Part shown: one piece after another, positions 1 through 64,000 of the stretch
Layout: each line of letters begins with the position of its first letter
Position numbering within the stretch: the stretch's first letter is position 1
DNA from: Muribaculaceae bacterium
GTDB lineage: Bacteria > Bacillota > Clostridia > Lachnospirales > Lachnospiraceae
Reading direction: 5' to 3'
Assembly: GCA_023666425.1 (NCBI GenBank)
Contig: JAMPCA010000001.1
Coordinates: 1,036,986 to 1,100,985 of the forward strand
Length of the DNA stretch: 64,000 nucleotides
Translations under genes and position numbers: made by a program
Notes under the pieces: model-generated
Told to the model about the DNA's origin: nothing
The model's database searches: none
What the model saw: the letters and a program-made list of their open reading frames with translations, nothing else

Positions 1-120
1 CTGAAAGGCTCGTCTCTTCCCTCTTTTTCTCCATTGCGATTTTCTCATGGATATTTGTGTTGTATAAATTATAGAGGTCTGTCCCCAGCCCCAGCTTTAC
101 ACACATTTTATCTTCTTCCC

Positions 121-262
121 TTAATACCAGTCGTGCTTCTCATTCCGGTCAAGTGCGCCGATTTGCTCCATCTCCTCCTCCGTCAGTCAAAATCAAAGAC
201 GGAGATATTTTCCCGGATATGATCGGAATTGCCCGACCCCGGAATTGCCACCACGCCTCCAT
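121..262 (-). pseudogene. Out-of-frame C-terminal remnant of the aldo-keto reductase domain
   Basis: Read on the minus strand, one frame gives VVAIPGSGNSDHIRENISVF. The next frame then gives LTEEEMEQIGALDRNEKHDW and a TAA stop at 121-123. These are the conserved NADPH-binding and C-terminal segments of aldo-keto reductases. They should follow VMEAW in the gene above, but roughly 45 residues between VMEAW and VVAIP are missing, and the junction (near 250-262) is out of frame. A second, single-base loss sits between FDF and LTEEE. The pattern fits a deletion followed by drift. It could be checked by aligning with an intact homologue. Confidence 0.75.
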
Positions 263-1696
263 AACAATTCCTTTTTCGTGCATATACTCCACGACTTCTT
301 TTTCCTGATAATATGGATGAATCTCATTCTGCACCAGCGCAGGCATGATGTTCACCTGCGGCAGAAATTCCTCCATCTCCTCAATATACCAGTTTGACAG
401 ACCGATGGAGCGGATTTTTCCCTCAGCCACCGCCTTCTCCATCGCCTTGTACGCCTTAACGTCATTCGTTCCGGGGTGGTGCAGCAGCATGAGGTCAATA
501 TAGCCGATATCCAATTTTTCCAGTGCCTCGTCAATCGCCTTTTCCGGCTCGTCAAACTGGTTCGGATACAGCTTCGTCGTCACAAATATTTCTTCGCGCG
601 GAATGCCGGAAGCACGAATCGCCTCTCCCACCTCCGCCTCGTTGTGGTACATATAGGCGGTATCAATCTTTCTTACGCCATTCTCTAAGGCGGCCGATAC
701 GGAATCGACACACACATCGTCCAGCAGGCTGTAAGTTCCAAGTCCCAAAACCGGCATCTCATAGCCGCTGCTTAGGGTGATGACCGGCGCAGCGCCGTTT
801 GCTCCTTCGGATAATGGAAAAACAGAAACTTCCTGACTGTCTGCACCGGAGCTTCCCTCCAGCGACAGACAATCCAGCCATTCGTTGATCTCATCCTGCG
901 TTGCACCGGAGGAAAACCGCCTGCCGGCTTTCCACTCCGCCGTTTTCGAACACAGACTATGCAGATTTGTGTCACTTGAGCCAATCCCGCTGCTGTGCGA
1001 GGTGCAGAATGGAATTATTGTCTTGCCGGAAAAGTCATAGCTCTCTAAAAATGTACAGATGACCTTCGGCGCCTGTCCCCACCAGATGGGGAAAGCAATA
1101 AACACGGTATCGAAGTCTTTTATATTGACGACCTCCCCTTTTAAGGACGGACGCGCCTGTTTATTATTCTGCTCTTTATTTGCCCGGCTGTTGTCATTAT
1201 TGTAATCCAGATCCCCGGAGGAATATTCCTTTGCAGGCGTAATTCTGTACAGAACTCCTCCGGTCGCCTTTGCCACCTTTTCGGCCACGCCTTTTGTCGT
1301 TCCTGTTGCAGAAAAATATGCCACCAGCACCTTCGACTGCTGCTTTTTCTTCTCTGTTACCTTCACCTTACACTTTACCTTTTTCCCACCGCTTTTCGCT
1401 TTTGCCGTAATGGTTGCCGTTCCCGCCTTCTTCGCGGTAATGACGCCCTTTTTGCTGACAGTAAGCACCTTCTTGTTGGAGGAGCTCCATGTGACCTTCT
1501 TCGAGGCGCCTGCGGGTGAAACGGATGTTACCTTAAGCGTCAGCTCCGCTCCCCCGGGCATCGTCACCGAAGTATAATTTAAGCTCATCTTCTTTACTTT
1601 TGCATTTGCCTGCACGGTCTGCATATTTCCTATGCAAAATCCGGCTATCAGAATAAAAGAAATAAAACCCGCTATCCATCTGTTTTTTAACTTCAT
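149..1696 (-). CDS. Ig-like (BIG2) / flavodoxin / aldo-keto reductase fusion, 3' end damaged
   Basis: A 515-residue exported protein. Residues 1-31 form a signal peptide. Next comes a bacterial Ig-like (BIG2) domain, with the typical WSSSNKKVLTVSKKGVITA core, to about residue 115. A flavodoxin domain follows (VLVAYFSATGTTKGVAEKVA, the FMN phosphate loop), and from about residue 305 an aldo-keto reductase domain. The reductase tetrad is visible: Asp and Tyr in KIDTAYMY, Lys in VTTKLYPN and His in LLHHPG. After VMEAW the reading frame leaves the family pattern and ends in 30 unrelated residues; the true C-terminus continues in other frames (see 121-262). Such flavodoxin-reductase fusions are known in gut Clostridia and presumably move electrons to small carbonyls. 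Loss of the nucleotide-binding C-terminus makes reductase activity doubtful. It lies downstream of the hydrolase at 1733, probably in one transcript. Confidence 0.8.
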   Translation of the reverse strand: MKLKNRWIAGFISFILIAGFCIGNMQTVQANAKVKKMSLNYTSVTMPGGAELTLKVTSVSPAGASKKVTWSSSNKKVLTVSKKGVITAKKAGTATITAKAKSGGKKVKCKVKVTEKKKQQSKVLVAYFSATGTTKGVAEKVAKATGGVLYRITPAKEYSSGDLDYNNDNSRANKEQNNKQARPSLKGEVVNIKDFDTVFIAFPIWWGQAPKVICTFLESYDFSGKTIIPFCTSHSSGIGSSDTNLHSLCSKTAEWKAGRRFSSGATQDEINEWLDCLSLEGSSGADSQEVSVFPLSEGANGAAPVITLSSGYEMPVLGLGTYSLLDDVCVDSVSAALENGVRKIDTAYMYHNEAEVGEAIRASGIPREEIFVTTKLYPNQFDEPEKAIDEALEKLDIGYIDLMLLHHPGTNDVKAYKAMEKAVAEGKIRSIGLSNWYIEEMEEFLPQVNIMPALVQNEIHPYYQEKEVVEYMHEKGIVMEAWWQFRGRAIPIISGKISPSLILTDGGGDGANRRT

Positions 1697-1732
1697 CCGG
1701 CCGCCCCCTTTTCATGCTCCCGGTCCTGCGTA

Positions 1733-2725
1733 TTATTTCATATTTTCCACAAAAAACTTCTCCAGCTTATCAAACGGAATGGCGTCCTTTGCGCCTCCGT
1801 CATACAAATCCGTGTGAACCGCGTCCGGAATAATCAATAATTCCTTATTGTCCGCATACGGATTATCCCTGACCATATCGGCATAAGCGTCCTTCGAGAA
1901 GTAGCAGGAATGCGCTTTTTCGCCATGCATCACCAGAACCGCGCTGCGGATTTCATTGCTATACTGCAGAATCGGCTGGTTCATAAAAGACATACAGCCC
2001 GTTATATTCCAGCCCCCATTGGAATTTAAGGAGCGCTTATGGTAGCCCCTATCTGTTTTATAATAATCGTAATAATCGGCCACAAAAAACGGCGCATCCT
2101 CTGGAAGCGGATCGACCACGCCGCCACCGGGGGCGTAACTGCCATTCTTATAATCCACAATCCGCTGTGCATTCATCGCCTTCTTTTTCTCATATCTCGC
2201 ATCCGCAGAGGCCTCCGAATCAAAATATCCATTCGCATTCACACGGGTCATGTCATACATGGTGGATGCCACGGTCGCCCTGATGCGGGTATCCAGTGCA
2301 GCCGCATTTAACGCCATGCCTCCCCAGCCGCAGATACCGATAATGCCGATTTTCTCCGGATCGACATTTTCCTGCACAGACAAAAAATCCACCGCCGCCT
2401 GAAAATCCTCCGTATTGATATCGGGAGAGGCCATATATCTCGGCTCTCCGCCGCTTTCTCCCGTGTATGACGGGTCAAAAGCAATCGTCAAAAACCCGCG
2501 CTCTGCCATTGTCTGGGCATACAAGCCCGCCGCCTGCTCTTTGACTGCGCCAAAAGGGCCGCAGACCGCAATGGCCGCCAGCCTGCCGGAAGCCTCCTTC
2601 GGCTCATACAGATCGGCCGCCAGTGTGATACCATAGCGGTTATGAAAGGTAACTTTTCTGTGATTGACACGCTCACTTTTCGGGAATGTTTTGTCCCACT
2701 CCATCTCCAGCTTTAAATCTTCCAT
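1733..2725 (-). CDS. Alpha/beta hydrolase (dienelactone-hydrolase-like)
   Basis: A 330-residue cytoplasmic alpha/beta hydrolase without a signal peptide. After the N-terminal beta strands (VTFHNRYGITLAADLYEP) there is an oxyanion-side motif (AVCGPFGAVKEQAAGLYAQT). The nucleophile-elbow region reads IGICGWGGMAL, and a catalytic-type His lies near the C-terminus in IPDAVHTDLYD. The elbow is unusual: where related enzymes carry GICGSGG it has Trp, so the nucleophile may be the preceding Cys or the family may act differently. The product is a hydrolase or esterase of unknown substrate. It is divergent from the LysR gene and precedes the flavodoxin-reductase gene by 36 nt, so the two are likely co-transcribed and LysR-controlled. 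The ATG follows an AAAGGATGGG ribosome-binding site. Confidence 0.85.
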   Translation of the reverse strand: MEDLKLEMEWDKTFPKSERVNHRKVTFHNRYGITLAADLYEPKEASGRLAAIAVCGPFGAVKEQAAGLYAQTMAERGFLTIAFDPSYTGESGGEPRYMASPDINTEDFQAAVDFLSVQENVDPEKIGIIGICGWGGMALNAAALDTRIRATVASTMYDMTRVNANGYFDSEASADARYEKKKAMNAQRIVDYKNGSYAPGGGVVDPLPEDAPFFVADYYDYYKTDRGYHKRSLNSNGGWNITGCMSFMNQPILQYSNEIRSAVLVMHGEKAHSCYFSKDAYADMVRDNPYADNKELLIIPDAVHTDLYDGGAKDAIPFDKLEKFFVENMK

Positions 2726-2769
2726 AATGATCCCATCCTTTCTTTTTCCAATAATTATTTTTGTTCTTT

Positions 2770-2798
2770 ATTATACAAAACAGCACGTGGTATTTCAA
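2770..2798 (-). promoter_or_regulatory. Promoter of the hydrolase / flavodoxin-reductase operon
   Basis: On the minus strand, TTGAAA, 17 nt, TATAAT, about 45 nt upstream of the hydrolase ATG. This is a near-consensus housekeeping promoter in the divergent intergenic region. Confidence 0.7.
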
Positions 2799-2820
2799 AT
2801 ATCTATTTTTTATATCATGT

Positions 2821-2837
2821 TATTCTTGACAAGAATA
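2821..2837. promoter_or_regulatory. Palindromic operator candidate for the LysR regulator
   Basis: TATTCTTGACAAGAATA is a perfect 17-nt palindrome around one central base and contains the T-N11-A pattern typical of LysR sites. It lies between the two divergent promoters and covers the -35 box of lysR itself, which suggests autoregulation. This is inferred from position and symmetry only. Confidence 0.6.
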
Positions 2838-2854
2838 TCTCTTCATGCCATAAT
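2826..2854 (+). promoter_or_regulatory. Promoter of the LysR gene
   Basis: TTGACA, 17 nt, CATAAT. The -35 box lies inside the palindrome at 2821-2837. The -10 box ends 30 nt before the ATG. Confidence 0.65.
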
Positions 2855-2884
2855 AATGCAAAACCAAACGGGGGAGCCAGTTAC

Positions 2885-3781
2885 ATGGAAATACGATTAT
2901 TGCGCTATTTTTTAGAAATTGCAAGGGAAGAAAATATGACAAGGGCGGCGGAAAACCTGCACATTTCCCAGCCCACGCTTTCCAAGCAGATGAAAGAACT
3001 GGAGCAGGAATTAGGAAAAAAACTGTTCCGGCGCGGAAGCACAAGCATGAAGCTTACCGATGAGGGGATGCTCCTGCGCAGGCGTGCGGAAGATATTTTA
3101 GCTATGGTGGATAAGACGACGGCTGAGTTTATGTCCCTTGATGAGATAAACGGCGGGGACGTCTATATTGGCTGTGCGGAATCCTATCTGATCTGCCATC
3201 TGGCGCAGGTAATCCGTGAATTTAAGCAAAAATACCCGCTTATGCGCTACCATCTGTTGAGCGGCAATACGGAAAACGTTGCAGAACGGCTTGACCGGGG
3301 ACTCCTTGATTTTGCTTTCATCGTAGAACCGCCGAACCTTTCCAGATATAATTATATCGAAGTTCCCGGCTCGGACAAATGGGGCGTTGTTATGAGAAAG
3401 GACAGTCCGCTTGCCAAAAAGCAGAGCATATATGTCGAGGATCTGTACGGCCTGCCTTTGCTCTGCTCCGACCAGGCGATGAAAGTGGATATTCCGAGAT
3501 GGTGTGGGGAAAAAGCAGATAACCTTATCCTGTCAGGCACCCTGAACCTTGTTTATAACGGCTCTGTGTTTGTAAAAGAAGGCTTGGGATATATGCTTTC
3601 TTTTGACAAACTCAGCAATACCGGCAGCGACAGCGATTTATGTTTCCGCCCGCTGGAGCCGCCGCTGGAAACTAAAATGTACATTATCTGGAAAAAATAT
3701 CAGCTGTTTTCCCCGATTGCCGATTTGCTGTTAAAGGCCATCCGGGAGCACTTTGAGGGGGACGAAGCAGGCCGGTTCTGA
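2885..3781 (+). CDS. LysR family transcriptional regulator
   Basis: A 298-residue LysR-type regulator. The N-terminal winged helix-turn-helix is clear (MEIRLLRYFLEIAREENMTR, then AAENLHISQPTLSKQMKELE). It is followed by a linker helix and a two-lobe substrate-binding effector domain (GGDVYIGCAESYLICHLAQV onward). The ATG has a GGGGGAG ribosome-binding site 8 nt upstream. The gene is divergent from the alpha/beta hydrolase, with a symmetrical operator candidate between them, so it most likely controls the hydrolase and flavodoxin-reductase genes and itself. The inducer cannot be read from sequence. Confidence 0.93.
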   Translation: MEIRLLRYFLEIAREENMTRAAENLHISQPTLSKQMKELEQELGKKLFRRGSTSMKLTDEGMLLRRRAEDILAMVDKTTAEFMSLDEINGGDVYIGCAESYLICHLAQVIREFKQKYPLMRYHLLSGNTENVAERLDRGLLDFAFIVEPPNLSRYNYIEVPGSDKWGVVMRKDSPLAKKQSIYVEDLYGLPLLCSDQAMKVDIPRWCGEKADNLILSGTLNLVYNGSVFVKEGLGYMLSFDKLSNTGSDSDLCFRPLEPPLETKMYIIWKKYQLFSPIADLLLKAIREHFEGDEAGRF

Positions 3782-3811
3782 CGCAGGCGAAAAGAGCTCC
3801 CCGGAATTTGC

Positions 3812-4621
3812 TCATTTCTCATACGGTATTCGGAAATAGTCCAGGTACGCTTTGAACTTATCTTGTGCAAAACGGCAGGTATCCATCAGATATCCGCGTT
3901 CGGAGTTCCACTCATACAGTCCCCGATAGTAGAACATTTTCAGTTCTTCATCAATGATAAACGGGACGATGCCGTTCCGCAGGCATTCTTTGAACAAGAT
4001 GAGCCTGCCCACGCGGCCGTTGCCGTCCTGAAATGGATGAATCGACTCAAACTCATAATGAAAAGCAATGAGCTCCTCCAGCGTTTTTTCTTTTACGGCA
4101 TTGTAGGAGCGCAGCAATTCCTTCATGCGTCCCGCCACTTCTTCCGGGGCTGCTGTATCACGTCCTCCGACTTCGTTCGGCAGCTTTTTGTAACCACCCA
4201 CTGCGAACCAGTCCTTGCGGGAATCACTGGTGCCGCTTTTTAACGTCAGGTGCAGGCTTTTAATGAACGCCTCTCTCAACGGCTGGTTAGCCTGCTCAAT
4301 TGTGAGATCTATACAGCGGAAGTGATTTGCCGTTTCAACAATGTCATCCACATTGACAGGGCCGCTTTCTATGCCAATCGTATTTGTCTCGTAAATATAA
4401 CGGGTCTGGTCATGGGTCAGACTGCTTCCTTCGATGTGATTGGAGTTGTATGTGAGTTCAATCTGCACTTTGTGATAAATGCCACCCTTTACACCACCGG
4501 CTTTCTCCACGCGCAGGAACTCCAACAAATTCCCCGGTGCCTTCGATTTTCGGTTTCCCCGTGCCGTCTGTTCCGACACGCCCCCCTTTTTTTCAATTTC
4601 CGAAACCGATAAATGCTTCAT
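3812..4621 (-). CDS. Fic family protein (protein AMPylase type) with shortened N-terminus
   Basis: A 269-residue Fic-domain protein. The catalytic loop HPFQDGNGRVGR (about residues 195-206) matches HxFx(D/E)GNGRxxR, whose His drives transfer of AMP or another nucleotide moiety to target proteins. An N-terminal inhibitory helix motif SNHIEG ((S/T)xxxE(G/N)) precedes the Fic core, as in class II Fic proteins that silence themselves. The first 35 residues resemble the start of a helix-turn-helix (MKHLSVSEIEKKGGVSEQTA) but then run straight into the linker. Relatives I recall from Clostridia have about 30 further residues of DNA-binding domain here, so this copy may carry an in-frame deletion. 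It has a good GGAGGTG ribosome-binding site and stands alone. Confidence 0.9.
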   Translation of the reverse strand: MKHLSVSEIEKKGGVSEQTARGNRKSKAPGNLLEFLRVEKAGGVKGGIYHKVQIELTYNSNHIEGSSLTHDQTRYIYETNTIGIESGPVNVDDIVETANHFRCIDLTIEQANQPLREAFIKSLHLTLKSGTSDSRKDWFAVGGYKKLPNEVGGRDTAAPEEVAGRMKELLRSYNAVKEKTLEELIAFHYEFESIHPFQDGNGRVGRLILFKECLRNGIVPFIIDEELKMFYYRGLYEWNSERGYLMDTCRFAQDKFKAYLDYFRIPYEK

Positions 4622-4810
4622 AAAGCACCTCCATGTTCATTCCATTATACCATGTCACCAGGCAAAGCTTGATGACGGCAATATTCGTGCTGCTTTTGCA
4701 CGAAGTAAAATAAACTCTTTATGCTTATTTTACCATATTATTGGCAATAAACCAGCGGTTTACCCGTGAATATTTTGATTGTTTTTGCCATTACCGGGAA
4801 AACCAAACTA

Positions 4811-4847
4811 AAAAGGCTTAAAACCATCCTCTGATGATTTTAAGCCT
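4811..4847 (-). terminator. Terminator downstream of tRNA-Pro
   Basis: A 10-bp perfect stem (AGGCTTAAAA / TTTTAAGCCT) with a 14-nt loop. On the minus strand it is followed by a T run. It starts only 6 nt past the tRNA 3' end. Confidence 0.85.
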
Positions 4848-4853
4848 CTTTCA

Positions 4854-4927
4854 TCGGCGCGACAGGATTTGAACCTGCGACCTCTGCGTCCCGAACGCAG
4901 CGCTCTACCAAACTGAGCCACGCGCCG
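4854..4927 (-). tRNA. tRNA-Pro (anticodon CGG)
   Basis: A 74-nt cloverleaf. The acceptor stem CGGCGCG pairs perfectly with CGCGCCG and is followed by discriminator A. The D arm has TGGCTCAGTTTGGTAGAG. The anticodon stem CTGCG/CGCAG encloses loop TTCGGGA, giving anticodon CGG. The T arm has GCAGGTTCAAATCCTGT. CCA is not encoded. It reads CCG codons. Confidence 0.96.
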
Positions 4928-4970
4928 TCTGCCACTATTGTAAAAATGTCCTTTTCACTCGTGCCAATCT

Positions 4971-4999
4971 ATAGTATCATATATTTAGAAGTTTGTCCA
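4971..4999 (-). promoter_or_regulatory. Probable tRNA-Pro promoter
   Basis: On the minus strand, TGGACA, 17 nt, TACTAT, about 43 nt upstream of the tRNA. The -10 is weak, so confidence is moderate. Confidence 0.5.
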
Positions 5000-5310
5000 C
5001 AACTTTTTTCAAATACACCAAAATCAATTTTATGTGGACAGACGGCGACGTGTGCAAAGATTCACGCTATCGGTTCCGTCAAATGGATTTTCTAAATGTT
5101 CTGGGGAAGCTACAATCTTTGACGCGACCGCCCGCAAATCGCCATCGTGGCTTAGTGCGGGCTTTACGGTACATCGTGTCCCGTAATCGCTGGTTATGTG
5201 CAGAACATTAAGAAAATCCTATTTTCCCTCACAAAGATAGCTTGGGAATCGTTTTGCGCACGCCGCCGTCTGTCATAAAAATTGATTTCTGCAATTACAA
5301 AAAGGAGAAC
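5000..5310. other. Non-coding stretch with several nested inverted repeats
   Basis: No convincing reading frame is seen. On the plus strand CAAAGATT (5055) is matched by AATCTTTG (5114). GCCCGCA (5130) is matched by TGCGGGC (5156) with an inner GCCA-TCG-TGGC hairpin, and TTACGG (5164) by CCGTAA (5181). The order would allow a folded RNA of about 130 nt ahead of the dehydrogenase gene. No known riboswitch class is recognised. Confidence 0.35.
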
Positions 5311-5316
5311 ATGGCC

Positions 5317-6048
5317 ATGTATCAAACAGCATGTATCACCGGAGCCTCCCGCGGCATCGGGGCGGCAGCGGCAAGGCGGCTGGCCGCAGAGGGCTTCCAT
5401 CTGTCCCTGTGCTGCCAGCACAATCACGAACAGCTTCACGCGCTCGCCAGGGAGCTGGAAACCGACTACTCTGTACAAGTCCTCTGCTTCGTGGGGGATG
5501 TGGCGGATTACGCCTTTATGGAGCACATGATCACACAGACACTGACCACTTTCGGGCAGATTGATCTGCTTGTCAACAATGCCGGAATCTCCTACATCGG
5601 CCTTCTGACGGACATGACCATCGACGACTGGAATACGCTTGTGGCGACGAACCTGACCTCTGTCTTTTCCGCCTGCCGGCTCACAATCCCCTCCATGGTC
5701 TCCAGAAAGCGGGGAACCATCATCAACATCTCATCGGTCTGGGGAATCGCCGGGGCGAGCTGCGAGGCGGCCTACAGCGCCTGCAAAGGCGGCGTCAACG
5801 CATTTACCCGGGCGCTGGGAAAAGAGCTCGCCCCCAGCCACATTCAGGTAAACGCCATCGCCCTCGGCGTCATAGACACCGACATGAACCGCGGCTTCTC
5901 CGGGGAGGAGCGCCGGGCATTAACCGACGAAATCCCCGCCGGACGCATGGGAACGCCCGAGGAGGCCGCGGAGCTCATTCTACAGCTCGCGCAGGCTCCC
6001 TCCTATCTGACCGGACAGATCCTCACCATGGACGGCGGCTGGCTGTAG
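5317..6048 (+). CDS. Short-chain dehydrogenase/reductase (FabG/YmfI-like)
   Basis: A 243-residue SDR oxidoreductase. It has the glycine-rich cofactor loop TGASRGIG (about residues 8-15), the NNAG motif, and the Ser-Tyr-Lys triad with INISSVWG and YSACK. The C-terminus carries the usual SDR ending TGQILTMDGGWL. It uses NAD(P)H to reduce a carbonyl. The C-terminal half (GVIDTDMN, then EIPAGRMGTPEEAAELI) resembles the EF-P 5-aminopentanone reductase (YmfI) group as well as FabG; the sequence alone does not decide between them. Two in-frame ATGs lie at 5311 and 5317. The ribosome-binding site AGGAG at 5303 is 3 nt from the first and 9 nt from the second, so the second is preferred. The gene converges on glgX with only 5 nt between stop codons. 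Confidence 0.85.
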   Translation: MYQTACITGASRGIGAAAARRLAAEGFHLSLCCQHNHEQLHALARELETDYSVQVLCFVGDVADYAFMEHMITQTLTTFGQIDLLVNNAGISYIGLLTDMTIDDWNTLVATNLTSVFSACRLTIPSMVSRKRGTIINISSVWGIAGASCEAAYSACKGGVNAFTRALGKELAPSHIQVNAIALGVIDTDMNRGFSGEERRALTDEIPAGRMGTPEEAAELILQLAQAPSYLTGQILTMDGGWL

Positions 6049-6053
6049 CCTGC

Positions 6054-8324
6054 CTACGCCTCCTTCTCCGGCACGTTCTTTTCTGCCACAAGAATCACGG
6101 TAGACCGCGCGGCGATGCCCACATGGCTCGGCCCGTACACCTCCGTGTTCGCCTGAAAATCTATGCCGTCATGGTATTCGCAGTTGGTGTTGGCTACCAC
6201 CCTCCAGTGCCAGCCGACCGGCGGCTCCGGCAGATGCATGGTCAGAAGCTCCCAGTAAGAATTCATACCGTAAAATACGATATCGTCCTCCGTCTCATCC
6301 TTATTTCTACCCGCATACATAATCCCAATCAGACGCGACTCAAAATCCGTATAGCTCTGGTAAGGCTCGCCGTTGTGGATGCTGATCATCGGAAGTCCAC
6401 ACTCTGCGGGCTTTGTATTTTTCCGAAGCACCGGATGCTCTGCGCGGAAATGAATCATAAACCGCACAAAATCGTGAATCTCCTGATACTCCTCGAGGCG
6501 GTTCCAGTCCAGCCACGAGATAATATTGTCCTGACAGTAGGCGTTATTATTGCCAAACTGTGTGTTGCAGAATTCATCTCCCGCCAAAAACATCGCAGGC
6601 CCCCGGCTGCACATCAGCGCGGCAAAAGCGTTCTTCACCAGTCTGCGGCGGAGCCCCTCTACCTTCTTGTCCGTCGTGGGTCCTTCGCAGCCGCAGTTCC
6701 AGCTGTGGCCGTTATTGTCCCCGTCGTTATTGTCCCAGCCGTTTTTCTCATTGTGCTTCTCATTATAAGAATACAGGTCATACAGAGTAAATCCGTCGTG
6801 GCAGGTCAGAAAGTTCACAGAGGCACTGTAGCCGCGGCTCTGGGGATCATACATGTCCGGCGAGCCCGTAATCCTCGTGATCGCCCGGCCTGCCGACCCG
6901 GAATCCCCCTTCAGAAAACAGCGCATATCATCCCGGTAGCGCCCATTCCACTCCGCCCAGCGGTTCCACGAGGGGAAACTTCCCACCTGATACAAGCCCC
7001 CGGCATCCCACGCCTCCGCAATCAGCTTCATCTTACTTAAGGTGGAATCAAAAGCCAGTTCCTCAAGAATCGGCGGGTTTTCCATCGGCGCCCCGTTCTG
7101 GTCGCGCCCCAGAATCGAGGCCAGATCGAAACGGAAGCCGTCCACCCGGTACTCCACCGCCCAGTAATGCAGACAGTCCGTGATAAAACGCCGCACCACC
7201 GGATGATTACAGTTGAGCACGTTGCCGCAGCCGCTGAAATTGTAATATTTCCCGTCCGGGGTCAGCATATAATAAATATTGTTGTCGATGCCCTTGAAGC
7301 AGAAGCTGGGCCCCATCTCGTTGCCCTCCGCCGTATGATTGAACACCACATCGAGAATCACCTCGATACCATTCTGCTTCAATTCCAGAATCAGACGCTT
7401 TAACTCATCTCCCTCATGGTTGTGCTCCTCCTGAACGGCGTAGCTGGTATTCGGCGAAAAGAAGGACACCGTATTATAGCCCCAGTAATTGTAGAGCTGT
7501 ACACCGTCCACCACCCGGGCATTTTCCATCTCGTCAAACTCAAAGATCGGCATGAGCTCCACCGCGTTGATGCCGAGATCTTTCAAATACGGAATCTTCT
7601 GCCGCAGCCCCTCGAAGGTGCCTCCGCCCTGCACTCCGGAGGACTTGTCTTTGGTAAAGCCCCGCACATGTGTCTCATAGATCACCAGATCCTCAAAACG
7701 GTGGTTCAGCTGCTTTGTATTGCCCCAGTCAAAGTTGCTCTTTACCACGCGCGCCTTGTAGACAAAGTCCTTGCCTCCCTCGGGCTTATCCCCCCAGTTC
7801 CTCTGGCTGGTAACGGCGCGGGCATAGGGGTCAAGAATCACATTTTCTTTATTAAAGAGCTTCCCCTTCGCGGGATTGTAGGCGCCGTCAAACTGGTAGG
7901 CGTACTCAAATTCCGCAATGTTTAATCCAAACACCAGAATGGAATAGGTATCTCCAATACGGTAGGACTTGGGAATCCGAATCTTGGCGTATGGCTCTGC
8001 CTCCGCCGGGCGGAACAAAAGCAGGGTACAGCTCTTCGCTCCGTGGGAGCTGACCGTGAAGCTGACCGCATTGCCCGACTGGTAGGCGCCGCTCATGCGG
8101 AAAAAACCGGGTCTTACGTCAAAGCCGTCAATGTGGTCAAGCGGGCGCAGCCCGTCGCCGATCACCTCTTCCCCATAACGCGGCTTATAGCCGGTCATCA
8201 CCGTCATGTCCGGCTGCGGCTTTTCCCGTTCCGCCTGCCCCGGCTCCGCTGACCGCCTCGTAATCTGTGGGAGCCGGTTGTCCATGCCTGCATAAACTCG
8301 TTTCTTTTTATATTTCCTTGCCAT
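6054..8324 (-). CDS. glgX: Glycogen debranching enzyme / isoamylase-type GH13
   Basis: A 756-residue glycogen debranching-type GH13 enzyme. A CBM48-like beta-sandwich covers about residues 75-190. A TIM barrel with all four conserved GH13 regions follows: DVVFNH (I), GFRFDLAS with the catalytic Asp (II), EAWD with the catalytic Glu (III) and TCHDG (IV). It hydrolyses alpha-1,6 branches in glycogen or limit dextrins in the cytoplasm. The preferred ATG at 8324 has GAGGTG 6 nt upstream; a GTG at 8333 would lie inside that site. It is the third gene of a methyltransferase-capA-glgX operon, starting 11 nt after the capA stop, which is an odd company for glycogen metabolism. Confidence 0.9.
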   Translation of the reverse strand: MARKYKKKRVYAGMDNRLPQITRRSAEPGQAEREKPQPDMTVMTGYKPRYGEEVIGDGLRPLDHIDGFDVRPGFFRMSGAYQSGNAVSFTVSSHGAKSCTLLLFRPAEAEPYAKIRIPKSYRIGDTYSILVFGLNIAEFEYAYQFDGAYNPAKGKLFNKENVILDPYARAVTSQRNWGDKPEGGKDFVYKARVVKSNFDWGNTKQLNHRFEDLVIYETHVRGFTKDKSSGVQGGGTFEGLRQKIPYLKDLGINAVELMPIFEFDEMENARVVDGVQLYNYWGYNTVSFFSPNTSYAVQEEHNHEGDELKRLILELKQNGIEVILDVVFNHTAEGNEMGPSFCFKGIDNNIYYMLTPDGKYYNFSGCGNVLNCNHPVVRRFITDCLHYWAVEYRVDGFRFDLASILGRDQNGAPMENPPILEELAFDSTLSKMKLIAEAWDAGGLYQVGSFPSWNRWAEWNGRYRDDMRCFLKGDSGSAGRAITRITGSPDMYDPQSRGYSASVNFLTCHDGFTLYDLYSYNEKHNEKNGWDNNDGDNNGHSWNCGCEGPTTDKKVEGLRRRLVKNAFAALMCSRGPAMFLAGDEFCNTQFGNNNAYCQDNIISWLDWNRLEEYQEIHDFVRFMIHFRAEHPVLRKNTKPAECGLPMISIHNGEPYQSYTDFESRLIGIMYAGRNKDETEDDIVFYGMNSYWELLTMHLPEPPVGWHWRVVANTNCEYHDGIDFQANTEVYGPSHVGIAARSTVILVAEKNVPEKEA

Positions 8325-8335
8325 CGTATACACCT

Positions 8336-9535
8336 CTACTCATTTTCTGGTTTGAGCATCAATTTTCCATTTGTATCCAGACAAATATGACTGTATGCCT
8401 CCGAATAATCATTCATATCCCCGATAATAGCCGCCCATCTCTCACCTTCCACCACCGTCGGCTGAAAGTCGTTGCGGCTTGTGGTCGAGCTGATGCTGCA
8501 GGGGATCATTTGGGCGTTTACGTCCGGTTGCAGCACTCCGTCCACAAAGGTAAAGGTCTGCTGGTAGACCGCCGTATCCTTCACCGCCGGGTTCCGGTTC
8601 CCGCCGAAGCAGAAATTGCCGAGGCTGTAGCAGATCACCTTGCCCCCGTACAGTTCTATGCCCTGCAGCACATGGGGATGCGTCCCCACCACAAGATCCG
8701 CGCCCCAGTCGATGATCTGGTGCGCCATGCTGCGCTGGTAGTCGTTCGCATAATGATCGCCCTCAATGCCCCAGTGGCAGCTCGCGATCACAAGATCCGC
8801 GCCCTGCGTGCGAAGCATCTCAATGCCATCCTTCATGTAATTGGCGTGTGTCTCGTCCTGCCACAGCAGATTCGAGGAAACAATGCCGACCACCAGACCG
8901 GAATCCGTGGTGTAGACAGCCACATGCTCATTCAGAGCATAGATAATCCCCGCGGCATCGAGCACGCTCCTCGTATCGTCCAGACTCTGCTGCCCGTAGT
9001 CGTAGGTGTGGTTGTTCCCCAGACTGCAGCCCTCCACAGAGCTTCCCGTCATAATACCAACATATTCAGGCTTTCCTTTAAGGTTCCATGTCTTTTCCAC
9101 CCGGTCATTGGATTCTGTCAGCACACATTCCAGATTCACCAGTGTAAAATCGTCCGCCTCAAAAATATCCCGCACTCCGTCAAAAAAATAGTTTTCTCCA
9201 TTTGCGTCGTAGTATTCGTGAAACGAGCCCGCATAGCCGTGGGTCTGCGTAACCCCCAGCGTACAGTCTCCCACCGCCGTCACCGTAACGGTCTGCACCA
9301 CCGGCTCCGGTATCTCCTCCGATGCGGCCTCCGTCTCAGTCCCGGCAGGCAGCTTTGTCCCGGCCGCCGCCGGACTTTCGGTTCCGGCCACAGCTTCTGT
9401 CTCCACCGGGCTTTCAGTTCCTGCCGCAGCTTCTGTCCCCTGCGCCTGCTCTGGCGGCGCGCTTTCAGGAGCACAGCCGCCCAGAAACAGTACGACCGCT
9501 AAACATGCCAGCGCATGTCCGTTGTATCCTTTCAT
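8336..9535 (-). CDS. CapA family lipoprotein (poly-gamma-glutamate synthesis/metallophosphatase-like)
   Basis: A 399-residue surface lipoprotein. The signal peptide ends in a lipobox with LGGC (Cys about residue 21). A Thr/Glu/Pro/Ala-rich linker with repeats of the type GTE(S/T)P follows, to about residue 75. The rest is a CapA (PGA_cap) domain of the calcineurin-like fold: VTAVGDCTLG, LVNLECVLT, SLGNNHTYDYG and WGADLVVGTHPHVLQG carry the metal-binding Asp, Asn and His residues. CapA relatives take part in poly-gamma-glutamate or other cell-surface polymer assembly. No capB or capC lies nearby, so the role here is open. Its ATG overlaps the upstream methyltransferase stop (ATGA), implying coupled translation. 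Confidence 0.88.
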   Translation of the reverse strand: MKGYNGHALACLAVVLFLGGCAPESAPPEQAQGTEAAAGTESPVETEAVAGTESPAAAGTKLPAGTETEAASEEIPEPVVQTVTVTAVGDCTLGVTQTHGYAGSFHEYYDANGENYFFDGVRDIFEADDFTLVNLECVLTESNDRVEKTWNLKGKPEYVGIMTGSSVEGCSLGNNHTYDYGQQSLDDTRSVLDAAGIIYALNEHVAVYTTDSGLVVGIVSSNLLWQDETHANYMKDGIEMLRTQGADLVIASCHWGIEGDHYANDYQRSMAHQIIDWGADLVVGTHPHVLQGIELYGGKVICYSLGNFCFGGNRNPAVKDTAVYQQTFTFVDGVLQPDVNAQMIPCSISSTTSRNDFQPTVVEGERWAAIIGDMNDYSEAYSHICLDTNGKLMLKPENE

Positions 9536-10332
9536 ATCTCATCCTTCTTCCGTAAAATATCCACCGTATGCCCCGACGCACCCATGAGCTCCATACTCTC
9601 ACAGGTCGCCAGATGATAGCTCACAAACTGCCCAAACTCTTCCTCTGTCAGTGCATTTAAAAAAGGGCGAATGTAGTTCGCCGCGCCGTCCGCCGCAACA
9701 ATCCGCTCCCGTATCAGTCCCGCCTCCCTATTCATTCTGTCGATATCCGACAGACGAACCATACTGTACAGCGGATTCGCCCGCTCTGTACAGTGAAACT
9801 CCTCATCCAAAAGCCCCTGCTCCTGCGCCTCTAAAATATGGCGCTCCTTAAAAGCATAGGTAATCACTGAAAACTCATTCATCACATAGGCGGCCAGAAT
9901 CCGTCCGTTCTGCCTCGTCACCCGCTTCGCCTCGCGAAGCGCCTGCAGCTTGTCCTCCCAGGTCTTAAGGTGATACATCGGCCCAAACAGAAGCGTCACG
10001 TCAAAAGAGCCATCCGCGAAACGCTTAAGTCTTCTGGCGTCTCCCTGAAACGCAGACACGCCGCCGCCCTTTTTCTTAAGCCTGCCAAGATTATGCCTGA
10101 CCGGCTCCACCGCAGACACCGCATAACCCTCCTTTGCCAGCGGCACACAGTATCTCCCGGTTCCCGCGCCGATATCAAGTACCGACATCTCCGCAGGCGC
10201 GCGCCCGGCGGACACCTCCTCCAGACACTTATGGATATAGCGCATACTGGTAATAAACTCCACACGCCCGTGTCTCGTATCCAGACGTTTTTCCTCGTTA
10301 AATTTATTATAATACGCTTCCAGCTCAGTCAT
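9532..10332 (-). CDS. Class I SAM-dependent methyltransferase
   Basis: A 266-residue class I methyltransferase with motif I VLDIGAGTGRYCVPLA and a motif II/III-like SFDVTLLFGPMYHL. It is related to the broken methyltransferase at 41446: both open with a YxxxxEExRL-type segment and share the C-terminal pattern YH..C.S..LMG(A/S)S. The substrate is unknown. The open frame extends upstream to 10425, but the extension is not family-like, so the start MTELEAYYN is preferred. There is no Shine-Dalgarno sequence before it, and a promoter ends only 11 nt upstream. The gene heads an operon with capA (4-nt overlap) and glgX. Confidence 0.85.
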   Translation of the reverse strand: MTELEAYYNKFNEEKRLDTRHGRVEFITSMRYIHKCLEEVSAGRAPAEMSVLDIGAGTGRYCVPLAKEGYAVSAVEPVRHNLGRLKKKGGGVSAFQGDARRLKRFADGSFDVTLLFGPMYHLKTWEDKLQALREAKRVTRQNGRILAAYVMNEFSVITYAFKERHILEAQEQGLLDEEFHCTERANPLYSMVRLSDIDRMNREAGLIRERIVAADGAANYIRPFLNALTEEEFGQFVSYHLATCESMELMGASGHTVDILRKKDEI

Positions 10333-10343
10333 AGTAATATCGT

Positions 10344-10371
10344 ACCATATGTTGAAATAAATACAAAGCAA
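10344..10371 (-). promoter_or_regulatory. Promoter giving a nearly leaderless methyltransferase mRNA
   Basis: On the minus strand, TTGCTT, 16 nt, TATGGT, with the -10 box ending 11 nt before the methyltransferase ATG. Transcription would begin about 4-5 nt before the start codon, which fits the missing ribosome-binding site. Confidence 0.5.
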
Positions 10372-10503
10372 GAAATTGTTTTTTTCCGCGTGCAAAAATG
10401 CGCTGCGCAAAATCCCGCAAACCAAAAAGGTATTCCTTTTACTTTATAGCTATTGCTTATTAGAATATTCTGATACAAATAGGAAAACACTATAATTAAA
10501 CTA

Positions 10504-10532
10504 ACAGTTAAATAATTATACCTACAGTTAAA
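10504..10532 (+). repeat. Direct repeat ACAGTTAAA x2 upstream of the XRE gene
   Basis: ACAGTTAAA occurs at 10504 and 10524, exactly 20 nt (about two helical turns) apart. The pair lies just past a TATAAT box (about 10490) and before the XRE start. This placement fits an autoregulatory operator. Confidence 0.5.
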
Positions 10533-10556
10533 AGATATCTATTAAAAGGAATGCTT

Positions 10557-10814
10557 ATGTCACGCTCAAAACCAAAAAAGTTCAACAACACAGACAAATA
10601 CTACGAGATCTCGGCAAATATCATTCGTTACCGCAAGCTTGCCGGACTGACGCAGGGTCAGCTCGCAGAGAAGGTAGACGTCACCCAGCCCTATATGTCC
10701 AAGATTGAATCTCTGAACACTTCTACCATGTGCACTTTAGAGGTACTCTTCGACATTGCGGAAGCGCTGGACGTCCCTGCTTACAAGCTCTTGAAACCAG
10801 TGGACGAAGGCTGA
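10557..10814 (+). CDS. Small XRE-family helix-turn-helix regulator
   Basis: An 85-residue single-domain Cro/C1-type DNA-binding protein. The five-helix HTH is clear: NIIRYRKLAGLTQGQLAEKV, then DVTQPYMSKIES, then the hydrophobic helix ending LFDIAEALDVPAYKLL. There is no second domain. Two ATGs exist at 10551 and 10557. The AAGGA box directly abuts the first and lies 6 nt from the second, so the second is used. The gene is divergent from the methyltransferase-capA-glgX operon, which it may regulate together with itself. It ends at a strong bidirectional terminator. Confidence 0.9.
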   Translation: MSRSKPKKFNNTDKYYEISANIIRYRKLAGLTQGQLAEKVDVTQPYMSKIESLNTSTMCTLEVLFDIAEALDVPAYKLLKPVDEG

Positions 10815-10842
10815 TACGTTTACGACGCGTTTACTGTCATCA

Positions 10843-10884
10843 AAAAGAAGCTGTGCACTCATTTCCCAGTGCACAGCTTCTTTT
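10843..10884. terminator. Bidirectional terminator between XRE gene and chemoreceptor
   Basis: A 17-bp stem (arms with AAGAAGCTGTGCACT and its complement) with an 8-nt loop. A run lies on the left and a T run on the right, so it serves both convergent genes. Confidence 0.9.
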
Positions 10885-10889
10885 ATATT

Positions 10890-12626
10890 CTAATTCTGTC
10901 CCTGCTGTTTTGTCAGTTCGAACTGTCCCACCAGCTGATCCAGCATCATCGCCTGCGCAGACAGCTCCTGACTCGTCGCGGAGGCCTCCTCGGCCGTCGC
11001 CGCATTGCTCTGTACCACGCCGGAAATCTGATCGATTCCCTTTTCCGCCTGGCGCATCGCCTCTGCCTGCTCCTCCATCATCACCTTCAGATTCCTTGAA
11101 AAGCCTGCAATCTCCTTGATACCTGCCACCACGGACTCAATCGCGCCCGTCGCGTGCTCTGCTACACTGTTTCCTCTTGACACCTCGGCAATGGAAGCCT
11201 CTATCAGCTCTCTGGTATCGACTGCCGCCTTGGCGCTCTGCGCCGCAAGCTCCCTGATCTGATCCGCCACGACCGCGAAGCCCCGGCCGGATTCTCCCGC
11301 TCTCGCCGCCTCTATGGAAGCGTTGAGTGACAACAGATTCGTCTGGGAGGCAATCGACTCAATCTCCGTAATAATATCGCCAATCTTTGCAGAAGCCTCG
11401 TTGATGCGCTCCATGGCCGACATCATGGTATCCATCTCCTGACGGCTTCTGTCCGCCTCGTCCGCGTATTCCTGCGCTTTCTCATAGGACTCGTCTGCAC
11501 TCTGCGCGCCTCTCTCCATCGCGTCGGAAATCTCGGAAATTGTCTCATGCAGCTCGGATACCGCGGTGGCCTGGTTGGTCGCTCCCTCCGCAAGGCTCTG
11601 CGATGCATTGGCCAGCTCATCCGAACCGGCGAACACCTGATTGGAAGCGTCCCCAATGGAGGTTAAAGTCTCTGTCATCTGCTCCCGCAGGCCGCGCATG
11701 GACTCATACAGCTTCTTAAAATCTCCGGTATAGCGCTCGGAAATTTTGGAGCGGACGGTATAATTTCCCTCCGCCATCTCTCCCAGCACTTCACTGATAT
11801 CATATATGATGGCGTCAAGATTCTCCGCCATTTCCCTGGCGTCATGCTCCATATACTCTACCTCGTCCCCCGTCTCAATCATCGGGAACGGCGAGACAAG
11901 ATCTCCTGCCGCAAAGGTTCTTAAGCGCTCGCCCAGCTCGTTCAGAGGATTTGAAATCCTTCTCGCAATCCTGCCGCCGAGCTTCGTGGACATTACCATT
12001 GCCATTGCAATGGTCGCAAGGATTGCCGCCACCAGCACCCAGCCGACAATCGTAAGTGTTCTCGAAAGACGGTTTCCTTCATTGACCTTTACAACAAGAA
12101 GCTCCTCCATCTTTCCATAAATACTGTCATATGCACCCGAAAGCTCATTAAGCGCAAGCTCCTGCGCCTGCACGCAGAGCGCGCGGTCTGTCGTCGCGCC
12201 AAGCTCCATAATCTGCGCATCCAGCTCCCAGTAGGCGTCCAGCTCTGACTTAATGGCGTCATAGGTCGCCCTGCCATCTGCAGATACCATCGTGTTCTCT
12301 ATCTCCGCAAAATATTCATCAAATACAATCCTTTTTTCATCATGCTGCTTTACGACCGCAGCAATGTCCTCTTCATTATCATAACCGATTGCTGCACGCA
12401 GCGATGAACGGATATCCGCAAACTCAAACATTGCCTTGCCAATATCTCCCTGCGCAAAGCCAAAATTGTGCAGCGCATACGAATAGCGGCTGGATATGAC
12501 CACCAGCGCGATCACGCCTAAAAGTGCCGCCGCCGCTGCAATCATCGAAACCCTGAAAATAGACACCGTCAATTTTCTCTCAATGTTTTCCTGTTTGCCC
12601 TTTTCTACAGCATTCTTCTTGTTCAT
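10890..12626 (-). CDS. Methyl-accepting chemotaxis protein (four-helix-bundle sensor)
   Basis: A 578-residue chemoreceptor. Transmembrane segments lie at about 24-45 and 191-212 and enclose a helical, Cache-free periplasmic domain (four-helix-bundle type). A HAMP domain follows ([18 protein letters not shown]). The cytoplasmic coiled coil has the conserved CheA/CheW-binding hairpin tip around [20 protein letters not shown]. It should signal to CheA to bias flagellar rotation; the ligand is unknown. The start ATG at 12626 has GGAGAAG 8 nt upstream; a longer frame to 12686 is not needed. It is transcribed alone from a promoter about 240 nt upstream. Confidence 0.93.
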
Positions 12627-12994
12627 TGCAATAGCTTCTCCTCTCCAGTTGCCTGACAATTCGATGTCAGATGCATAAAAAGACACGCTTCTGCTATAGA
12701 GTTGTGCTTGTAGCTTGCTGGAAATTCATGTACGAATGCTCTAACCTTTCCGTAACATATGTGAGCGAAATCATAGATAAGGTTCATGGGTTATGTGCAA
12801 ATTTTCAGGTGTCATATAGCTGCAGGCAATATGCTCATAATAGCAGAGAGCATACATGTTTTTACGCTAAATATTATACTACAAGAAAAAAATATGTCCA
12901 TATTTCCTATAACGAAAATTGTTATAAAATTTCCTCAAAAAATTGTAGATTTTAACCAATTATGGCATATTACAGGGAACTGTGCACGAATTCC
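12627..12994. other. Upstream region of the chemoreceptor, long leader
   Basis: No gene is seen. It holds the promoter at 12873-12900 and, on the minus strand, a leader of about 240 nt before the chemoreceptor ATG. I compared the leader with the c-di-GMP-I consensus by eye and found no match. Confidence 0.4.
12873..12900 (-). promoter_or_regulatory. Promoter of the chemoreceptor at 10890
   Basis: On the minus strand, TGGACA, 16 nt, TATAAT. The -10 box and the six bases before it read TTGTAGTATAAT, the same 12-mer found upstream of the chemoreceptor at 16730. Confidence 0.55.
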
Positions 12995-13492
12995 CTAGTG
13001 CGTCTGTTCCCCGCCAATGGCCTGCTGAAAAGCTCTTTTTACCGCGCTGCTGTTGTCGCAGATGATGAGCACCGCATACTGTCCGCTGGAAAATACCAGC
13101 CCGTCCTCTATGCGCTTCGTCTCCTCCGGCTCGTACTGCTCCAAAAGCTTATAACGCTTTGTCCTATGCTCTTTTAAGCTCTCCACCGCCTCCTTCGTAT
13201 CGGCGCTGTCTTTCACCGCGATCACGGCAATCTCGTCCGCCTTTCCCTCCTCGGAATAGCTCACGAAAAAGCTCTCTACCTTCCCATAATCCATCTCCGA
13301 AATATGGGAAAAGTTTTCCTTCGCATTCTCCTCGGCGCTGCTGGCATTTAGCATGGAGGGCAGACTGTCGTCTGCCTCCTCCATCGCCACCCGCAAATCA
13401 TACATGCTGACCGTGGGACTCGCCGGCTTCGCCCCGCAGCCGCAGGCAAAAAGCAGCGCAAGCGCGAGTACTATACTGATATATCTTTTCAT
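12995..13492 (-). CDS. DUF4358 family lipoprotein
   Basis: A 165-residue lipoprotein. A short signal peptide ends at a lipobox (LLFACGC). The mature part fits the DUF4358 pattern: VSMYDLRVAMEEAD near the start, then a four-strand core with KADEIAVIAVKDSAD, a helix with tyrosines and basic residues (HRTKRYKLLEQYEPEE), and the closing strand SSGQYAVLIICDN. The function of the family is unknown; it is common as a small outer-face lipoprotein in Clostridia. It starts 12 nt after the stop of the membrane transglutaminase gene and is likely co-transcribed, so the two may act together at the cell surface. Confidence 0.8.
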   Translation of the reverse strand: MKRYISIVLALALLFACGCGAKPASPTVSMYDLRVAMEEADDSLPSMLNASSAEENAKENFSHISEMDYGKVESFFVSYSEEGKADEIAVIAVKDSADTKEAVESLKEHRTKRYKLLEQYEPEETKRIEDGLVFSSGQYAVLIICDNSSAVKRAFQQAIGGEQTH

Positions 13493-13504
13493 ATTCCCAC
13501 CTGC

Positions 13505-14917
13505 TTAATAATCAATGACCGTCTTTTCGGCCGTCTCCGCATTTGTTTTCGCTTCCTCCGCGGGTGCAGCTGTCTCTGTCTCCGGCAGCCCTTCCTCCGC
13601 GGGTGCAGCTGTCTCTGTCTCCGGCAGCCCTTCCTCCGCAGGTACAGCTGTCTCTGTCTCTGCGGGCACAGCTGTCTCTGTCTCCGGTTTTTTCTCGTCC
13701 GTCTCCGTGCCTGCTGCAGCCGTGTCTGTGGCCGCTTCATCGATTCCGGCTTCAACGCCTGCGGGCGCGAGATCCTCAAACGCCTTGTTGACCAGCTCCT
13801 GAATCTTCGTCATCTCCTCGGGGCTTAGCTCCTGGGAAACGCCCTGCGTATTATATGTTCCCATATAGACGCAGAAGAGATAGCGGTCGTCCTCCGGATC
13901 CTGAATCCAGTGGTATGTACTCAGATAATACGGCATATCCTGATAATTGTTCGACATCAGGAGATTGTCGATTGTGTTTGCAATGCTGCTGGCAACCCGG
14001 GCGTCCTCGTCTTTAATCTCCTGCTTGAAGCCGATCATCACTGCCCCGAGCTGGTCATTCATCGCCTGCCGCATCGCATCCACGATATCGTAGATATCCT
14101 CTACCTCAATCTTGTTCTGGTAAGCCATGTTATACTTTAGGGAAACCGCCGCCGGGAAGAAGTCCCTGTCCCAGTTCTGTTGCTGTTCCTGCATCGCATC
14201 GGTCATATTAAAATGCGCGTAGTTGTTCTGTCCCGCATCCGAATAAATGTCTGTAATGTACCAGTCGTCGTCCAGCTTTACCAGATTCCACGAATGGTAG
14301 CGCTCCGTATTGTGCTCCACCATGCACTCGATATCCAGCATATGCATGAACATGCGGAAGGTGGTCGCATAGCCCACACAGACTGCATTATGGTATTTCA
14401 GCACACCGTAAGGATTGTCACAGTCCTCCTGCGTGCGCGGAATCACGGTGAGCGCTCCCCTGTCCTGCTGCAGGGAGGTGGTCATCCAGTCGTAAACCGC
14501 CTTCTCCTTCTCGTAGTCGGACATGTCGTCCTTAATCTCCATCTCCCCGAGAGCCGCCTTCGCCATATCGAGCGTCTCCTTCTGCTTATCGTCCAGCTTT
14601 GAGGTATCGCCGGACTTGTAGGCGTCTGAAATCTCTGTCGTTGGCAGAATCTCATACTGGTCGGCAATCTTTACATAGTCCTCCGTAGTCTCGGGATTTT
14701 CTTCCTTGTCCACCTTCGCAATGAAGGTCTTTAACGTGCCCAGCGTAAAGGCGGACACCGCAATGCTTCCCAGCATACCAATCAGCAGGACAACTGCCAC
14801 GACCACCATCCATGCGCCGCGCTCCCTGCGCGGCTTCGCCTGCGGCTGCTCCGCCACCGGCTTCATCTGCGGCTGCTCCGCCACCGGCTTCGTCTCATTT
14901 GTTTCCATCTCATTCAT
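13505..14917 (-). CDS. Membrane-anchored transglutaminase-like protein
   Basis: A 470-residue protein with a short cytoplasmic tail containing repeated VAEQPQ(M/A)KP, one transmembrane helix (about residues 35-58) and an extracellular transglutaminase-like domain. The likely catalytic triad is Cys in NAVCVGYATTF, His in RYHSWNLVKLDD and Asp in WYITDIYSD. The C-terminal 75 residues are a low-complexity tail of 13-residue EEGLPETETAAPA repeats. Such proteins probably process or cross-link surface proteins or peptides, but the substrate is unknown. The ATG at 14917 abuts an AAAGG box; the internal ATG at 14908 has better spacing and is an alternative. The DUF4358 lipoprotein gene follows in the same operon. 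Confidence 0.82.
   Translation of the reverse strand: MNEMETNETKPVAEQPQMKPVAEQPQAKPRRERGAWMVVVAVVLLIGMLGSIAVSAFTLGTLKTFIAKVDKEENPETTEDYVKIADQYEILPTTEISDAYKSGDTSKLDDKQKETLDMAKAALGEMEIKDDMSDYEKEKAVYDWMTTSLQQDRGALTVIPRTQEDCDNPYGVLKYHNAVCVGYATTFRMFMHMLDIECMVEHNTERYHSWNLVKLDDDWYITDIYSDAGQNNYAHFNMTDAMQEQQQNWDRDFFPAAVSLKYNMAYQNKIEVEDIYDIVDAMRQAMNDQLGAVMIGFKQEIKDEDARVASSIANTIDNLLMSNNYQDMPYYLSTYHWIQDPEDDRYLFCVYMGTYNTQGVSQELSPEEMTKIQELVNKAFEDLAPAGVEAGIDEAATDTAAAGTETDEKKPETETAVPAETETAVPAEEGLPETETAAPAEEGLPETETAAPAEEAKTNAETAEKTVIDY
13550..13690 (-). repeat. 39-bp tandem repeats in the transglutaminase tail
   Basis: Three near-identical 39-bp units encode EEGLPETETAAPA. Two shorter 24-bp variants encoding PAETETAV adjoin them. 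Copy number probably varies between strains and changes the length of the extracellular tail. Confidence 0.85.
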
Positions 14918-14982
14918 CCTTTCTCATCCTCCCTGAATGTCATTTTTTCTTTATCTCCGATTATAGCGGATAAAATGAGAAA

Positions 14983-15032
14983 GATGCATATTTTCCAAAA
15001 AAATTAAAATATTTTTAAGGAAAATATGCATC
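14983..15032. repeat. 14-bp perfect inverted repeat spanning the radical SAM stop codon
   Basis: GATGCATATTTTCC at 14983 is matched by GGAAAATATGCATC at 15019 across a 22-nt AT-only spacer. It overlaps the last residues of the radical SAM gene. On the minus strand the T run lies in the loop, so it is not a classical terminator, though it may still end the transcript. Confidence 0.6.
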
Positions 15033-15767
15033 CAGTATACCGGATATGCTGTCTAAGTTTATATTACCATGTAAAACATCGCCATTCGGCGCAAAAGAAA
15101 TCGTTCTTATGTCCGCCGGATCCTCCTCATAGGGATCTGCATATTCTGTATCGGCGTCAAAATATTCTGCAAGATATTTCCCCGCGTTTCCACTGGGAAA
15201 TATCACATTGCCATTCCCCGCGGGGATTGCTAACTGTTTAAATTCCCGCAGAATCTCCACTGTTTTCTGATTATAGGGATTATCATCTTCTTTACTCACC
15301 AGCCACGCCGGACTTAGTTTTATCCCAATCCCCTCATTTTTTACACTCTCTGCAAATACCAGAACGGGACGCAGGGGAATCGTTTCCTGATGAAACGCGT
15401 CCACGGAAAGCAGAATATTGCACACGCCGCTTTCCGCCAGCATATGCGCCACCTCCCTGATACGCTTTTCGTCTTTACTAAAAAAGCCGTTTGTGATCAG
15501 ATCCCTCTGCGGTATATTCATTTTCGCCGCCGCTTCATGGATTCTGCATACCACCTCCGGGTACAATAGCGGCTCCCCGCCAAACGTCATCAGGGACTTT
15601 ATCTTATACAGCCTGCAAAGGTCGTATATGGCAGACACCGCGATATCTGCATCGATATGCTCGCCGCCCTGCGTATGCTCTCCCTCTGAACAGTGCCTGC
15701 AATGCCCCGTACACGCCATCGTCACAACAAACTCAATCCGGTTCACATTCTTTAAATATTCATTCAT
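15015..15767 (-). CDS. Radical SAM protein
   Basis: About 250 residues. The radical SAM cluster motif is CTGHCRHC (CxxxCxxC) near residue 20, preceded by RIEFVVTMA. The glycine-rich SAM-binding strand reads SLMTFGGEPLLYPEVV. The half-barrel continues through LITNGFF and ILLSVDAFHQETIPL. The C-terminus is short (SFAPNGDVLHGNI) and has no extra cysteines, so there is no SPASM-type second cluster. The substrate is unknown. The start MNEYLKN at 15767 is chosen because family similarity begins there, but its ribosome-binding site is poor. A TTG at 15836 would add 23 residues overlapping the Rpn remnant, and that alternative cannot be excluded. No precursor peptide gene is seen nearby. Confidence 0.78.
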   Translation of the reverse strand: MNEYLKNVNRIEFVVTMACTGHCRHCSEGEHTQGGEHIDADIAVSAIYDLCRLYKIKSLMTFGGEPLLYPEVVCRIHEAAAKMNIPQRDLITNGFFSKDEKRIREVAHMLAESGVCNILLSVDAFHQETIPLRPVLVFAESVKNEGIGIKLSPAWLVSKEDDNPYNQKTVEILREFKQLAIPAGNGNVIFPSGNAGKYLAEYFDADTEYADPYEEDPADIRTISFAPNGDVLHGNINLDSISGILDAYFP

Positions 15768-15813
15768 TTTAAATCTGTTATTCCCTTCTTTTGTAAAGCC
15801 TTCATTACAAGCA

Positions 15814-16074
15814 TTACACTGGCTGTAACCCAGCAATCTCCTTTACTCTTTCGATTGACAGTTCTGTTACATCTGCAATCTCCTCCATTGAAAACCTCCC
15901 CAATTTCATTAAGCGTCTTACCGTTTTCTCTTTCTCATGCTCAATACCCTGCTCAATACCCTGCTCATACTTTTCCTGATAATTCATCTGCAAAGTCATA
16001 TAATCCAATCTCCATAACAATTCTTCCTTCCCAATCTTTACCCCTATTATAATATGAGGCCTTATACTTGACAA
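15814..16074 (-). pseudogene. C-terminal remnant of an Rpn/PD-(D/E)XK family recombination nuclease
   Basis: The frame encodes the characteristic C-terminal tail of Rpn-family proteins: LDYMTLQMNYQEKYEQGIEQ, the repeated GIEQG/GIEH segment, then KTVRRLMKLGRFSMEEIADV and a final helix. The nuclease domain itself (normally about 200 residues further upstream) is absent; the upstream DNA soon meets stop codons and a terminator. It is therefore a truncated gene rather than a functional one. An internal 12-bp direct repeat (CAATACCCTGCT twice, plus strand) encodes the GIEQ doublet. Confidence 0.7.
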
Positions 16075-16142
16075 GGACGAATTTTGCCCGCTTATATCAT
16101 CACAGTCACTGCTTTGATTTAACGCCGGCTTTCCTATATAAC

Positions 16143-16169
16143 AAAAAAACGGGCTGCCGTCGCAGCCCG
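16143..16169 (-). terminator. Terminator of the CotF-like gene
   Basis: An 8-bp GC-rich stem (CGGGCTGC / GCAGCCCG) with a 4-nt loop. On the minus strand a seven-T run follows. It lies 16 nt past the stop codon of the spore coat gene. Confidence 0.9.
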
Positions 16170-16184
16170 AATCCCCGGCACAGT

Positions 16185-16643
16185 CTATGCCATTCCGTTT
16201 ACCGTCTTATACTTATACAGCATCTCCGCGTGGTTCTGCTCCTCCACCTGAATGTCCGCTAACAGCTTGCGGATCTTGGTGTCACCAAACACAAACACAT
16301 CGGTGTTGTAAGTGCCGGACACCATTTTCTCTGTGCCGATACAGTCGGTAGCGAGGAAACAGTCGTTTTTCTTATCCTCGGAGTTCGTCAGGGAGTCGTA
16401 GGTCGCCTTCGGCTGGTACATAGCTCCGTCCCGGTCATTACAGTTGCAGCTGGGAACGCTCCCGTTTAAAACCTTTCCCAAAGACTCGTAATGCTCCTTC
16501 TCCTCCTTCTGCAGATCGTTGAAGAGATCCCTGAGCACCGGGTCCTTCGCCTCGGACGAATAGCGCTTATACTTCTCGATACAGCTCTGCTCCTGCTGGC
16601 GAAGATCCTCGATTACACTGGTTTCTTTTTCTGTTAATACCAT
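16185..16643 (-). CDS. Spore coat protein, CotF family (ferritin-like)
   Basis: A 152-residue helical protein of the Coat_F type. The first half is a helical pair rich in Glu (LTEKETSVIEDLRQQEQSCI and DLFNDLQKEEKEHYESLG). A Cys/Asn-rich linker (VPSCNCNDRDG) follows, then a second pair ending VEEQNHAEMLYKYK. The ExxH spacing in both halves resembles a ferritin-like four-helix bundle. Relatives are spore coat or spore-associated proteins. It supports a spore-forming host, is single with its own terminator, and has a GAGAGGTG ribosome-binding site. Confidence 0.85.
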   Translation of the reverse strand: MVLTEKETSVIEDLRQQEQSCIEKYKRYSSEAKDPVLRDLFNDLQKEEKEHYESLGKVLNGSVPSCNCNDRDGAMYQPKATYDSLTNSEDKKNDCFLATDCIGTEKMVSGTYNTDVFVFGDTKIRKLLADIQVEEQNHAEMLYKYKTVNGMA

Positions 16644-16729
16644 AATTGCACCTCTCTCTCAAATTTTTACAATTCTAGTATGAGAAAGAGTCTGGTATTT
16701 TATACAGCTTTTTCTGATTTTCAGGTCTT

Positions 16730-18772
16730 TCAGGTCTCGAAGACGGATACTTTCTCTGACAGTCCGGTCACTCTCTCCATGGTATCATTCGTCAGATCCA
16801 CCACCTCATTGGCCTTTAGGGTAATCTCCGTACTGTTCTGCGCGATCAGGGTAACGCCCGTCGCCGATTCCTCTGTCGCAACCGCAATGTCTTTCAGCGC
16901 CGATACAATATACTTGATCGTGCCAAGTATCTGCTTTGCCGATTGATCAAAATTGGATACGATCCCGCCGATGTTATCTGCATCGTCATTATACTGCCTG
17001 CTCGTCTGGGTCATGTTCTCATAATCCTGCATCACCGTCCCGTCAAGGAATTCCAGAATATCCTGGGCGCAGCTGCTTAAGTTCTCCACGCTTTGCACAA
17101 CTTCTTTTGTAATGATCTGGATCTGGTTGACAGATTCCTTGGAGTTCTCCGCCAGATGGCCGATCTCACTCGCCACAACCGCAAAGCCCTTGCCCGAATC
17201 ACCGGCTCTCGCCGCCTCGATGCTCGCATTTAATGCCAGCAGATTCGTCTGTGAGGTAATCGAGAGAATGGCATCTGACAGTTTGCTGATTTCTTCAATC
17301 CTTGCCGCATCCGCAATTGCCTTCTGCAGGGTCTGCATAGACTGCTGATAAATGGCAACCGCGTTGTCCTTGGAGCGGATCGTCGCCTGCTCCAGCTCGT
17401 AAGCCCTCTGCTTGATCTCCTGCGACGTCCTGCTCCCCTCATCGGCAAGCTGCGCGACGGAAATCAGGCTCTGCTCTGCTTCTGCCGCGACATTGGACAT
17501 CTGCTCGGTCGTCGCCGCCGTCTCCTGGGAGGAGGCCGCCAGCTCCTGTATGGTGGCCGATACGCTTTCCAGCTCCGACATCAGGCCGCTCATCTGGTTC
17601 TGCTGCCTGCCTGCATAACTGGATACGTCGCCCGAGCTTTCATTCACAGCCGAGATGGTCTCGCGCAGCTCGGTCTGCATCTTTTGCAGGGCATTGGCCA
17701 GTATCCCCGATTCATTCTTTGTCTGCAGCAGCTTCTCCGGTATCTGCCGGGTAAAGTTTCCGTGTGCAATATACCCCAGCTCATCCTTGATCGCAATAAT
17801 CGGTCTGACAATGCCTCCGGCGATAAAGTTTGAAACCATACCGAATATGACGATTGCCAGAATGCATATCACGATAATACTAATGATAATTTTTTTCACA
17901 GCGCCATACATCTCGTCGTATTCCGTGTTCACGACGACATGCCATCTGAATTCCGGAAGTTCTGCATATCCCACGCACTTCTTTGCGCCCTCATAGCTGT
18001 ACTCCGCGTAACCGCTGCCTCCCTGCGTCGCCCGGTCGAGCATATGTACCAGATCCTGCAAAGACGGATTCTCTGCAAGCTGATTTTTCGCATTTTCCTG
18101 CTGGATGACCTTATCCCGGTTCGAATGGGCGATGGTGGTTCCATCCGAATTGATCATGTAAGCGCTTCCCGTCTCGCCAAAAACTACCCCGTCCGTAATG
18201 TCGGAAAGGGCGGCGCCGTCCTTCTTCATATACAAAACGCCCGCAATCTGCCCGCTCTCATTGTAGAGCGGAACCGAGATCATCAGTATCATCGTCCCGG
18301 GCTTCGTGGAGTCCTCCAGCGGATCGGACACATAGTTTGTTCCCTCCATGGCCTTCAAGAAATATGCGCGCTCAGAAATATCCGCATACGTCTCAAGATC
18401 GGCAGTCAGCGTTCTTCCGTTCTTATCTGCGACTCCGATATCTCCAACGCCTCTCTCCTCCGCCAGCTGCAGAAGATATGTTTTCTGTTCCCTGTCATCC
18501 TGTCCGAGATTGTAGACCCTGTCATCTGTCCGAAGGGCTTCCAGATATGCAAAGTCCTGCTCCACCGACTCCTGCACTCTGCCCGCCACCTGCTCCGCGA
18601 GAACCGTCAGCTCTCTTTCCGTGCTCTCCGTAAGCACACTCTTCATATTGATCGCACAGAATATGCCGACGAATGCCGCCACACAGATACAGATGATACC
18701 GCTCATCCCTACGATCTCAACCTTGAGGCTCCGATTCCCGCTGCCGCTTCTTTTTTCTTTTGGCTTACCCAT
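16730..18772 (-). CDS. Methyl-accepting chemotaxis protein with double-Cache sensor
   Basis: A 680-residue chemoreceptor. The first transmembrane helix lies at about 20-40. The extracellular part, about 250 residues, is a double Cache (dCache_1) domain with the typical SERAYFLKAMEGTNYVSDPL, MILMISVPLYNESGQIAGVL and GSAYMINSDGTTIAH strands; it senses small molecules directly. The second transmembrane helix (IIISIIVICILAIVIFGMV) is followed by HAMP and a long signalling coiled coil with the tip [27 protein letters not shown] lies 4 nt before the ATG. A -10 box lies in the 152-nt gap to the next receptor gene, so it can be expressed alone. Being next to the rhamnose operon, its ligand may be a sugar-related compound (inference). 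Confidence 0.93.
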   Translation of the reverse strand: MGKPKEKRSGSGNRSLKVEIVGMSGIICICVAAFVGIFCAINMKSVLTESTERELTVLAEQVAGRVQESVEQDFAYLEALRTDDRVYNLGQDDREQKTYLLQLAEERGVGDIGVADKNGRTLTADLETYADISERAYFLKAMEGTNYVSDPLEDSTKPGTMILMISVPLYNESGQIAGVLYMKKDGAALSDITDGVVFGETGSAYMINSDGTTIAHSNRDKVIQQENAKNQLAENPSLQDLVHMLDRATQGGSGYAEYSYEGAKKCVGYAELPEFRWHVVVNTEYDEMYGAVKKIIISIIVICILAIVIFGMVSNFIAGGIVRPIIAIKDELGYIAHGNFTRQIPEKLLQTKNESGILANALQKMQTELRETISAVNESSGDVSSYAGRQQNQMSGLMSELESVSATIQELAASSQETAATTEQMSNVAAEAEQSLISVAQLADEGSRTSQEIKQRAYELEQATIRSKDNAVAIYQQSMQTLQKAIADAARIEEISKLSDAILSITSQTNLLALNASIEAARAGDSGKGFAVVASEIGHLAENSKESVNQIQIITKEVVQSVENLSSCAQDILEFLDGTVMQDYENMTQTSRQYNDDADNIGGIVSNFDQSAKQILGTIKYIVSALKDIAVATEESATGVTLIAQNSTEITLKANEVVDLTNDTMERVTGLSEKVSVFET

Positions 18773-18816
18773 GCCACTCCCCCTGTTCCTTATACTGTTT
18801 CAACTATAATATTGAC

Positions 18817-18828
18817 ATTATACTACAA
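18817..18828 (-). promoter_or_regulatory. -10 region of the dCache chemoreceptor gene
   Basis: On the minus strand, TTGTAGTATAAT, 12 bases identical to the -10 region of the chemoreceptor at 10890. No good -35 box is seen at the expected distance. Confidence 0.45.
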
Positions 18829-18924
18829 ATCAGGCAGAGGTGCATAGTTTTTTGAAACATTTCCCCTCAGTTTCTCTCCGTCCGGATTTCAGGCTGCTCC
18901 TGCGCCCGGTCATGTTCCCGGCGT

Positions 18925-20670
18925 CTACTCGACCACAAAGCCTCCGGAAAGCTCCCGGAATTCCTTCACGACCTCCTTGTTCCGGTGGTTCTCATCCGAG
19001 ATATTCCCGGTCGCATCCAGCAGATCGACGACATTGCCGGTCACATTCTGGATTCCCTGCGAGCTCTCCTCCGCGGAGCTGGATATGCCGCCGATGCTCT
19101 GGAGCACGTTATTGATCTGCCCGCCGATATGGTCTACATTACTCTGAATGTTATCAATCATTTCTGAAACGCTGTTTGCGTCGTCCATATAGCGCTCAGA
19201 CATCGTCTCGAAGCTCTTATAATCCTCCATGACCTTGCTGTTCACAAACTCGGTCATACGCTCACTGCATTCGCACAGCGAACGCACCGCCGCGATCACC
19301 TTGTAGTTTAAGGACTGGATTTCTGTCGCATTCTGCTTGCTGTTGTCGGCAAGTATGCGGATCTCGTCTGCGACGACGGCAAATCCCTTGCCCGCCTCCC
19401 CCGCTCTCGCCGCCTCAATCGAAGCATTGAGGGCTAAAAGATTGGTTCTTGCCGTAATATCCAGAATCGTGGTCGTCAGCTCCTCGATTTTATCAATGTT
19501 GCGGCTCTCGCGAATGCTGACCTCCATCGTCTCGCGAATCGACGCCGCGATCTCCTCCGCCGACCGTTTGCTCTCGACGGTCTGACTGCGGATAATACCG
19601 GCGCGCTTCCTGAGCTCTGCGGCAAAGGCCATGCCTCCCTCCATCTCCCCGGTAATCTGCGCGGTCTCTCCGGAGATTCCCTGCACTTCTCCCTGCATCT
19701 GGTGCACAAGGGCTGTGATTTCCTCGCTTCCCGCCGTCATCTGCTCCATCAGGGACGAAAGGTCGCTGATCTTATCATTGGATGCGGTGAACTGTACATC
19801 GACCCTGTCCGTAATCTCCTCCATATAGACAGAGCTTTGCTTGATGCGGGCAATGACCTGCTGGAACGCCTCCAGAAGGCGGTTGATGCTGTCCGCCAGC
19901 TGTCCCATCTCGTCGTTTCTCTTCTTCCACATGCGCTCCGTCAGGTTTCCGTTTCCGTCGGAGATGGTGCGTGCAATCTGCCGCATTTTCTGCCCCATTC
20001 CCCTGACCGGCTTTAAGAGCATAAAGTAAATGATAAAAATGGCAACTGCCGCGCACAGCACACAGACAGCTGACACTAAAAGACAGCTGAAGTTCGCTGT
20101 GCTGATGGACTGCTTCGCCTGCGACTGGGACTCTTTCAGGCCATTGTCGAATGCCTCCTCCAGCGCAAGAATCACTTCCTCCTGTGCAAGAATGACCGGC
20201 ATTGCCTCCGCTCCCAGATACAGCTTCGACTCCGGTATGCCCTGCTCCTTCCGGATCTGGCTGACGGTCTGCATCGCCTCCATCATGCTCAGGCAGCCGC
20301 CGCGGTACTCCTCATACACTGCGGTGATCTGCGCATTGTTGGTCTTTGCGATGTAGGCGTCCAGCTCATCCAGCATGGACTTTACCGTCTCCACTTCCAT
20401 GTCCAGCAGACCGTATATATCGCCCGCGATCTCCAGATCCTCATCTGAACTTCCGGACAGAATATTGGCATATTTTTGTATGGTTTCTGTCTTTTTCCCG
20501 ATGGCTCCGTACTGTGCCTGAATATTGACATAGACCTCACTCATTGCCGTCACGGACTGATTGATATTCCCCAAATTGACCACGATGATGGAAGTATTAA
20601 ACAGCACTGCAACCAAAATTGCAATCATTATAATCATAATTTTGCATTGAATCGACATACTCTTTTTCAT
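18925..20670 (-). CDS. Methyl-accepting chemotaxis protein linked to the rhamnoside operon
   Basis: About 581 residues. The first transmembrane helix is near residues 10-33 and the second near 180-205 ([20 protein letters not shown]). Between them is a helical, Cache-free sensor (four-helix-bundle type). A HAMP domain and a signalling coiled coil with tip [20 protein letters not shown] follow. Two starts are possible (20682 and 20670). The AAGGAAG box abuts the first and is 12 nt from the second, so the second is preferred with little certainty. It begins 45 nt (33 nt if the first ATG is used) after the diguanylate cyclase stop, with no terminator between, so it is probably the last gene of the rhamnoside operon. 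This suggests tuning of chemotaxis to the imported sugar. Confidence 0.9.
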
Positions 20671-20715
20671 ACAGTTACCCATCTTCCTTTTCCTAAGTGC
20701 CCAAAGCCGTTAAAG

Positions 20716-22566
20716 TCACCTTTTTTTCTTCATATTGTACATTTCCCTGTCCGCCTGCTCCATGAGCTGGTCAAGTTTGAAATCTTCTGAGATTAACACG
20801 GACTGGAAACCCACGCTGACGCTCATTATATACTCTTTGTTATTCTTTTCCCTGTGTGCCGCAAGTTCTGGGTTTAATTTCTCCATCAGATCGTCAAACT
20901 CTGTGCCCGTCTCATTTTTACCCAGAATCACGAACTCGTCGCCGCCATAGCGCATCAGAATCTGTCCGTCTTTTTTGAGCGTCTTTAACATATCGGCGAC
21001 AGATTTGATGTAGAAATCTCCCTCCTCATGGCCGTATGTGTCATTGACTGTTTTTAACCGGTTGATGTCTGCAAACAGAATTCCTATCGGAATCTCCTGC
21101 TGCCTGCACTCCTCGACAAGTCTTTTGGCATAATGGAAAAATCCGGCGCGGTTGTAGATCTGCGTGAGGCTGTCCATCATCCAGACACGGTTTAACTTTT
21201 TGACCAGACGTTTCAGCTCGCCCTGCCTGTGGACATTTTCCAGCGCGTTTGATATGTTTAAAAGCCAATTCTGGAACTGCGTGTTGTTATATCCAATATC
21301 ACTGCCACACATGACAACATATCCCAGACAGTTTTTCCGGAAATGGATCGGTGCGACAATACACACCTCCCCATGCACCTTCCTCCTGCACTCCCTGGGC
21401 AGAATCTCTCTGGAAGGAAAATACGGATACTCTGTAAATGTCCCCTGCTCATACGCAACGGGGATATACACGCGCTCCGAATACTCCTCCCTTGTCTGAT
21501 AGTCATATTCCATCTTGTCCTCCGACACTTCTTCTTCGCAGAGGCACAGATAAACAAATGAAAAATTAACCATGGAAATATATGTTTTCAGGCACTCGCA
21601 AAATTCCTCAAAACTGTCGCAGTCGTTTAAGTCGGAGGCCATATTTTTGTTCATATCCGCCATGGAGACAGAGGAGAGCTTGTGTATGGCATTCTGCAGC
21701 TGCAGCTTTGACGCATTGTATTTATGTCTTTCCCGGCAGCCGCAGCTGCCCCTGTAGCAATACCTCACGGAAAAGGTTCTGCTTGCCGCACTGCCCTCCG
21801 CAAGCATTTTACATGCCTCATAGCCGATCCGCTCCTGCGGCTTTTCCACGGTCGTAATCGCCGGAATCAGCTTGGCCGCGTCAGAGACATGATCGAAGCC
21901 CGTGAGCAGAATGTCCTCGCCCGGCCGTATTCCCTGCCGCGCCAGCTCAATATAAACGCCCAGCGCCATATTATCGTTCGCACAGACGATGGCGTCCGGA
22001 AGATTGTCCTTTTCTACCAGCGTCCTGACAAGCTCCTCGCCGCTGTCGATCCAGTAATTGCCATAAACGATCCGCTCGGAGGGTAAGCTGATCCCGTGCT
22101 CCTCAAACGCCTCGAGCGCCCCCTGCAGCCGTGCGCTGCTCTCCAGATTCTGCTTCGGCCCGGACAGATAACAGATATCCATTGCCCCGTGTGCCTCAAT
22201 TAAATGGGATACCATTCCCTTCATTGCTTTCTGGTTGTCCACACAAAACACCGGCATCCCCGGCGTATGGCTGTCAATGCTGACAACGGGCGTCCCCGAG
22301 GCTGTAATCCGCTCTGCAAGCGCCTGCGCGTGCTGCTCGCTCTGGATCGTGTCCCGCACAAATATGATGCCGTCGTACTGTTTGAAATCAGGCAGACTGT
22401 AAATCTGGAATTCGCCGATTCCATACTCAGACTGGCTATAGATATCGCCGTTACAGGTGAACGCAAAAATATCTATCTTCTGCTCCCTCGCATACTCCAC
22501 AACGCCCTCGAGCAGCCTCTTTTGAACCTCATGTGCAATTCCTCCGATCAGTACAGCAATTTTCAT
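20716..22566 (-). CDS. Diguanylate cyclase with LacI-like sugar-binding sensor domain
   Basis: A 616-residue soluble protein. Residues 1-275 form a type I periplasmic-binding fold as in LacI regulators (KIAVLIGGIAHEVQKRLLEG, then AIVCANDNMALGVYIELARQ, DILLTGFDHVSDAAKLIPAI, TTVEKPQERIG) but without a DNA-binding headpiece. A GSCGC motif closes it. Residues about 300-445 look GAF-like. The GGDEF domain starts with DSLTQIYNRAGF and has an intact active site RYGGDEF at 541-545; the RxxD inhibitory site five residues upstream is degenerate (KDGQ). It should make c-di-GMP in response to a cytoplasmic sugar ligand and may escape product inhibition. The ATG at 22566 overlaps the rhamnosidase stop by 4 nt (ATGA), with GGGGA 6 nt upstream. 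Confidence 0.92.
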   Translation of the reverse strand: MKIAVLIGGIAHEVQKRLLEGVVEYAREQKIDIFAFTCNGDIYSQSEYGIGEFQIYSLPDFKQYDGIIFVRDTIQSEQHAQALAERITASGTPVVSIDSHTPGMPVFCVDNQKAMKGMVSHLIEAHGAMDICYLSGPKQNLESSARLQGALEAFEEHGISLPSERIVYGNYWIDSGEELVRTLVEKDNLPDAIVCANDNMALGVYIELARQGIRPGEDILLTGFDHVSDAAKLIPAITTVEKPQERIGYEACKMLAEGSAASRTFSVRYCYRGSCGCRERHKYNASKLQLQNAIHKLSSVSMADMNKNMASDLNDCDSFEEFCECLKTYISMVNFSFVYLCLCEEEVSEDKMEYDYQTREEYSERVYIPVAYEQGTFTEYPYFPSREILPRECRRKVHGEVCIVAPIHFRKNCLGYVVMCGSDIGYNNTQFQNWLLNISNALENVHRQGELKRLVKKLNRVWMMDSLTQIYNRAGFFHYAKRLVEECRQQEIPIGILFADINRLKTVNDTYGHEEGDFYIKSVADMLKTLKKDGQILMRYGGDEFVILGKNETGTEFDDLMEKLNPELAAHREKNNKEYIMSVSVGFQSVLISEDFKLDQLMEQADREMYNMKKKR

Positions 22567-25112
22567 ATACATTCCCCATTTTGGTCAAAGACGTATGTTC
22601 CGCCGCCCAGCAGACGGCTTTTTCCATTTGGAAAAATTACCTTTGCATTTGCCGGATACGGTATTTCAATCTCATACGAAAAGCCCTTTTCCTCACTGTA
22701 AGTCCACGCGCTCCGGAATGTCCCGAATACCGATTCAAAGCTTCCCCGCACGAAGGAAAAACGCCGGTCGGGCATGGGTCTTATGGTCATCGGAACTTCC
22801 CCCGCCATCTCCGGCAGAAATCCGCACATATACCGGTACATCCAGTCTGCGATGCTGCCATATGCGTAATGATTCAGGCTGTTCATTCCCATATCGCTGA
22901 TGACGCCGTTTTCATCCAGCGAATTCCATCTCTCCCACACCGTCGTCGCACCCAGATTGACCTCAAAGAGCCAGCCCGGATATTCCTCATTCAAAAGCAG
23001 GTCGTAGGCGAGTGTATTGAGTCCGTTCTCCGACAGCGCGGGACACAGCACCGGCGTTCCGACAAATCCGGTATTCAGATGCCCGTTGTTTTCTTCGATC
23101 AGCCGCTTTAATTCCGCCGCAAGGGTTTCCCTCGCATGTTCCGGATACAGCCCTATGTAAAGCAAAAATGCACATGCGGTCTGTGTCGGCTCAATATTCA
23201 GCTTCCCTTCCTCCGTAAAATAGAAGCTGATAAACGCTTTTTTAATGTTGGCCGCCAGCGTCCGGTAAGTCTCCTCCTCCGCCTCAAGTGCAAGCACCGC
23301 GGCCGCCTTCGCCAGCGTCACCGTGGACAGATAAAACCATGCGGACGCCAGAAAACCACTGTCTGTCTTTCCGATGGGATTGTGGATATTGCCATTGTCC
23401 AGCGCGAGCCAGTCGCCCAGCTGCATATCATTCTGCCACAGCCAGGGCGTATCGTTCTGCTCCGCCCTCCCCCGCACATAGTCCACCCAGAGCTTCATCA
23501 TCGGATACTGCTCCCGCAGCATACTGACGTCGCCGTAATACTGGTAGAGATTCCACGGCAGCATCGTCGCCACATCCGCCCATGCGCACGCACCGCCGTC
23601 CCGGTAAAACGGGTTGGTATTTTCCTTAAGCGGCACCTTCGGGCGCGGGGAGAAAAAGGGAACTGCCCCGCCCAGCAGCTTCTGCTCCGGATACAGGCTT
23701 CTCGTATAGTGTCTGAAAAAAGCGCTGCTGTCCATATGAAAGCACGCCGTCGGCGCGAAGATATTCGCATCTCCCGTCCAGCCCATGCGCTCGTCCCTCT
23801 GCGGACAGTCCGTGGGGATATCTAAAAAATTGCACTTCTGCGAGCGGAGCGTGTTGGCAAAGAGACGGTTCACCTTTTCATTGGAAGTCTCGATGTTCCC
23901 AGTCTCCTCAATATCCGACATGATGCGGTATGCACGGAAGGAAAGCTCCTGCCCTTCCTCCAGTCCCTCTACCCGGACATAGCGGAAGCCGTAAAAGGTA
24001 AAATGCGGACGCACCGTCTTATGCGCGCCGTCGGAAGTATAGACGAACTCCGCTTTTGCCGTCCGCAGGTTATCCCGGAAAAACTTCCCGTCCTGCAGCA
24101 CCTCCCCGTACAGGAGGCGGAGCTGCTGTCCTTTCTTTAGCTGCCCTGTAAACTCTGCCCATCCGGTGATGGCCTCGCCGAAATCCAGTAAAATTCCGTC
24201 CCTCTCCACCTTTTTCGATACCGGGCAAAACTCCTCCACCTTCCGTATGGGCGGATTGGAACGCTCTGTCAAAAGCTCCGTGCCATCCGGCAGGATCTCC
24301 ACGGTAAGCGGCTGCTCCTCCCAGGTATCGTTCTGCCACTCTCCGTCGTAAATCCCGTTCTCTCCGACGTTTCCCGTGTGCGCCGACCAGAGTCCGTCCG
24401 TGACAAGCTGCTGCTCTTTTCCCGTCTCATCCTCCCAGATGAGCTCCGCGATACATTTCTTTCTGTCCCCGTACAGATCCAGGTACACATCGTCAAAACC
24501 GAATCTTCCCTTGTACCAGCCCTCTCCCAGCAGAATCTCTATGCGGTTTTCACCGTCCTTTAACAGCTCTGCAACGTCAAAGGTCTGGTACTCCATCAGA
24601 AAATCATAGGAGTGGTAGCCCGGCAGCAGATATTCGTCGCCAGCCTTCTGTCCGTTTATACTTACCTCGTAAAGGCCTGCCCCAAAGATGTAAAGCCTCG
24701 CTTTTTTCACCGGCTGCGAAACAAAAAAATCACGATAGAAAACCGGCATCCGCTCCTTGTCCTCCGCCACGGAGATAAAGTCCGCGCTCCATGCCTCCCC
24801 GCGCTTTCCGGTCTCAAACCATGCCGTCCCACTCTCCACCGTCCCGGAGGCCGTCTGTGCCGTCACCTTCCAGAAATACCGGGTGCGGGCGCGCAGCGCA
24901 AGCGGGATTCTCAGCTGACACTGCATAAAGCCGCTCATCATGCCGCTGTCATAGACAGGGATGCGCATATCCTCTGTTTCCGATACCGTGATCTGCACCC
25001 CGGAGGGAAGATCTGCACCGGCGTCTGTAAGCTTCCATGACAGAACCAGATACGGAAGGTCGTTGCCAAGCGGATTTTTCATGTGGTTCGTTCTTAAATG
25101 TGTGATTTTCAT
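22563..25112 (-). CDS. Alpha-L-rhamnosidase, GH78
   Basis: An 849-residue alpha-L-rhamnosidase. N-terminal beta-sandwich modules (fibronectin-like plus the Bac_rhamnosid_N domain, YRDFFVSQPVKKARLYIFGA) precede the (alpha/alpha)6 catalytic barrel. The hallmark DIPTDCPQRDERMGWTGDAN carries catalytic-site acidic residues, and the C-terminal barrel includes ATTVWERWNSLDENG. It removes terminal alpha-L-rhamnose from oligosaccharides, saponins or flavonoid glycosides. There is no signal peptide, so it acts in the cytoplasm on imported substrates. The ATG at 25112 has AAGGG 8 nt upstream; a GTG at 25118 is the alternative. It lies 34 nt downstream of the GH3 gene and overlaps the diguanylate cyclase start. 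Confidence 0.93.
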   Translation of the reverse strand: MKITHLRTNHMKNPLGNDLPYLVLSWKLTDAGADLPSGVQITVSETEDMRIPVYDSGMMSGFMQCQLRIPLALRARTRYFWKVTAQTASGTVESGTAWFETGKRGEAWSADFISVAEDKERMPVFYRDFFVSQPVKKARLYIFGAGLYEVSINGQKAGDEYLLPGYHSYDFLMEYQTFDVAELLKDGENRIEILLGEGWYKGRFGFDDVYLDLYGDRKKCIAELIWEDETGKEQQLVTDGLWSAHTGNVGENGIYDGEWQNDTWEEQPLTVEILPDGTELLTERSNPPIRKVEEFCPVSKKVERDGILLDFGEAITGWAEFTGQLKKGQQLRLLYGEVLQDGKFFRDNLRTAKAEFVYTSDGAHKTVRPHFTFYGFRYVRVEGLEEGQELSFRAYRIMSDIEETGNIETSNEKVNRLFANTLRSQKCNFLDIPTDCPQRDERMGWTGDANIFAPTACFHMDSSAFFRHYTRSLYPEQKLLGGAVPFFSPRPKVPLKENTNPFYRDGGACAWADVATMLPWNLYQYYGDVSMLREQYPMMKLWVDYVRGRAEQNDTPWLWQNDMQLGDWLALDNGNIHNPIGKTDSGFLASAWFYLSTVTLAKAAAVLALEAEEETYRTLAANIKKAFISFYFTEEGKLNIEPTQTACAFLLYIGLYPEHARETLAAELKRLIEENNGHLNTGFVGTPVLCPALSENGLNTLAYDLLLNEEYPGWLFEVNLGATTVWERWNSLDENGVISDMGMNSLNHYAYGSIADWMYRYMCGFLPEMAGEVPMTIRPMPDRRFSFVRGSFESVFGTFRSAWTYSEEKGFSYEIEIPYPANAKVIFPNGKSRLLGGGTYVFDQNGECI

Positions 25113-25146
25113 ATCCACCGCCCTTTTCTGCTGTATTCTACAGCCT

Positions 25147-26829
25147 TTAATATGCCAGCTCTTTTCTTCCGCAGAACGGGTCTACCGGATTTTTCCCTTT
25201 GAAGCCGCTCTTTCCGGTAATCTTATCCGCCACGGAACTGATGACATATTCATTGTTGGAGTAACAGTTTATGTAAGTCTTTATCATCGGCACGTCCAGC
25301 AGATGATAGGGATTCGCCAGGCTGATAAACAGCACCGGAACCTCGTCGGCAAACCACGGCACGTTGTTGCCCTGCCCCCAGAAGGTATACCAGTTCAGCC
25401 GGTTCGTGGTCTTATTGCTCGCATTTTCCACATTGCCGATATAAATAACCAAATCATATTTTACCTTAAAGCTTTTTACATTGTCCACGCCCATCTCAAA
25501 GTTTTCTTTCTCGTAGACGGATACCTGAAATCCCCGTTTCTCAAGCTCTTTTTTCATCTGCTCCTGCACACGCCCGTTGGACGGAAAATCCCCCATAATC
25601 TCAAGCAGAACATTCGGATATTTCTCCGCGCTCACCGGAAGCAGCTTCTGTGTATCCTTCACGAGAGTAATCGATGCGTCCGCCAGCTCCTTTGCCCAGC
25701 GCACATGCTGGTTACACTTTAAGAGATTCATGTCCGCATCTGCCGGAATTAACGTTCCCGCCGCGCGGCGCTCGTGCAGCCCCAGCGCCGCCTTCATGGC
25801 GAGGATTCTGCGGTTCGCATCGTTTAGGCGCTGTTCGGACAAAAGTCCGCTTTTGTATCCCTCCATCATAAAATCGTAATCCTCTGTCAGATCCTTATTG
25901 AACAAAAACATGTCGCATCCGCTCTCAATCGCAAGCGGCACAGATTTCGCTCTTTCCATGGCGGAGGTAAAGCCGACCATCGGCGTCGCATCCGTGATGA
26001 CTAATCCGTTAAACCCAAGCTTTTCCCGCAGAAGATTATGGAGAAGCTCTTTTGACAAGGTCGCCGGAATGATTTTTCCGGCACTCTCACGATTATAATA
26101 TTCCTGATATGCCGGCATGGCGATATGCCCGGCCATAATGGAAAGCGCACCGTCGTCGATCAGTTTTTTGTACAGCTCCCCGAAGCTGCTGTCCCATTCC
26201 TCCATCGTCAGACTGTTGACGGACGTGAGCAGATGCTGGTCGCGCTCGTCCACGCCGTCTCCCGGGAAATGCTTGACGGCCACAGCGACATTACACTCCG
26301 AAGCGCCTCTCATGTACTCCTTCGCACAGCGATAGACTGTCTCAGGATCGCTTCCGTAGGTTCTTACGTTCGTGATGGGATTGTGGTAATTCATGTCGAT
26401 ATCGACGACCGGGGCAAAGGCCCAGTTGATTCCGAGCGCCGCCGCTTCGCTGCAGGAGATTTTCCCGAGCCGGTAGGCATATTTTGCATCTCCCGCGGCC
26501 GCACACGCCAGCTGCTTTCCATAAGGAGTTCCGTCTGTCGCCGCCCCGTCTCCGCCTGCCTCCAGATTCGATGGAATCAAAAGCGGAATCTGGGAATGCG
26601 TCTGCGCATACGCAAATGTTCTTTTCATTTCCTCACCGACGCCGTCGCGAAAGAACAGTCCGCCTATGTGAAAGTTCAGCAGCATATCCAGGTACTCCGG
26701 CTCCGTCGAATACCCGATCGGGCAGAAAAGCTGTCCGATTTTTTCCTCCAGCGTCATTTTTTCAAGGGTCTTCTCTACCCACGCAATGTCCGCGTCATTT
26801 AAATTAAAAGGTTTTTTTTTCAGGTCCAT
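25147..26829 (-). CDS. Glycoside hydrolase family 3 (NagZ-like N-terminal type)
   Basis: A 560-residue GH3 enzyme. The TIM-barrel motifs include EEKIGQLFCPIG, the KHFPGDGVDERDQH loop and the nucleophile-type Asp in GLVITDATPMVGF. The His of the DQH triplet sits where beta-N-acetylglucosaminidases and GH3 phosphorylases carry their Asp-His acid/base pair, so those activities are possible besides beta-glucosidase. A C-terminal alpha/beta sandwich follows (ITLVKDTQKLLPVS). It lacks a signal peptide. The start MDLKKKPF at 26829 has GAGG 5 nt upstream; a longer frame to 26865 is less likely. It lies between pgmB and the rhamnosidase in the same operon, so it may cut the remaining beta-linked sugar of rhamnosyl-glycosides. 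Confidence 0.87.
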   Translation of the reverse strand: MDLKKKPFNLNDADIAWVEKTLEKMTLEEKIGQLFCPIGYSTEPEYLDMLLNFHIGGLFFRDGVGEEMKRTFAYAQTHSQIPLLIPSNLEAGGDGAATDGTPYGKQLACAAAGDAKYAYRLGKISCSEAAALGINWAFAPVVDIDMNYHNPITNVRTYGSDPETVYRCAKEYMRGASECNVAVAVKHFPGDGVDERDQHLLTSVNSLTMEEWDSSFGELYKKLIDDGALSIMAGHIAMPAYQEYYNRESAGKIIPATLSKELLHNLLREKLGFNGLVITDATPMVGFTSAMERAKSVPLAIESGCDMFLFNKDLTEDYDFMMEGYKSGLLSEQRLNDANRRILAMKAALGLHERRAAGTLIPADADMNLLKCNQHVRWAKELADASITLVKDTQKLLPVSAEKYPNVLLEIMGDFPSNGRVQEQMKKELEKRGFQVSVYEKENFEMGVDNVKSFKVKYDLVIYIGNVENASNKTTNRLNWYTFWGQGNNVPWFADEVPVLFISLANPYHLLDVPMIKTYINCYSNNEYVISSVADKITGKSGFKGKNPVDPFCGRKELAY

Positions 26830-26872
26830 ATTTTCCTCACATTCTATAGACTGCTGCTCCGTCACAACGCGT

Positions 26873-27511
26873 CTACTTTACAATCTCTATTAAGTCACTA
26901 AAGGTTTTCATTCCGTATGTCACATGCTCACATGCCGCCGCTTCGCCCAGTCCCGCGCTGTCAAAGCCGCCGCCTTCCGCCGCCTCGATTCCGGCTCTTG
27001 CATCCTCGACGACAAGGCATGTTCCCGGTTCCAGATGCAGAAACTCCGCCGCCTTTACAAACACCTCGGGATCCGGCTTCGAGCGCGTGATATTGGTTCC
27101 GTCGCTCACCGCGTCAAAATAATCCTTTAAGCCCAGCTGCGCTAAGATATATTTCGCATTTTTGCTGGAAGAGCCAATGGCCAGCTTTACGCCCCGCTCC
27201 CTAAGCTTATCCAGCGTATCCTTCACCTCCGCGGATAAGTCTTTTTCCGACATCTGCGCAAGCAGCTCCACATAAAGCCCGTTTTTTCGCTCCGCCAGCT
27301 TCTGCTTCTCCTCCTCTGTCAGCGTCCCGTCGTATCTCTCGAGAATGATCTCAAGGCTTTCCATGCGGCTGACGCCCCGGAGGCGGTTGTTGATCTTCTC
27401 GTCAAAATAGACGCCCAGCTCATCCGCCATACGTTTCCATGCCTGATAATGATACTTGTCTGTGAAGCAGATCACTCCGTCCAGATCAAAAATAACTCCC
27501 TGATATTTCAT
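26873..27511 (-). CDS. pgmB: Beta-phosphoglucomutase
   Basis: A 212-residue HAD-family phosphomutase. FDLDGVI carries the phosphorylated Asp and the second, acid/base Asp. The cap motif LRGVSRMESLEIIL and the core motifs GSSSKNAKYIL, RSKPDPEVF and VVEDARAGIEAA match lactococcal beta-phosphoglucomutase closely. It interconverts beta-glucose 1-phosphate and glucose 6-phosphate in the cytoplasm. Such enzymes usually partner an inverting disaccharide phosphorylase; none is recognised here, unless the substrate comes from an unusual activity nearby. Its ATG overlaps the upstream permease stop (ATGA), so it is clearly part of the rhamnoside transporter operon. Confidence 0.88.
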   Translation of the reverse strand: MKYQGVIFDLDGVICFTDKYHYQAWKRMADELGVYFDEKINNRLRGVSRMESLEIILERYDGTLTEEEKQKLAERKNGLYVELLAQMSEKDLSAEVKDTLDKLRERGVKLAIGSSSKNAKYILAQLGLKDYFDAVSDGTNITRSKPDPEVFVKAAEFLHLEPGTCLVVEDARAGIEAAEGGGFDSAGLGEAAACEHVTYGMKTFSDLIEIVK

Positions 27512-28512
27512 TCCCTACCGTCCTTATTTTTATTGATATATTTTTTTAATGTGACAAGCTCTATCACTTTATTTTCGTTGTTCAGATAAATCAAAAATCC
27601 TACCAGAATCAGCGCCGTTATAATCTGCTGCACAGACGCGTCCACGTTCAGTCTCGCATAGGTCAGGGAAATGAACGCTGTCGTGACTGCACCGAGCAGA
27701 TAACCGATTTTTTCATTGCAGAATCTTCCGATAAAACCGCCGATGAACATCGGTAAAAATGCTGTGAACATGGCGCCGATCGAGCCAAAGTTCAGTGCCA
27801 TCTGTATCGTTCCCGTGTTGGTCGCACTGATAAATCCGACCACACCCATCAGGGCTCCTGCAATCGTGTAGCAGGCTACGGCATTGGGGATCTCCCGGAT
27901 TCCCGTATTGACAGATACCTTCTGCCCGGAAAGCAATGCCTTGTACTCATAGCCAAACTGCGTATGGTCAAAGAGGAAGATAAATATGAGCAGGCCGAAT
28001 ACGATCACCAGCAGATAATTGACTACGCCCGGAAAGCTTGTAAGCTCCTGGTTTGCCACAAAGGATACGCCGTAGCCGCTTGTGACTGCGAACGCAAGAC
28101 CTTCGTAAAACAGCGCAACGCCGAGGGAGACAATGATCGGCGGCAGCTTCACGATCACATAGATCAATCCTGATACAAGACCTAAGACTGCGCCTGCCAC
28201 GATGGATATGATCAGCATGACAGAGGTAGGAAGCCCTGCCGCTGTACAGATGGATGCGCTGATCACTGACGATAAGAGTGAGATTGAACCGATCGAAAAA
28301 TCAAATCTTCCGCTGTTTAAGTTCAGTGACAGTGCAAAAGTTGTAAGCATAACGGATGCTGTCGCCCTGAAAAACAGTATCCAGTTTCCTTCTGTCTCAA
28401 ATAAGCTGACTCCCCGCATTCCGCAGAGAACAAGCATGATCAGAAGGGTCGCTACGGGGATTCCCGCGATCCCGCCTATCTTTTTTAAAACTCCCGTTGT
28501 ATTTGTTTTCAT
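27508..28512 (-). CDS. Sugar ABC transporter permease (RbsC type), second subunit
   Basis: A 334-residue membrane protein with about nine or ten transmembrane helices, of the BPD_transp_2 (RbsC/XylH) type. ALSLNLNSGRFDFSIGSIS is the typical early loop and the conserved Gly-rich region is GFISATNTGTIQM. It forms half of the transmembrane channel with the permease at 29909 and is powered by the ATPase at 30882. It lies downstream of a strong intergenic hairpin after the binding protein gene and overlaps pgmB by 4 nt. The likely substrate is L-rhamnose or a rhamnoside, inferred from the neighbours. Confidence 0.9.
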   Translation of the reverse strand: MKTNTTGVLKKIGGIAGIPVATLLIMLVLCGMRGVSLFETEGNWILFFRATASVMLTTFALSLNLNSGRFDFSIGSISLLSSVISASICTAAGLPTSVMLIISIVAGAVLGLVSGLIYVIVKLPPIIVSLGVALFYEGLAFAVTSGYGVSFVANQELTSFPGVVNYLLVIVFGLLIFIFLFDHTQFGYEYKALLSGQKVSVNTGIREIPNAVACYTIAGALMGVVGFISATNTGTIQMALNFGSIGAMFTAFLPMFIGGFIGRFCNEKIGYLLGAVTTAFISLTYARLNVDASVQQIITALILVGFLIYLNNENKVIELVTLKKYINKNKDGRE

Positions 28513-28539
28513 ATTCTCAGTCCTCTTTACCTCTAAAGC

Positions 28540-28578
28540 CAGACAGCCGACGGGTAATCCTTTCCCGCCGGCCGTCTG
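28540..28578 (-). other. Intergenic mRNA hairpin between binding protein and permease genes
   Basis: A 15-bp stem, including two G-U pairs in the minus-strand RNA, with a 9-nt loop and no T run after it. It lies 11 nt past the binding protein stop. Such hairpins in transporter operons protect the upstream mRNA from 3' decay, giving more binding protein than permease. A weak terminator is the alternative. Confidence 0.7.
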
Positions 28579-28589
28579 ATTACCACTGG

Positions 28590-29852
28590 TTACATGTTTT
28601 GAATTTCCTCAAAGCTGTACTTAGATACAAATTCTTCAAATGCCGCATAATCTGCCGTCAACAATGTGTCCAATAATTCCTTTGTGTAAGCGGGCGCATC
28701 CACGCTGCTGTCCACTGCATAATATGTATTAAACTCGTCCGCGCTGGTGGCAATCCAGTAGCCCTGGCTTAACGCAAGCGCGCCGCCGTCCTTTGCGCGG
28801 ATCGGAGAGCCGAGTGTCGCCCTGTAGGTTGCGATAAAGATCGGTCCGATGCTGGCGGAGAATTTTCCTGCCAGATAATCAAGCATTCCTGCCTCCATCG
28901 CCTCGCCGTAGCTGCTCGCATAAGCGTCCACACTCGCAATCTTTACATCTGTTCCCGCGATTGCCGTTCCAAAGAAATCTGAGCCGTTGCCCACTGCAAG
29001 GATAACCTGCAGATCCGGCGTCTGCGCCATCTGCGCACATTTTCCAAACCACGCGTCGTCCATGTCATAACCGCCTACATAGCCCAGAATGTTAATGCTT
29101 CCAATCTCCCCGGTCTTTACCTCGCCGTCCGCAAAAATCTGTCCGATGATCGCATCCCTGTCGGTTGCTCCCTGATAATTCGCGCCGTCTCCTCCGGCCT
29201 CCACCATCGCGGTAATCATGCCTGCCGCACGGTAGATGTGCATCTCTGTGTAGTAAGGAATTGCTCCGCCGAAGATTGCAAAGTTTGTCATGCCCTGATC
29301 CAGATAATGCTTTGCCATATCATAGCCGGTGTCATACTCTACATCCAGAGACGGTCCTATCGCGCCTACATAGTGCTCATAGCCCTTGTAGATTTCGTAC
29401 TCCTCTGCGGTCAGCGTACCGGTCGCCACTGCATAGTACACGCCCGCCTCGTCGCACTGCTCAAGCTGTGCCGCACGGTCAAAAGACGAGAAGGAGATAA
29501 TCGCCTTACAGTTGTTGGCAATAAATGTGTCGATTGCAGAAGTCTCTCCTGCTGCGTCTGTCAGCTCGTCGGAGTAGAGCAGCTCCACATTGTACTGCTT
29601 CTGGATATACTCGGTGTAGTAGGTGCGGAATGCAAGCGCCTCTGCTGTTGTCGCGTCGGATACCAGAATTCCCATCTTCACCTTCTCGCTCATGTCGAGC
29701 TCCGCCGGTGCCTCCTGCTGTACATCGCTTCCGCCGCCCACACTCTGCGTGCCGCCTGCGCTGTCTCCGTCTGACTTTGCACCTCCGCCGCATCCGGCCA
29801 GCATGGTGACGGTCATAGCCGCCGTCAATAGTAATGCCCAAACTTTTTTCAT
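28590..29852 (-). CDS. Sugar ABC transporter substrate-binding lipoprotein
   Basis: A 420-residue lipoprotein. The signal peptide has lipobox LAGC (Cys at about residue 21), then a Gly/Ser-rich linker. The mature part is a two-lobe type I periplasmic-binding fold: VKMGILVSDATTAEALAFRT, then NNCKAIISFSSFDRAAQLEQ, and PDLQVILAVGNGSDFFGTAI in the second lobe. It captures the sugar at the cell surface for the RbsC-type permeases. It is larger than ribose-binding proteins (about 300 residues), fitting a bigger ligand such as a disaccharide, though this is inference. It lies between the two permease genes in a transporter-glycosidase operon. Confidence 0.9.
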   Translation of the reverse strand: MKKVWALLLTAAMTVTMLAGCGGGAKSDGDSAGGTQSVGGGSDVQQEAPAELDMSEKVKMGILVSDATTAEALAFRTYYTEYIQKQYNVELLYSDELTDAAGETSAIDTFIANNCKAIISFSSFDRAAQLEQCDEAGVYYAVATGTLTAEEYEIYKGYEHYVGAIGPSLDVEYDTGYDMAKHYLDQGMTNFAIFGGAIPYYTEMHIYRAAGMITAMVEAGGDGANYQGATDRDAIIGQIFADGEVKTGEIGSINILGYVGGYDMDDAWFGKCAQMAQTPDLQVILAVGNGSDFFGTAIAGTDVKIASVDAYASSYGEAMEAGMLDYLAGKFSASIGPIFIATYRATLGSPIRAKDGGALALSQGYWIATSADEFNTYYAVDSSVDAPAYTKELLDTLLTADYAAFEEFVSKYSFEEIQNM

Positions 29853-29908
29853 TTCCTTTTTCCTCCATTCTTATTTGTTTTTATATTAAGTGTCTCCACA
29901 AAATACCG

Positions 29909-30868
29909 TTACCTCGGAAGCATTTTTCCTCTCTGGTCACTGGTTGCAAGGAATACGACCAGAATGAAAATTGCCGCCTTTACCATCTGTCCGATTCCGG
30001 AGTTCAGATTAAACATCACCATGATCTGGCTTAATAATGTCATGGAAAATGCACCGATGACTGCCGCATAGATTTTACTTCTCGCACCGCCGGATACCGG
30101 CATTCCGCCAAATACAATTGCAATGATGACGTCCATTCCCACGCTCGACGCAGTATTTTTGGTCAGTGTGGGGGCGTATACGATGGACAGGAACGCGCCA
30201 AGCCCCACACCTATTCCTGACAGGACAAACGCAATGATCGCCATCTTCTTTTCCGACACGCCGCTTAACTTCGCACAGATGGGGTTGCCGCCCTGAAATT
30301 TCTGCATACGTCCAATCTTCGTGAAATTAAATACAATTACGCAGATTATTACAAACAACACCAGCACTGCGATTTTAAACGGTGTATTGTTTAGCGGCTT
30401 TACCGCTGCCGACGGCACTGCAATCTCGGAACCTGTTCCGTTTACCTTGATCAGTACCAGCACCAGAGCATTTAACACGCTCAGCATTGCGATGGTCGTG
30501 ACAAAGACCGGCAGGTTGAACACGGAGGCGAGCACCGAATTGAACAGCCCCACAAATACCGCAACGCCAATACACACGAGTGTCATCACCCAAAGATTTT
30601 CCGTCCGGTTATAGACCATTCCGCCGAGCAGCGCGCTCACTGCCACGGAAGCGCCAAGGCTGATATCGAAGGAACCGAGGGTATAGATAAATATGGCTCC
30701 CGTAGCTACAACCGCCACTACCACGGACTGGTTGATAATATTCTTCATGCCGTATCCGATGTTGATATCCTGTATCGTACCGATAATCAGAAATGCGATA
30801 AACAGTGCGGCCAGTCCGAACAGCGGAGTCAGATTCATTATGTATTTTTTTAATTTGTAATTTTTCAT
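29909..30868 (-). CDS. Sugar ABC transporter permease (RbsC type), first subunit
   Basis: A 319-residue BPD_transp_2 permease with eight to ten transmembrane helices. Recognisable segments are FIYTLGSFDISLGASVAVSA, FNLPVFVTTIAMLSVLNALV and FQGGNPICAKLSGVSEKKM (the GGN..aA.lsGi motif), then GGMPVSGGARSKIYAAVIGA. It pairs with the permease at 27508. It starts 13 nt after the stop of the ATPase gene and precedes the binding protein gene by 56 nt. Confidence 0.9.
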   Translation of the reverse strand: MKNYKLKKYIMNLTPLFGLAALFIAFLIIGTIQDINIGYGMKNIINQSVVVAVVATGAIFIYTLGSFDISLGASVAVSALLGGMVYNRTENLWVMTLVCIGVAVFVGLFNSVLASVFNLPVFVTTIAMLSVLNALVLVLIKVNGTGSEIAVPSAAVKPLNNTPFKIAVLVLFVIICVIVFNFTKIGRMQKFQGGNPICAKLSGVSEKKMAIIAFVLSGIGVGLGAFLSIVYAPTLTKNTASSVGMDVIIAIVFGGMPVSGGARSKIYAAVIGAFSMTLLSQIMVMFNLNSGIGQMVKAAIFILVVFLATSDQRGKMLPR

Positions 30869-30881
30869 TTCCGCTCTCCTC

Positions 30882-32402
30882 CTAAATCATGTACTGGATA
30901 ATATCCGACTCACTCAGTGTACTGCTTCTCGGAAACTCTTTCTTAATCTCTCCGTCCTTCATAATGATCAGCCGGTCTGACATTCCAATCAGCTCCGCCA
31001 TCTCCTCGGAGATGATGACGATGGATTTTCCTTCCTTCTTCATCTGGTACATGAGCTGGTACATGGCCTGCTTTACGCCGATATCCACACCTCTGGTCGG
31101 ACAGTCGAGAATCAGAATCTCGCTTCCGCGTCCAATCCATTTTCCAAACACGACCTTCTGCTTGTTGCCGCCCGAGAGCGCCGACACATACTGGTTCATC
31201 TCCGCACATTTGATGCTCAGATCGCCAATCTGTTTCTGCACATATTTCTTTTCCTTTCCGGGAAGCACCCAGAAATTGCGCGCTGCAAAACGGTTGAAAC
31301 CGCCGATGGCAATGTTGTCGCGAATGCTTGCATTCAGGCAGAGGGATTCGGTGTCCCTGTCCTTCGCCGCGTAGCCGACCTGTTCCTTCATGGCTCCCGC
31401 TTCGTTCTTTAGCTCCTTCCCGCGGATCCGGACGCTTCCGGCCGCGGGCTTTGCCGCCCCGAAGAGCACCTTGCCGAGGGTGTGCATACCACAGTGGGAA
31501 AGTCCCCCGACGCCTAAGATCTCGCCCTTATGTATCTGCAGGTTAAAGTCTTTTAACTGGTCGCCGAGACTGACGTCCTTTAACTCCATGACGACCTCGC
31601 TGCTGAAGCTGCCATCGTAATCGCTGCGGTAATAATCTCCCTGCATCTCCCTGCCGATCATGCTGGTCTTGATACGATCCTCGTCAAATTCCTCCTTTGC
31701 GAAGGTCACGATGATCTTTCCGTCTCTTAAGACGGTGAGCGCGTCGCAGACATTCATAATCTCGTCCAGGTCGTGGGAGATAAAGACGACTGCCTTGTTC
31801 TCCTCTTTCATCTGCTCCATAATCTTGTAGATGATGTCGCGCCCAATCTGTGAGAGCGCCGTCGTCGTCTCGTCCACCACCAGAAGCTGCGGCTTCTTTG
31901 CCATGATTCTTGCAATCTCAATCAGCTTTCTGTCCTGCATATCGAGCATTGCCGTCATCTGCCCCGCTTTGATGTGGGAGGCGCCGATGGAATCCAGCGC
32001 CTGCTGCGCCTTTTCCACCATCTCTTTTCTTTTGACCACGCCCCATTTCTTTCCCTCGTTCCCCCAGGCCTTAAAGCGGTCGGTCTCCCCGAGAAAGATG
32101 TTCTCCGCGACGGTGATTCCCGGCACTGTTCCGTTCTCCTGCACGATCATGCCGATGCCCCTCTCTAAAGCCCAGAGCATCGAGACCGGCTCCCATTTCT
32201 TTCCTTCGTAGAACATTTCCCCCGCATCCGCATCCTGCATACCGGATATAATGGAGGTCACTGTAGATTTGCCGGATCCGTTCTCCCCGATCAGACCCTG
32301 TATCTCACCCCGCCTGATCTCAATACTGACATTGTCGAGGGCAACCGTTGAGCCAAAACGTTTGTCCATATTTTTTACTTCGACGATCACATTTTTTCCC
32401 AT
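30882..32402 (-). CDS. Sugar ABC transporter ATP-binding protein (RbsA type, two nucleotide-binding domains)
   Basis: A 506-residue tandem ATPase. The first half has Walker A GENGSGKST, a weak signature (MLDMQDRKLIEIARIM) and Walker B LLVVDETTTAL. The second half has a degenerate Walker A (GGLSHCGMHTLGK), a good signature LSGGNKQKV and Walker B ILILDCPTRGVDIG. In that Walker B the catalytic Glu is Cys, and the altered P-loop is usual for RbsA-type second domains. So only the first site is likely to hydrolyse ATP. It energises the two permeases and is the first gene of the transporter-glycosidase-cyclase operon. The start has AAGGA 8 nt upstream and a promoter at 32469-32496. Confidence 0.92.
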   Translation of the reverse strand: MGKNVIVEVKNMDKRFGSTVALDNVSIEIRRGEIQGLIGENGSGKSTVTSIISGMQDADAGEMFYEGKKWEPVSMLWALERGIGMIVQENGTVPGITVAENIFLGETDRFKAWGNEGKKWGVVKRKEMVEKAQQALDSIGASHIKAGQMTAMLDMQDRKLIEIARIMAKKPQLLVVDETTTALSQIGRDIIYKIMEQMKEENKAVVFISHDLDEIMNVCDALTVLRDGKIIVTFAKEEFDEDRIKTSMIGREMQGDYYRSDYDGSFSSEVVMELKDVSLGDQLKDFNLQIHKGEILGVGGLSHCGMHTLGKVLFGAAKPAAGSVRIRGKELKNEAGAMKEQVGYAAKDRDTESLCLNASIRDNIAIGGFNRFAARNFWVLPGKEKKYVQKQIGDLSIKCAEMNQYVSALSGGNKQKVVFGKWIGRGSEILILDCPTRGVDIGVKQAMYQLMYQMKKEGKSIVIISEEMAELIGMSDRLIIMKDGEIKKEFPRSSTLSESDIIQYMI

Positions 32403-32468
32403 ATGTTTGATCCTTTCTTCGATGTAAGCAGCAATTGTCTTTCAGCCGTTCCTCTTTTTGATAACTCT

Positions 32469-32496
32469 ATTTTAGTCCTCCTGCCGTGCTTTTCAA
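32469..32496 (-). promoter_or_regulatory. Promoter of the rhamnoside transporter operon
   Basis: On the minus strand, TTGAAA, 16 nt, TAAAAT, 67 nt upstream of the ATPase ATG. It sits back to back with the promoter of the AraC gene, so one regulator could serve both. Confidence 0.55.
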
Positions 32497-32518
32497 TTGT
32501 TTAGTAAAACCAGAAATA

Positions 32519-32547
32519 TTGACATATTTTGATTTATATGTTAAATT
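32519..32547 (+). promoter_or_regulatory. Promoter of the AraC regulator at 32598
   Basis: TTGACA, 17 nt, TAAATT, ending 50 nt before the AraC ATG. Confidence 0.6.
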
Positions 32548-32597
32548 TGTTCTATAAAAAATGTACTTTTTTGATTTTTCTTTTGGGAGGTTGCCGC

Positions 32598-33644
32598 ATG
32601 GAGTATGAGACACTGAAAAGTGAGATCTATAAACTGAATGAAGACGAACAGTTTTACCGCAAGTACTATTACGCGAAGCAGCAGCAATATTCTCTGAAAA
32701 AATTCCTCGCGGAGCTGGATCTGAACCGCGTGTATGAGAGAAATCTTCTGGTTCCGGAAATCAAAAACACCATTCCCCCGCAATATGAGGACTGGTTCTA
32801 TTTTGATCCCGCAGAGCGCGCCTCGATCGTCACCATGCGGCACAACCGCTATTCCCCCCCTATCGAGCACGACCACACGTTTTTTGAGATTATCTATGTC
32901 TACGACGGCACATGCAAACAGACCATCAGCGGCAATACGCACAATCTGTCCACGGGGGATATCTGCATCATTCCGCCCGGAATCAAGCACGCGGTCAGTG
33001 TGTTTGACGAGAGTGTCATCTTTAACTGTCTGATTAAAAAAAGCGCGCTGCACAACCTTTTCTTTAATTTTTTGAACAACGCGAATATTCTCTCTGCTTT
33101 CTTTATAAATAACATTTATTCTGAGAATGGGAACGATTATATTATTTTCCATACGGGAAGTGACTATGAGATCAAGCGGGGCTTCCTCTATATGTACTGG
33201 GAGTCCATAAACCGCTCGCTTTACTGGGACCAGATGATCTCCTATACGCTGATGCTGATATTCGGACTTCTGATCCGCAACTATGAGAAAACGATAGAAG
33301 TGCCCACCTTTACGCAAAAAGCAGATGTGCAGCGCTTTGCCCTGCTGCAGTTCATTCAGGACAATTTCGCCACTGTGACCTTAGAGCAGATTGCGGAAAA
33401 GTTCCACTATACGCCTGAGTACACCTCCCGGCTGATCAAGTCTACCACCGGAAGGTCATTTACCCAGATCGTGCAGCAGGTACGCCTGGAAAAAGCACAG
33501 GTGCTTCTTCAGGATACGAATCTCTCTGTCACAAATATTGCGAATCAGGTGGGCTATGAAACTACGGAATATTTTATCCGTCTCTTTAAGAGACAGATGC
33601 ATATGACGCCGACAGAATATCGAAGGAGAGGAATTATTATCTGA
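32598..33644 (+). CDS. AraC family regulator of the rhamnoside transporter operon
   Basis: A 348-residue AraC-type regulator. The N-terminal cupin-like sensor holds HNRYSPPIEHDHTFFEIIYV, SGNTHNLSTGDICIIPPGIK and HAVSV. The C-terminal part has two helix-turn-helix motifs: TLEQIAEKFHYTPEYTSRLI and VTNIANQVGYETTEYFIRLF, closing with KRQMHMTPTEYRRRG. The start ATG at 32598 has GGGAGG 7 nt upstream; the longer frame to 32529 overlaps the promoter. The gene is divergent from the ABC transporter operon and convergent with fucO. By position it should activate transporter and glycosidase genes when rhamnose or a derivative is present. Confidence 0.92.
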   Translation: MEYETLKSEIYKLNEDEQFYRKYYYAKQQQYSLKKFLAELDLNRVYERNLLVPEIKNTIPPQYEDWFYFDPAERASIVTMRHNRYSPPIEHDHTFFEIIYVYDGTCKQTISGNTHNLSTGDICIIPPGIKHAVSVFDESVIFNCLIKKSALHNLFFNFLNNANILSAFFINNIYSENGNDYIIFHTGSDYEIKRGFLYMYWESINRSLYWDQMISYTLMLIFGLLIRNYEKTIEVPTFTQKADVQRFALLQFIQDNFATVTLEQIAEKFHYTPEYTSRLIKSTTGRSFTQIVQQVRLEKAQVLLQDTNLSVTNIANQVGYETTEYFIRLFKRQMHMTPTEYRRRGIII

Positions 33645-33665
33645 TTCCGCCGGGTCATGTTATGC

Positions 33666-34808
33666 CTACATCAGCTTGCGAAACAGCTCCTTTAAATCCT
33701 CCACGGAGGTATCCTTCGGATTGCCCGGGCAGCACGCGTCCGCAAATGCGGATTCTGCCAGAAAGTCAAGATCCTCCTCTTTTAATGCCTCCAGCTTTGC
33801 CGGAATCCCGACGTCCGCGGACAGCTTACGCACGGCGTCAACTGCCGCCGCTCTGTACTCCTGCTGGGACATGCCGGTGGTATCCACGCCCATCGCCTCC
33901 GCGATATCCTTAAACTTCTCTCCGGTCGTCTCTGCATTGTACTCCATGACGATTGGAAGCATCATTGCACATGCCACGCCGTGCGGCGTATCGTAGACCG
34001 CGCCCAGCGTATGCGCCATGGAATGTGCGATGCCAAGTCCCACATTGGAAAATGCCATACCGGTCACGAACTGGCCGAGCGCCATGCCCTCGCGCCCCTC
34101 GGGCTTATTCTCCACTGCCGCGCGCAGGTTTTCGGAGATCAGCCGGATCGCCTCAAGATTCAGACAGTCTGCCAGCCGCCATGCCGCCTTTGTCGTATAG
34201 CCCTCGATGGCATGGGTCAGCGCATCCATTCCGGTTGCCGCTGTCAGCCCCTTTGGCATACTTGCCATCATCTCCGGATCGACCACCGCGATATCAGGGA
34301 TATCGTTGACGTCCACGCACACGAACTTTCTCTTTTTCTCCACATCTGTAATTACATAGTTGATGGTCGCCTCCGCAGCCGTGCCTGCGGTCGTCGGAAC
34401 AGCGATTGTAAATACGGTCTTGTTCTTTGTCGGCGCTACGCCCTCCAGAGAGCGCACGTCCTCAAACTCGGGATTGTTGATGATGATGCCGATGGCTTTT
34501 CCGGTATCCATGGAGGAGCCGCCACCGATGGTGATCATATAGTCTGCGCCGGACGCCTTGTATGCCGCCACGCCTGCCTTGACATTCTCGATGGTCGGGT
34601 TGGGCTTAATGTCGGAATAGACCTCATACGCCATGCCCTCTGCGTCCAGCAGCTGCGTCACTTTTGCCGTCACACCGAATTTCACCAGATCGGGGTCAGA
34701 GGCGATAAAGGCCTTATTGAGCCCTTTGTCCTTAATAATCCCGGGGATTTCCTTAATTGCTCCCGCTCCGTGATAGGAAGTGCCGTTGAGTACAAAACGA
34801 TTTACCAT
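33666..34808 (-). CDS. fucO: Lactaldehyde reductase / iron-containing 1,2-propanediol oxidoreductase
   Basis: A 380-residue group III iron-dependent alcohol dehydrogenase that aligns by eye with E. coli FucO over its length (YMITIGGGSSMDTGKAIGII, AVPTTAGTAAEATINYVITD, TAATGMDALTHAIEGY, NVGLGIAHSMAHTLGA, YDTPHGVACAMMLP). Metal ligands are the Asp and His residues of the VVDPEMM, IAHSMAHTLG and TPHG regions. It reduces L-lactaldehyde from rhamnulose 1-phosphate cleavage to 1,2-propanediol, regenerating NAD+ under anaerobic conditions. It is the last gene of the rhaB-rhaA-rhaD-fucO operon, 44 nt after rhaD. Confidence 0.95.
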   Translation of the reverse strand: MVNRFVLNGTSYHGAGAIKEIPGIIKDKGLNKAFIASDPDLVKFGVTAKVTQLLDAEGMAYEVYSDIKPNPTIENVKAGVAAYKASGADYMITIGGGSSMDTGKAIGIIINNPEFEDVRSLEGVAPTKNKTVFTIAVPTTAGTAAEATINYVITDVEKKRKFVCVDVNDIPDIAVVDPEMMASMPKGLTAATGMDALTHAIEGYTTKAAWRLADCLNLEAIRLISENLRAAVENKPEGREGMALGQFVTGMAFSNVGLGIAHSMAHTLGAVYDTPHGVACAMMLPIVMEYNAETTGEKFKDIAEAMGVDTTGMSQQEYRAAAVDAVRKLSADVGIPAKLEALKEEDLDFLAESAFADACCPGNPKDTSVEDLKELFRKLM

Positions 34809-34852
34809 GATAAAACCCTCTCTTTCTTTATATTATGTTAATATTGTAACCC

Positions 34853-35680
34853 TTATTTTTCGTACAAGAATTTCTCCGGCAGCGTCACGTTGAAACCGGC
34901 CGCCAGATCGCGGAAATTCTGCGGCGTGATGGTCTGCAGCTTCTCCGGCCGCATGGAGAGCATCTTCACAAGGATCTCTGCGGATTTTTCTACGGTGTGC
35001 ATCAGGCCGAACGTCAGATCAAAGTCCTCGCCCGATACAAACATGCCGTGATGCGCCCAGACTGCAACATCATACTGCTTCATCAGCTCACTGGTCGCTA
35101 CGGCGATGTCCCTGCCGCCCGGCACCATCCAGCCTACGACGCCGATGCCGTCCGGAAATACAACCGGGCATTCGGTCGCCATCTCCCAGAGCTCCCTTGT
35201 AAATACCTTATCCTCCAGTGGCAGCACGAAGGTGAGCGCGATCACATTGGTGGTGTGCGCGTGGTAGATCACGCGGTGCGCGCCGTTCGTCGCCAAAAGT
35301 TTTACCTCATGGTTCATCAGATGGCTCGGCAGCTCGCTGGTCGGCCTGCCGCCATTTTTCAGTCCCCAGCAGATGCGGTAATTCCCGCCCTTTTCATCTA
35401 TCTCCACGATGGCAAGCGAGTCCTCAGGGTCTAAAATGACATTGCGGAAATACTTGCCGCTGCCGGTCGCCAGGAAATATTCTCCCGCCAGCTTCGGCAC
35501 GGACGTTCCGATCTCACGCCATTCGCCGTCTGTTTTCAGCTCCTCCCTCACGGCCTCCACTTCTTCTTTTTTGATGCGGTAGGTCAGATTGCCGCCGTTT
35601 CTCTCATGCCAGCCCTGCTCCCAGCCATCGTTGCACATGCGGATAAAACCCTGCACAAATTTTGCTTCTAATACCTTCAT
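34853..35680 (-). CDS. rhaD: Rhamnulose-1-phosphate aldolase
   Basis: A 275-residue class II aldolase of the RhaD/FucA family. Early residues GWHERNGGNLTYRI and the phosphate-side LATGSGKYFRN match RhaD. Zinc ligands are in HAHTTN and in AVWAHHGMFVSG, with the catalytic-type Glu in the RPTSELPSHLMNHE segment. It splits L-rhamnulose 1-phosphate into dihydroxyacetone phosphate and L-lactaldehyde. The gene follows rhaA by 23 nt and precedes fucO, so product and next enzyme are encoded together. Confidence 0.95.
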   Translation of the reverse strand: MKVLEAKFVQGFIRMCNDGWEQGWHERNGGNLTYRIKKEEVEAVREELKTDGEWREIGTSVPKLAGEYFLATGSGKYFRNVILDPEDSLAIVEIDEKGGNYRICWGLKNGGRPTSELPSHLMNHEVKLLATNGAHRVIYHAHTTNVIALTFVLPLEDKVFTRELWEMATECPVVFPDGIGVVGWMVPGGRDIAVATSELMKQYDVAVWAHHGMFVSGEDFDLTFGLMHTVEKSAEILVKMLSMRPEKLQTITPQNFRDLAAGFNVTLPEKFLYEK

Positions 35681-35703
35681 AGTTTATGTCCTTTCCTGTA
35701 TTT

Positions 35704-36963
35704 TTAGCCGCGTTTACTGAGCACCTCGTCCTCATATTTTTTCACTTCGCCGAATATCTCAAAATCGCCGGGGACGCCGCTCTTTTCACAGTAATAATTC
35801 CACACGTCTCCAAACGGCAGCATCTTCACCGCCTCCTGCACGGCCATCAGCTCTGTAAAACGGCTCTCGTCCTGCAGGCGCTTCAGCGTCTCATTCGGCG
35901 TGCACAGCGCCATCATCAGCGCCTTCTGGAAACTTCTCATGCCGACTGCCCATGCGGACACACGGTTGATGCTCGCATCGAAATAGTCCAGCGCGATATA
36001 GACGCGCTCCAGCGCATCGCAGCGCACAATCTCCTTTGCAATCTCCTTTGTCTCATCGTCCAGAAGAAGTACATGGTCGGAATCCCAGCGGACGCCTCTG
36101 GTCACATGGAGCGCAATCTCCGGGTAAAAGCAGAGCATCGCCGGAATCTTGTCCGACACATACTCCGTCGGGTGGTAATGTCCGTTATCCATGAGCGGCA
36201 GGCATCCGTCATGCATGGCCGCCATGGAAAGCGCAAACTCTGCGGAACCCGCGGTGTAGGATTCCACGCCGATCCCGAATACCTTGGATTCCACGCACGG
36301 CTTTACCTTATCCCTATCAAACGGCTCGGCAAGAATCTGCTCAATGGAATCCTTGTAGCGCATCCTCGGCCCCATGCGGTCTGCCGGCACGTCCTTGAAG
36401 CCGTCCCCCGTCCAGATATTCATTACACATGGAACGCCCGTCTCCTCTGCAAAATACTGGGAGATGCGGATGCAGGCTTTGCCGTGCTCAATCCAGAAAC
36501 GGCGCACCTCCCCGTCCGGGCTTGAGAGCGTCAGCCCGTCCTTCACCATCGGGTGGGAGAAAAATGTCGGGTTAAAATCCAGCCCCATGCCGCGCGCCTT
36601 TGCAAATTCCACCCATTTTGCAAAATGCTCCGGCAGAAGCTTATCCCGGTCGGCGGACTCTCCCCCGTCAAAAATCGCATAGCAGGCGTGGACATTGATT
36701 TTCTTTTTGCCAGGAATCAGGGAAATCGCCTTGTCCATATCCGCCATCAGCTCCTGCGGCGTCCTCGCTTTTCCCGGATAATTTCCGGTGGTCTGAATCC
36801 CGCCCGTCAGCGGCCCCTCGTGGTCAAAGCCGATCACATCATCTCCCTGCCAGCAATGCATGGAAACGGGCACTGTTTTGAGCGCTTCCAGCGCCGCATC
36901 CGTATCCACCGCGACTGCCGCAAACGCTTCCTTTGCGGCTGCATATCTCTCTGTTGTTGTCAT
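35704..36963 (-). CDS. rhaA: L-rhamnose isomerase
   Basis: A 419-residue L-rhamnose isomerase of the usual length, recognised from VSMHCWQGDDVIGFDHEGPL, GGIQTTGNYPGKARTPQELM, GLDFNPTFFSHPMVKDGLTL, ESKVFGIGVESYTAGSAEFA, RGVRWDSDHVLLLDDETKEI and LDYFDASINRVSAW. The metal-binding Glu, Asp and His residues in these segments are present. It converts L-rhamnose to L-rhamnulose. The gene lies between rhaB and rhaD with 22-23 nt gaps, in catabolic order. Confidence 0.97.
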   Translation of the reverse strand: MTTTERYAAAKEAFAAVAVDTDAALEALKTVPVSMHCWQGDDVIGFDHEGPLTGGIQTTGNYPGKARTPQELMADMDKAISLIPGKKKINVHACYAIFDGGESADRDKLLPEHFAKWVEFAKARGMGLDFNPTFFSHPMVKDGLTLSSPDGEVRRFWIEHGKACIRISQYFAEETGVPCVMNIWTGDGFKDVPADRMGPRMRYKDSIEQILAEPFDRDKVKPCVESKVFGIGVESYTAGSAEFALSMAAMHDGCLPLMDNGHYHPTEYVSDKIPAMLCFYPEIALHVTRGVRWDSDHVLLLDDETKEIAKEIVRCDALERVYIALDYFDASINRVSAWAVGMRSFQKALMMALCTPNETLKRLQDESRFTELMAVQEAVKMLPFGDVWNYYCEKSGVPGDFEIFGEVKKYEDEVLSKRG

Positions 36964-36985
36964 GTTTACCCTCCTTCATATTCTT

Positions 36986-38419
36986 TTATTGTAACTGTCC
37001 AGTACCTTCACAGTACTCTTTTATCTCAAATGACCGGAGTACACAGTCTCTTGCTTCCGATAAATCCGCCAGCTCGTGATTTTTAATCATCTGCGCCATA
37101 ATGTTTCCAATCGCCGTCGCCTCGCCCGGCCCGGCGTAAACTCTCTTCCCCGTTGCCTTTGCCGTCAGGCGGTTTAAGTACGCGGCATTGGCGCCTCCCC
37201 CGATAATGTAGACCGCGCCGTAGGTTTTTCCGGTGTTTCTCTCAATCTCCTGCACCGTCTCCCCGTAACAGCCCGCAAGGCTCTGATAGATCACGGCGGC
37301 AATTTCTCCCACCTTCTCGGGAACCATCTGGTTCGTCCTGCGGCAATAATCCTGAATCTCCGCCGTCATGCTTTCCGGCGCCAGAAAACAGTTGTCATTT
37401 GCATTGACACGCGACGGAAAATCATCGCACTCTTCCGCCATCTGGCACAGCCCTGCAAACGAATACTTATCGTCCAGCTCGTGGCGCACGGACTGGATCA
37501 TCCAAAGTCCCATGATGTTTTTCAGATAACGGAACCGGTAATCGTAACCGCCCTCGTTCGTAAAGTTCGCCTTGCGGCTCTTCTCGCTGCAATCTGCCTG
37601 CATAAGCTCTACGCCCATCAGCGACCACGTTCCCGAACTCAGATATAAAATATCGCCGTCCGCCGCCGCCTTTGACTTTGGCACCGCCATGACGGCCGCC
37701 GCCGTATCGTGGCTGCTGCACAGGACAACCTTACAGTCAAAGCCCGCCTCCTTTGCAATTTCCTCCCGGAGGTTCCCCACCTCTGCGCCCGGCATCCGAA
37801 GCGGCAAAAATATGTCCTCCGGGTATCCCAGCTGGCAGATCAGCTCTCTGTCCCACTGCTTCGTCTGTGGGCTGACCAGCTGCGTGGAAGTCGCGTTTGT
37901 GTATTCCGATACTTTTTCCCCGGTCAGCAAAAACTGAAAATAATCCGGCAGCATCAGAAAGGTCTTTGCCTGCGCTAAAATCTCCGGCCTTTGCTTTTTG
38001 TCCGCCATCAGCTGGTAGATGGTATTGAAGCTCTGCTTCTGGATACCGGTGCGTGCATACAGCTCGTCCTCCGCAATTTTTTCATATACCAGCGCGTCCA
38101 TCCCCTTCGTGCGCTCATCTCTGTAGCCGTATGTCTCTCCCAGCACATGGTCGTCTGCGTCCAGCAGCACATAGTCCACCGCCCATGTGTCTACCGACAT
38201 GCTCTCCGGTATCTTTCCGGTCGCGGCGCACTGCTTCATACCGTTTACAATCTCCTCAAAGAGATGCGCCGTGTCCCACAGAAGCTTACCGTCCTTATTT
38301 GTCATTCCGTTCTCGAACCGGTAGATCTCCTCCAGTTTCATTGTCCCGTCTTCCATATGCGCCAGCATATGTCTTCCGCTCGAGGCTCCGATATCCACAG
38401 CCAGATAGTACCTGTACAT
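36986..38419 (-). CDS. rhaB: Rhamnulokinase
   Basis: A 477-residue FGGY-family sugar kinase. It has the N-terminal phosphate loop YLAVDIGASSGRHMLA, SVDTWAVDYVLLD, the C-terminal ATP-binding pattern YIIGGGANAAYLNRLTAKAT, and catalytic-type Asp in CSSHDTAAAVMAVP. It phosphorylates L-rhamnulose at O1 using ATP. The start ATG at 38419 has GAGGGGG 5 nt upstream; a longer frame to 38479 runs into the promoter region. It is the first gene of the rhaBAD-fucO operon and divergent from an AraC gene, with an inverted repeat between them. Confidence 0.95.
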   Translation of the reverse strand: MYRYYLAVDIGASSGRHMLAHMEDGTMKLEEIYRFENGMTNKDGKLLWDTAHLFEEIVNGMKQCAATGKIPESMSVDTWAVDYVLLDADDHVLGETYGYRDERTKGMDALVYEKIAEDELYARTGIQKQSFNTIYQLMADKKQRPEILAQAKTFLMLPDYFQFLLTGEKVSEYTNATSTQLVSPQTKQWDRELICQLGYPEDIFLPLRMPGAEVGNLREEIAKEAGFDCKVVLCSSHDTAAAVMAVPKSKAAADGDILYLSSGTWSLMGVELMQADCSEKSRKANFTNEGGYDYRFRYLKNIMGLWMIQSVRHELDDKYSFAGLCQMAEECDDFPSRVNANDNCFLAPESMTAEIQDYCRRTNQMVPEKVGEIAAVIYQSLAGCYGETVQEIERNTGKTYGAVYIIGGGANAAYLNRLTAKATGKRVYAGPGEATAIGNIMAQMIKNHELADLSEARDCVLRSFEIKEYCEGTGQLQ

Positions 38420-38497
38420 AAAATCCCCCTCTCCTTCCTCCAGTTTTCTATGGACATTTCTCTCTTCTGCTAGTATCATATACTATATACAGCGAAA

Positions 38498-38536
38498 AAA
38501 TAAGGTCGTATTCCGACAGAAACAGGGACCTTATTT
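38498..38536. promoter_or_regulatory. Inverted repeat, candidate operator of the rhaBAD-fucO operon
   Basis: AAATAAGGTC at 38498 is matched by GACCTTATTT at 38527, a perfect 10-bp dyad with a 19-nt spacer. On the minus strand a TATGAT -10 box lies about 17 nt beyond it (revcomp near 38475), and no good -35 is seen, as expected for an activator-dependent promoter. AraC proteins usually prefer direct repeats, so the binding protein is uncertain. Confidence 0.6.
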
Positions 38537-38580
38537 GCAAATTTGACCCGCACACACATGAGCAAGACAGGAGAATATCT

Positions 38581-39540
38581 ATGAATCAGGAACTGCTGAA
38601 CCATCTGCGGAAAATTACAGACGAAGAGCGGGTGCTTTTAGAGGAGCACTCCGACATTCAAAAGGATATTTATACCTCTGACAGGGAATTTGTCATCGAC
38701 AATGCCAGACTTTTAGAGAGGGGACACCTGATCGAGATCCGGCCGCACACGCGCTTTGCACATTTTCCAAAGCACAGCCACAATTATGTGGAGCTGGTCT
38801 ACATGTGCTGCGGCAGCACCACCCATATTATTGACGATACAAAGGAAATCCTTTTGCAGGAGGGAGATCTGCTTTTTCTCAACCAGGCGGCGACGCAGGA
38901 GATTCTTCCCGCCGGAGAGAACGACGTCGCGGTCAATTTTATTATTCTTCCGGAATTTTTTAACCGCGCCCTCTCCATGATCGAGCGCGACAATGTGCTG
39001 CGCAGCTTTTTGATCTCCACGCTCTCCAGCCGCGATTCGCAGATTACGCATCTGCATTTTCGGGCAAAGGATATCCTTCCCATCCAGAATCTGATTGAAA
39101 ATATGCTGTGGACACTGATTGAGAAAAAATCAGGCATCCATACGGTCAACCAGATCACCATGGGACTTATTTTTATGAATTTGTCCATCTTCTCCGACGC
39201 CATGCTGACCAGCAGGGACGACCACTATGAGCAGGATCTGATCGTGCGCATCCTAAAATATGTCGAGACGAACTATAAGGACGGAACGCTCTGTGAGATT
39301 TCCTCCGAAATCAATCTCCCGCCCTATTATGTCAGCCGCCTGCTCAAAAAATATACCAGCCGCACATTTAAAGAGCTGCTGCAGCAGCAGAGGCTCCAGC
39401 AGACTGTTTATCTGCTAAAGCAGACGACGCTCTCCGTCGATGGCATTATGGAAGCGGTCGGATATCACAACAGCAGCTTTTTCTACCGCATCTTCCGCGA
39501 GAAATACGGCTGCTCGCCGAAGGAATACCGGCTGAAATAA
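38581..39540 (+). CDS. AraC family regulator of the rhamnose catabolic operon
   Basis: A 319-residue AraC-type regulator with an N-terminal cupin sensor (PHTRFAHFPKHSHNYVELVY, ILLQEGDLLFLNQAATQEIL). A C-terminal double helix-turn-helix follows (CEISSEINLPPYYVSRLLKK and VDGIMEAVGYHNSSFFYRIF), ending REKYGCSPKEYRL. It resembles RhaS/RhaR-like regulators and stands divergent to rhaB, so it most likely activates rhaBAD-fucO with L-rhamnose as effector (inference). AGGAG lies 7 nt before the ATG. It is a different protein from the AraC at 32598, so each operon has its own regulator. Confidence 0.92.
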   Translation: MNQELLNHLRKITDEERVLLEEHSDIQKDIYTSDREFVIDNARLLERGHLIEIRPHTRFAHFPKHSHNYVELVYMCCGSTTHIIDDTKEILLQEGDLLFLNQAATQEILPAGENDVAVNFIILPEFFNRALSMIERDNVLRSFLISTLSSRDSQITHLHFRAKDILPIQNLIENMLWTLIEKKSGIHTVNQITMGLIFMNLSIFSDAMLTSRDDHYEQDLIVRILKYVETNYKDGTLCEISSEINLPPYYVSRLLKKYTSRTFKELLQQQRLQQTVYLLKQTTLSVDGIMEAVGYHNSSFFYRIFREKYGCSPKEYRLK

Positions 39541-39711
39541 AAAAGCCCGCATTTTAACGCTCTTTCCTGATATAAAAAATCAGCCTCTGCATATTTTTCC
39601 CATTCATGCATGGATAAGTTTACAATCTTTTCTGTGCCTCTTACTCATATTTTTTATTTTCAAGACCTTATAGGTTTTGGCTTGTTCATCCTGGCATTTT
39701 AAATATAAAGT

Positions 39712-40131
39712 TTATCCAATGTTAAAGTCTTTTGTTTTCAAGTCGCAATAATATCTTCCATTCTCGGCTGTAAATCTTAAAACACAATAGTCGGGGTCTG
39801 TAACGCCCTTTTTATAAAATACAGTGTCCCCCGTTTTCCATATCATGTCCTTGCTTTTCTGGTCGGTTAATACCTCCATTTTACCCTTAAGCATTACTCC
39901 GGTATATTTAATCAATCCTTTATGATAAAAATATATACTTGCTTTGGAATTGTTCATATACTGTTTCACTCGCATGGAAGATGTATTTGTTGAAAAATAA
40001 AATTCTCTTAATCCATTTCTTTTCCGAGGTTTTAGCATTGCTTTGATATTGGGATAACCATTCTCATCAACAGAGCATATAAAACTTACTTTTTGCTTAG
40101 CAATAAATTTCTCTATTTTTAATATGTCCAT
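39712..40131 (-). CDS. Pyridoxamine 5'-phosphate oxidase-like flavin-binding protein
   Basis: A 139-residue split-barrel protein of the PNPOx-like group. Typical segments are VSFICSVDENGYPNIKAML at the N-terminus, REFYFSTNTSSMRVKQYMNN (flavin phosphate contacts) and ASIYFYHKGLIKYTGVMLKG. It ends in a short basic strand. Members bind FMN or F420 and reduce or scavenge various small molecules; the exact reaction is not predictable. The start MDILKIEKF at 40131 has GGAGG 7 nt upstream; a longer frame to 40209 is unlikely. It stands alone at the edge of the AT-rich accessory stretch. Confidence 0.8.
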   Translation of the reverse strand: MDILKIEKFIAKQKVSFICSVDENGYPNIKAMLKPRKRNGLREFYFSTNTSSMRVKQYMNNSKASIYFYHKGLIKYTGVMLKGKMEVLTDQKSKDMIWKTGDTVFYKKGVTDPDYCVLRFTAENGRYYCDLKTKDFNIG

Positions 40132-40387
40132 GTTAGTTCCTCCATAAATCCCGATTGTGATTTGATGATTTTTAAGGGAAACAAAATCACATAAAACATT
40201 ATAACACAATATAAATCAGGCGAAAAGAACTGATTAAAATGCTTTCTTAATTTTTCCGAAAATTCGATGAGCAAAGAAAGGACAGATAAGATATGAGATT
40301 CATATACGCAGAGTACAATATGTACCATAACAGCGTTGATGTAACCAATCAGCAAAGCTAATATACCAATGAAAATCGAAATGATTT

Positions 40388-40900
40388 CTACAATTTCTTT
40401 TTAAACATTATATAATAACAATTTAAATCAAAATTACTGCACTCTCTTATGTTTTCCGGCAAACACATCAATAATTTTTCTTTTACTGTGAAATCCCGAA
40501 GTTCTTCCCGCGGTTCATTTTTTATTCCGTTTATTTCCAAAAAAACACAAACCTCATCTATCGCAATATCCAGTTTTCTCTTTTCTACCAAAAAATCCAT
40601 ATCATAACGGGTTTGCGCTTCCCATTCGCCAAGCATTTCTGAATGCTCGTCGATCCAATCTGTAATGACAAGATTCGCCCCATGATCCGATATCATTTTT
40701 ACCAGCTTTGATATTTTATGCGTATTTGGGACTGTTACCCCCACACATTCCAGAGCGCCTTTCATCACTTTTTCAACAGTTTGCTGCAAATGATATGCCA
40801 CATTATTCAAAATCAATTCGTCATTATATGGACTTCTCCAAATCGTTACTGCCGTCTCATAATCCATCTTTGCACTTCTAAACAATCTGACATCACACAT
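40388..40900 (-). CDS. HEPN domain protein (partner of the MNT nucleotidyltransferase)
   Basis: A 170-residue helical protein of the HEPN (PF05168-like) group. The core helix reads NNVAYHLQQTVEKVMKGALE and is followed by VPNTHKISKLVKMI, the usual H...L. pattern. I do not see the Rx4-6H RNase motif of toxic HEPN proteins: the expected place has TRYDMDF. The start at 40900 lies inside the 3' end of the nucleotidyltransferase gene (8-nt overlap) with GGAGG 7 nt upstream. The pair fits the MNT-HEPN modules known as toxin-antitoxin or substrate-binding/nucleotidyltransferase couples. Confidence 0.82.
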   Translation of the reverse strand: MCDVRLFRSAKMDYETAVTIWRSPYNDELILNNVAYHLQQTVEKVMKGALECVGVTVPNTHKISKLVKMISDHGANLVITDWIDEHSEMLGEWEAQTRYDMDFLVEKRKLDIAIDEVCVFLEINGIKNEPREELRDFTVKEKLLMCLPENIRECSNFDLNCYYIMFKKKL

Positions 40901-41249
40901 TTTCCTGCCTCCCAAATAATAATAATCCCGTGTTTTCTATCTTCTGGTATAATCGGTTATCCGGCTGCAGGTTCGTGATGATATCTACCTCGCAATCCAT
41001 TTCCGGTAAAAATTCCAGCTTTTTCTCAGGATCATATTTTTCAATATAGATATCGATATCACTAAAACTGCTGCACCGGAATTCCAGAGAACTTCCAAAA
41101 AGCACTAACCTGCGAATATTTTTATCTTTTTTTAGTTCACGGATCAATCGTTCTACCCTTCCCTGCATGAGTGGGTGCACACGATTTGCATTTTCAAAAG
41201 AGACGCCCTCTAAAACGGGAAAGTCCCACATGTTATCCGCATGATTCAT
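40893..41249 (-). CDS. Minimal nucleotidyltransferase (MNT) of an MNT-HEPN pair
   Basis: A 118-residue nucleotidyltransferase. The canonical pol-beta motif is present: GSS, then ten residues from the GS to DID (SFSDIDIYIE), and a third acidic residue in CEVDIIT. In characterised MNT-HEPN systems the MNT protein AMPylates and silences the HEPN toxin. The start at 41249 is 11 nt from a GGAGGG box; a TTG at 41258 is an alternative. It overlaps the HEPN gene by 8 nt. It lies in an AT-rich island with other toxin-antitoxin genes and appears intact. Confidence 0.85.
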   Translation of the reverse strand: MNHADNMWDFPVLEGVSFENANRVHPLMQGRVERLIRELKKDKNIRRLVLFGSSLEFRCSSFSDIDIYIEKYDPEKKLEFLPEMDCEVDIITNLQPDNRLYQKIENTGLLLFGRQENV

Positions 41250-41373
41250 AAGTCCCAATTCCCTCCATCTGTGGATTTCTTTTTATATAAATCCAAATTT
41301 GAATTCTGATAAGACACTTTTTATAGCAAGTGAGTTTGCCCTTGGCCTTTCCCTTGTGTTATATCCTTTTTCC

Positions 41374-41394
41374 AAACGATTCAACGAATCGTTT
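41374..41394. repeat. Perfect palindrome upstream of the MNT-HEPN pair
   Basis: Arms AAACGATTC and GAATCGTTT (9 bp) separated by AAC, about 125 nt upstream of the MNT start. It may be an operator of the module or a remnant terminator of the methyltransferase pseudogene; no T run follows on the minus strand. Confidence 0.5.
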
Positions 41395-41445
41395 TCTCGG
41401 TGGACAGCTACTCTGTGCCAATCGTAGCAACAGCAGAGGCCAATC

Positions 41446-42044
41446 TTATTTTGTGCCTATAATAACTGCATGATTACTGGAACCTAAAACAGATGATTCC
41501 CGGCATACACTGTAATGATAATCACACCATATTTTAAATTTTTCTTCACTCCAGCTATCAACTTTCTCATGTAATAATGGAGCCAACCCATCCTGTACAA
41601 AATGATCTGTTACCCTTAATTGGTGCGAATGATAAAGAACTTCCATTTCTTCTTTTGAAGAATAATATGTGTCCGTCCAAAAACAGTTTTCATCATCATG
41701 CCGGAGCAATCCCCCTTTCCTTAACACCCTGATACATTCTGACAGGCATTTTTCTCTTTCACTTTCCGTAATCAAATGATAAAACGGCCCCATATTTAAT
41801 ACAACATCAAATGAATTATCTTCAAAAACAGACATATCCGTTGCTGTAACCACATGTCCCTTATCTGCAAGATAAAAAGCATATATTCCGGTTCCTGCAG
41901 CACAGTCCAAAATCTTACAGTTTCTGTCAAGGTGTTCATCAAGTACCTTAGAGGTGGTAATAAATTCTATTTTTCTTGCATTATTTGTTGTTAAACGGTT
42001 TTCTCCCTGTAATTCTCGTAACTGTCAATTACATATTTTTTCAT
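41446..42044 (-). pseudogene. Broken class I methyltransferase: frameshift plus two internal deletions
   Basis: The gene opens with ATG AAA AAA TAT (MKKYVIDSYENYRE) after AAAGGA and then meets a stop. One base is missing near 42003: restoring it continues the protein as ENRLTTNNARKIEFITTSKV, then CKILDCAAGTGIYAFYLADK (motif I). Beyond that the frame is open to the end, but TATD runs directly into MSVFEDNSFDVVL, and GGLL directly into RHDDENCFW. In relatives each of these joints holds roughly 25 further residues. So a frameshift and two in-frame deletions have accumulated. The ending YHYSVCRESSVLGSSNHAV resembles the intact paralogue at 9532. It is not expected to be functional. Confidence 0.8.
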
Positions 42045-42166
42045 TTTGCTTTCCTTTCGTAAAATATCCCATCCTATACCTGCAATAGGGGAAATATATC
42101 CAAAGCATAAAACAGTGTTTTGTGTATTGGGTGTATTTCGCTCAGAGATGCCCATTTCTCGAGCAA

Positions 42167-42545
42167 TTAGCCTTGATGTTCTAAAATCCACTGTAAGATA
42201 TCCTCTGCTCCAGCTTCTCCGTCAGCCACCGCAAGAATAATGTTACTTAATTCTGCCTGGCTATATAGCAGTTCATATCCATTTAAGGCGAGAAATACTA
42301 ACATTGCATGAGCGCCTAACCTTTTGTTTCCATCCACCATAGCATGATTTTTTACTAATCCAAAACAAAGCTGAGCCGCTTTTGCATAAATACCGGGATA
42401 CAATTCTGAGCCATTAAATGATTGGAAAGGATTATTTAATGCCGAATCCAACAGTTTTTCATCTCGAATCCCATTACTGCCACCAGCAGCTTCTATATAA
42501 CTGTGTATGCAATTTAAGCGCTTGTTCTTTGCTCAGTTTTGTCAT
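42167..42545 (-). pseudogene. doc: doc-type death-on-curing toxin gene with a +1 frameshift
   Basis: Starting at 42545 the frame reads MTKLSKEQALKLHTQL and then fails. Removing one extra T near 42505 gives EAAGGSNGIRDEKLLDSALN and continues to the end. The rest contains the Fic-fold active-site motif HAMVDGNKRLGAHAMLVFLA (HxFxDGNKR, with Phe replaced by Met) and the C-terminal ILAVADGEAGAEDILQWILE. The toxin gene overlaps the intact phd stop codon by 4 nt, the normal arrangement of phd-doc. The frameshift lies before the catalytic motif, so the toxin should be inactive unless a TTG-type internal start or slippage rescues it. Confidence 0.85.
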
Positions 42546-42784
42546 TTTGCAAGAACCTCATAGGCTTCCATATTTTGTTTTATCAATCTTTCGGAAACAG
42601 CGAGTACATCTTCCATATCAGCTATCTGCTCTTTTTCGGCCTTGCTAAAATCAAGAACCAGATATCTTGGAACATTATTTTTGAGAATTACAGCAGTGCC
42701 ATGCTCATCCACCATTCTAGCCACTTTTGAAAAATTTTGATTTGCCTCCGTTATGGAAATCATTGTATTTGTATCTATTGTCAT
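42542..42784 (-). CDS. phd: Phd/YefM-type antitoxin
   Basis: An 80-residue antitoxin of the Phd/YefM group. The N-terminal DNA-binding part has ISITEANQNFSKVARMVDEH and the strand GTAVILKNNVPRYLVLDFSK; the C-terminal helix ISDMEDVL/AVSERLIK-type tail would cover the toxin groove. It normally neutralises Doc and represses its own operon by binding the promoter. An inverted repeat covers that promoter at 42806-42840. The antitoxin is intact while the overlapping toxin gene is frameshifted, so it may persist as an orphan repressor. Confidence 0.88.
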   Translation of the reverse strand: MTIDTNTMISITEANQNFSKVARMVDEHGTAVILKNNVPRYLVLDFSKAEKEQIADMEDVLAVSERLIKQNMEAYEVLAK

Positions 42785-42805
42785 TTTATATACGCCTCTC
42801 TTTCC

Positions 42806-42840
42806 TAATATAGTATATACAAATAATAGCTATATTACAA
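42806..42840 (-). promoter_or_regulatory. Promoter and operator of phd-doc
   Basis: On the minus strand, TTGTAA, 17 nt, TATACT (42812-42840). The inverted repeat TAATATAG / CTATATTA (42806-42837, 16-nt spacer) covers both boxes, as expected for Phd autorepression. Confidence 0.65.
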
Positions 42841-43111
42841 CCTATTTTTATAAGAAGAAAATTTTCAATCCCCTGTAACCTGCCCATAAGGGCAAAAACA
42901 AGGGAAAAGGGTACATAATTTGAGGTTAGGCATACCGCAAAGCCTTGAAAAAAGGGGAAAGTTAAATCATTTCGTAGATAAACTGGAATTTATCAGACTC
43001 TATAAACTTCAATTGTCATCCCTCACTCTAAAAAAGCCCGGCCAGACCCACGCTTATTTTACCACAAACACACTCGCAATTCTATATCTTTTGACAATCC
43101 GGCTATAATGA
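42841..43111. other. AT-rich non-coding stretch
   Basis: Together with the flanking promoters it makes a gap of about 460 nt between phd and the STAS gene. I see no credible frame, repeat or RNA here. It forms the right border of the AT-rich island. Confidence 0.4.
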
Positions 43112-43139
43112 TTGCAAATTCCGTCCCAAATGATATAAT
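43112..43139 (+). promoter_or_regulatory. Promoter of the partner-switch signalling operon
   Basis: TTGCAA, 16 nt, TATAAT, about 108 nt upstream of the STAS gene start. It is the best promoter before the operon. Confidence 0.6.
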
Positions 43140-43247
43140 ATGTAGAGAATACACATCTTTCCCTGATTTTATATGTATCGCTCTATAAATCCGGGAAATC
43201 GGAAAAATTATGGGAAGTTTACAAAAATAAGCAGGGAGGATTCGGAA

Positions 43248-43550
43248 ATGACCATTGAAAAGAAGGAAAACGGAAACGAGATCACGCTTTTGCCTGCCGG
43301 ACGTCTGGATTCCAACACAGCTCCACAGCTCGAGAAGGAGATCAACGCAGGGATCGACAGCGCCGAAACGCTGATTCTGGATTTCGCGGGGCTGGAATAT
43401 CTCTCGTCCGCGGGGCTGCGCGTGCTTTTAGCGGCACACAAAGCATTTATGAAAAAGGGAAGCGGAGGGCTGGTAATCCGCAACGTAAACGAGACCATCC
43501 ACGAGGTGTTTGAAGTGACAGGCTTTTTGGATGTCCTCAACATAGAATAA
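43248..43550 (+). CDS. STAS-domain anti-sigma factor antagonist
   Basis: A 100-residue STAS protein (SpoIIAA/RsbV type). It has the strand-helix pattern GRLDSNTAPQLEKEI, and the conserved phosphorylation loop in DFAGLEYLSSAGLRVLLAAH, where the first or second Ser is the usual kinase target. The start at 43248 has AGGGAGG 8 nt upstream. It is the first gene of an operon with an RsbW-like kinase (15 nt downstream), a hybrid histidine kinase and a response regulator. In such systems the antagonist releases a target when dephosphorylated by a PP2C phosphatase, which here lies convergent at 46730. Confidence 0.9.
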   Translation: MTIEKKENGNEITLLPAGRLDSNTAPQLEKEINAGIDSAETLILDFAGLEYLSSAGLRVLLAAHKAFMKKGSGGLVIRNVNETIHEVFEVTGFLDVLNIE

Positions 43551-43565
43551 ATCTGGAGGCTGCAT

Positions 43566-43973
43566 ATGAAAGAAATGACAGTTGATGCGACGCTGGAGAG
43601 CATTCCGCTCATCACGGATTTTGTGGACGGACAGCTTGAGCAGCTCGAATGCCCGGCGAAAGCGCAGGCGCAGATAGATATCGCGATCGACGAGCTGTTC
43701 AGCAATATCGTCCACTATGCGTACCACCCGGGAACCGGTCCTGCGACGGTGCGCGTGGAAGTGCTTGAAGAACCCCTCTCCGTCGTGATCACATTTATTG
43801 ATCAGGGAGTTCCCTACGATCCGCTTGCAAAGGCGGATCCGGATGTGACGCTGTCCGCAGAGGAGCGGGAACCCGGCGGACTGGGAATTTATATCGTAAA
43901 GAAAAATATGAGCGAAATTACATACGAATACAAGGACGGCAAAAACATTCTGCGGATCCGCAAGGATCTGTGA
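43566..43973 (+). CDS. RsbW-like anti-sigma regulatory factor / serine kinase
   Basis: A 135-residue GHKL-fold kinase of the HATPase_c_2 group. The N box is AIDELFSNIVHYAYHPG, the G1 box FIDQGVPYDP and the G2 region PGGLGIYIVKKNM. Such proteins phosphorylate their STAS partner and bind either a sigma factor or another output protein. No sigma factor gene is found in the window, so the output could be elsewhere or could be the phosphorelay proteins next to it. It follows the STAS gene by 15 nt and precedes the histidine kinase by 13 nt. Confidence 0.9.
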   Translation: MKEMTVDATLESIPLITDFVDGQLEQLECPAKAQAQIDIAIDELFSNIVHYAYHPGTGPATVRVEVLEEPLSVVITFIDQGVPYDPLAKADPDVTLSAEEREPGGLGIYIVKKNMSEITYEYKDGKNILRIRKDL

Positions 43974-43986
43974 GACGGGGAGAACT

Positions 43987-46245
43987 ATGTCAGAGCAAAT
44001 CAGAAGTAATGATTTATACCGCGAGATTGTAACGAATTCTTTCGAGGGTATTATGGTCATCAGCATGAAGGGGAAGATCACGCTGTTAAACCCTGCGGCG
44101 GAGCAGATGCTCGGGCTCACGCAGGAGGATATCGGCAATTCGTTCATCAACGTCTTTTTGATGAAGGAAGGGACGGACGACTTCAACGAAGTCATTCTCG
44201 ACACGATTTACGAGAAGGAAAAAGTGCGGAACAAGACGGTCGATTACCTCCTTGCGGACAAGCCCCGGAAGCTGCTTCTCACGACAAGCTATATCCAGAG
44301 CGACGGCGAGAAATCCGTCGTCGTGGTGATGGACGATGTGACCGCGCTCAACGAGCTGCGCGACGCACGGATCGCGCTTGAACAAATCGAGAAGATCAAT
44401 AAAGAGTACGAAAAAGCGAAGGACGAGGCTATCCGGGCGAACGAGGCAAAAAGCCTTTTTCTCTCAAACATGTCGCATGAGATCCGCACGCCGATCAACG
44501 CAGTTCTCGGCATGAACGAAATGATCCTAAGGGAGTGTACCGACGAGCAGCTTCTCTCCTACGCAGCGAACATTCAGAGCTCTGGAAAAACGCTCCTCTT
44601 TTTGATCAACGATATACTGGATATGTCAAAAATCGAGTCCGGCAAGATGGAGATTGTGCGGGTGGAATACCCGTTTGCAGACCTGCTGCTGGATCTGTGG
44701 AACATCATCGCCCTGCGCGCGCAGGACAAAGGCCTGTCGCTCACCTTTACGCTGGATGAGACGATGCCGCAGAAGCTTTTCGGCGACGATGTGCGCATCA
44801 AACAGATTGTGACCAATCTGCTCACAAATGCGGTCAAGTATACGCCGCAGGGAAGCATCCACCTGCACGCCGCATATGAGCGCACCGGCGAAGAACAGCT
44901 GGATCTGATTTTATCCGTGGAGGACACCGGCACAGGCATCCGGAAGGAGGATATGGGGAAGCTTTTCGAGAGCTTCCAGCGCCTTGATGAGGAGAAAAAC
45001 CGCAATATCGAAGGCACCGGCCTCGGGATGAATATCACGATGTCCCTGCTAAAATTGATGGACGGCGATATGAAGGTCGAGAGCGAGTACGGTAGGGGCT
45101 CCACTTTTACCGTCACAATCCCGCAGCGCATCGTGTGCGCCGACCCTCTTGGAAGCTTCGACGAGATCCGACGCAGGCGGGAGCAGAACCGGGCGCAAAG
45201 GCTGCAGGCATTTGAAGCGCCACAGGCGCGCGTGCTCGTCGTAGATGACAACGAGATGAACCGGATTGTGTTCCAGTCGCTGCTCAAGCGCACGAAGATG
45301 AAAATTACCGCGGCGGACTCCGGCAAAAATGCGCTCGATTTCATAAAGAAGGAACATTTTGACATCATATTTATGGATCACATGATGCCGGATATGGACG
45401 GAATCGAGACGCTCCATGCGATGAAGGCGCTTGCGGATTCCCCGAACGAACACACGCCGGTCATCGTACTGACGGCCAACGCGATTTTCGGCGCAAAGGA
45501 GATGTATCTGCAGGAGGGCTTTGACGATTTCCTGACGAAGCCGATTGACGGCGACCTGCTGGAACAGACCGTGGCGAACTATCTCCCCGGGTCGCTGATT
45601 TCGCGCGGCAGCGCTTCTGTGCACGGACACAATGAGTCGCCTGTAAAGGCGGACATTGATCTCAGCGAGTACGGCATCTCTGTCGCAAACGGCCTGTCGC
45701 ACGCAAAGGGCGACGCGGAAATATACACGGAACTCGCAGGCATGTTCGTGCGGGAGCAGGGTAAGCAGGAGACGATGCGGCAGTTTATCGCCGGGGAGAA
45801 TCTAAAGGATTACGCAATCTGGGTGCACGGCCTCAAGGGCAACGCGCGCACGCTCGGCGCGGATGCACTCGCCGACCTCGCATACGAGCACGAGATGCAG
45901 AGCAAAGCGGGAGAACTGTCCTATGTCCAGGCGAACTGGGACAAACTTCTCGCCGTCTGGAACCGCACGCTGGAGGGCTTTCATGCATATCTTGACCGCT
46001 GCGGCCGCTGCGATGAAAAGTACAATTCGGTGGAAAACGGCGCATTGCTGGAATTGTCGCGCGACGACCTGGAGCGGGCGGCGGCGCTGTTGGACGATTT
46101 CGAGACAGAGCAGGCGGCCGGGCTGCTCCGGGAGTGGATCAAAAGTCCTCTGGCGCCGGATATGCACGCACGCATTAAAAACGCGCTGATTGCCCTCGAT
46201 GACGAATTTGACGAGGAAAAAGCCATCGCCCTATTGCGGGAATAG
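43987..46245 (+). CDS. Hybrid sensor histidine kinase (PAS-HisKA-HATPase-REC-Hpt)
   Basis: A 752-residue soluble hybrid kinase. A PAS domain covers about 1-125 (SFEGIMVISMKGKITLLNPA). A short coiled coil is followed by HisKA with His164 in LSNMSHEIRTPINAVLGMNE. The ATPase domain has N box NLLTNAVKYTPQG and G boxes EDTGTGI and GTGLGM. A receiver domain has Asp464 in IIFMDHMMPDMDG, and an Hpt domain has His604 in WVHGLKGNARTL. So it holds a full internal phosphorelay His-Asp-His and can pass phosphate to the single-domain regulator encoded next. It lacks membrane helices, so the signal is cytoplasmic. Confidence 0.94.
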   Translation: MSEQIRSNDLYREIVTNSFEGIMVISMKGKITLLNPAAEQMLGLTQEDIGNSFINVFLMKEGTDDFNEVILDTIYEKEKVRNKTVDYLLADKPRKLLLTTSYIQSDGEKSVVVVMDDVTALNELRDARIALEQIEKINKEYEKAKDEAIRANEAKSLFLSNMSHEIRTPINAVLGMNEMILRECTDEQLLSYAANIQSSGKTLLFLINDILDMSKIESGKMEIVRVEYPFADLLLDLWNIIALRAQDKGLSLTFTLDETMPQKLFGDDVRIKQIVTNLLTNAVKYTPQGSIHLHAAYERTGEEQLDLILSVEDTGTGIRKEDMGKLFESFQRLDEEKNRNIEGTGLGMNITMSLLKLMDGDMKVESEYGRGSTFTVTIPQRIVCADPLGSFDEIRRRREQNRAQRLQAFEAPQARVLVVDDNEMNRIVFQSLLKRTKMKITAADSGKNALDFIKKEHFDIIFMDHMMPDMDGIETLHAMKALADSPNEHTPVIVLTANAIFGAKEMYLQEGFDDFLTKPIDGDLLEQTVANYLPGSLISRGSASVHGHNESPVKADIDLSEYGISVANGLSHAKGDAEIYTELAGMFVREQGKQETMRQFIAGENLKDYAIWVHGLKGNARTLGADALADLAYEHEMQSKAGELSYVQANWDKLLAVWNRTLEGFHAYLDRCGRCDEKYNSVENGALLELSRDDLERAAALLDDFETEQAAGLLREWIKSPLAPDMHARIKNALIALDDEFDEEKAIALLRE

Positions 46246-46302
46246 TAGTTTTATACCAGTACGCCATTACATACCTGGCAAAAGAAAGCGGAGGAAAACG
46301 AG

Positions 46303-46710
46303 ATGAGTTTTAAAAAGAAAATTGTTGCGGTAGACGACAGCGGCATCATTCTGAAGATGCTGACAAAAGTGCTGGGTGAGCAATACGATCTGCACGCATT
46401 TTCCGGCGCAAGACGCGCCCTGCAGTTTTTAAAGGAGCGAACGCCCGACCTGATCATTCTGGACATTGACATGCCGGAGATCAACGGCTATGAGATGCTC
46501 AGGATGATTAAAGAGCGGGAACATTTGCAGGATGTTCCGGTCATCTTCCTCACCTCAAGCAACGACAAAGATCATGTCATCAAGGCCGTTGCAGGAGGCG
46601 CAAAGGACTATGTCATTAAGCCGATTGACGAGGATATCCTGCTCGACAAGGTGCGCGCGCAGCTGGAGGCCGGGAAGACTGACAGCGCGATCAGCTGGAA
46701 CGACATCTGA
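46303..46710 (+). CDS. Single-domain response regulator
   Basis: A 135-residue receiver domain with no output domain. The acidic pair is VAVDDSG, the phosphorylation site Asp54 lies in IILDIDMPEING, Thr/Ser in IFLTSSNDKDH and Lys in DYVIKPIDED. It is 57 nt downstream of the hybrid kinase gene and is the obvious receiver of phosphate from the Hpt domain. Its output is by protein contact, like CheY or SpoIIAA-type switches. The operon ends at a bidirectional terminator 8 nt later. Confidence 0.92.
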   Translation: MSFKKKIVAVDDSGIILKMLTKVLGEQYDLHAFSGARRALQFLKERTPDLIILDIDMPEINGYEMLRMIKEREHLQDVPVIFLTSSNDKDHVIKAVAGGAKDYVIKPIDEDILLDKVRAQLEAGKTDSAISWNDI

Positions 46711-46717
46711 AACATAA

Positions 46718-46747
46718 CAGGGAAACGCTTTAATCCGCGTTTCCCTG
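46718..46747. terminator. Bidirectional hairpin between response regulator and phosphatase
   Basis: An 11-bp perfect stem (CAGGGAAACGC / GCGTTTCCCTG) with an 8-nt loop. It overlaps the phosphatase stop codon. The tail is AT-rich (ATTTAT) on the plus side. Confidence 0.75.
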
Positions 46748-48217
46748 ATTTATCTGCATCGGCTTTAAATATTCCACGCAGAGCATTGTGATATCGTCAA
46801 ACTGCGGCGCATCGCCGACAAAGCGGTCGATATCCGCTTTCACGGCAGGCAGCAGCGCAGACGGCGTCTGTCCGCTGTTTTTCACAAGGATATCGGTCAG
46901 CCGCTGCATACCGTAAAGCTCATGCGCAGCATTGGTCGCTTCCGTCACACCGTCCGTATACTGGAAAATCTTATCTCCGGGCGCAAGCTGTATCTGTCCG
47001 CTCTTATACTTCATCCCTTCCATGCCCGCAAGTACAAATCCGGCGCGAAGCTTATATGGCTCGTACACGTCTCCCTTCCTCGCAAGAAACGGCATCTCAT
47101 GTCCCGCATTGACAAAGCGGAATTCCCCCGTCACCAGATCAAGCACGCCCTCAAAGGCCGTGATGAACAGTCCCTCATTGTTGGACTGGCAGAGTAACTC
47201 ATTGACCTCCGTGAATACCTCGCCGAGATCCACTCCCGGCTTCGTGTGATCCTTGATGAGCGTCTTGCCGATCACCATAAAGAGCGCGGCGGGAACACCT
47301 TTTCCCGATACATCGGCGACCACGATGGCAAGGTGCCGCTCGTCCACCATAAAGAAATCGTAGAAATCGCCGCCGACCTCCTTCGCCGGATTCATGGTCG
47401 CGTAAATGTCAAACTCCTGCCGCTCCGGGAAAGCCGGGAAAATGCGCGGCAGCATGTCCGCCTGAATGTGCGTCGCGACATCCAGCTCCGTCGAGATGCG
47501 CTGACGCTCCTCGCTGTCTTTGATCTGCCTTTCCAAAAGTTTGCGCGTCCGCCCCGCGACGGTTGTACATACAGAGGAGAGTCCGAGCAGAATAAAGGCG
47601 CGCGGCAGCACAAAGAAAAGCGCGGCGTCGCGCACCAGCTTCGCCGTGAGATGGCGCGGCGGCCCGGAGTAAAGCGTCGCATTGTAATACGCCTGCTCAT
47701 CCAGAAGCCCCTGAAATCCCGCAACCGTAGTAAACATGTTCAAATCCGCCTCGCCAAAGAGCATTCCTATAAATATGGACGCCGAGAAAAACACCCATGA
47801 AGCGACCAGCGAAAGGTGCGTCAGCTTTTTGGAGTAATAATGGCAGCTTATGGTAATCGGCACCGCCCACGCGAGAACACCGTGCTTCGGCATCGCGCTC
47901 GACAGAATAAACATGCCCAGAATGCCGCAGATCAGAACCACGAATTTGACCCAGCCGGGCTTGCCGCCCACCAGCCGGTATATGAGCGCAGGCAGCAACA
48001 GGCACACAATCATAATCGGCATTCCAACATTCATGATGCCCGCCGGAACAATAAAAATTCCCAAAAGGTTAAAAATCCAGGAGGCCGCACCCACCGCGGC
48101 ACAGACCGCCAGACACTTCACCGCATACAGATTCGCCTCCTCCTCGTTCTCGAGGAGGACGCGCAGCTCCAGCTCGCTGTTGTTATCATTCGTTTTTTTA
48201 TGCTTTCTCGAATTCAT
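46730..48217 (-). CDS. Membrane PP2C-type serine phosphatase (SpoIIE/RsbU-like)
   Basis: A 495-residue membrane protein. The N-terminal half has about six transmembrane helices. A helical linker (ERQIKDSEERQRISTELDVA) follows, and then a SpoIIE-type PP2C domain with the metal-binding Asp residues in KEVGGDFYDFF, VVADVSGKGVPAALFM, FQYTDGVTEA and FDDITMLCV. This class dephosphorylates STAS antagonists. Convergent to the STAS-RsbW-kinase operon, it is the natural phosphatase of that module, with its membrane part as a second signal input. The start at 48217 has GAGGTG 4 nt upstream; 48229 is the alternative. Confidence 0.92.
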   Translation of the reverse strand: MNSRKHKKTNDNNSELELRVLLENEEEANLYAVKCLAVCAAVGAASWIFNLLGIFIVPAGIMNVGMPIMIVCLLLPALIYRLVGGKPGWVKFVVLICGILGMFILSSAMPKHGVLAWAVPITISCHYYSKKLTHLSLVASWVFFSASIFIGMLFGEADLNMFTTVAGFQGLLDEQAYYNATLYSGPPRHLTAKLVRDAALFFVLPRAFILLGLSSVCTTVAGRTRKLLERQIKDSEERQRISTELDVATHIQADMLPRIFPAFPERQEFDIYATMNPAKEVGGDFYDFFMVDERHLAIVVADVSGKGVPAALFMVIGKTLIKDHTKPGVDLGEVFTEVNELLCQSNNEGLFITAFEGVLDLVTGEFRFVNAGHEMPFLARKGDVYEPYKLRAGFVLAGMEGMKYKSGQIQLAPGDKIFQYTDGVTEATNAAHELYGMQRLTDILVKNSGQTPSALLPAVKADIDRFVGDAPQFDDITMLCVEYLKPMQINQGNAD

Positions 48218-48341
48218 AGAACACCTCATATTTTCGGTAACTTACAATCGTTTTTTATTATAGCAAATGCAGGCGCCAAAGGCTGTGGAATACGCATTCC
48301 CCATTGCCAGACAATTTTCCAGCTCCAGGGACTGGAAGTTG

Positions 48342-49022
48342 TCAGCGAATTACTTTATAGCGCAATCTAAGATATGAGTTCTCCAAAACCATACACTCCT
48401 GCAATTCCAACACTCCCAAGTGTAATAATTCGCTGTCTGACAGCAGAGATTTTCCGTCAATCAGGGTGGATGTATCCTTGCCGCCAATTAAAACAGGGGC
48501 AACGACAATATCGATATAATCAAACAGCTTCTCCCGAAGAAAAAGCCCGTTTAATGTGCCGCCGGTTTGTATGGTAATCCTTTGACAGCCATACTCCGAC
48601 TTGAGTTTTATAAGGGCATCCGTCAAAGAAAGCTCTCTTTGACAGATAATGTGAAGGTTGTTTTCGTTCACCTGAAAAGCTGGATGACCTGTATTGGATG
48701 TGACAAGCACAAATTCTTTTGACAGGGCGCACAGATAGCGAATACCATATTCGGTTAAATGATTGTTATCGATGATCACAAAAGAAACCGGTGTCTTGTC
48801 TGGCATTTTCTTTGTATTAACGCCCATCTTCGCCTGAACTCTGCCGGAGTTAAGCGACCATAAATCGGTTGTCTGCTCTATCTCATAATACTGGTGCAGT
48901 CCTTCCTGAACACCCGCAATTTTAGGGAAATCCTTGTCCACATCTAAATTGTCTGTTGCGCCTGTGCTGATTTTTCCGTCAACAGACATAAGCATAAATA
49001 GCGTTGTAATTGGTCTTTCCAT
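48342..49022 (-). CDS. RibD C-terminal-like / dihydrofolate-reductase-fold reductase
   Basis: A 226-residue protein of the RibD_C (DHFR-like) family. The N-terminal pattern is PITTLFMLMSVDGKISTG, and the NADPH-binding core includes RITIQTGGTLNGLFLREKLF (the GG(s)xLN motif) and VVAPVLIGGKDTSTLIDG. It is a stand-alone reductase without the deaminase domain of RibD. Relatives reduce pyrimidines or other small substrates; the true reaction is unknown. GGAG lies 7 nt before the ATG. Confidence 0.88.
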   Translation of the reverse strand: MERPITTLFMLMSVDGKISTGATDNLDVDKDFPKIAGVQEGLHQYYEIEQTTDLWSLNSGRVQAKMGVNTKKMPDKTPVSFVIIDNNHLTEYGIRYLCALSKEFVLVTSNTGHPAFQVNENNLHIICQRELSLTDALIKLKSEYGCQRITIQTGGTLNGLFLREKLFDYIDIVVAPVLIGGKDTSTLIDGKSLLSDSELLHLGVLELQECMVLENSYLRLRYKVIR

Positions 49023-49131
49023 TCTGGTTCTCCAAATCCTGATTGTGTGTGCGGGAATTCTTTATTATATGTCATTTTTATAATGGAATGCGCCGGATAC
49101 ATATAGAAACAAATAAAAAGAAACCCCTGTT

Positions 49132-49362
49132 CTACTCATCAAATTCCATGGTTACGAAAAACCCTTTTTCCGTCTCTTTCACGTCCACCACGTCTCCCTC
49201 CCGGCTTTTCAGGCGCTCGCCCACCTCATAGTTGCCGGACATGGCAATGGCATGTTCAAGTGTGTAATAGTAGGAGGTGGGGAGCCTGCTCTCCGTAACA
49301 GCAAGATGATCCCCCACCTTTGTCAGCCCCGGCCGCTCCATCTTAAATTCCATCTGTCTCAT
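49132..49362 (-). CDS. Small conserved-looking protein of unknown function (76 aa)
   Basis: A 76-residue acidic protein: short strands (TKVGDHLAVTESRL), a Tyr-rich stretch (PTSYYYTLEHAIAMSG) and a C-terminal beta pair (REGDVVDVKETEKGFFVTME). No family is recognised. It is supported by GGAGG 6 nt before the ATG at 49362 and by its 20-nt overlap with the end of the DUF308 gene, which marks it as the fourth gene of a translationally coupled operon. The open frame extends upstream, but only in the shadow of the DUF308 gene. Confidence 0.75.
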   Translation of the reverse strand: MRQMEFKMERPGLTKVGDHLAVTESRLPTSYYYTLEHAIAMSGNYEVGERLKSREGDVVDVKETEKGFFVTMEFDE

Positions 49363-49942
49363 GGTCGTCCTCCACAAACTCCACGTCCACCGTGGCGTTG
49401 CGCCTCTCGAAATCCCGGGCCGCGTGCGTGGCCGACGCCGCAATCCAGATATTCGACAGGCCGCCGAGCACCAGAAGAATACCGACCACAGCCACTGCCT
49501 TTTCCATCACGCCAAAAGCATCAAAGATACAGATTGCACCAAAAACAATCTCCAGAACCGACAATGCAAAGTTAAAGCCCCAGGAGCCCAGACCATTTTT
49601 CTTCGCATCCAGTGTCTCCTTTAGCCCCCGGACGCCATGAAAGGCCAGCACCACACCGATGACAATGGGGATCAGGCTGACGATCACCGGGGGCTGGATC
49701 AAAAACCAGATGCCCACCGCCAGCACTACCACGCCCATAAGTACCGACAAACCGTTGGTCACAATATTCAAAAAGAAACTGCTCAGGTAGACCACGCCGA
49801 CCACGACAAGGCCGATCGCCAGCACCGTCCCGATGATGTCAATCACACCGTCCTTCCAGACAATGAACACAATTCCCAGCAGAATACAAAGAACCGATGA
49901 AAACAGAAAATCCGCCCGTATTTTTCTCAAAAAATCCTTCAT
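49343..49942 (-). CDS. DUF308 (HdeD-like) membrane protein
   Basis: A 199-residue membrane protein with about six transmembrane helices in the repeated pattern of the HdeD/DUF308 family (LCILLGIVFIVWKDGVIDII, then VLAVGIWFLIQPPVIVSLIP). It ends in a short acidic cytoplasmic tail. HdeD of E. coli is an acid-stress membrane protein; the role in Firmicutes is not known. It overlaps the SseB-like gene by 4 nt (ATGA) and the small 76-residue gene by 20 nt. Confidence 0.88.
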   Translation of the reverse strand: MKDFLRKIRADFLFSSVLCILLGIVFIVWKDGVIDIIGTVLAIGLVVVGVVYLSSFFLNIVTNGLSVLMGVVVLAVGIWFLIQPPVIVSLIPIVIGVVLAFHGVRGLKETLDAKKNGLGSWGFNFALSVLEIVFGAICIFDAFGVMEKAVAVVGILLVLGGLSNIWIAASATHAARDFERRNATVDVEFVEDDHETDGI

Positions 49943-50889
49943 AAAGCGCTCTCTCCTTTTATAATATCAATAATCCTCTGCAGCTCCGCCCCCTCCACCG
50001 GGGACTCTCCGTGACGGATCACTTTCCCGTCTCCGCCGATCTCGCCTAAGAGCTTTACGCCCTTCTCCTTCGTCTGCTCCACCGTAAAATAACGTCCGGC
50101 ACCCAGCTCCTCATTCCATGCGAGATAGACCCGGTGGCAGGCTCCCGGCTCTATTTTCCCCGGCATATCCACCCGCACCAGTTGCAGCTCCCCGGATATA
50201 TGCATCACCATGACGGAAAAATCCTCCGGCAGATAGGGATACATCCGCTTCTGCTGGTAACTCTCCTCAAAAAGCTCATCGATGCAGGCCTCCTTTTCCT
50301 CACAGAGCGCCGCAAACAGCTCTTTTCCATTTGCAAACAGTCTCTGTGGTAAAAATTTTGTCTCAAACTGTCTGCGCTCAAATGCCGTATACTGCTCCGG
50401 CGTAAGCTCCACGGTCTTCTTCCCGTTTCGTCTCTGGCTCTCCACCTCCTCGATCCTTTTCACGAGAGGCTCTTTGAACACCAGATTGTCGGTAAAGGGG
50501 TTGATGACGATTCCCGTCGCATTCGCCCCGGGGTTCGCTACCATCCGGTTGACCGCAAGGAACGGCATATTGATGATCACCGGGCTCTTTGGCTCCGCGG
50601 GAATCTGCTCCTTACTGGTGTACACCGGAAAGAGCATCTCCCCGGTGGGTGCCTTCAGTGCGCAGGGCACCGGCTGTTTTTTTTCGTTGAGCGTCGCGGG
50701 AACTAACAGCCTTGCTTCCCGCAGCTTTGTAATGAGCAGACCGAGACTCTCGCCGGTCTTTTCCCTGGAATAGGCGCGCATCTGCGCCTCCACCTCAGGA
50801 TTTTTGACATCCAGCGTCAGCTCCGGATCCGTGGGGGCTTCGCCCTTCTTTTCGAGCATAACGCTTTTCAACCTTTTCTTATCCATCAT
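49939..50889 (-). CDS. SseB family protein
   Basis: A 316-residue cytoplasmic protein with an SseB-type N-terminal domain: the segments LLVPATLNEKKQPVPCALKA, FPVYTSKEQIP and VANPGANATGIVINPFTDNL are typical. The C-terminal part (about 200-316) resembles the SseB C-terminal module (YPYLPEDFSVMVMHISGELQ, RYFTVEQTKEKGVKLLGEIG). SseB was linked to serine sensitivity in E. coli, but a biochemical role is not established. It overlaps the NUDIX gene stop (TGATG) and the DUF308 start, so translation in the operon is coupled throughout. Confidence 0.85.
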   Translation of the reverse strand: MMDKKRLKSVMLEKKGEAPTDPELTLDVKNPEVEAQMRAYSREKTGESLGLLITKLREARLLVPATLNEKKQPVPCALKAPTGEMLFPVYTSKEQIPAEPKSPVIINMPFLAVNRMVANPGANATGIVINPFTDNLVFKEPLVKRIEEVESQRRNGKKTVELTPEQYTAFERRQFETKFLPQRLFANGKELFAALCEEKEACIDELFEESYQQKRMYPYLPEDFSVMVMHISGELQLVRVDMPGKIEPGACHRVYLAWNEELGAGRYFTVEQTKEKGVKLLGEIGGDGKVIRHGESPVEGAELQRIIDIIKGESAL

Positions 50890-51395
50890 ACCTTAATCTC
50901 TCCACTCTCCAGCAGCAGGCGAACCAGCTCCATATCCCGATAGCTCCAGAACTGGTTCCCGCAAAAGGGCTCATTCCCCGCAAGAAACTCCTCCGGCGTG
51001 ACCCAGTCCAGATGGTAGCCTGCCGCGATCTCGCTCTCCGTCATTTTTGTCTCCGTTACCTTGTCCAGTACCCCGCAGGAAAACACAACCGAATGACACT
51101 CGTAGATCTCCTCCGGCGCAAAGATGTCGCGCCTTTTCTCCAGTACCTCGCCAAGCTCTCTTATGCTCTCCGGAATCACAATAAGCCCCGACTCCTCCTG
51201 CACCTCCCGGCACAGCGCCTCCTGCAGGCTCTCGCCCTCATCAACGCCGCCCCCCAGAATCTTGTAATCCCCTTTGGCTCCGTGCTGGACGGCTATCCTT
51301 CCGTCCCGCTGGATCACAGCTCTCGTGGAATACTTCACGCGCAGCGGCATCTCCGGTGTATAATCCTCTCTATCAAGCGTCAGAAGTCTTTTCAT
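50886..51395 (-). CDS. NUDIX hydrolase
   Basis: A 169-residue NUDIX enzyme with a perfect Nudix box, GVDEGESLQEALCREVQEE-SGL (Gx5Ex7REUxEExGU), whose Glu residues bind Mg2+ or Mn2+. It hydrolyses a nucleoside diphosphate linked to another group; the substrate is not predictable. AAGGAG lies 7 nt before the ATG. It is the first gene of the operon NUDIX - SseB - DUF308 - 76-aa protein. Confidence 0.93.
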   Translation of the reverse strand: MKRLLTLDREDYTPEMPLRVKYSTRAVIQRDGRIAVQHGAKGDYKILGGGVDEGESLQEALCREVQEESGLIVIPESIRELGEVLEKRRDIFAPEEIYECHSVVFSCGVLDKVTETKMTESEIAAGYHLDWVTPEEFLAGNEPFCGNQFWSYRDMELVRLLLESGEIKV

Positions 51396-51517
51396 ACTCG
51401 CTCTCCTTCATGTGACAACCCATGCAAAGGCTTAACAGATTATATCACATTTACTTCTCATATTTCAACCTGTGGAAAAATAGTATGAAAAAAAGAAAGC
51501 AACCGGCAGGAAACAGA

Positions 51518-52933
51518 ATGATGGATATGCAGAACATAAGCAGCGCCGTGCAGACCATAGATGATATTGTCTGGGGTCCCGTCATGCTTGCCCTTTTGAT
51601 GGGAACCGGAATTTATCTGACGATCCGCACCCGCTTTCTCACATGGCGCAATCTGGGCTATGCAATTAAAAGTGCTTTAAGCCGCGAGGCCCGCCGGTCT
51701 GCCCCCGGAACCGGGGACGTCTCTCCTTTTTCCGCCCTTACCACCGCTCTGGCCGCCACCATCGGCACCGGCAATATCGTCGGCGTGGCGACCGCCATGG
51801 TGAGCGGAGGCCCCGGCGCCCTGGTGTGGATGTGGATATCCGCCGCCTTCGGGCTGGCCTCAAAATTCAGCGAGTGTATGCTGGCGGTCAAATACCGGAG
51901 CGTCAACGCCAGAGGGGAGATGAGCGGCGGCCCCATGTACACCATGAAACGGGCAGTTAAAAACAAAAGGCTCGGCTCTGCAATGGGCGGACTGTTCGCC
52001 TTTTTTGCCGTCCTTGCCTCCTTCGGCATCGGCAACATGACGCAGGGAAATTCCATCTCCGCCGCAATACATACTACCTTCGCGATCCCCCATAAAACCA
52101 CCGGCCTTATTCTCACGGTCGCGGTTCTTCTCATTGTGGTGGGCGGCATCCGGGTCATCTCCAGAATATCCTCCATCGTCGTTCCCCTGATGGCGGGCTT
52201 TTATGCACTGTGCGGCCTTATCGTGATTGTCTGCAACATCGAAAGGCTTCCGGCGGAGCTTTTCACACTCTTTCGCATGGCCTTCTCACCCCGCGCCGTC
52301 GGGGGCGGGCTCTGCGGCTCCCTCACAGCTTCCATGGCAAACGCCCTGCACTACGGCGTCGCCCGCGGTGTGTTCAGCAACGAGGCGGGCATGGGAAGCG
52401 CGGCCATCTCCGCCGCCGCCGCGTCCACCGACGATCCGGTACAGCAGGGCTATATCAATATGACCGGAACCTTCTGGGATACGCTCGTGGTCTGCACGAT
52501 CACCGGGCTGGCGATTGCCTCCTCCGGGGTGCTGGGCATGACGGACGGAACCGGAAAACTCCTTGAGGGCTCTGACCTGACGATTGCCGCCTTTCAGAGC
52601 GCACTCGGCGCACCCGGCGGAAAGTTCGTCGCCACCGGCATCGCGCTGTTCGCCTTTTCCACCATTCTTGGCTGGGAATACCACGGGGAAAAAGCGTGGG
52701 AATATCTCTCCGGCACGCATCGCTACAACATGGTCTACCGCGTCCTGTTCTCCCTCACCGTCTATGCCGGCTGCACCCAGCCCCTTAAGCTGGTATGGAA
52801 TTTCTCGGACATCGCAAACGCACTGATGGCTGTCCCGAATCTGGTCTGCCTGCTGCTTCTCAGTAAAGAGATTACCTCAGACATGCTCGCTTTCCAGAAA
52901 ACGATTCAAAAAAAGAAGGGCGGGAAAGGCTGA
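51518..52933 (+). CDS. AGCS family sodium:alanine/glycine symporter
   Basis: A 471-residue membrane protein with about ten transmembrane helices, of the alanine-or-glycine:cation symporter family. Signature segments are GDVSPFSALTTALAATIGTG, NIVGVATAMVSGGPGALVWM, GEMSGGPMYTMKRAV and NEAGMGSAAISAAAA. It takes up alanine or glycine with Na+. Starts exist at 51484, 51518 and 51521. AGGA lies 6 nt before 51518, and only a weak purine stretch precedes 51484, so 51518 is used. It stands alone and converges on the PIN-like gene. Confidence 0.93.
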   Translation: MMDMQNISSAVQTIDDIVWGPVMLALLMGTGIYLTIRTRFLTWRNLGYAIKSALSREARRSAPGTGDVSPFSALTTALAATIGTGNIVGVATAMVSGGPGALVWMWISAAFGLASKFSECMLAVKYRSVNARGEMSGGPMYTMKRAVKNKRLGSAMGGLFAFFAVLASFGIGNMTQGNSISAAIHTTFAIPHKTTGLILTVAVLLIVVGGIRVISRISSIVVPLMAGFYALCGLIVIVCNIERLPAELFTLFRMAFSPRAVGGGLCGSLTASMANALHYGVARGVFSNEAGMGSAAISAAAASTDDPVQQGYINMTGTFWDTLVVCTITGLAIASSGVLGMTDGTGKLLEGSDLTIAAFQSALGAPGGKFVATGIALFAFSTILGWEYHGEKAWEYLSGTHRYNMVYRVLFSLTVYAGCTQPLKLVWNFSDIANALMAVPNLVCLLLLSKEITSDMLAFQKTIQKKKGGKG

Positions 52934-52948
52934 CCACCCTTTCCCGCC
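52919..52948 (-). terminator. Terminator between the AGCS symporter and the PIN-like gene
   Basis: An 11-bp stem (GGCGGGAAAGG / CCTTTCCCGCC) with an 8-nt loop. On the minus strand a T-rich run follows, so it mainly serves the PIN-like gene; it overlaps the symporter stop codon. Confidence 0.85.
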
Positions 52949-52957
52949 TCCGTACAG

Positions 52958-53737
52958 CTATTGTCCCTTCTTATCCGCAATCAGCGGCTTGATGCTCTTG
53001 TAGATCTCACTGGCTTTCCTGCTGTCCCTAAACTCCTTCGCCAGTGCGTTGCTGATGCCCGTCTTGGTCTTATATTTCTGAATATAGCTCACCACAAGAT
53101 CCACCACATCCTTATCCGGCACTGCTTCCTCCACCTGGATGCGCAGCTGCCTCTGCTCCGGAGTCTCGTCCTTCTTCTTATTTCCCTTTTTGCCGGACTT
53201 TTCAGACTTCTCCGGCTTCGCTTTCTTGTCCCCTGCGGACTTTTCAGACTTCTCCGGCTTCGCCTTCTTGTCCCCTGCGGACTTGTCGGACTTCTCCGGC
53301 TTCGCCTTCTTGTCCCCTGCGGACTTTCCGGGCTTCTCCGGCTCCGTCTCACTGTCCTCCACGATCTTGCTGCTTGCAAGGCTCCCCGCCAGTACAATCT
53401 CAATCCCGCGCTTCGTCCAGAACGTCACCAGACTGGAATATCCCCTGTCCTTTGTGACCACATAATAACGCACCTGGCGGTTCTCCTTCTCGTTCTCGCA
53501 GACCAGATACCCGAGATAGGTGGCGAGCTGGAAATCCAGCGCGTTTTTCCGCCCCACATCCACTCTCTGAAAAGAAATCTGAGCCTTGGAGCTGTTGATC
53601 TGCTCATGGAGATCAAACGTCATGCTGTCCGCGTTCTCACTGTAAAAAATCACAATCTGGTCATTTGCATCCAGCGCGCTGATTCCATTCAGCCCCGACG
53701 AGTTGACATTTTCAAAATCAACCAAAAAAACATTCAT
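52958..53737 (-). CDS. PIN/NYN-like nuclease domain protein with Lys-rich repeat linker
   Basis: A 259-residue protein. Residues 1-115 form a PIN-like (NYN-type) domain: the acidic residues in FLVDFENVNSSG, DVGRKNALDFQLATYLGYLV and VVTKDRGYSSLVTFWTKRGI line a metal site for RNA cleavage. A highly charged linker holds three 14-residue SAGDKKAKPEKS(D/E)K repeats. The C-terminal helical domain (about 195-259, VVDLVVSYIQKYKTKTGISN) may bind RNA or a partner. The target is unknown. It is transcribed alone and converges on the symporter. Confidence 0.82.
   Translation of the reverse strand: MNVFLVDFENVNSSGLNGISALDANDQIVIFYSENADSMTFDLHEQINSSKAQISFQRVDVGRKNALDFQLATYLGYLVCENEKENRQVRYYVVTKDRGYSSLVTFWTKRGIEIVLAGSLASSKIVEDSETEPEKPGKSAGDKKAKPEKSDKSAGDKKAKPEKSEKSAGDKKAKPEKSEKSGKKGNKKKDETPEQRQLRIQVEEAVPDKDVVDLVVSYIQKYKTKTGISNALAKEFRDSRKASEIYKSIKPLIADKKGQ
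53195..53346 (-). repeat. 42-bp tandem repeats encoding the Lys/Glu linker
   Basis: Three near-identical 42-bp units (starting at 53195, 53237 and 53279) and a partial fourth. They encode SAGDKKAKPEKS(D/E)K. Slippage between units should change linker length between strains without shifting the frame. Confidence 0.9.
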
Positions 53738-53748
53738 AACGTTTCCTC

Positions 53749-54612
53749 TTATATTTCTATCAGTTCGTACTCCCTGCTGCCAAAGCCAAGCGCTGCCGCA
53801 GACTCCACCGTATAAACGCCGTTTCTCGACTCAATCCTCTCAAGCAGATGATCGCGTCCCGGATCCTTCGACTGGTATACCAGATCCAGACATGCCTGAT
53901 CCAGTGCGACCGGGTCAAGCCCCGCCAGCACGCCGATATCCTTCATGCAGGGATCTTCCGCCACCGCACAGCAGTCACAGTCCACGGACATATTCGCCAT
54001 CACATTGATAAACGCCATATTTCCCCTGAAATATTCCACCACCGAGGAAGCCGCATCTGCCATGGACTCCAAAAACCGGTCATGGTCGGCGGTCCAGATC
54101 TCCTCCTCCCTGCCCGCACCGTGGATATAGGCCTTGCCGTGGCTGGAAGCAATACCGATGGAAATGTTCTTGAGTGCTCCTCCGAAGCCGCCCATGGGAT
54201 GTCCCTTAAAATGAGTCAAAACCAGCATAGAACCGTAGTTTGCCATATGACCGCCCACATAGTTTTTCTGTATCGTTTTTCCCTTCGGAATGGCGAGCTC
54301 AAGCTCACCCTCCTCGTCCATGATATCCACCTCTGCAATATCCGTCCAGCCATGGAGCTTCATGGTCTCCCAGTGATCCTTCGTCGTATCCCGCTTCCCC
54401 TCATAGGCAGTATTGCATTCCACGATCGTGCCATGCACCCGGTCGATCACCGGCTTCCAGAATGACGGCCGGATAAAGTTCTGGTTCCCCACCTCGCCGG
54501 AATGCAGCTTCACCGCTACCTGTCCCGGAAGGGACGCCCCAAGCCTGTCATATAACGCAAGCACCGCCTCGGGCGTAATCTGTCTGCTCAAATATACCTT
54601 TGCTTTTTCCAT
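53749..54612 (-). CDS. DUF362 domain-containing protein
   Basis: A 287-residue DUF362 protein. The characteristic parts are VAVKLHSGEVGNQNFIRPSF, VGGHMANYGSMLVLTHFKGH, PMGGFGGALKNISIGIASSH and the Cys cluster SVDCDCCAVAEDPCMKDIGV near residue 210. It lacks the ferredoxin-like 4Fe-4S module seen in longer relatives, though the clustered cysteines may bind metal. The function is unknown. The start at 54612 follows AAAGGAAG by 7 nt; the frame is open further upstream without similarity. It is 11 nt from the start of the PIN-like gene and probably transcribed ahead of it. Confidence 0.85.
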   Translation of the reverse strand: MEKAKVYLSRQITPEAVLALYDRLGASLPGQVAVKLHSGEVGNQNFIRPSFWKPVIDRVHGTIVECNTAYEGKRDTTKDHWETMKLHGWTDIAEVDIMDEEGELELAIPKGKTIQKNYVGGHMANYGSMLVLTHFKGHPMGGFGGALKNISIGIASSHGKAYIHGAGREEEIWTADHDRFLESMADAASSVVEYFRGNMAFINVMANMSVDCDCCAVAEDPCMKDIGVLAGLDPVALDQACLDLVYQSKDPGRDHLLERIESRNGVYTVESAAALGFGSREYELIEI

Positions 54613-54748
54613 AATTCTACTTCCTTTCCACGATTTACCGATTTCCTGTTTACACCTATTTCTTATTTTAGCCGAACTGGGGAAAATGCGCAATCATTAT
54701 TCAAAGTCGTCCCAAAATTACTGTTGCAGGAGAAATGTGTATTTGTTC

Positions 54749-54777
54749 TTGCGCTCTCCTGCCGGATATGCTATATT
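54749..54777 (+). promoter_or_regulatory. Promoter of the antisense RNA
   Basis: TTGCGC, 17 nt, TATATT with an upstream TGC (extended -10). Transcription would start near 54785 towards the holin-like toxin gene. Confidence 0.65.
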
Positions 54778-54784
54778 AGAAACA

Positions 54785-54886
54785 GTAAAGGGGAACCATA
54801 GAAACGGCTCTACCCCTCTAGTAAAATGCTTAACCTCTTATGAGGCCAGCCGTCACTATTGCAGTAGTGGCGGCTATTTCTTTTTT
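54785..54886 (+). ncRNA. Antisense RNA of a type I toxin-antitoxin module (candidate)
   Basis: A short transcript of about 100 nt predicted from its promoter to the terminator hairpin with T run at 54881-54886. It is complementary to the 3' end of the toxin gene and its untranslated tail, and the shared hairpin at 54848-54875 is common to both RNAs. The 5' end can fold with AGGGG pairing to CCCCT and TAGA to TCTA. The layout matches convergent type I systems such as fst/RNAII or txpA/RatA. Based on sequence only. Confidence 0.6.
54848..54886. terminator. Shared terminator hairpin of toxin mRNA and antisense RNA
   Basis: An 11-bp stem with one G-T-type mismatch position (AGCCGTCACTA / TAGTGGCGGCT), a 6-nt loop and T run on the plus strand. 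It overlaps the toxin stop codon. Confidence 0.8.
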
Positions 54887-54969
54887 CCCTTGTAAATCTG
54901 ATAAATCAAATTAGCAAGGGCAACAATGAGTATTCCTATCTGGATTAAATCCTGATATGTAACATACAT
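54874..54969 (-). CDS. Holin-like small membrane toxin (31 aa, type I toxin candidate)
   Basis: A 31-residue peptide: a short N-terminal segment, one transmembrane helix (residues about 8-26) and a basic tail KGKKK. It matches the short putative holin-like toxins common in Firmicutes. Such peptides damage the membrane when the antisense RNA is lost. AAAGGAGGG lies 8 nt before the ATG, a strong ribosome-binding site. A consensus-like promoter lies about 100 nt upstream. The antisense RNA at 54785 is convergent and overlaps its 3' end. The longer frame to 55098 has no ribosome-binding site. Confidence 0.7.
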   Translation of the reverse strand: MYVTYQDLIQIGILIVALANLIYQIYKGKKK

Positions 54970-55069
54970 TGCATCACCCTCCTTTCTTTCGTCTGGAGGG
55001 CTACTTGCACCCTCCAAAAAAGACAAGAAGGGGTACGCCGCCTTTGGCTCTATGGTTTCCCATGCATGG

Positions 55070-55098
55070 AGTATAGCACACATTTTTCTGTCAGGCAA
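55070..55098 (-). promoter_or_regulatory. Promoter of the holin-like toxin
   Basis: On the minus strand, TTGCCT, 17 nt, TATACT with an upstream TGC. It gives a leader of about 94 nt. The leader begins with GGGAAACCATAGAGCC, similar to the start of the antisense RNA (inverted DNA copies). Confidence 0.7.
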
Positions 55099-55134
55099 TT
55101 ACAACATTCAGCTTTCATGCATAGCATTCGGCAT

Positions 55135-56022
55135 TTATTCCGGCGCCGCCTCCACGGCCTTCCGGGAGATTATGTACTCGTACTCCGTATCCAGATTCCT
55201 GGGAAACAGGATATAGAAATTCTCCGATTCCTCCGTTGTATAGGTATCACAGTATTGTATATAGACCAGATTTTTTACAATATACAAAAAGTTACCATAA
55301 TTGTCATTTAAGGCTTTCTCCGGCTCCGTCTCCGGCTTCCCCGCATCGATGGGAGTACAAAATTCCTGCTTTGCGGCCTTCTCCCGTATCTCTAAAATGG
55401 ACAGCGGATTCCCCTCAAAGTCCACCCAGTAAGTATTATTGGTGATATCCAGCATCACCCACTTTTGATAGGCCGAGTCCCATACCTCGTTCACCACATG
55501 ACAGTCATTGTCATAAACGGAATTCGGCATAATCCACACCTTTCTCGCATAAATCCCCAGCGACAAGCACATCTCGTTTAAAATCTGCGCCTTGCTCCGG
55601 CAGTTGATGCCCTGCTTTTTGTTGTCCAGGCTGTACTCCAAAAGCTCCAGCGCGCGCATCGGGACATGGTTGTCGTAATCACTTTTATGTGTCAGCCGTC
55701 CGGCAAACGCATTCATCAGATTCCTCGCCCGCTCAAATTCGCTTCCGGTCTGTGCAAGCTCCTCAAGCTGGTACTGGCTGCGGAGCTTCTCATATTCCTC
55801 ACTGGAAAAATCGTAGGTAAAACTATAGTCCTCCCCTTCCCGAAATTCTAAGTCATTATAGAGAATCCCGGACTCCATCGTGTAGAGCTCGGAAGGAGAC
55901 TGTAAATAAGTCGTCCAAAACAGACTGTCTCCCCCGAAAAAGGCAGTAAAGCCGATAAAACCCAGACTGGCCGCCAGCAATACCGCCAGAATCACACACA
56001 CAATTTTCAAGTGCTTTTTCAT
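55135..56022 (-). CDS. Transglutaminase-like membrane-anchored protein
   Basis: A 295-residue protein with an N-terminal signal anchor (residues about 5-28) and an extracellular transglutaminase-like domain. The presumed triad is Cys in INCRSKAQILNEMCLSLGIY, His in DNDCHVVNEVWDS and Asp in WVMLDITNN. The C-terminal region (about 225-295) has no recognised domain. The function at the surface is unknown. It is different from the transglutaminase at 13505, lacking the repeat tail. It is 20 nt downstream of the alpha/beta hydrolase gene and is probably co-transcribed with it. Confidence 0.82.
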   Translation of the reverse strand: MKKHLKIVCVILAVLLAASLGFIGFTAFFGGDSLFWTTYLQSPSELYTMESGILYNDLEFREGEDYSFTYDFSSEEYEKLRSQYQLEELAQTGSEFERARNLMNAFAGRLTHKSDYDNHVPMRALELLEYSLDNKKQGINCRSKAQILNEMCLSLGIYARKVWIMPNSVYDNDCHVVNEVWDSAYQKWVMLDITNNTYWVDFEGNPLSILEIREKAAKQEFCTPIDAGKPETEPEKALNDNYGNFLYIVKNLVYIQYCDTYTTEESENFYILFPRNLDTEYEYIISRKAVEAAPE

Positions 56023-56042
56023 AACTGTCTCCTTTTTGTATA

Positions 56043-57026
56043 TTATAATCCCTGTTCTCCCAGAAACTCCTGAATCGCCCCATAATAGCCCTCCGGATCC
56101 TTGTCCTGCGACTGGGCGTGCCCGGCTCCCTCCACAATCAAAAGCTCCTTCTCACACGCTGCCGCCTCATATAACTCATAGGACATATCCACGGAGATCA
56201 GCGCATCCCTGCTGCCGTGGATAAAAAGCGTCGGCGTATCGCTCTTTGCCACCGCATCGATTGCGGAAGCGTCCCGCAGGTTGTATCCCCCGCGCAGCCG
56301 CAGCATCAGGCAGGCGGAATCCACAAAGGGAAACGGGGGCAGGCCAAACCAGCTTGTGATCTTATCGCCAAACATGGTGTAGGCGTCTGTGTAGGCACAG
56401 TCCGAGACCACCGCCCGCACATGCTCTGACAGTGTCCCGTCCCCGGTCATTATCAGTGCGGTCGAAGCTCCCATGGACTGTCCGTGCAGAACAATGTCGG
56501 CGTCCCCGTCCTGCTCTAAAATATATTCGATCCACAGCTCACAGTCGAAGTGATCCGTCCAGCCCATGCCGATAAAGTCTCCCCCGCTCTCTCCCTGACA
56601 GCGCAGATCCGGCGCGAGCACATGGTAGCCCTGTCCGTAATACCAGCAGGCGAACTGGTACATCTCCTCCTTCCAGCCCGTGTAGCCGTGCAGGAGCATG
56701 ACCCACTTATGGCTCTCCTCCTCCGCAAAAAACTCCTGCGCCACAAGCCTGTATCCGTCCTCCGATTCCAGCGAAAGCTTCTGCCCCTTCGCCTCCTTAA
56801 GCCATGCCCTCGTATCGTCCAGCGCCGTCTTGCGGTTCTCCCCGATCTCCGGGGTATGTACCTGCTCTGCATAACTCATAACCGTAATCTCCTCAAAGGC
56901 GTCCAGCCTGCTCATAAAGGACGGCACAAGACAGGCGCTGACCAGAAAATAGATAAAAACCGTATACAGCACAAAGAGCGCGGCCAGTATCAGCCCTGTA
57001 ATTTTAACTGCTTTTTTCTTCTGCAT
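56043..57026 (-). CDS. Membrane-anchored alpha/beta hydrolase
   Basis: About 327 residues. An N-terminal transmembrane helix (residues about 9-30) anchors it outside. The hydrolase fold follows with the oxyanion motif LLHGYTGW, the nucleophile elbow HGQSMGAS (GxSxG), Asp in FIHGSRDALIS and His in VEGAGHAQSQD. It is related to Bacillus YqkD/FrsA-type hydrolases, probably an esterase or peptidase-like enzyme of unknown substrate. Starts at 57056 and 57026 are possible; 57026 has GGGGG 5 nt upstream and begins right before the helix. It precedes the transglutaminase-like gene by 20 nt. Confidence 0.87.
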   Translation of the reverse strand: MQKKKAVKITGLILAALFVLYTVFIYFLVSACLVPSFMSRLDAFEEITVMSYAEQVHTPEIGENRKTALDDTRAWLKEAKGQKLSLESEDGYRLVAQEFFAEEESHKWVMLLHGYTGWKEEMYQFACWYYGQGYHVLAPDLRCQGESGGDFIGMGWTDHFDCELWIEYILEQDGDADIVLHGQSMGASTALIMTGDGTLSEHVRAVVSDCAYTDAYTMFGDKITSWFGLPPFPFVDSACLMLRLRGGYNLRDASAIDAVAKSDTPTLFIHGSRDALISVDMSYELYEAAACEKELLIVEGAGHAQSQDKDPEGYYGAIQEFLGEQGL

Positions 57027-57122
57027 GATGACCCCCAACAAGCGTTCTATTTTCATTATAACGCTTTCTTCCCGGAAGCGCTACGGGGAATTGCTCCCAG
57101 CAGAATCCAAATTTTTAAAAGT

Positions 57123-57148
57123 AAAAAGGCAGCTCACGCTGCCTTTTT
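57123..57148. terminator. Bidirectional terminator upstream of the hydrolase
   Basis: A GC-rich stem (GGCAGC / GCTGCC) extended by A5/T5 to 11 bp, with loop TCAC. It lies between the dipeptidase stop and the hydrolase start, and can end the dipeptidase transcript or attenuate the hydrolase transcript. Confidence 0.85.
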
Positions 57149-57361
57149 AGGAGAAGGTATTTTTACTATGGGGTATAGCAAAAACTATATAATGTATTGG
57201 GGGTTTTACAAGTAGTATAATAGCACGTCCCGGCGGAGAAGTGTGCACAAACTTCACAATTTTTTGTTTGTGTTTTTATAAACATTGTATAGTACTAAAG
57301 TATGGTTTTTGCGAATCAGGTCGAAAAAGTGCACAATAAGTCGCCTTATTTTTCAGCATTT
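57149..57361. other. AT-rich intergenic region between dipeptidase and hydrolase
   Basis: No gene is seen. On the minus strand TTGTAA, 16 nt, TATAGT (near 57190-57217) is a promoter candidate for the hydrolase, but the terminator at 57123 would follow it. Confidence 0.35.
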
Positions 57362-58354
57362 TCATACATGGGCGGATTTCATCGCATCCGCGATGACCCG
57401 CTCCACATTCCGAAACGCCAGCTTTTCTATCATTTCGTCGCTGTGCCCCCTGCGGTGCAACGCGTCGAACAAAAGCTCCATGCCCGTACAGTCTGCGATC
57501 TCAAATGTTCCCCCGATACCGTCAAAGTCCGTGCCGATACCCACGCATTCCCCGCCGCCAACCTTAATAAAATGCTCTATATGCCTGCAAAGCCCTTCCA
57601 CTGTGGTGTGGGCGTCTTTCACATCCGCATTGACAAAGGCAGGCGCAAAATTGATTCCCGCCACCCCGCCGTGCCCCGCCAGTATCCGGATCATATCGTC
57701 GGTGAGATTTCTGGTCGCGGGGCTGAGCGCGCGGCAATTCGAGTGGGAAGCCACAAAGGGCTTTTTACAACAGTCCGCCACGTCATAAAAACCGCCGTCC
57801 GACAGATGGGATACGTCCACGAGCATTCCCAGCCCGCCCATGTACTCCACCGCCTCCTTCCCGAAGTCCGTGAGGCCTTTTGCCATCTGCGCCGGGTCGG
57901 AGGAATGATTGTATCCAAAACAATTGGGATCGTTCCATGTCAGCGTCATCAAAGAGACGCCCATCTGGTGAAGCTTCTCCAGCTTTTCCATGCTTCCCTG
58001 CACCACCGCCCCGTTCTCGACCGTGAGAAACGCCGACAGCTTCCCGTCCTTCGCATTTTTCCTGTGCTCCTCTATGGAGCGGGCAGGCGCCACAAGATCC
58101 GCACACTGCTCCATGGTATTTTGATAAACGGCATACATCTGCATCAGCAGCCCGTCAGCTGAGGGCATCTCCTCCAGGCCAAACCAGCCCGGCTCATCTC
58201 TCTGGGGCAAAAACATGGCAAAAAACTGCCCCGCCGCACCAGCCTCACGCAGCCGCTTTATATCCAGCATCGTACCCTGCAGCTCACAGACCGTCTCCTT
58301 CTTCTGTACCAGTGCCTGCTCTAAGGTATCACAGTGCATATCCATATACCGCAT
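57362..58354 (-). CDS. Membrane dipeptidase (peptidase family M19)
   Basis: A 330-residue M19 (renal dipeptidase-like) metallopeptidase. Zinc ligands are visible in MDMHCDT (HxD), in FLTVENGAVV (the bridging Glu), and in VDVSHLSDGG and VASHSNCRAL. GIGTDFDG near the C-terminus is also typical. It hydrolyses dipeptides, often with D-amino acids at the C-terminus. The start at 58354 has GGGGGG 5 nt upstream. No signal peptide is seen, so it works in the cytoplasm. It is followed by a terminator about 215 nt on, and is downstream of the two-component regulator pair. Confidence 0.9.
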   Translation of the reverse strand: MRYMDMHCDTLEQALVQKKETVCELQGTMLDIKRLREAGAAGQFFAMFLPQRDEPGWFGLEEMPSADGLLMQMYAVYQNTMEQCADLVAPARSIEEHRKNAKDGKLSAFLTVENGAVVQGSMEKLEKLHQMGVSLMTLTWNDPNCFGYNHSSDPAQMAKGLTDFGKEAVEYMGGLGMLVDVSHLSDGGFYDVADCCKKPFVASHSNCRALSPATRNLTDDMIRILAGHGGVAGINFAPAFVNADVKDAHTTVEGLCRHIEHFIKVGGGECVGIGTDFDGIGGTFEIADCTGMELLFDALHRRGHSDEMIEKLAFRNVERVIADAMKSAHV

Positions 58355-58396
58355 ATTCTCTCCCCCCTGCCATTCCACGCGCGTCAAACCCTGCCG

Positions 58397-59086
58397 TCAC
58401 AGCTTAAACCTATAGCCCACTCCCCAGATTGTCTCGATATACTGGGGCTTATTCGTATTCATCTCCACCTTTTCCCGAATCTTCTTGATGTGGACAGTGA
58501 CGGTCGCAATGTCCCCGATGGATTCCATATCCCAGATTTCCCTGAAAAGTTCCTCCTTCGTAAACACATGGTTCGGATTTTCCGCCAGAAACGTGAGAAG
58601 GTCAAACTCCTTCGTCGTAAACTGTTTTTCCTCCCCGTTTATCCACACGCGGCGGGCGGTCTTGTCAATCCGGATACCGCGGATCTCCACAATATCATTT
58701 TCCACGATATTGCTGCCGATCAGCCTCTCATAGCGGGCCAGATGCGCCTTCACCCTCGCCACCAGCTCACTGGGGGAAAACGGCTTCGTCACATAATCGT
58801 CGGCTCCCAGCCCCAGCCCCCGGATCTTGTCAATATCGTCCTTCTTTGCCGACACCATAAGGATCGGCGTATTTTTCTTCTCCCGGATCTGCCGGCATAT
58901 CTCAAAACCATCCACCTCCGGCAGCATCAGATCCAGAATAAACAGATCGAAATCTTCCTTTAGCGCCCGCTCTAAGCCCGTCCCGCCGTCGTTTGCGATC
59001 TCCACCTCAAAGCCGGAGAGCTCCAGATAGTCTTTCTCCAGATCTGCGATCGCCACCTCGTCCTCCACGATCAAAATCCTACTCAT
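58397..59086 (-). CDS. OmpR/PhoB-type response regulator
   Basis: A 229-residue response regulator. The receiver has acidic pocket ILIVEDEVA, phosphorylation site Asp52 in LFILDLMLPEVDG and Lys in DDYVTKPF. A winged helix-turn-helix follows (QFTTKEFDLLTFLAENPNHV, then VTVHIKKIREKVE). The start at 59086 has GAGGAGG 6 nt upstream and overlaps the kinase stop by 8 nt, so the two are coupled. Its target genes are unknown; nearby candidates are the hydrolase/transglutaminase operon and the dipeptidase. Confidence 0.94.
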   Translation of the reverse strand: MSRILIVEDEVAIADLEKDYLELSGFEVEIANDGGTGLERALKEDFDLFILDLMLPEVDGFEICRQIREKKNTPILMVSAKKDDIDKIRGLGLGADDYVTKPFSPSELVARVKAHLARYERLIGSNIVENDIVEIRGIRIDKTARRVWINGEEKQFTTKEFDLLTFLAENPNHVFTKEELFREIWDMESIGDIATVTVHIKKIREKVEMNTNKPQYIETIWGVGYRFKL

Positions 59087-60563
59087 TGATAACCTCCTCA
59101 TATTTGCGTATTACAAAGTACATGATCGTACCTGCATCCTCCTTGCTGGTTGCCCAGATCTTGCCCCCGTGATCCTCCACAATCTTCTTGACAATGGAAA
59201 GCCCGATACCGCTGCCTCCGGTGGCGGAATTGCGGGATGCATCCGTCCGGTAAAAACGGTCAAATATGTAGGGCAGATCCTTCTGGGCAATCCCCCGGCC
59301 GTTGTCTTCCAGCTCCATCTGAATGAAATCCCCCACGTCCTTGATCCGTATCTGAATAAAGCCCTGCTGTTTGTTCATGTACTTGACCGAATTGCCTATA
59401 ATATTGTTCACTACCCGCCGAAGCTGCTCCGGGTCGGCGATGATCGTCACGTCTCCCTCCACATAATTGTAGTAGGAAAAGCCGATCCCCTTCGCCTCCA
59501 GATCCAGCCCAATCTCCTCCACACAGTCCTGAAAATACTCGGAGACATTCAGCTTCGCGTAGTTGTAAGGGATGCGGTTCGTGTCGATCTTGGAGTACAG
59601 CGTCAGCTCGTTGATGAGCGCATCCATCTCATTCGCCTTGCTGTAGATCGTGCGGATATATTTGTCCAGCTTCTCCGGGGTGTTGGCCACGCCGTCTATA
59701 ATTCCCTCCGAGTATCCCTTCACCGCCGTGATCGGCGTCTTTAGATCGTGTGCAATATTGCTGATCAGCGCCTTGTTCTCCGTCTCGGTGCTCAGCTTCT
59801 CCTCCGCGTTCGCCTTAAGCCTCTTCCGCATCTCCTCAAAGCTGACGCACAGCTCCCCGATCGCATCGTCCCCGCTCATCTCGATCTCAAAATCCAGATT
59901 GCCCTCCTTGATATTCTCCGCCGCTGTCTGCAGCCTTTTGATGGGCGTGATCATGCTCCCGTAGATCCAGATAATCATCATAAACGCGGTCAGAAGCAGA
60001 ATCAGTATCACTGCCAGCAGCACCTGCAGAAGCAGCCTTTTTACCTCCGGCACAGTGTTGCCGACTGCGGTGATGATAAACGCGCTCAGCCTCTCCTCCT
60101 CCTCCGGGACGTCGACCTGCTTGACCAATATACCCTCGTCGCTGTCAATATAGATTCCCGTACCGGAATCAGGCTCTGTCGTGCCATAGGCCGGGAGAGA
60201 CTTCACCACGCGGCCGTTGTTCTCCTCCCCGCTGTAGATAATCTCATCGTCCGCCCGCACCACCAGATAGGAATATTTTCCCTGGAGCGCCTCATTCAGC
60301 TCCTCCTGATACGCCTGCTGGCGGAGCTGGCCGGGTTCCTGCGACGCGGTGCGCTTAAGCTCCTCAAACTCAATCGCCGTATAGTGGTTCAACAGCTGCA
60401 CCGAATTCACAAGGCTGTAAGCATCGACATTGCGGATCCCGTAGGTCTGCCGGATGGCCTGCACCTGTGTATTGCAAAAGGCGATCACTGCCATCGCCGC
60501 CAGAAGCAGCGGCACAAATATAATGATGCAAAAAGAGATCATCAGCTTGGACTTTATCTTCAT
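59079..60563 (-). CDS. Sensor histidine kinase of the OmpR-type system
   Basis: A 494-residue membrane kinase. Transmembrane helices lie at about 8-30 and 177-202, with a Cache-free extracellular domain of about 145 residues between. A HAMP domain (about 200-255) is followed by HisKA with His272 in SNIAHDLKTPITAVKGYSEG. The HATPase domain shows NNIIGNSVKYMNKQQG (N box), DNGRGI (G1) and GSGIGLSIVKKIVEDHG (G2). It phosphorylates the regulator encoded downstream with overlapping genes. It resembles VanS/PhoR-type kinases. A TATAAT box lies 45-50 nt upstream. The signal is unknown. Confidence 0.93.
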   Translation of the reverse strand: MKIKSKLMISFCIIIFVPLLLAAMAVIAFCNTQVQAIRQTYGIRNVDAYSLVNSVQLLNHYTAIEFEELKRTASQEPGQLRQQAYQEELNEALQGKYSYLVVRADDEIIYSGEENNGRVVKSLPAYGTTEPDSGTGIYIDSDEGILVKQVDVPEEEERLSAFIITAVGNTVPEVKRLLLQVLLAVILILLLTAFMMIIWIYGSMITPIKRLQTAAENIKEGNLDFEIEMSGDDAIGELCVSFEEMRKRLKANAEEKLSTETENKALISNIAHDLKTPITAVKGYSEGIIDGVANTPEKLDKYIRTIYSKANEMDALINELTLYSKIDTNRIPYNYAKLNVSEYFQDCVEEIGLDLEAKGIGFSYYNYVEGDVTIIADPEQLRRVVNNIIGNSVKYMNKQQGFIQIRIKDVGDFIQMELEDNGRGIAQKDLPYIFDRFYRTDASRNSATGGSGIGLSIVKKIVEDHGGKIWATSKEDAGTIMYFVIRKYEEVINE

Positions 60564-60684
60564 ACTGCCTCCCGAAATAAAATGGGCATAGCCTGTAAAA
60601 TGCTACACCCATTATACCATTTCCCCACAAAAAACCGATGGAAAATATGTAAATTATTCTAAATTTTCTATAAAATCCGACGAT

Positions 60685-61866
60685 TTACAGATACTTTTTC
60701 AGAGTCTCCACCTTGTCCACTGCCTCCCACGGAAGGTCAAGATCCGTGCGGCCGAAATGGCCGTAGGCCGCGGTCTTGCGGTAAATCGGTCTTCTCAGGT
60801 TGAGCATCTTAATAATCCCGGCCGGACGAAGATCAAAGTTCTCGCGGACGATCTCCACCAGTCTCTCATCAGAAATCTTTCCGGTGCCGAAGGTATCCAC
60901 CATCACGGAGGTGGGCTGCGCCACGCCAATCGCGTAGGAGAGCTGAATCTCACATCTGTCCGCAAGGCCTGCCGCCACAATATTTTTCGCCACATAGCGG
61001 GCAGCATAGGCGGCGGAGCGGTCTACCTTCGTACAGTCCTTGCCGGAAAAAGCACCGCCGCCGTGACGGGCATATCCGCCGTAGGTGTCCACAATAATCT
61101 TGCGGCCGGTCAGACCCGCGTCCCCGTGGGGGCCGCCAATCACAAAGCGGCCGGTCGGATTGATAAAGATCTTCGTCTTATCGTCCACCATATCCTTCGG
61201 CAGGATCGGGTCAAAGACATACTTTTTGATATCCTCGTGAATCTGCTGCTGGGATATCTCCTCGTCGTGCTGGGTGGACAAAACCACCGCCTCCAGGCGC
61301 TTCGGCTTTCCCGCCTCATCGTACTCCACAGACACCTGTGTCTTGCCGTCCGGGCGCAGATATTTGAGCGTGCCGTTCTTGCGAACCTCTGTGAGCTGCA
61401 GCGCCAGCTTGTGCGCCAGCGCGATCGGATAGGGCATGAGCTCCGGCGTCTCGTTTGTCGCATAGCCAAACATCATTCCCTGATCTCCCGCTCCGGTGTC
61501 CAGCTCGTCCGTCAGAGAGCCTTCCCTTGCTTCCAGCGCCTTGTCCACGCCCATCGCAATGTCCGCCGACTGCTGGTCCAGCGCCACCATGACCGCGCAG
61601 GTATTGCCGTCAAAGCCTGTTTTCGCATCGTTGTAGCCGATCTCGTTGACCGTCTTTCGCACGATCGCCGGAATGTCGAGCACCGCCTTGGTGGTGAGCT
61701 CTCCCGTCACCAGCACGAAGCCGGTGCAGCTCGCCGCCTCGCAGGCTACCCGGCTCATCGGATCCTGCTCCAGGCAGGCGTCAAGAATCGCGTCAGATAC
61801 TGCGTCGCACACTTTGTCTGGATGTCCTTCCGTCACGGACTCAGACGTAAATAATCGTTTTTCCAT
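60685..61866 (-). CDS. metK: S-adenosylmethionine synthetase
   Basis: A 393-residue methionine adenosyltransferase with every conserved stretch: [52 protein letters not shown] and [20 protein letters not shown]. It makes SAM from methionine and ATP in the cytoplasm and is expected to be essential. AAAGGAG lies 6 nt before the ATG. Expression is under a SAM-I riboswitch and terminator just upstream, so it falls when SAM is plentiful. Confidence 0.98.
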
Positions 61867-61888
61867 AATTTTCTCCTTTCTCGTGCAT

Positions 61889-61917
61889 CAAAAAATCCGC
61901 TCACAAAATAAGCGGAT
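61889..61917 (-). terminator. Riboswitch expression-platform terminator
   Basis: A stem (ATCCGCT / AGCGGAT type, 7 bp) with a 9-nt AT-rich loop and a T6 run on the minus strand, between the SAM-I aptamer and the metK ribosome-binding site. Confidence 0.85.
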
Positions 61918-61940
61918 AAAATTACCTGGATAATCAAATC

Positions 61941-62131
61941 CTCTTATTGTTCGATATCCCCGGCTCCACCGGGGGCGCATACGAAAGCATGTTCGTATAT
62001 TCTCGCTCAGGCTGGCACCGTCCTGTCTAATGTAATCTGGCATTACGTTAGAGCAATACTTCCTACGGAAGCATTGCAGGGGTTGCCGTGGCTTCACAGA
62101 TCCTATGTATCTCCACCACTCTGAATAAGAG
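61941..62131 (-). promoter_or_regulatory. SAM-I (S-box) riboswitch controlling metK
   Basis: On the minus strand the aptamer opens with CTCTTATTCAGAG and GGTGGAG, continues with GATCTGTGAAGCCACGGCAACC and GGTGCCAGCCTGAGCGAGA, and closes P1 with AATAAGAG. These are the conserved S-box signals in the right order. High SAM stabilises the aptamer and lets the downstream terminator form, switching metK off. Confidence 0.95.
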
Positions 62132-62168
62132 AAAAGCTGTAATATTCAGTTTTAAATCTCTATGCCAT

Positions 62169-62197
62169 ACCATAACGCTAATTATTCACTCTGTCAA
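62169..62197 (-). promoter_or_regulatory. metK promoter
   Basis: On the minus strand, TTGACA, 17 nt, TATGGT, about 38 nt before the 5' end of the riboswitch aptamer. Confidence 0.7.
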
Positions 62198-62208
62198 GTC
62201 CCATTTTA

Positions 62209-62237
62209 TTGACATATTCAACAAAGTTTATTATAAT
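62209..62237 (+). promoter_or_regulatory. HD-GYP gene promoter
   Basis: TTGACA, 17 nt, TATAAT, a full-consensus promoter 54 nt before the HD-GYP start and divergent from the metK promoter with only 12 nt between -35 boxes. Confidence 0.85.
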
Positions 62238-62290
62238 TTTAGTAAAGTGTTTTTACATAAGGTAAGAGCAATCGAGAAACGAGGCAAAGA

Positions 62291-63415
62291 ATGTACAGAT
62301 TAACCCCACAAGAACTGGAAATCGGCATGATCACCGCCGAGCCGGCCCTGACGCCGCTTGGACAGCTTCTGGCGCCCGAGGGGACGGAGATTACACGTCA
62401 ACTTATCAATCAAATGAAGCTGTACCGCGTAGAGTCTGTCGCGGTGGAGGGAGAAGCTCCGGCGGATCCTGACGCCCCCGAGCCTGTTAAGCAGGAGCCG
62501 GTAAAGGCGCAAAGGACGCACGCGCAGGAGAGCAAGACCCACTTCCAGAAAGTAGCGGCATCCTCGGAATTCCGCGATTTTCAGGTGACTTATTTCCGGG
62601 CGATTGACCAGATGAAAATTTCCTTTATGGGACTGATCAAGCTCCAGAAGCCCATTGACACCTCGGGGCTTCTGGTCTCCGTGTCGGATCTGTTTCTCTC
62701 CCGCAATACCATCGCGGAGCTGTTTGACATGATCTACAATATGCGGGCGGTGAAGGATGCGGTCTATGCGCACAGCCTGAACGTTGCGCTGATTTCCCGC
62801 ATGATTGGCCGCTGGCTCAAATTCGGGACGCATGACCTGGATGTTTTGACCCTCGCCGGGCTGCTCCACGACATCGGCAAGCTCAAAATTCCGGAGGAAA
62901 TACTGGAAAAGCCTGATTCCCTGACCGACGAGGAGTTTGCGATGATCCGCCAGCACCCGACGCTCGGCTATCAGGTTCTTAAAAACCAGGATCTTGATTC
63001 CCGCATCAAAAAAGCGGCGCTCATGCACCACGAACGCTGTGACGGCAGCGGATATCCCTCCGCCCTGACGCTGGATTTTATTGACAATTATGCCATGATC
63101 GTTGCGATTGCAGATGTATACGATGCCATGACCACGGCGCGCTCCTACCGGGCGCCCCTGTGCCCCTTTGAGGTGATCAGCAACTTCGAGAAGGATGGCT
63201 ACCAAAAATACGAGCCGCACTATATTCTCACCTTTTTGAAGCAGATTGCCACCACCTACCAGAGCAACCGCGTCATGCTGAGCGACGGCAGGGGCTGCAA
63301 CATCGTGATGCTCAACCAGAGCTCGCTCTCCCGGCCCATTGTCCAGTTCGACGACAATACCTGCCTCGATCTGTCGTCCGCCGATAAGGAGCTCTATATC
63401 AAAGCTTTGCTTTGA
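62291..63415 (+). CDS. HD-GYP domain protein, probable c-di-GMP phosphodiesterase
   Basis: A 374-residue protein. The N-terminal part (about 1-150) is a DUF3391-like segment with no transmembrane helix. The HD-GYP domain has LAGLLHDIGKLKIPEEIL (HD metal site), the second His pair AALMHHERCDGSGYPSAL (HHExxDGxGYP) and ADVYDAMTTARSYR. It should hydrolyse c-di-GMP to pGpG or GMP. It is the only c-di-GMP-degrading gene in the window, opposite in activity to the cyclase at 20716. Strong promoter and terminator flank it. Confidence 0.93.
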   Translation: MYRLTPQELEIGMITAEPALTPLGQLLAPEGTEITRQLINQMKLYRVESVAVEGEAPADPDAPEPVKQEPVKAQRTHAQESKTHFQKVAASSEFRDFQVTYFRAIDQMKISFMGLIKLQKPIDTSGLLVSVSDLFLSRNTIAELFDMIYNMRAVKDAVYAHSLNVALISRMIGRWLKFGTHDLDVLTLAGLLHDIGKLKIPEEILEKPDSLTDEEFAMIRQHPTLGYQVLKNQDLDSRIKKAALMHHERCDGSGYPSALTLDFIDNYAMIVAIADVYDAMTTARSYRAPLCPFEVISNFEKDGYQKYEPHYILTFLKQIATTYQSNRVMLSDGRGCNIVMLNQSSLSRPIVQFDDNTCLDLSSADKELYIKALL

Positions 63416-63426
63416 TCCGATAAAAG

Positions 63427-63464
63427 AAGCTGTGAAAATGTCCTCCATTTTCACAGCTTTTTAT
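63427..63464. terminator. Bidirectional terminator between HD-GYP gene and murA
   Basis: A 14-bp perfect stem (AAGCTGTGAAAATG and its complement) with a 5-nt loop, T run on the plus strand and A run on the left. It serves both convergent genes. Confidence 0.9.
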
Positions 63465-63469
63465 TCTCT

Positions 63470-64000
63470 CTATGACACCTTAAGAATCAGCTTCTGCAAA
63501 GCCTTCTCGTCCGCCGACTTCTCGATCTGGCCGCCGATGGCTCTCATTTTCCCATCGAAATTCTCATAGCCCCGCTCGATATAGTAGATATCGTCCACAA
63601 CCGTGATACCCTCCGCCACGAGTCCGGCAATCACCAGCGCAGCCCCCGCCCGCAGATCCGGCGCGTTGACCCGCGCGCCCGTGTAGCGCTTCACACCGCT
63701 GATGATCGCGATATTGCTCTCCACCTTGATATTCGCACCCATGCGGGTCAGCTCATCGACATACTTGAAGCGGTTCTCGAAAATACTCTCCGTCACCGTG
63801 CTCGTGCCCTCCGCGATACCCAGGAGCACCGCCATCTGCGGCTGCATATCGGTCGGAAAGCCCGGGTAGGGCAGCGTCGTCACCTGCGTGTGCACCAGCC
63901 GCCGGTCGGAAACCACCCGCACTGCATCGTCAAACTCCTGCACCTTACAGCCCACCTCCAGCAGCTTCGCCGTCGTAGCCTCCAGATGCTTGGGAATCAC
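63470..64000 (-). CDS. murA: UDP-N-acetylglucosamine 1-carboxyvinyltransferase, C-terminal part
   Basis: The last 176 residues of MurA; the gene continues past the window edge. The conserved TDMQPQMAVLLGIAEGTST, ESIFENRFKYVDELTRMGAN and NAPDLRAGAALVIAGLVAEG segments match the C-terminal half of the enolpyruvyl transferase, including the Arg near the end of the active site (DLRAGAA). It performs the first committed step of peptidoglycan precursor synthesis. The catalytic Cys loop lies outside the window. Confidence 0.95.
   Translation of the reverse strand: MIPKHLEATTAKLLEVGCKVQEFDDAVRVVSDRRLVHTQVTTLPYPGFPTDMQPQMAVLLGIAEGTSTVTESIFENRFKYVDELTRMGANIKVESNIAIISGVKRYTGARVNAPDLRAGAALVIAGLVAEGITVVDDIYYIERGYENFDGKMRAIGGQIEKSADEKALQKLILKVS

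Follow-up and report, generated by a model that had tools for sequence, protein, structure and literature searches.

We find that the locus described here, in a window of 64,000 nt from a Lachnospiraceae genome, is best explained as a rhamnoside-utilisation operon that has its own behavioural sensors, a reading that we hold with somewhat better than even confidence. A sugar ABC importer, a beta-phosphoglucomutase, GH3 and GH78 glycosidases, a diguanylate cyclase and a chemoreceptor (MCP1) form a single minus-strand run from 32402 to 18925, as the original prediction had it, and the rest of the claimed gene set, with rhaBAD-fucO as a second operon, lies at or near the positions proposed (Table 1). 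Rhamnosidase, importer and rhamnose catabolic genes occur together in the window, the combination that marks a rhamnoside-utilisation locus. What the original prediction observed in this DNA is confirmed and was mostly right; its interpretation is partly supported.

Table 1. Features of the locus, with coordinates in the window and the evidence for each assignment.
Feature	Coordinates	Strand	Evidence
ABC sugar transporter ATPase (RbsA/AraG type)	30882..32402	-	Pfam ABC_tran 1.6e-43
ABC permease 1 (BPD_transp_2)	29909..30868	-	Pfam 3.1e-27
Solute-binding lipoprotein (SBP), putative	28590..29852	-	position between permeases; lipobox-like N-terminus ...MLAGCGGG
ABC permease 2 (BPD_transp_2)	27508..28512	-	Pfam 4.8e-12
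Beta-phosphoglucomutase (pgmB)	26873..27511	-	TIGR01990 equivalog, 239.8 bits vs cut-off 189.4
GH3 glycosidase	25147..26865	-	Pfam Glyco_hydro_3 1.8e-60; motif KHFPGDG...DQH
GH78 alpha-L-rhamnosidase	22563..25118	-	Bac_rhamnosid6H 1.1e-107 and four more rhamnosidase domains
Soluble diguanylate cyclase	20716..22566	-	Pfam, AlphaFold2, Foldseek
MCP1 chemoreceptor	18925..20682	-	TM, four-helix-bundle sensor, TM, HAMP, MCPsignal
MCP1 sensor domain	20089..20586	-	E..QKY.N signature; alignment of 10 sensors
Chemoreceptor MCP2, dCache_1 sensor	16730..18772	-	dCache_1 1.3e-24
Divergent AraC-family regulator 1	32529..33644	+	HTH_18 3.9e-23
rhaB-rhaA-rhaD-fucO operon	33666..38479	-	RhaA 5.6e-177, FGGY, Aldolase_II, Fe-ADH
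Divergent AraC-family regulator 2	38581..39540	+	HTH_18 1.7e-19

The importer ATPase is most similar to AraG among NCBIfam models (376 bits, under the cut-off of 689). Its SBP has no match in Pfam or NCBIfam, and a PDB search returned chance matches to antibody fragments and no relative of known ligand. The presence of GH78 and rhaBAD suggests that the substrate is a rhamnoside. Hydropathy reveals no hydrophobic N-terminal segment in either GH3 or GH78. Judged from these families, the lipoprotein SBP and the importer would take up rhamnose-containing glycosides, GH78 and GH3 would cleave them in the cytoplasm, and RhaBAD and pgmB would pass the cleavage products to metabolism.

The cyclase overlaps the rhamnosidase gene by 4 nt, as predicted, when its ATG at 22566 is taken as the start (the longest ORF begins at 22572). 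The predicted spacing of 45-55 nt before the chemoreceptor holds for the second ATG of MCP1 (45 nt) but not for the first (33 nt). As to an internal signal that might split the run, our scan detected no minus-strand terminator-like site at the GH78-cyclase or cyclase-MCP1 junction, and weak sites of this kind occur within the genes; a promoter-like element, matched weakly (9 of 12, at 22588-22559), does lie at the GH78/cyclase junction, and the scan that detected it gave 25 matches versus 17.2 in shuffles. MCP2, which had been proposed as a further member, is unlikely to belong to the operon. It probably forms its own transcription unit, since the 152-nt gap that separates it from MCP1 holds a TATAAT block conserved in genome G328; MCP2 was not found at the corresponding place in G308.

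The cyclase carries Peripla_BP_3 (9.7e-22) and GGDEF (2.1e-33) in one chain. Its AlphaFold2 model (mean pLDDT 88.1) consists of a LacI-type core (residues ~1-270), an alpha/beta middle domain (~285-440) and the GGDEF domain (463-615), and its top Foldseek matches in the PDB are LacI-family cores. The model starts directly in the core, with the first strand at residue 2, indicating that the DNA-binding headpiece is missing, as had been claimed. Membrane segments are absent (all 19-residue hydropathy windows lie below 1.6). The GGDEF catalytic motif is intact at 541-545; D500 and GGDE are invariant in 21/21 aligned cyclases, and so are the pocket-like sensor residues R146, N197 and D225. The cyclase is predicted to take the imported sugar, or a product of it, as its ligand and to change c-di-GMP in response.

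MCP1 has the layout of a four-helix-bundle (4HB) receptor, with two TM segments flanking the sensor, followed by HAMP and MCPsignal. Its best fold matches are the 4HB receptors Vc1313, PcaY, Tsr and Tar, all solved with small ligands. The Pfam sequence model 4HB_MCP_1 does not match the window sensor, and a relative in locus L068 scores 20.7 bits against a cut-off of 27. Across 10 aligned sensors, the columns E, Q, K, Y, N, Y and E are invariant. We searched genomes with a profile built from 10 operon MCPs, which match it by construction. Full-length matches score 136-220 bits in at least 7 of 397 genomes of the family and 191-220 bits in at least 8 of 62 genomes of the genus. Among the matches listed, all of these sit in the related importer loci, one of them (G034, on a different contig from the G034 SBP) assigned by its GH3 and HAD neighbours, whereas importer-less genomes reach at most 64.5 bits in the family and 53.8 bits in the genus. 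The corresponding Fisher values (2e-13 and 2.7e-9, respectively) are inflated because the profile was made from operon MCPs, and they are not used as evidence. This near-exclusive co-occurrence, together with the fold, suggests that MCP1 is a dedicated receptor for the importer substrate outside the cell, which it probably senses through the loaded SBP. The case for SBP docking on the MCP1 sensor comes from linkage and co-occurrence. Co-evolution was dropped as evidence of contact, because the distances of all operon genes correlate and thus do not discriminate.

We compared 21 related importer loci, using uncurated longest-ORF gene calls. At least 20 family genomes have an SBP match. Six of these, with identities no higher than 34% (G263, G229, G374, G136, G027 and G384), are not counted among the 21; one of the six, G374, has a similar operon (ATPase 56%, GH3 47%, HAD 60%) with no MCP and no cyclase. 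The searches scored at most 4, 5 or 9 candidates per genome (4 for the SBP in the family, 9 for the MCP1 profile), so presences are lower bounds and absences are provisional. Of the 21 loci, 15 have the chemoreceptor, 5 lack it and 1 is unresolved; for the cyclase the corresponding figures are 9, 11 and 1. Eight of the nine cyclase loci also have the chemoreceptor, and the ninth ends at a contig boundary. The genetic coupling proposed for this locus is therefore seen in relatives, but its emphasis moves: the chemoreceptor, rather than the cyclase, is the more constant partner of the importer operon. Five loci (G311, G184, G007, G234 and G077) have neither gene, two of them with SBPs 77% and 84% identical, and neither gene is therefore needed for uptake. 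Some calls are affected by sequence ends or frames. In G411 the HAD gene is followed by a gene start that is 7TM-like, not MCP1-like, and then by the contig end; a contig end truncates the G147 MCP, which retains the signature ERSQKYMNI; the G139 MCP is split between two frames. The G241 MCP, which has a different N-terminus, was counted as an MCP and not as MCP1-type, and its contig ends ~100 nt further on, so that a downstream cyclase is possible.

Gene order is shuffled among the loci, with content retained. L068 and L105 read ATPase-perm-SBP-perm-GH3-HAD-DGC-GH78-HAD-MCP, and L071 reads ATPase-perm-SBP-perm-GH78(short form)-DGC-GH3-HAD-MCP-rhaBAD-fucO. L146 has the run GH78-cyclase-MCP-rhaBAD, with -4 nt at GH78/DGC, -4 nt at DGC/MCP and 2 nt from MCP to rhaB; rhaBAD thus joins the same run in both L071 and L146. 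The divergent position of AraC regulator 1 next to the importer in the window recurs, with a relative (41-90% identity), in 13 of the other 20 loci. A tree with the operon cyclases as a single clade is rejected (AU p 3e-6), and the cyclase may therefore have joined the importer operon more than once.

A general rule that LacI-core cyclases sit beside chemoreceptors was not upheld against control GGDEF genes. In the window's own genome 3 of 4 LacI-core cyclase loci have an MCP nearby. Among the in-operon neighbour clusters of such cyclases MCPs rank first (15 slots), and over 84 cyclase neighbourhoods same-strand MCP density is highest at offsets -1 to +3. We removed the six rhamnoside operons and set the remaining 78 cyclase cases against 21 control GGDEF genes, a small control with 20 loci from two genomes. 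An MCP lies within 1 gene of 6/78 cyclases versus 1/21 controls and within 3 genes of 9/78 versus 2/21; an ABC permease, sought with four probes only, lies within 3, 5 and 7 genes of 3/78, 8/78 and 8/78 cyclases versus 0/21, 0/21 and 1/21 controls. None of these differences is significant.

It might be argued that MCP1 and the cyclase are neighbours of convenience, co-expressed while sensing something else, be it a general sugar, sugar phosphate or other metabolite, with the operon only timing their expression. The ligands of LacI cores are diverse, the solved proteins closest to this one include CcpA, and the neighbourhoods of such cyclases outside the importer loci are varied. We consider this unlikely, given that the MCP1 sensor type does not exceed 65 bits in the importer-less genomes searched, among the matches listed, and that linkage persists through the shuffled gene order. 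The same persistence makes it quite improbable that the linkage simply descends from a single ancestral locus, with no selection on function. Such descent would fit a tree in which 11 of 12 operon MCPs form two clades within one 17-row group, and the correlated distances of the operon proteins; the rejected cyclase clade, in contrast, points to repeated entry or to an escape, and the cyclases of G353, G331, G056, G147 and G411, 32-36% identical to that of the window, are still operon-linked.

Two further possibilities concern what the sensors do. In one, the rhamnoside itself would be the ligand of MCP1 and would dock at the dimer interface of the receptor, in the way that Tar and Tsr bind amino acids; the fold matches of MCP1 point that way. 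We find this rather doubtful: the sensor diverges fast, with a median pairwise identity of 19% versus 48% for the SBP (11 loci), and the available text of a 2025 study (PMC12415202) reports a ligand for none of eleven folded gut 4HB sensors and names sensing through SBPs as one possible explanation. In the other, the cyclase would read the imported sugar, but its target would be polysaccharide, adhesion or sporulation and not flagellar motility, with MCP1 as an independent output. Only 3 PilZ matches occur in the whole genome, none of them in the window, and c-di-GMP has many outputs. This too seems to us on the doubtful side, as the chemoreceptor that accompanies nearly every operon cyclase hints at a shared behavioural role.

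A rhamnoside-utilisation operon with its own behavioural sensors, the explanation that we prefer, would thus work on both sides of the membrane. MCP1 would read the importer substrate outside the cell, and in a subset of species the LacI-core cyclase would respond to it, or to its product, inside. One nutrient read twice would let cells steer toward its source and then adjust staying or swimming. The machinery for this is represented in the genome, with 31 MCP-signal, 18 GGDEF, 6 flagellin and 3 PilZ matches. Its fullest form, a two-sided sensor in which the 4HB receptor reads the loaded SBP, the cyclase responds to that sugar or to a product of it, seeking is switched to staying and the cyclase was recruited more than once, we put forward tentatively. 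In some gut Lachnospiraceae, feeding on rhamnose-containing sugars and movement may be jointly controlled.

The E. coli receptors Trg and Tar work with sugar-binding proteins. MCP1 would resemble them as a 4HB chemoreceptor able to read a loaded SBP; unlike them, it shares one operon with its predicted partner, which is lipoprotein-like. That 4HB receptors of E. coli make use of SBPs is mentioned in the available text of PMC12415202. The locus also resembles the Gram-positive polysaccharide utilisation loci of Roseburia and E. rectale (PMC5320581) in its ABC importer, glycosidases and AraC/LacI regulators. The regulators listed there include a methyl-accepting chemotaxis sensory transducer, but the available text describes no receptor bound to one importer and does not contain the terms GGDEF, diguanylate or rhamnos. 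Rhamnose catabolism, ABC importers, alpha-L-rhamnosidases and lineage-specific regulators are shared with the rhamnose regulons of Rodionova et al. 2013 (PMC3870299), which, in the text available, show no behavioural sensor; the paper uses none of the terms methyl-accepting, GGDEF and Lachnospir. A 2022 review (PMC8846402) covers c-di-GMP enzymes in which, as here, a periplasmic-binding-protein-like domain is fused to GGDEF. According to its accessible parts, work on the PBP clan in c-di-GMP networks has been confined to SBP_bac_3, and Periplas_BP is listed among the domains lacking a validated role; the window cyclase differs in that its operon context suggests a ligand. No such locus was found named in the literature searched.

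By proposing a cyclase ligand, the operon makes the ligand question for the PBP clan, as framed in the accessible parts of PMC8846402, testable. Likewise, a 4HB receptor tied to one binding protein across genera makes testable the question of orphan gut 4HB sensors raised in the available text of PMC12415202. If this reading is true, rhamnosides from the diet would determine where gut Lachnospiraceae position themselves as well as their feeding.

On the minus strand, a single tight run extends from 32402 to 18925 and encodes the ATPase, a permease, the solute-binding lipoprotein (SBP) and another permease of an ABC sugar importer, followed by beta-phosphoglucomutase (pgmB), a GH3 enzyme, a GH78 rhamnosidase, a soluble LacI-core diguanylate cyclase (DGC) and a four-helix-bundle chemoreceptor (MCP1). 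The original prediction had the cyclase gene overlapping the GH78 gene by 4 nt, and indeed the GH78 gene ends and the cyclase gene begins within a single ATGA (22566-22563). The cyclase-to-MCP1 gap measures 33 nt. A strong internal terminator had been named as one of the features that would speak against the coupling; a sequence scan found no minus-strand terminator-like site at the GH78-cyclase or cyclase-MCP1 junction. MCP2, a dCache_1 chemoreceptor, begins 152 nt past MCP1. This gap holds a TATAAT-centred block identical in the window and in one compared genome, G328, much of the remaining gap being different, and MCP2 is absent from the corresponding place in another, G308. The locus is completed by rhaBAD-fucO plus a pair of AraC genes. 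Searches of the 2.74-Mb genome that contains it gave 18 GGDEF, 31 MCP-signal, 6 flagellin and 3 PilZ matches.

The GH3 enzyme carries a KHFPGDG...DQH motif, which we take to resemble that of His/Asp-dyad GH3 enzymes, a group including NagZ and phosphorylases. Its gene adjoins pgmB, and the product of the pair may be a sugar phosphate instead of free glucose. Elsewhere in the window lie a third chemoreceptor and an AT-rich island of short ORFs, in which two putative toxin-antitoxin pairs, a putative methyltransferase fragment and an FMN-binding-like protein were recognized by eye.

Coordinates of features in the window and in compared loci
Feature	Sequence	Position	Strand	Remark
TwoAYGGAY RNA	window	5071-5234	-	95 bits
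Third chemoreceptor	window	10890-12686		Pfam 4HB_MCP_1 sensor, 47.8 bits; outside the rhamnoside run
MCP2	window	16730-18772	-	
MCP1	window	18925-20682	-	
Cyclase	window	20716-22566	-	
GH3	window	25147-26865	-	
pgmB	window	26873-27511	-	
AT-rich island	window	39600-43000		GC about 0.32-0.40 vs about 0.48-0.57 around
HEPN/nucleotidyltransferase-like pair	window	40388-41258		putative
Doc/Phd-like pair	window	42167-42784		putative
SAM riboswitch	window	61994-62131	-	46.3 bits
AraC1-rhaD region of G328	L057	1556-3550		no fucO between
Importer-divergent cl49 gene	L068	17610-19997		
Importer-divergent cl49 gene	L071	419-2875		
Importer-divergent cl49 gene	L105	18535-19998		
Second LacI-core cyclase	L066	5256-9080		own genome, C24
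LacI-like core and GGDEF frames	L067	8838-12892		own genome, C11

We examined related importer loci. Searching with the SBP gave matches in 9 of the 62 genus genomes and in at least 20 of the 397 from the family, two being common to both lists; dropping six matches at 34% identity or less left 21 loci, the window included. Gene-order comparison over relatives, as the original prediction proposed, shows that the coupling recurs, in varying orders. A chemoreceptor is present at 15 of the 21 loci (window, G328, G308, G353, G302, G331, G292, G310, G393, G265, G147, G056, G241, G139, G034), being MCP1-type in all except G241 (14/15), and absent at five (G311, G184, G007, G234, G077). The cyclase is present at nine (window, G328, G308, G353, G331, G393, G147, G411, G056) and absent at 11, one of which, G241, lies on a short contig; G411 was counted neither way for the chemoreceptor and G034 neither way for the cyclase. 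Eight of the nine cyclase loci have a chemoreceptor; the ninth, G411, continues into a non-MCP1 gene before the contig end cuts it off; among loci without the cyclase, 6 of 11 have one. The order is GH3-HAD-DGC-GH78-HAD-MCP at L068 and L105, GH78(short form)-DGC-GH3-HAD-MCP-rhaBAD-fucO at L071, and GH78-DGC-MCP-rhaB-rhaA-rhaD at L146 (junctions -4, -4 and 2 nt). The close relative G328 retains rhaBAD. At L068, L071 and L105, the importer-divergent gene belongs to cluster cl49, not AraC1's; that of L068, the only one scanned, codes for a fusion of an AraC protein with a GH39-like domain.

A profile built from ten operon MCP1 sensors was searched against whole genomes. It matched at least 18 of 397 family genomes (E 1e-5 or better). 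Seven matches are full-length (135.8-219.6 bits; G000, G393, G292, G056, G265, G034, G139), all within these loci; that of G147 spans 49 positions at a contig end, and the remaining ten genomes score at most 64.5 bits among the matches listed. Likewise, at least 16 of 62 genus genomes matched, eight at 191.5-219.6 bits, all within these loci, and the other eight at no more than 53.8 bits among the matches listed. Because most strong matches built the profile, the independent evidence consists of the matching non-members G034, G139, G147 and G310 (a near copy of G292), together with the absence, among the matches listed in both samples, of any strong match outside these loci.

Pfam assigns the cyclase a LacI-type core and GGDEF. 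Its AlphaFold2 model (21 sequences; mean pLDDT 88.1, pTM 0.72) places the core from residue 2, then an alpha/beta middle domain, then GGDEF, and the top Foldseek matches are LacI-family cores, led by ancestral LacI with D-fucose (E 3.7e-21). R146, N197 and D225 do not vary across the 21 aligned rows, position 171 is Y or F in all of them, and the three invariant residues align to R, N and D of the ancestral LacI core; LacI employs such residues for sugars. Hydropathy analysis found no window fit for a membrane segment. The LacI-like core, the invariant pocket-type residues and the lack of a membrane segment thus make a cytoplasmic, sugar-like ligand plausible, judging from sequence and model. 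RxxD, the motif of product-inhibited cyclases, is not present in KKDGQILMRY, the stretch ahead of GGDEF.

A tree of 33 MCPs puts 11 of the 12 from these operons into two clades within one 17-row group, which also contains six MCPs from other LacI-core cyclase neighbourhoods; the operon MCP of G241 is placed apart. Constraining the nine operon cyclases together cost 50.8 log-likelihood units (AU p 3e-6). The shortest reading of the cyclase sequences would be two entries into the operon and one exit; alternatively, there may have been one early entry, then several exits.

LacI-core cyclases, counting proteins with other outputs, were found at E 1e-20 in at least 101 of the 299 family genomes and in 46 of the 62 from the genus. 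The window's own genome has a second one (L066), separated by 57 nt from another MCP located upstream on the same strand; the opposite strand nearby encodes an SBP_bac_1-like protein and a sensor kinase. At L067, neighbouring frames separated by 15 nt encode a LacI-like core of 402 aa and a GGDEF protein of 254 aa; they adjoin a convergent MCP and represent a two-part version or else a split gene. LacI-core cyclases outside these operons display no detectable excess near MCPs or ABC permeases vs 21 other GGDEF genes, indicating, on this evidence, that the coupling belongs to the rhamnoside operon and not to the cyclase family.

MCPs in Gram-positive utilisation loci (PMC5320581), PBP-like domains on GGDEF proteins (PMC8846402) and rhamnose regulons (PMC3870299) are already known. 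Our search, mostly within openly accessible literature and partial texts, found no paper on the combined importer/rhamnosidase/cyclase/chemoreceptor locus. Together, the rhamnoside operon with its chemoreceptor and cyclase is a real, recurrent coupling of known parts, whose function we infer and which is testable.
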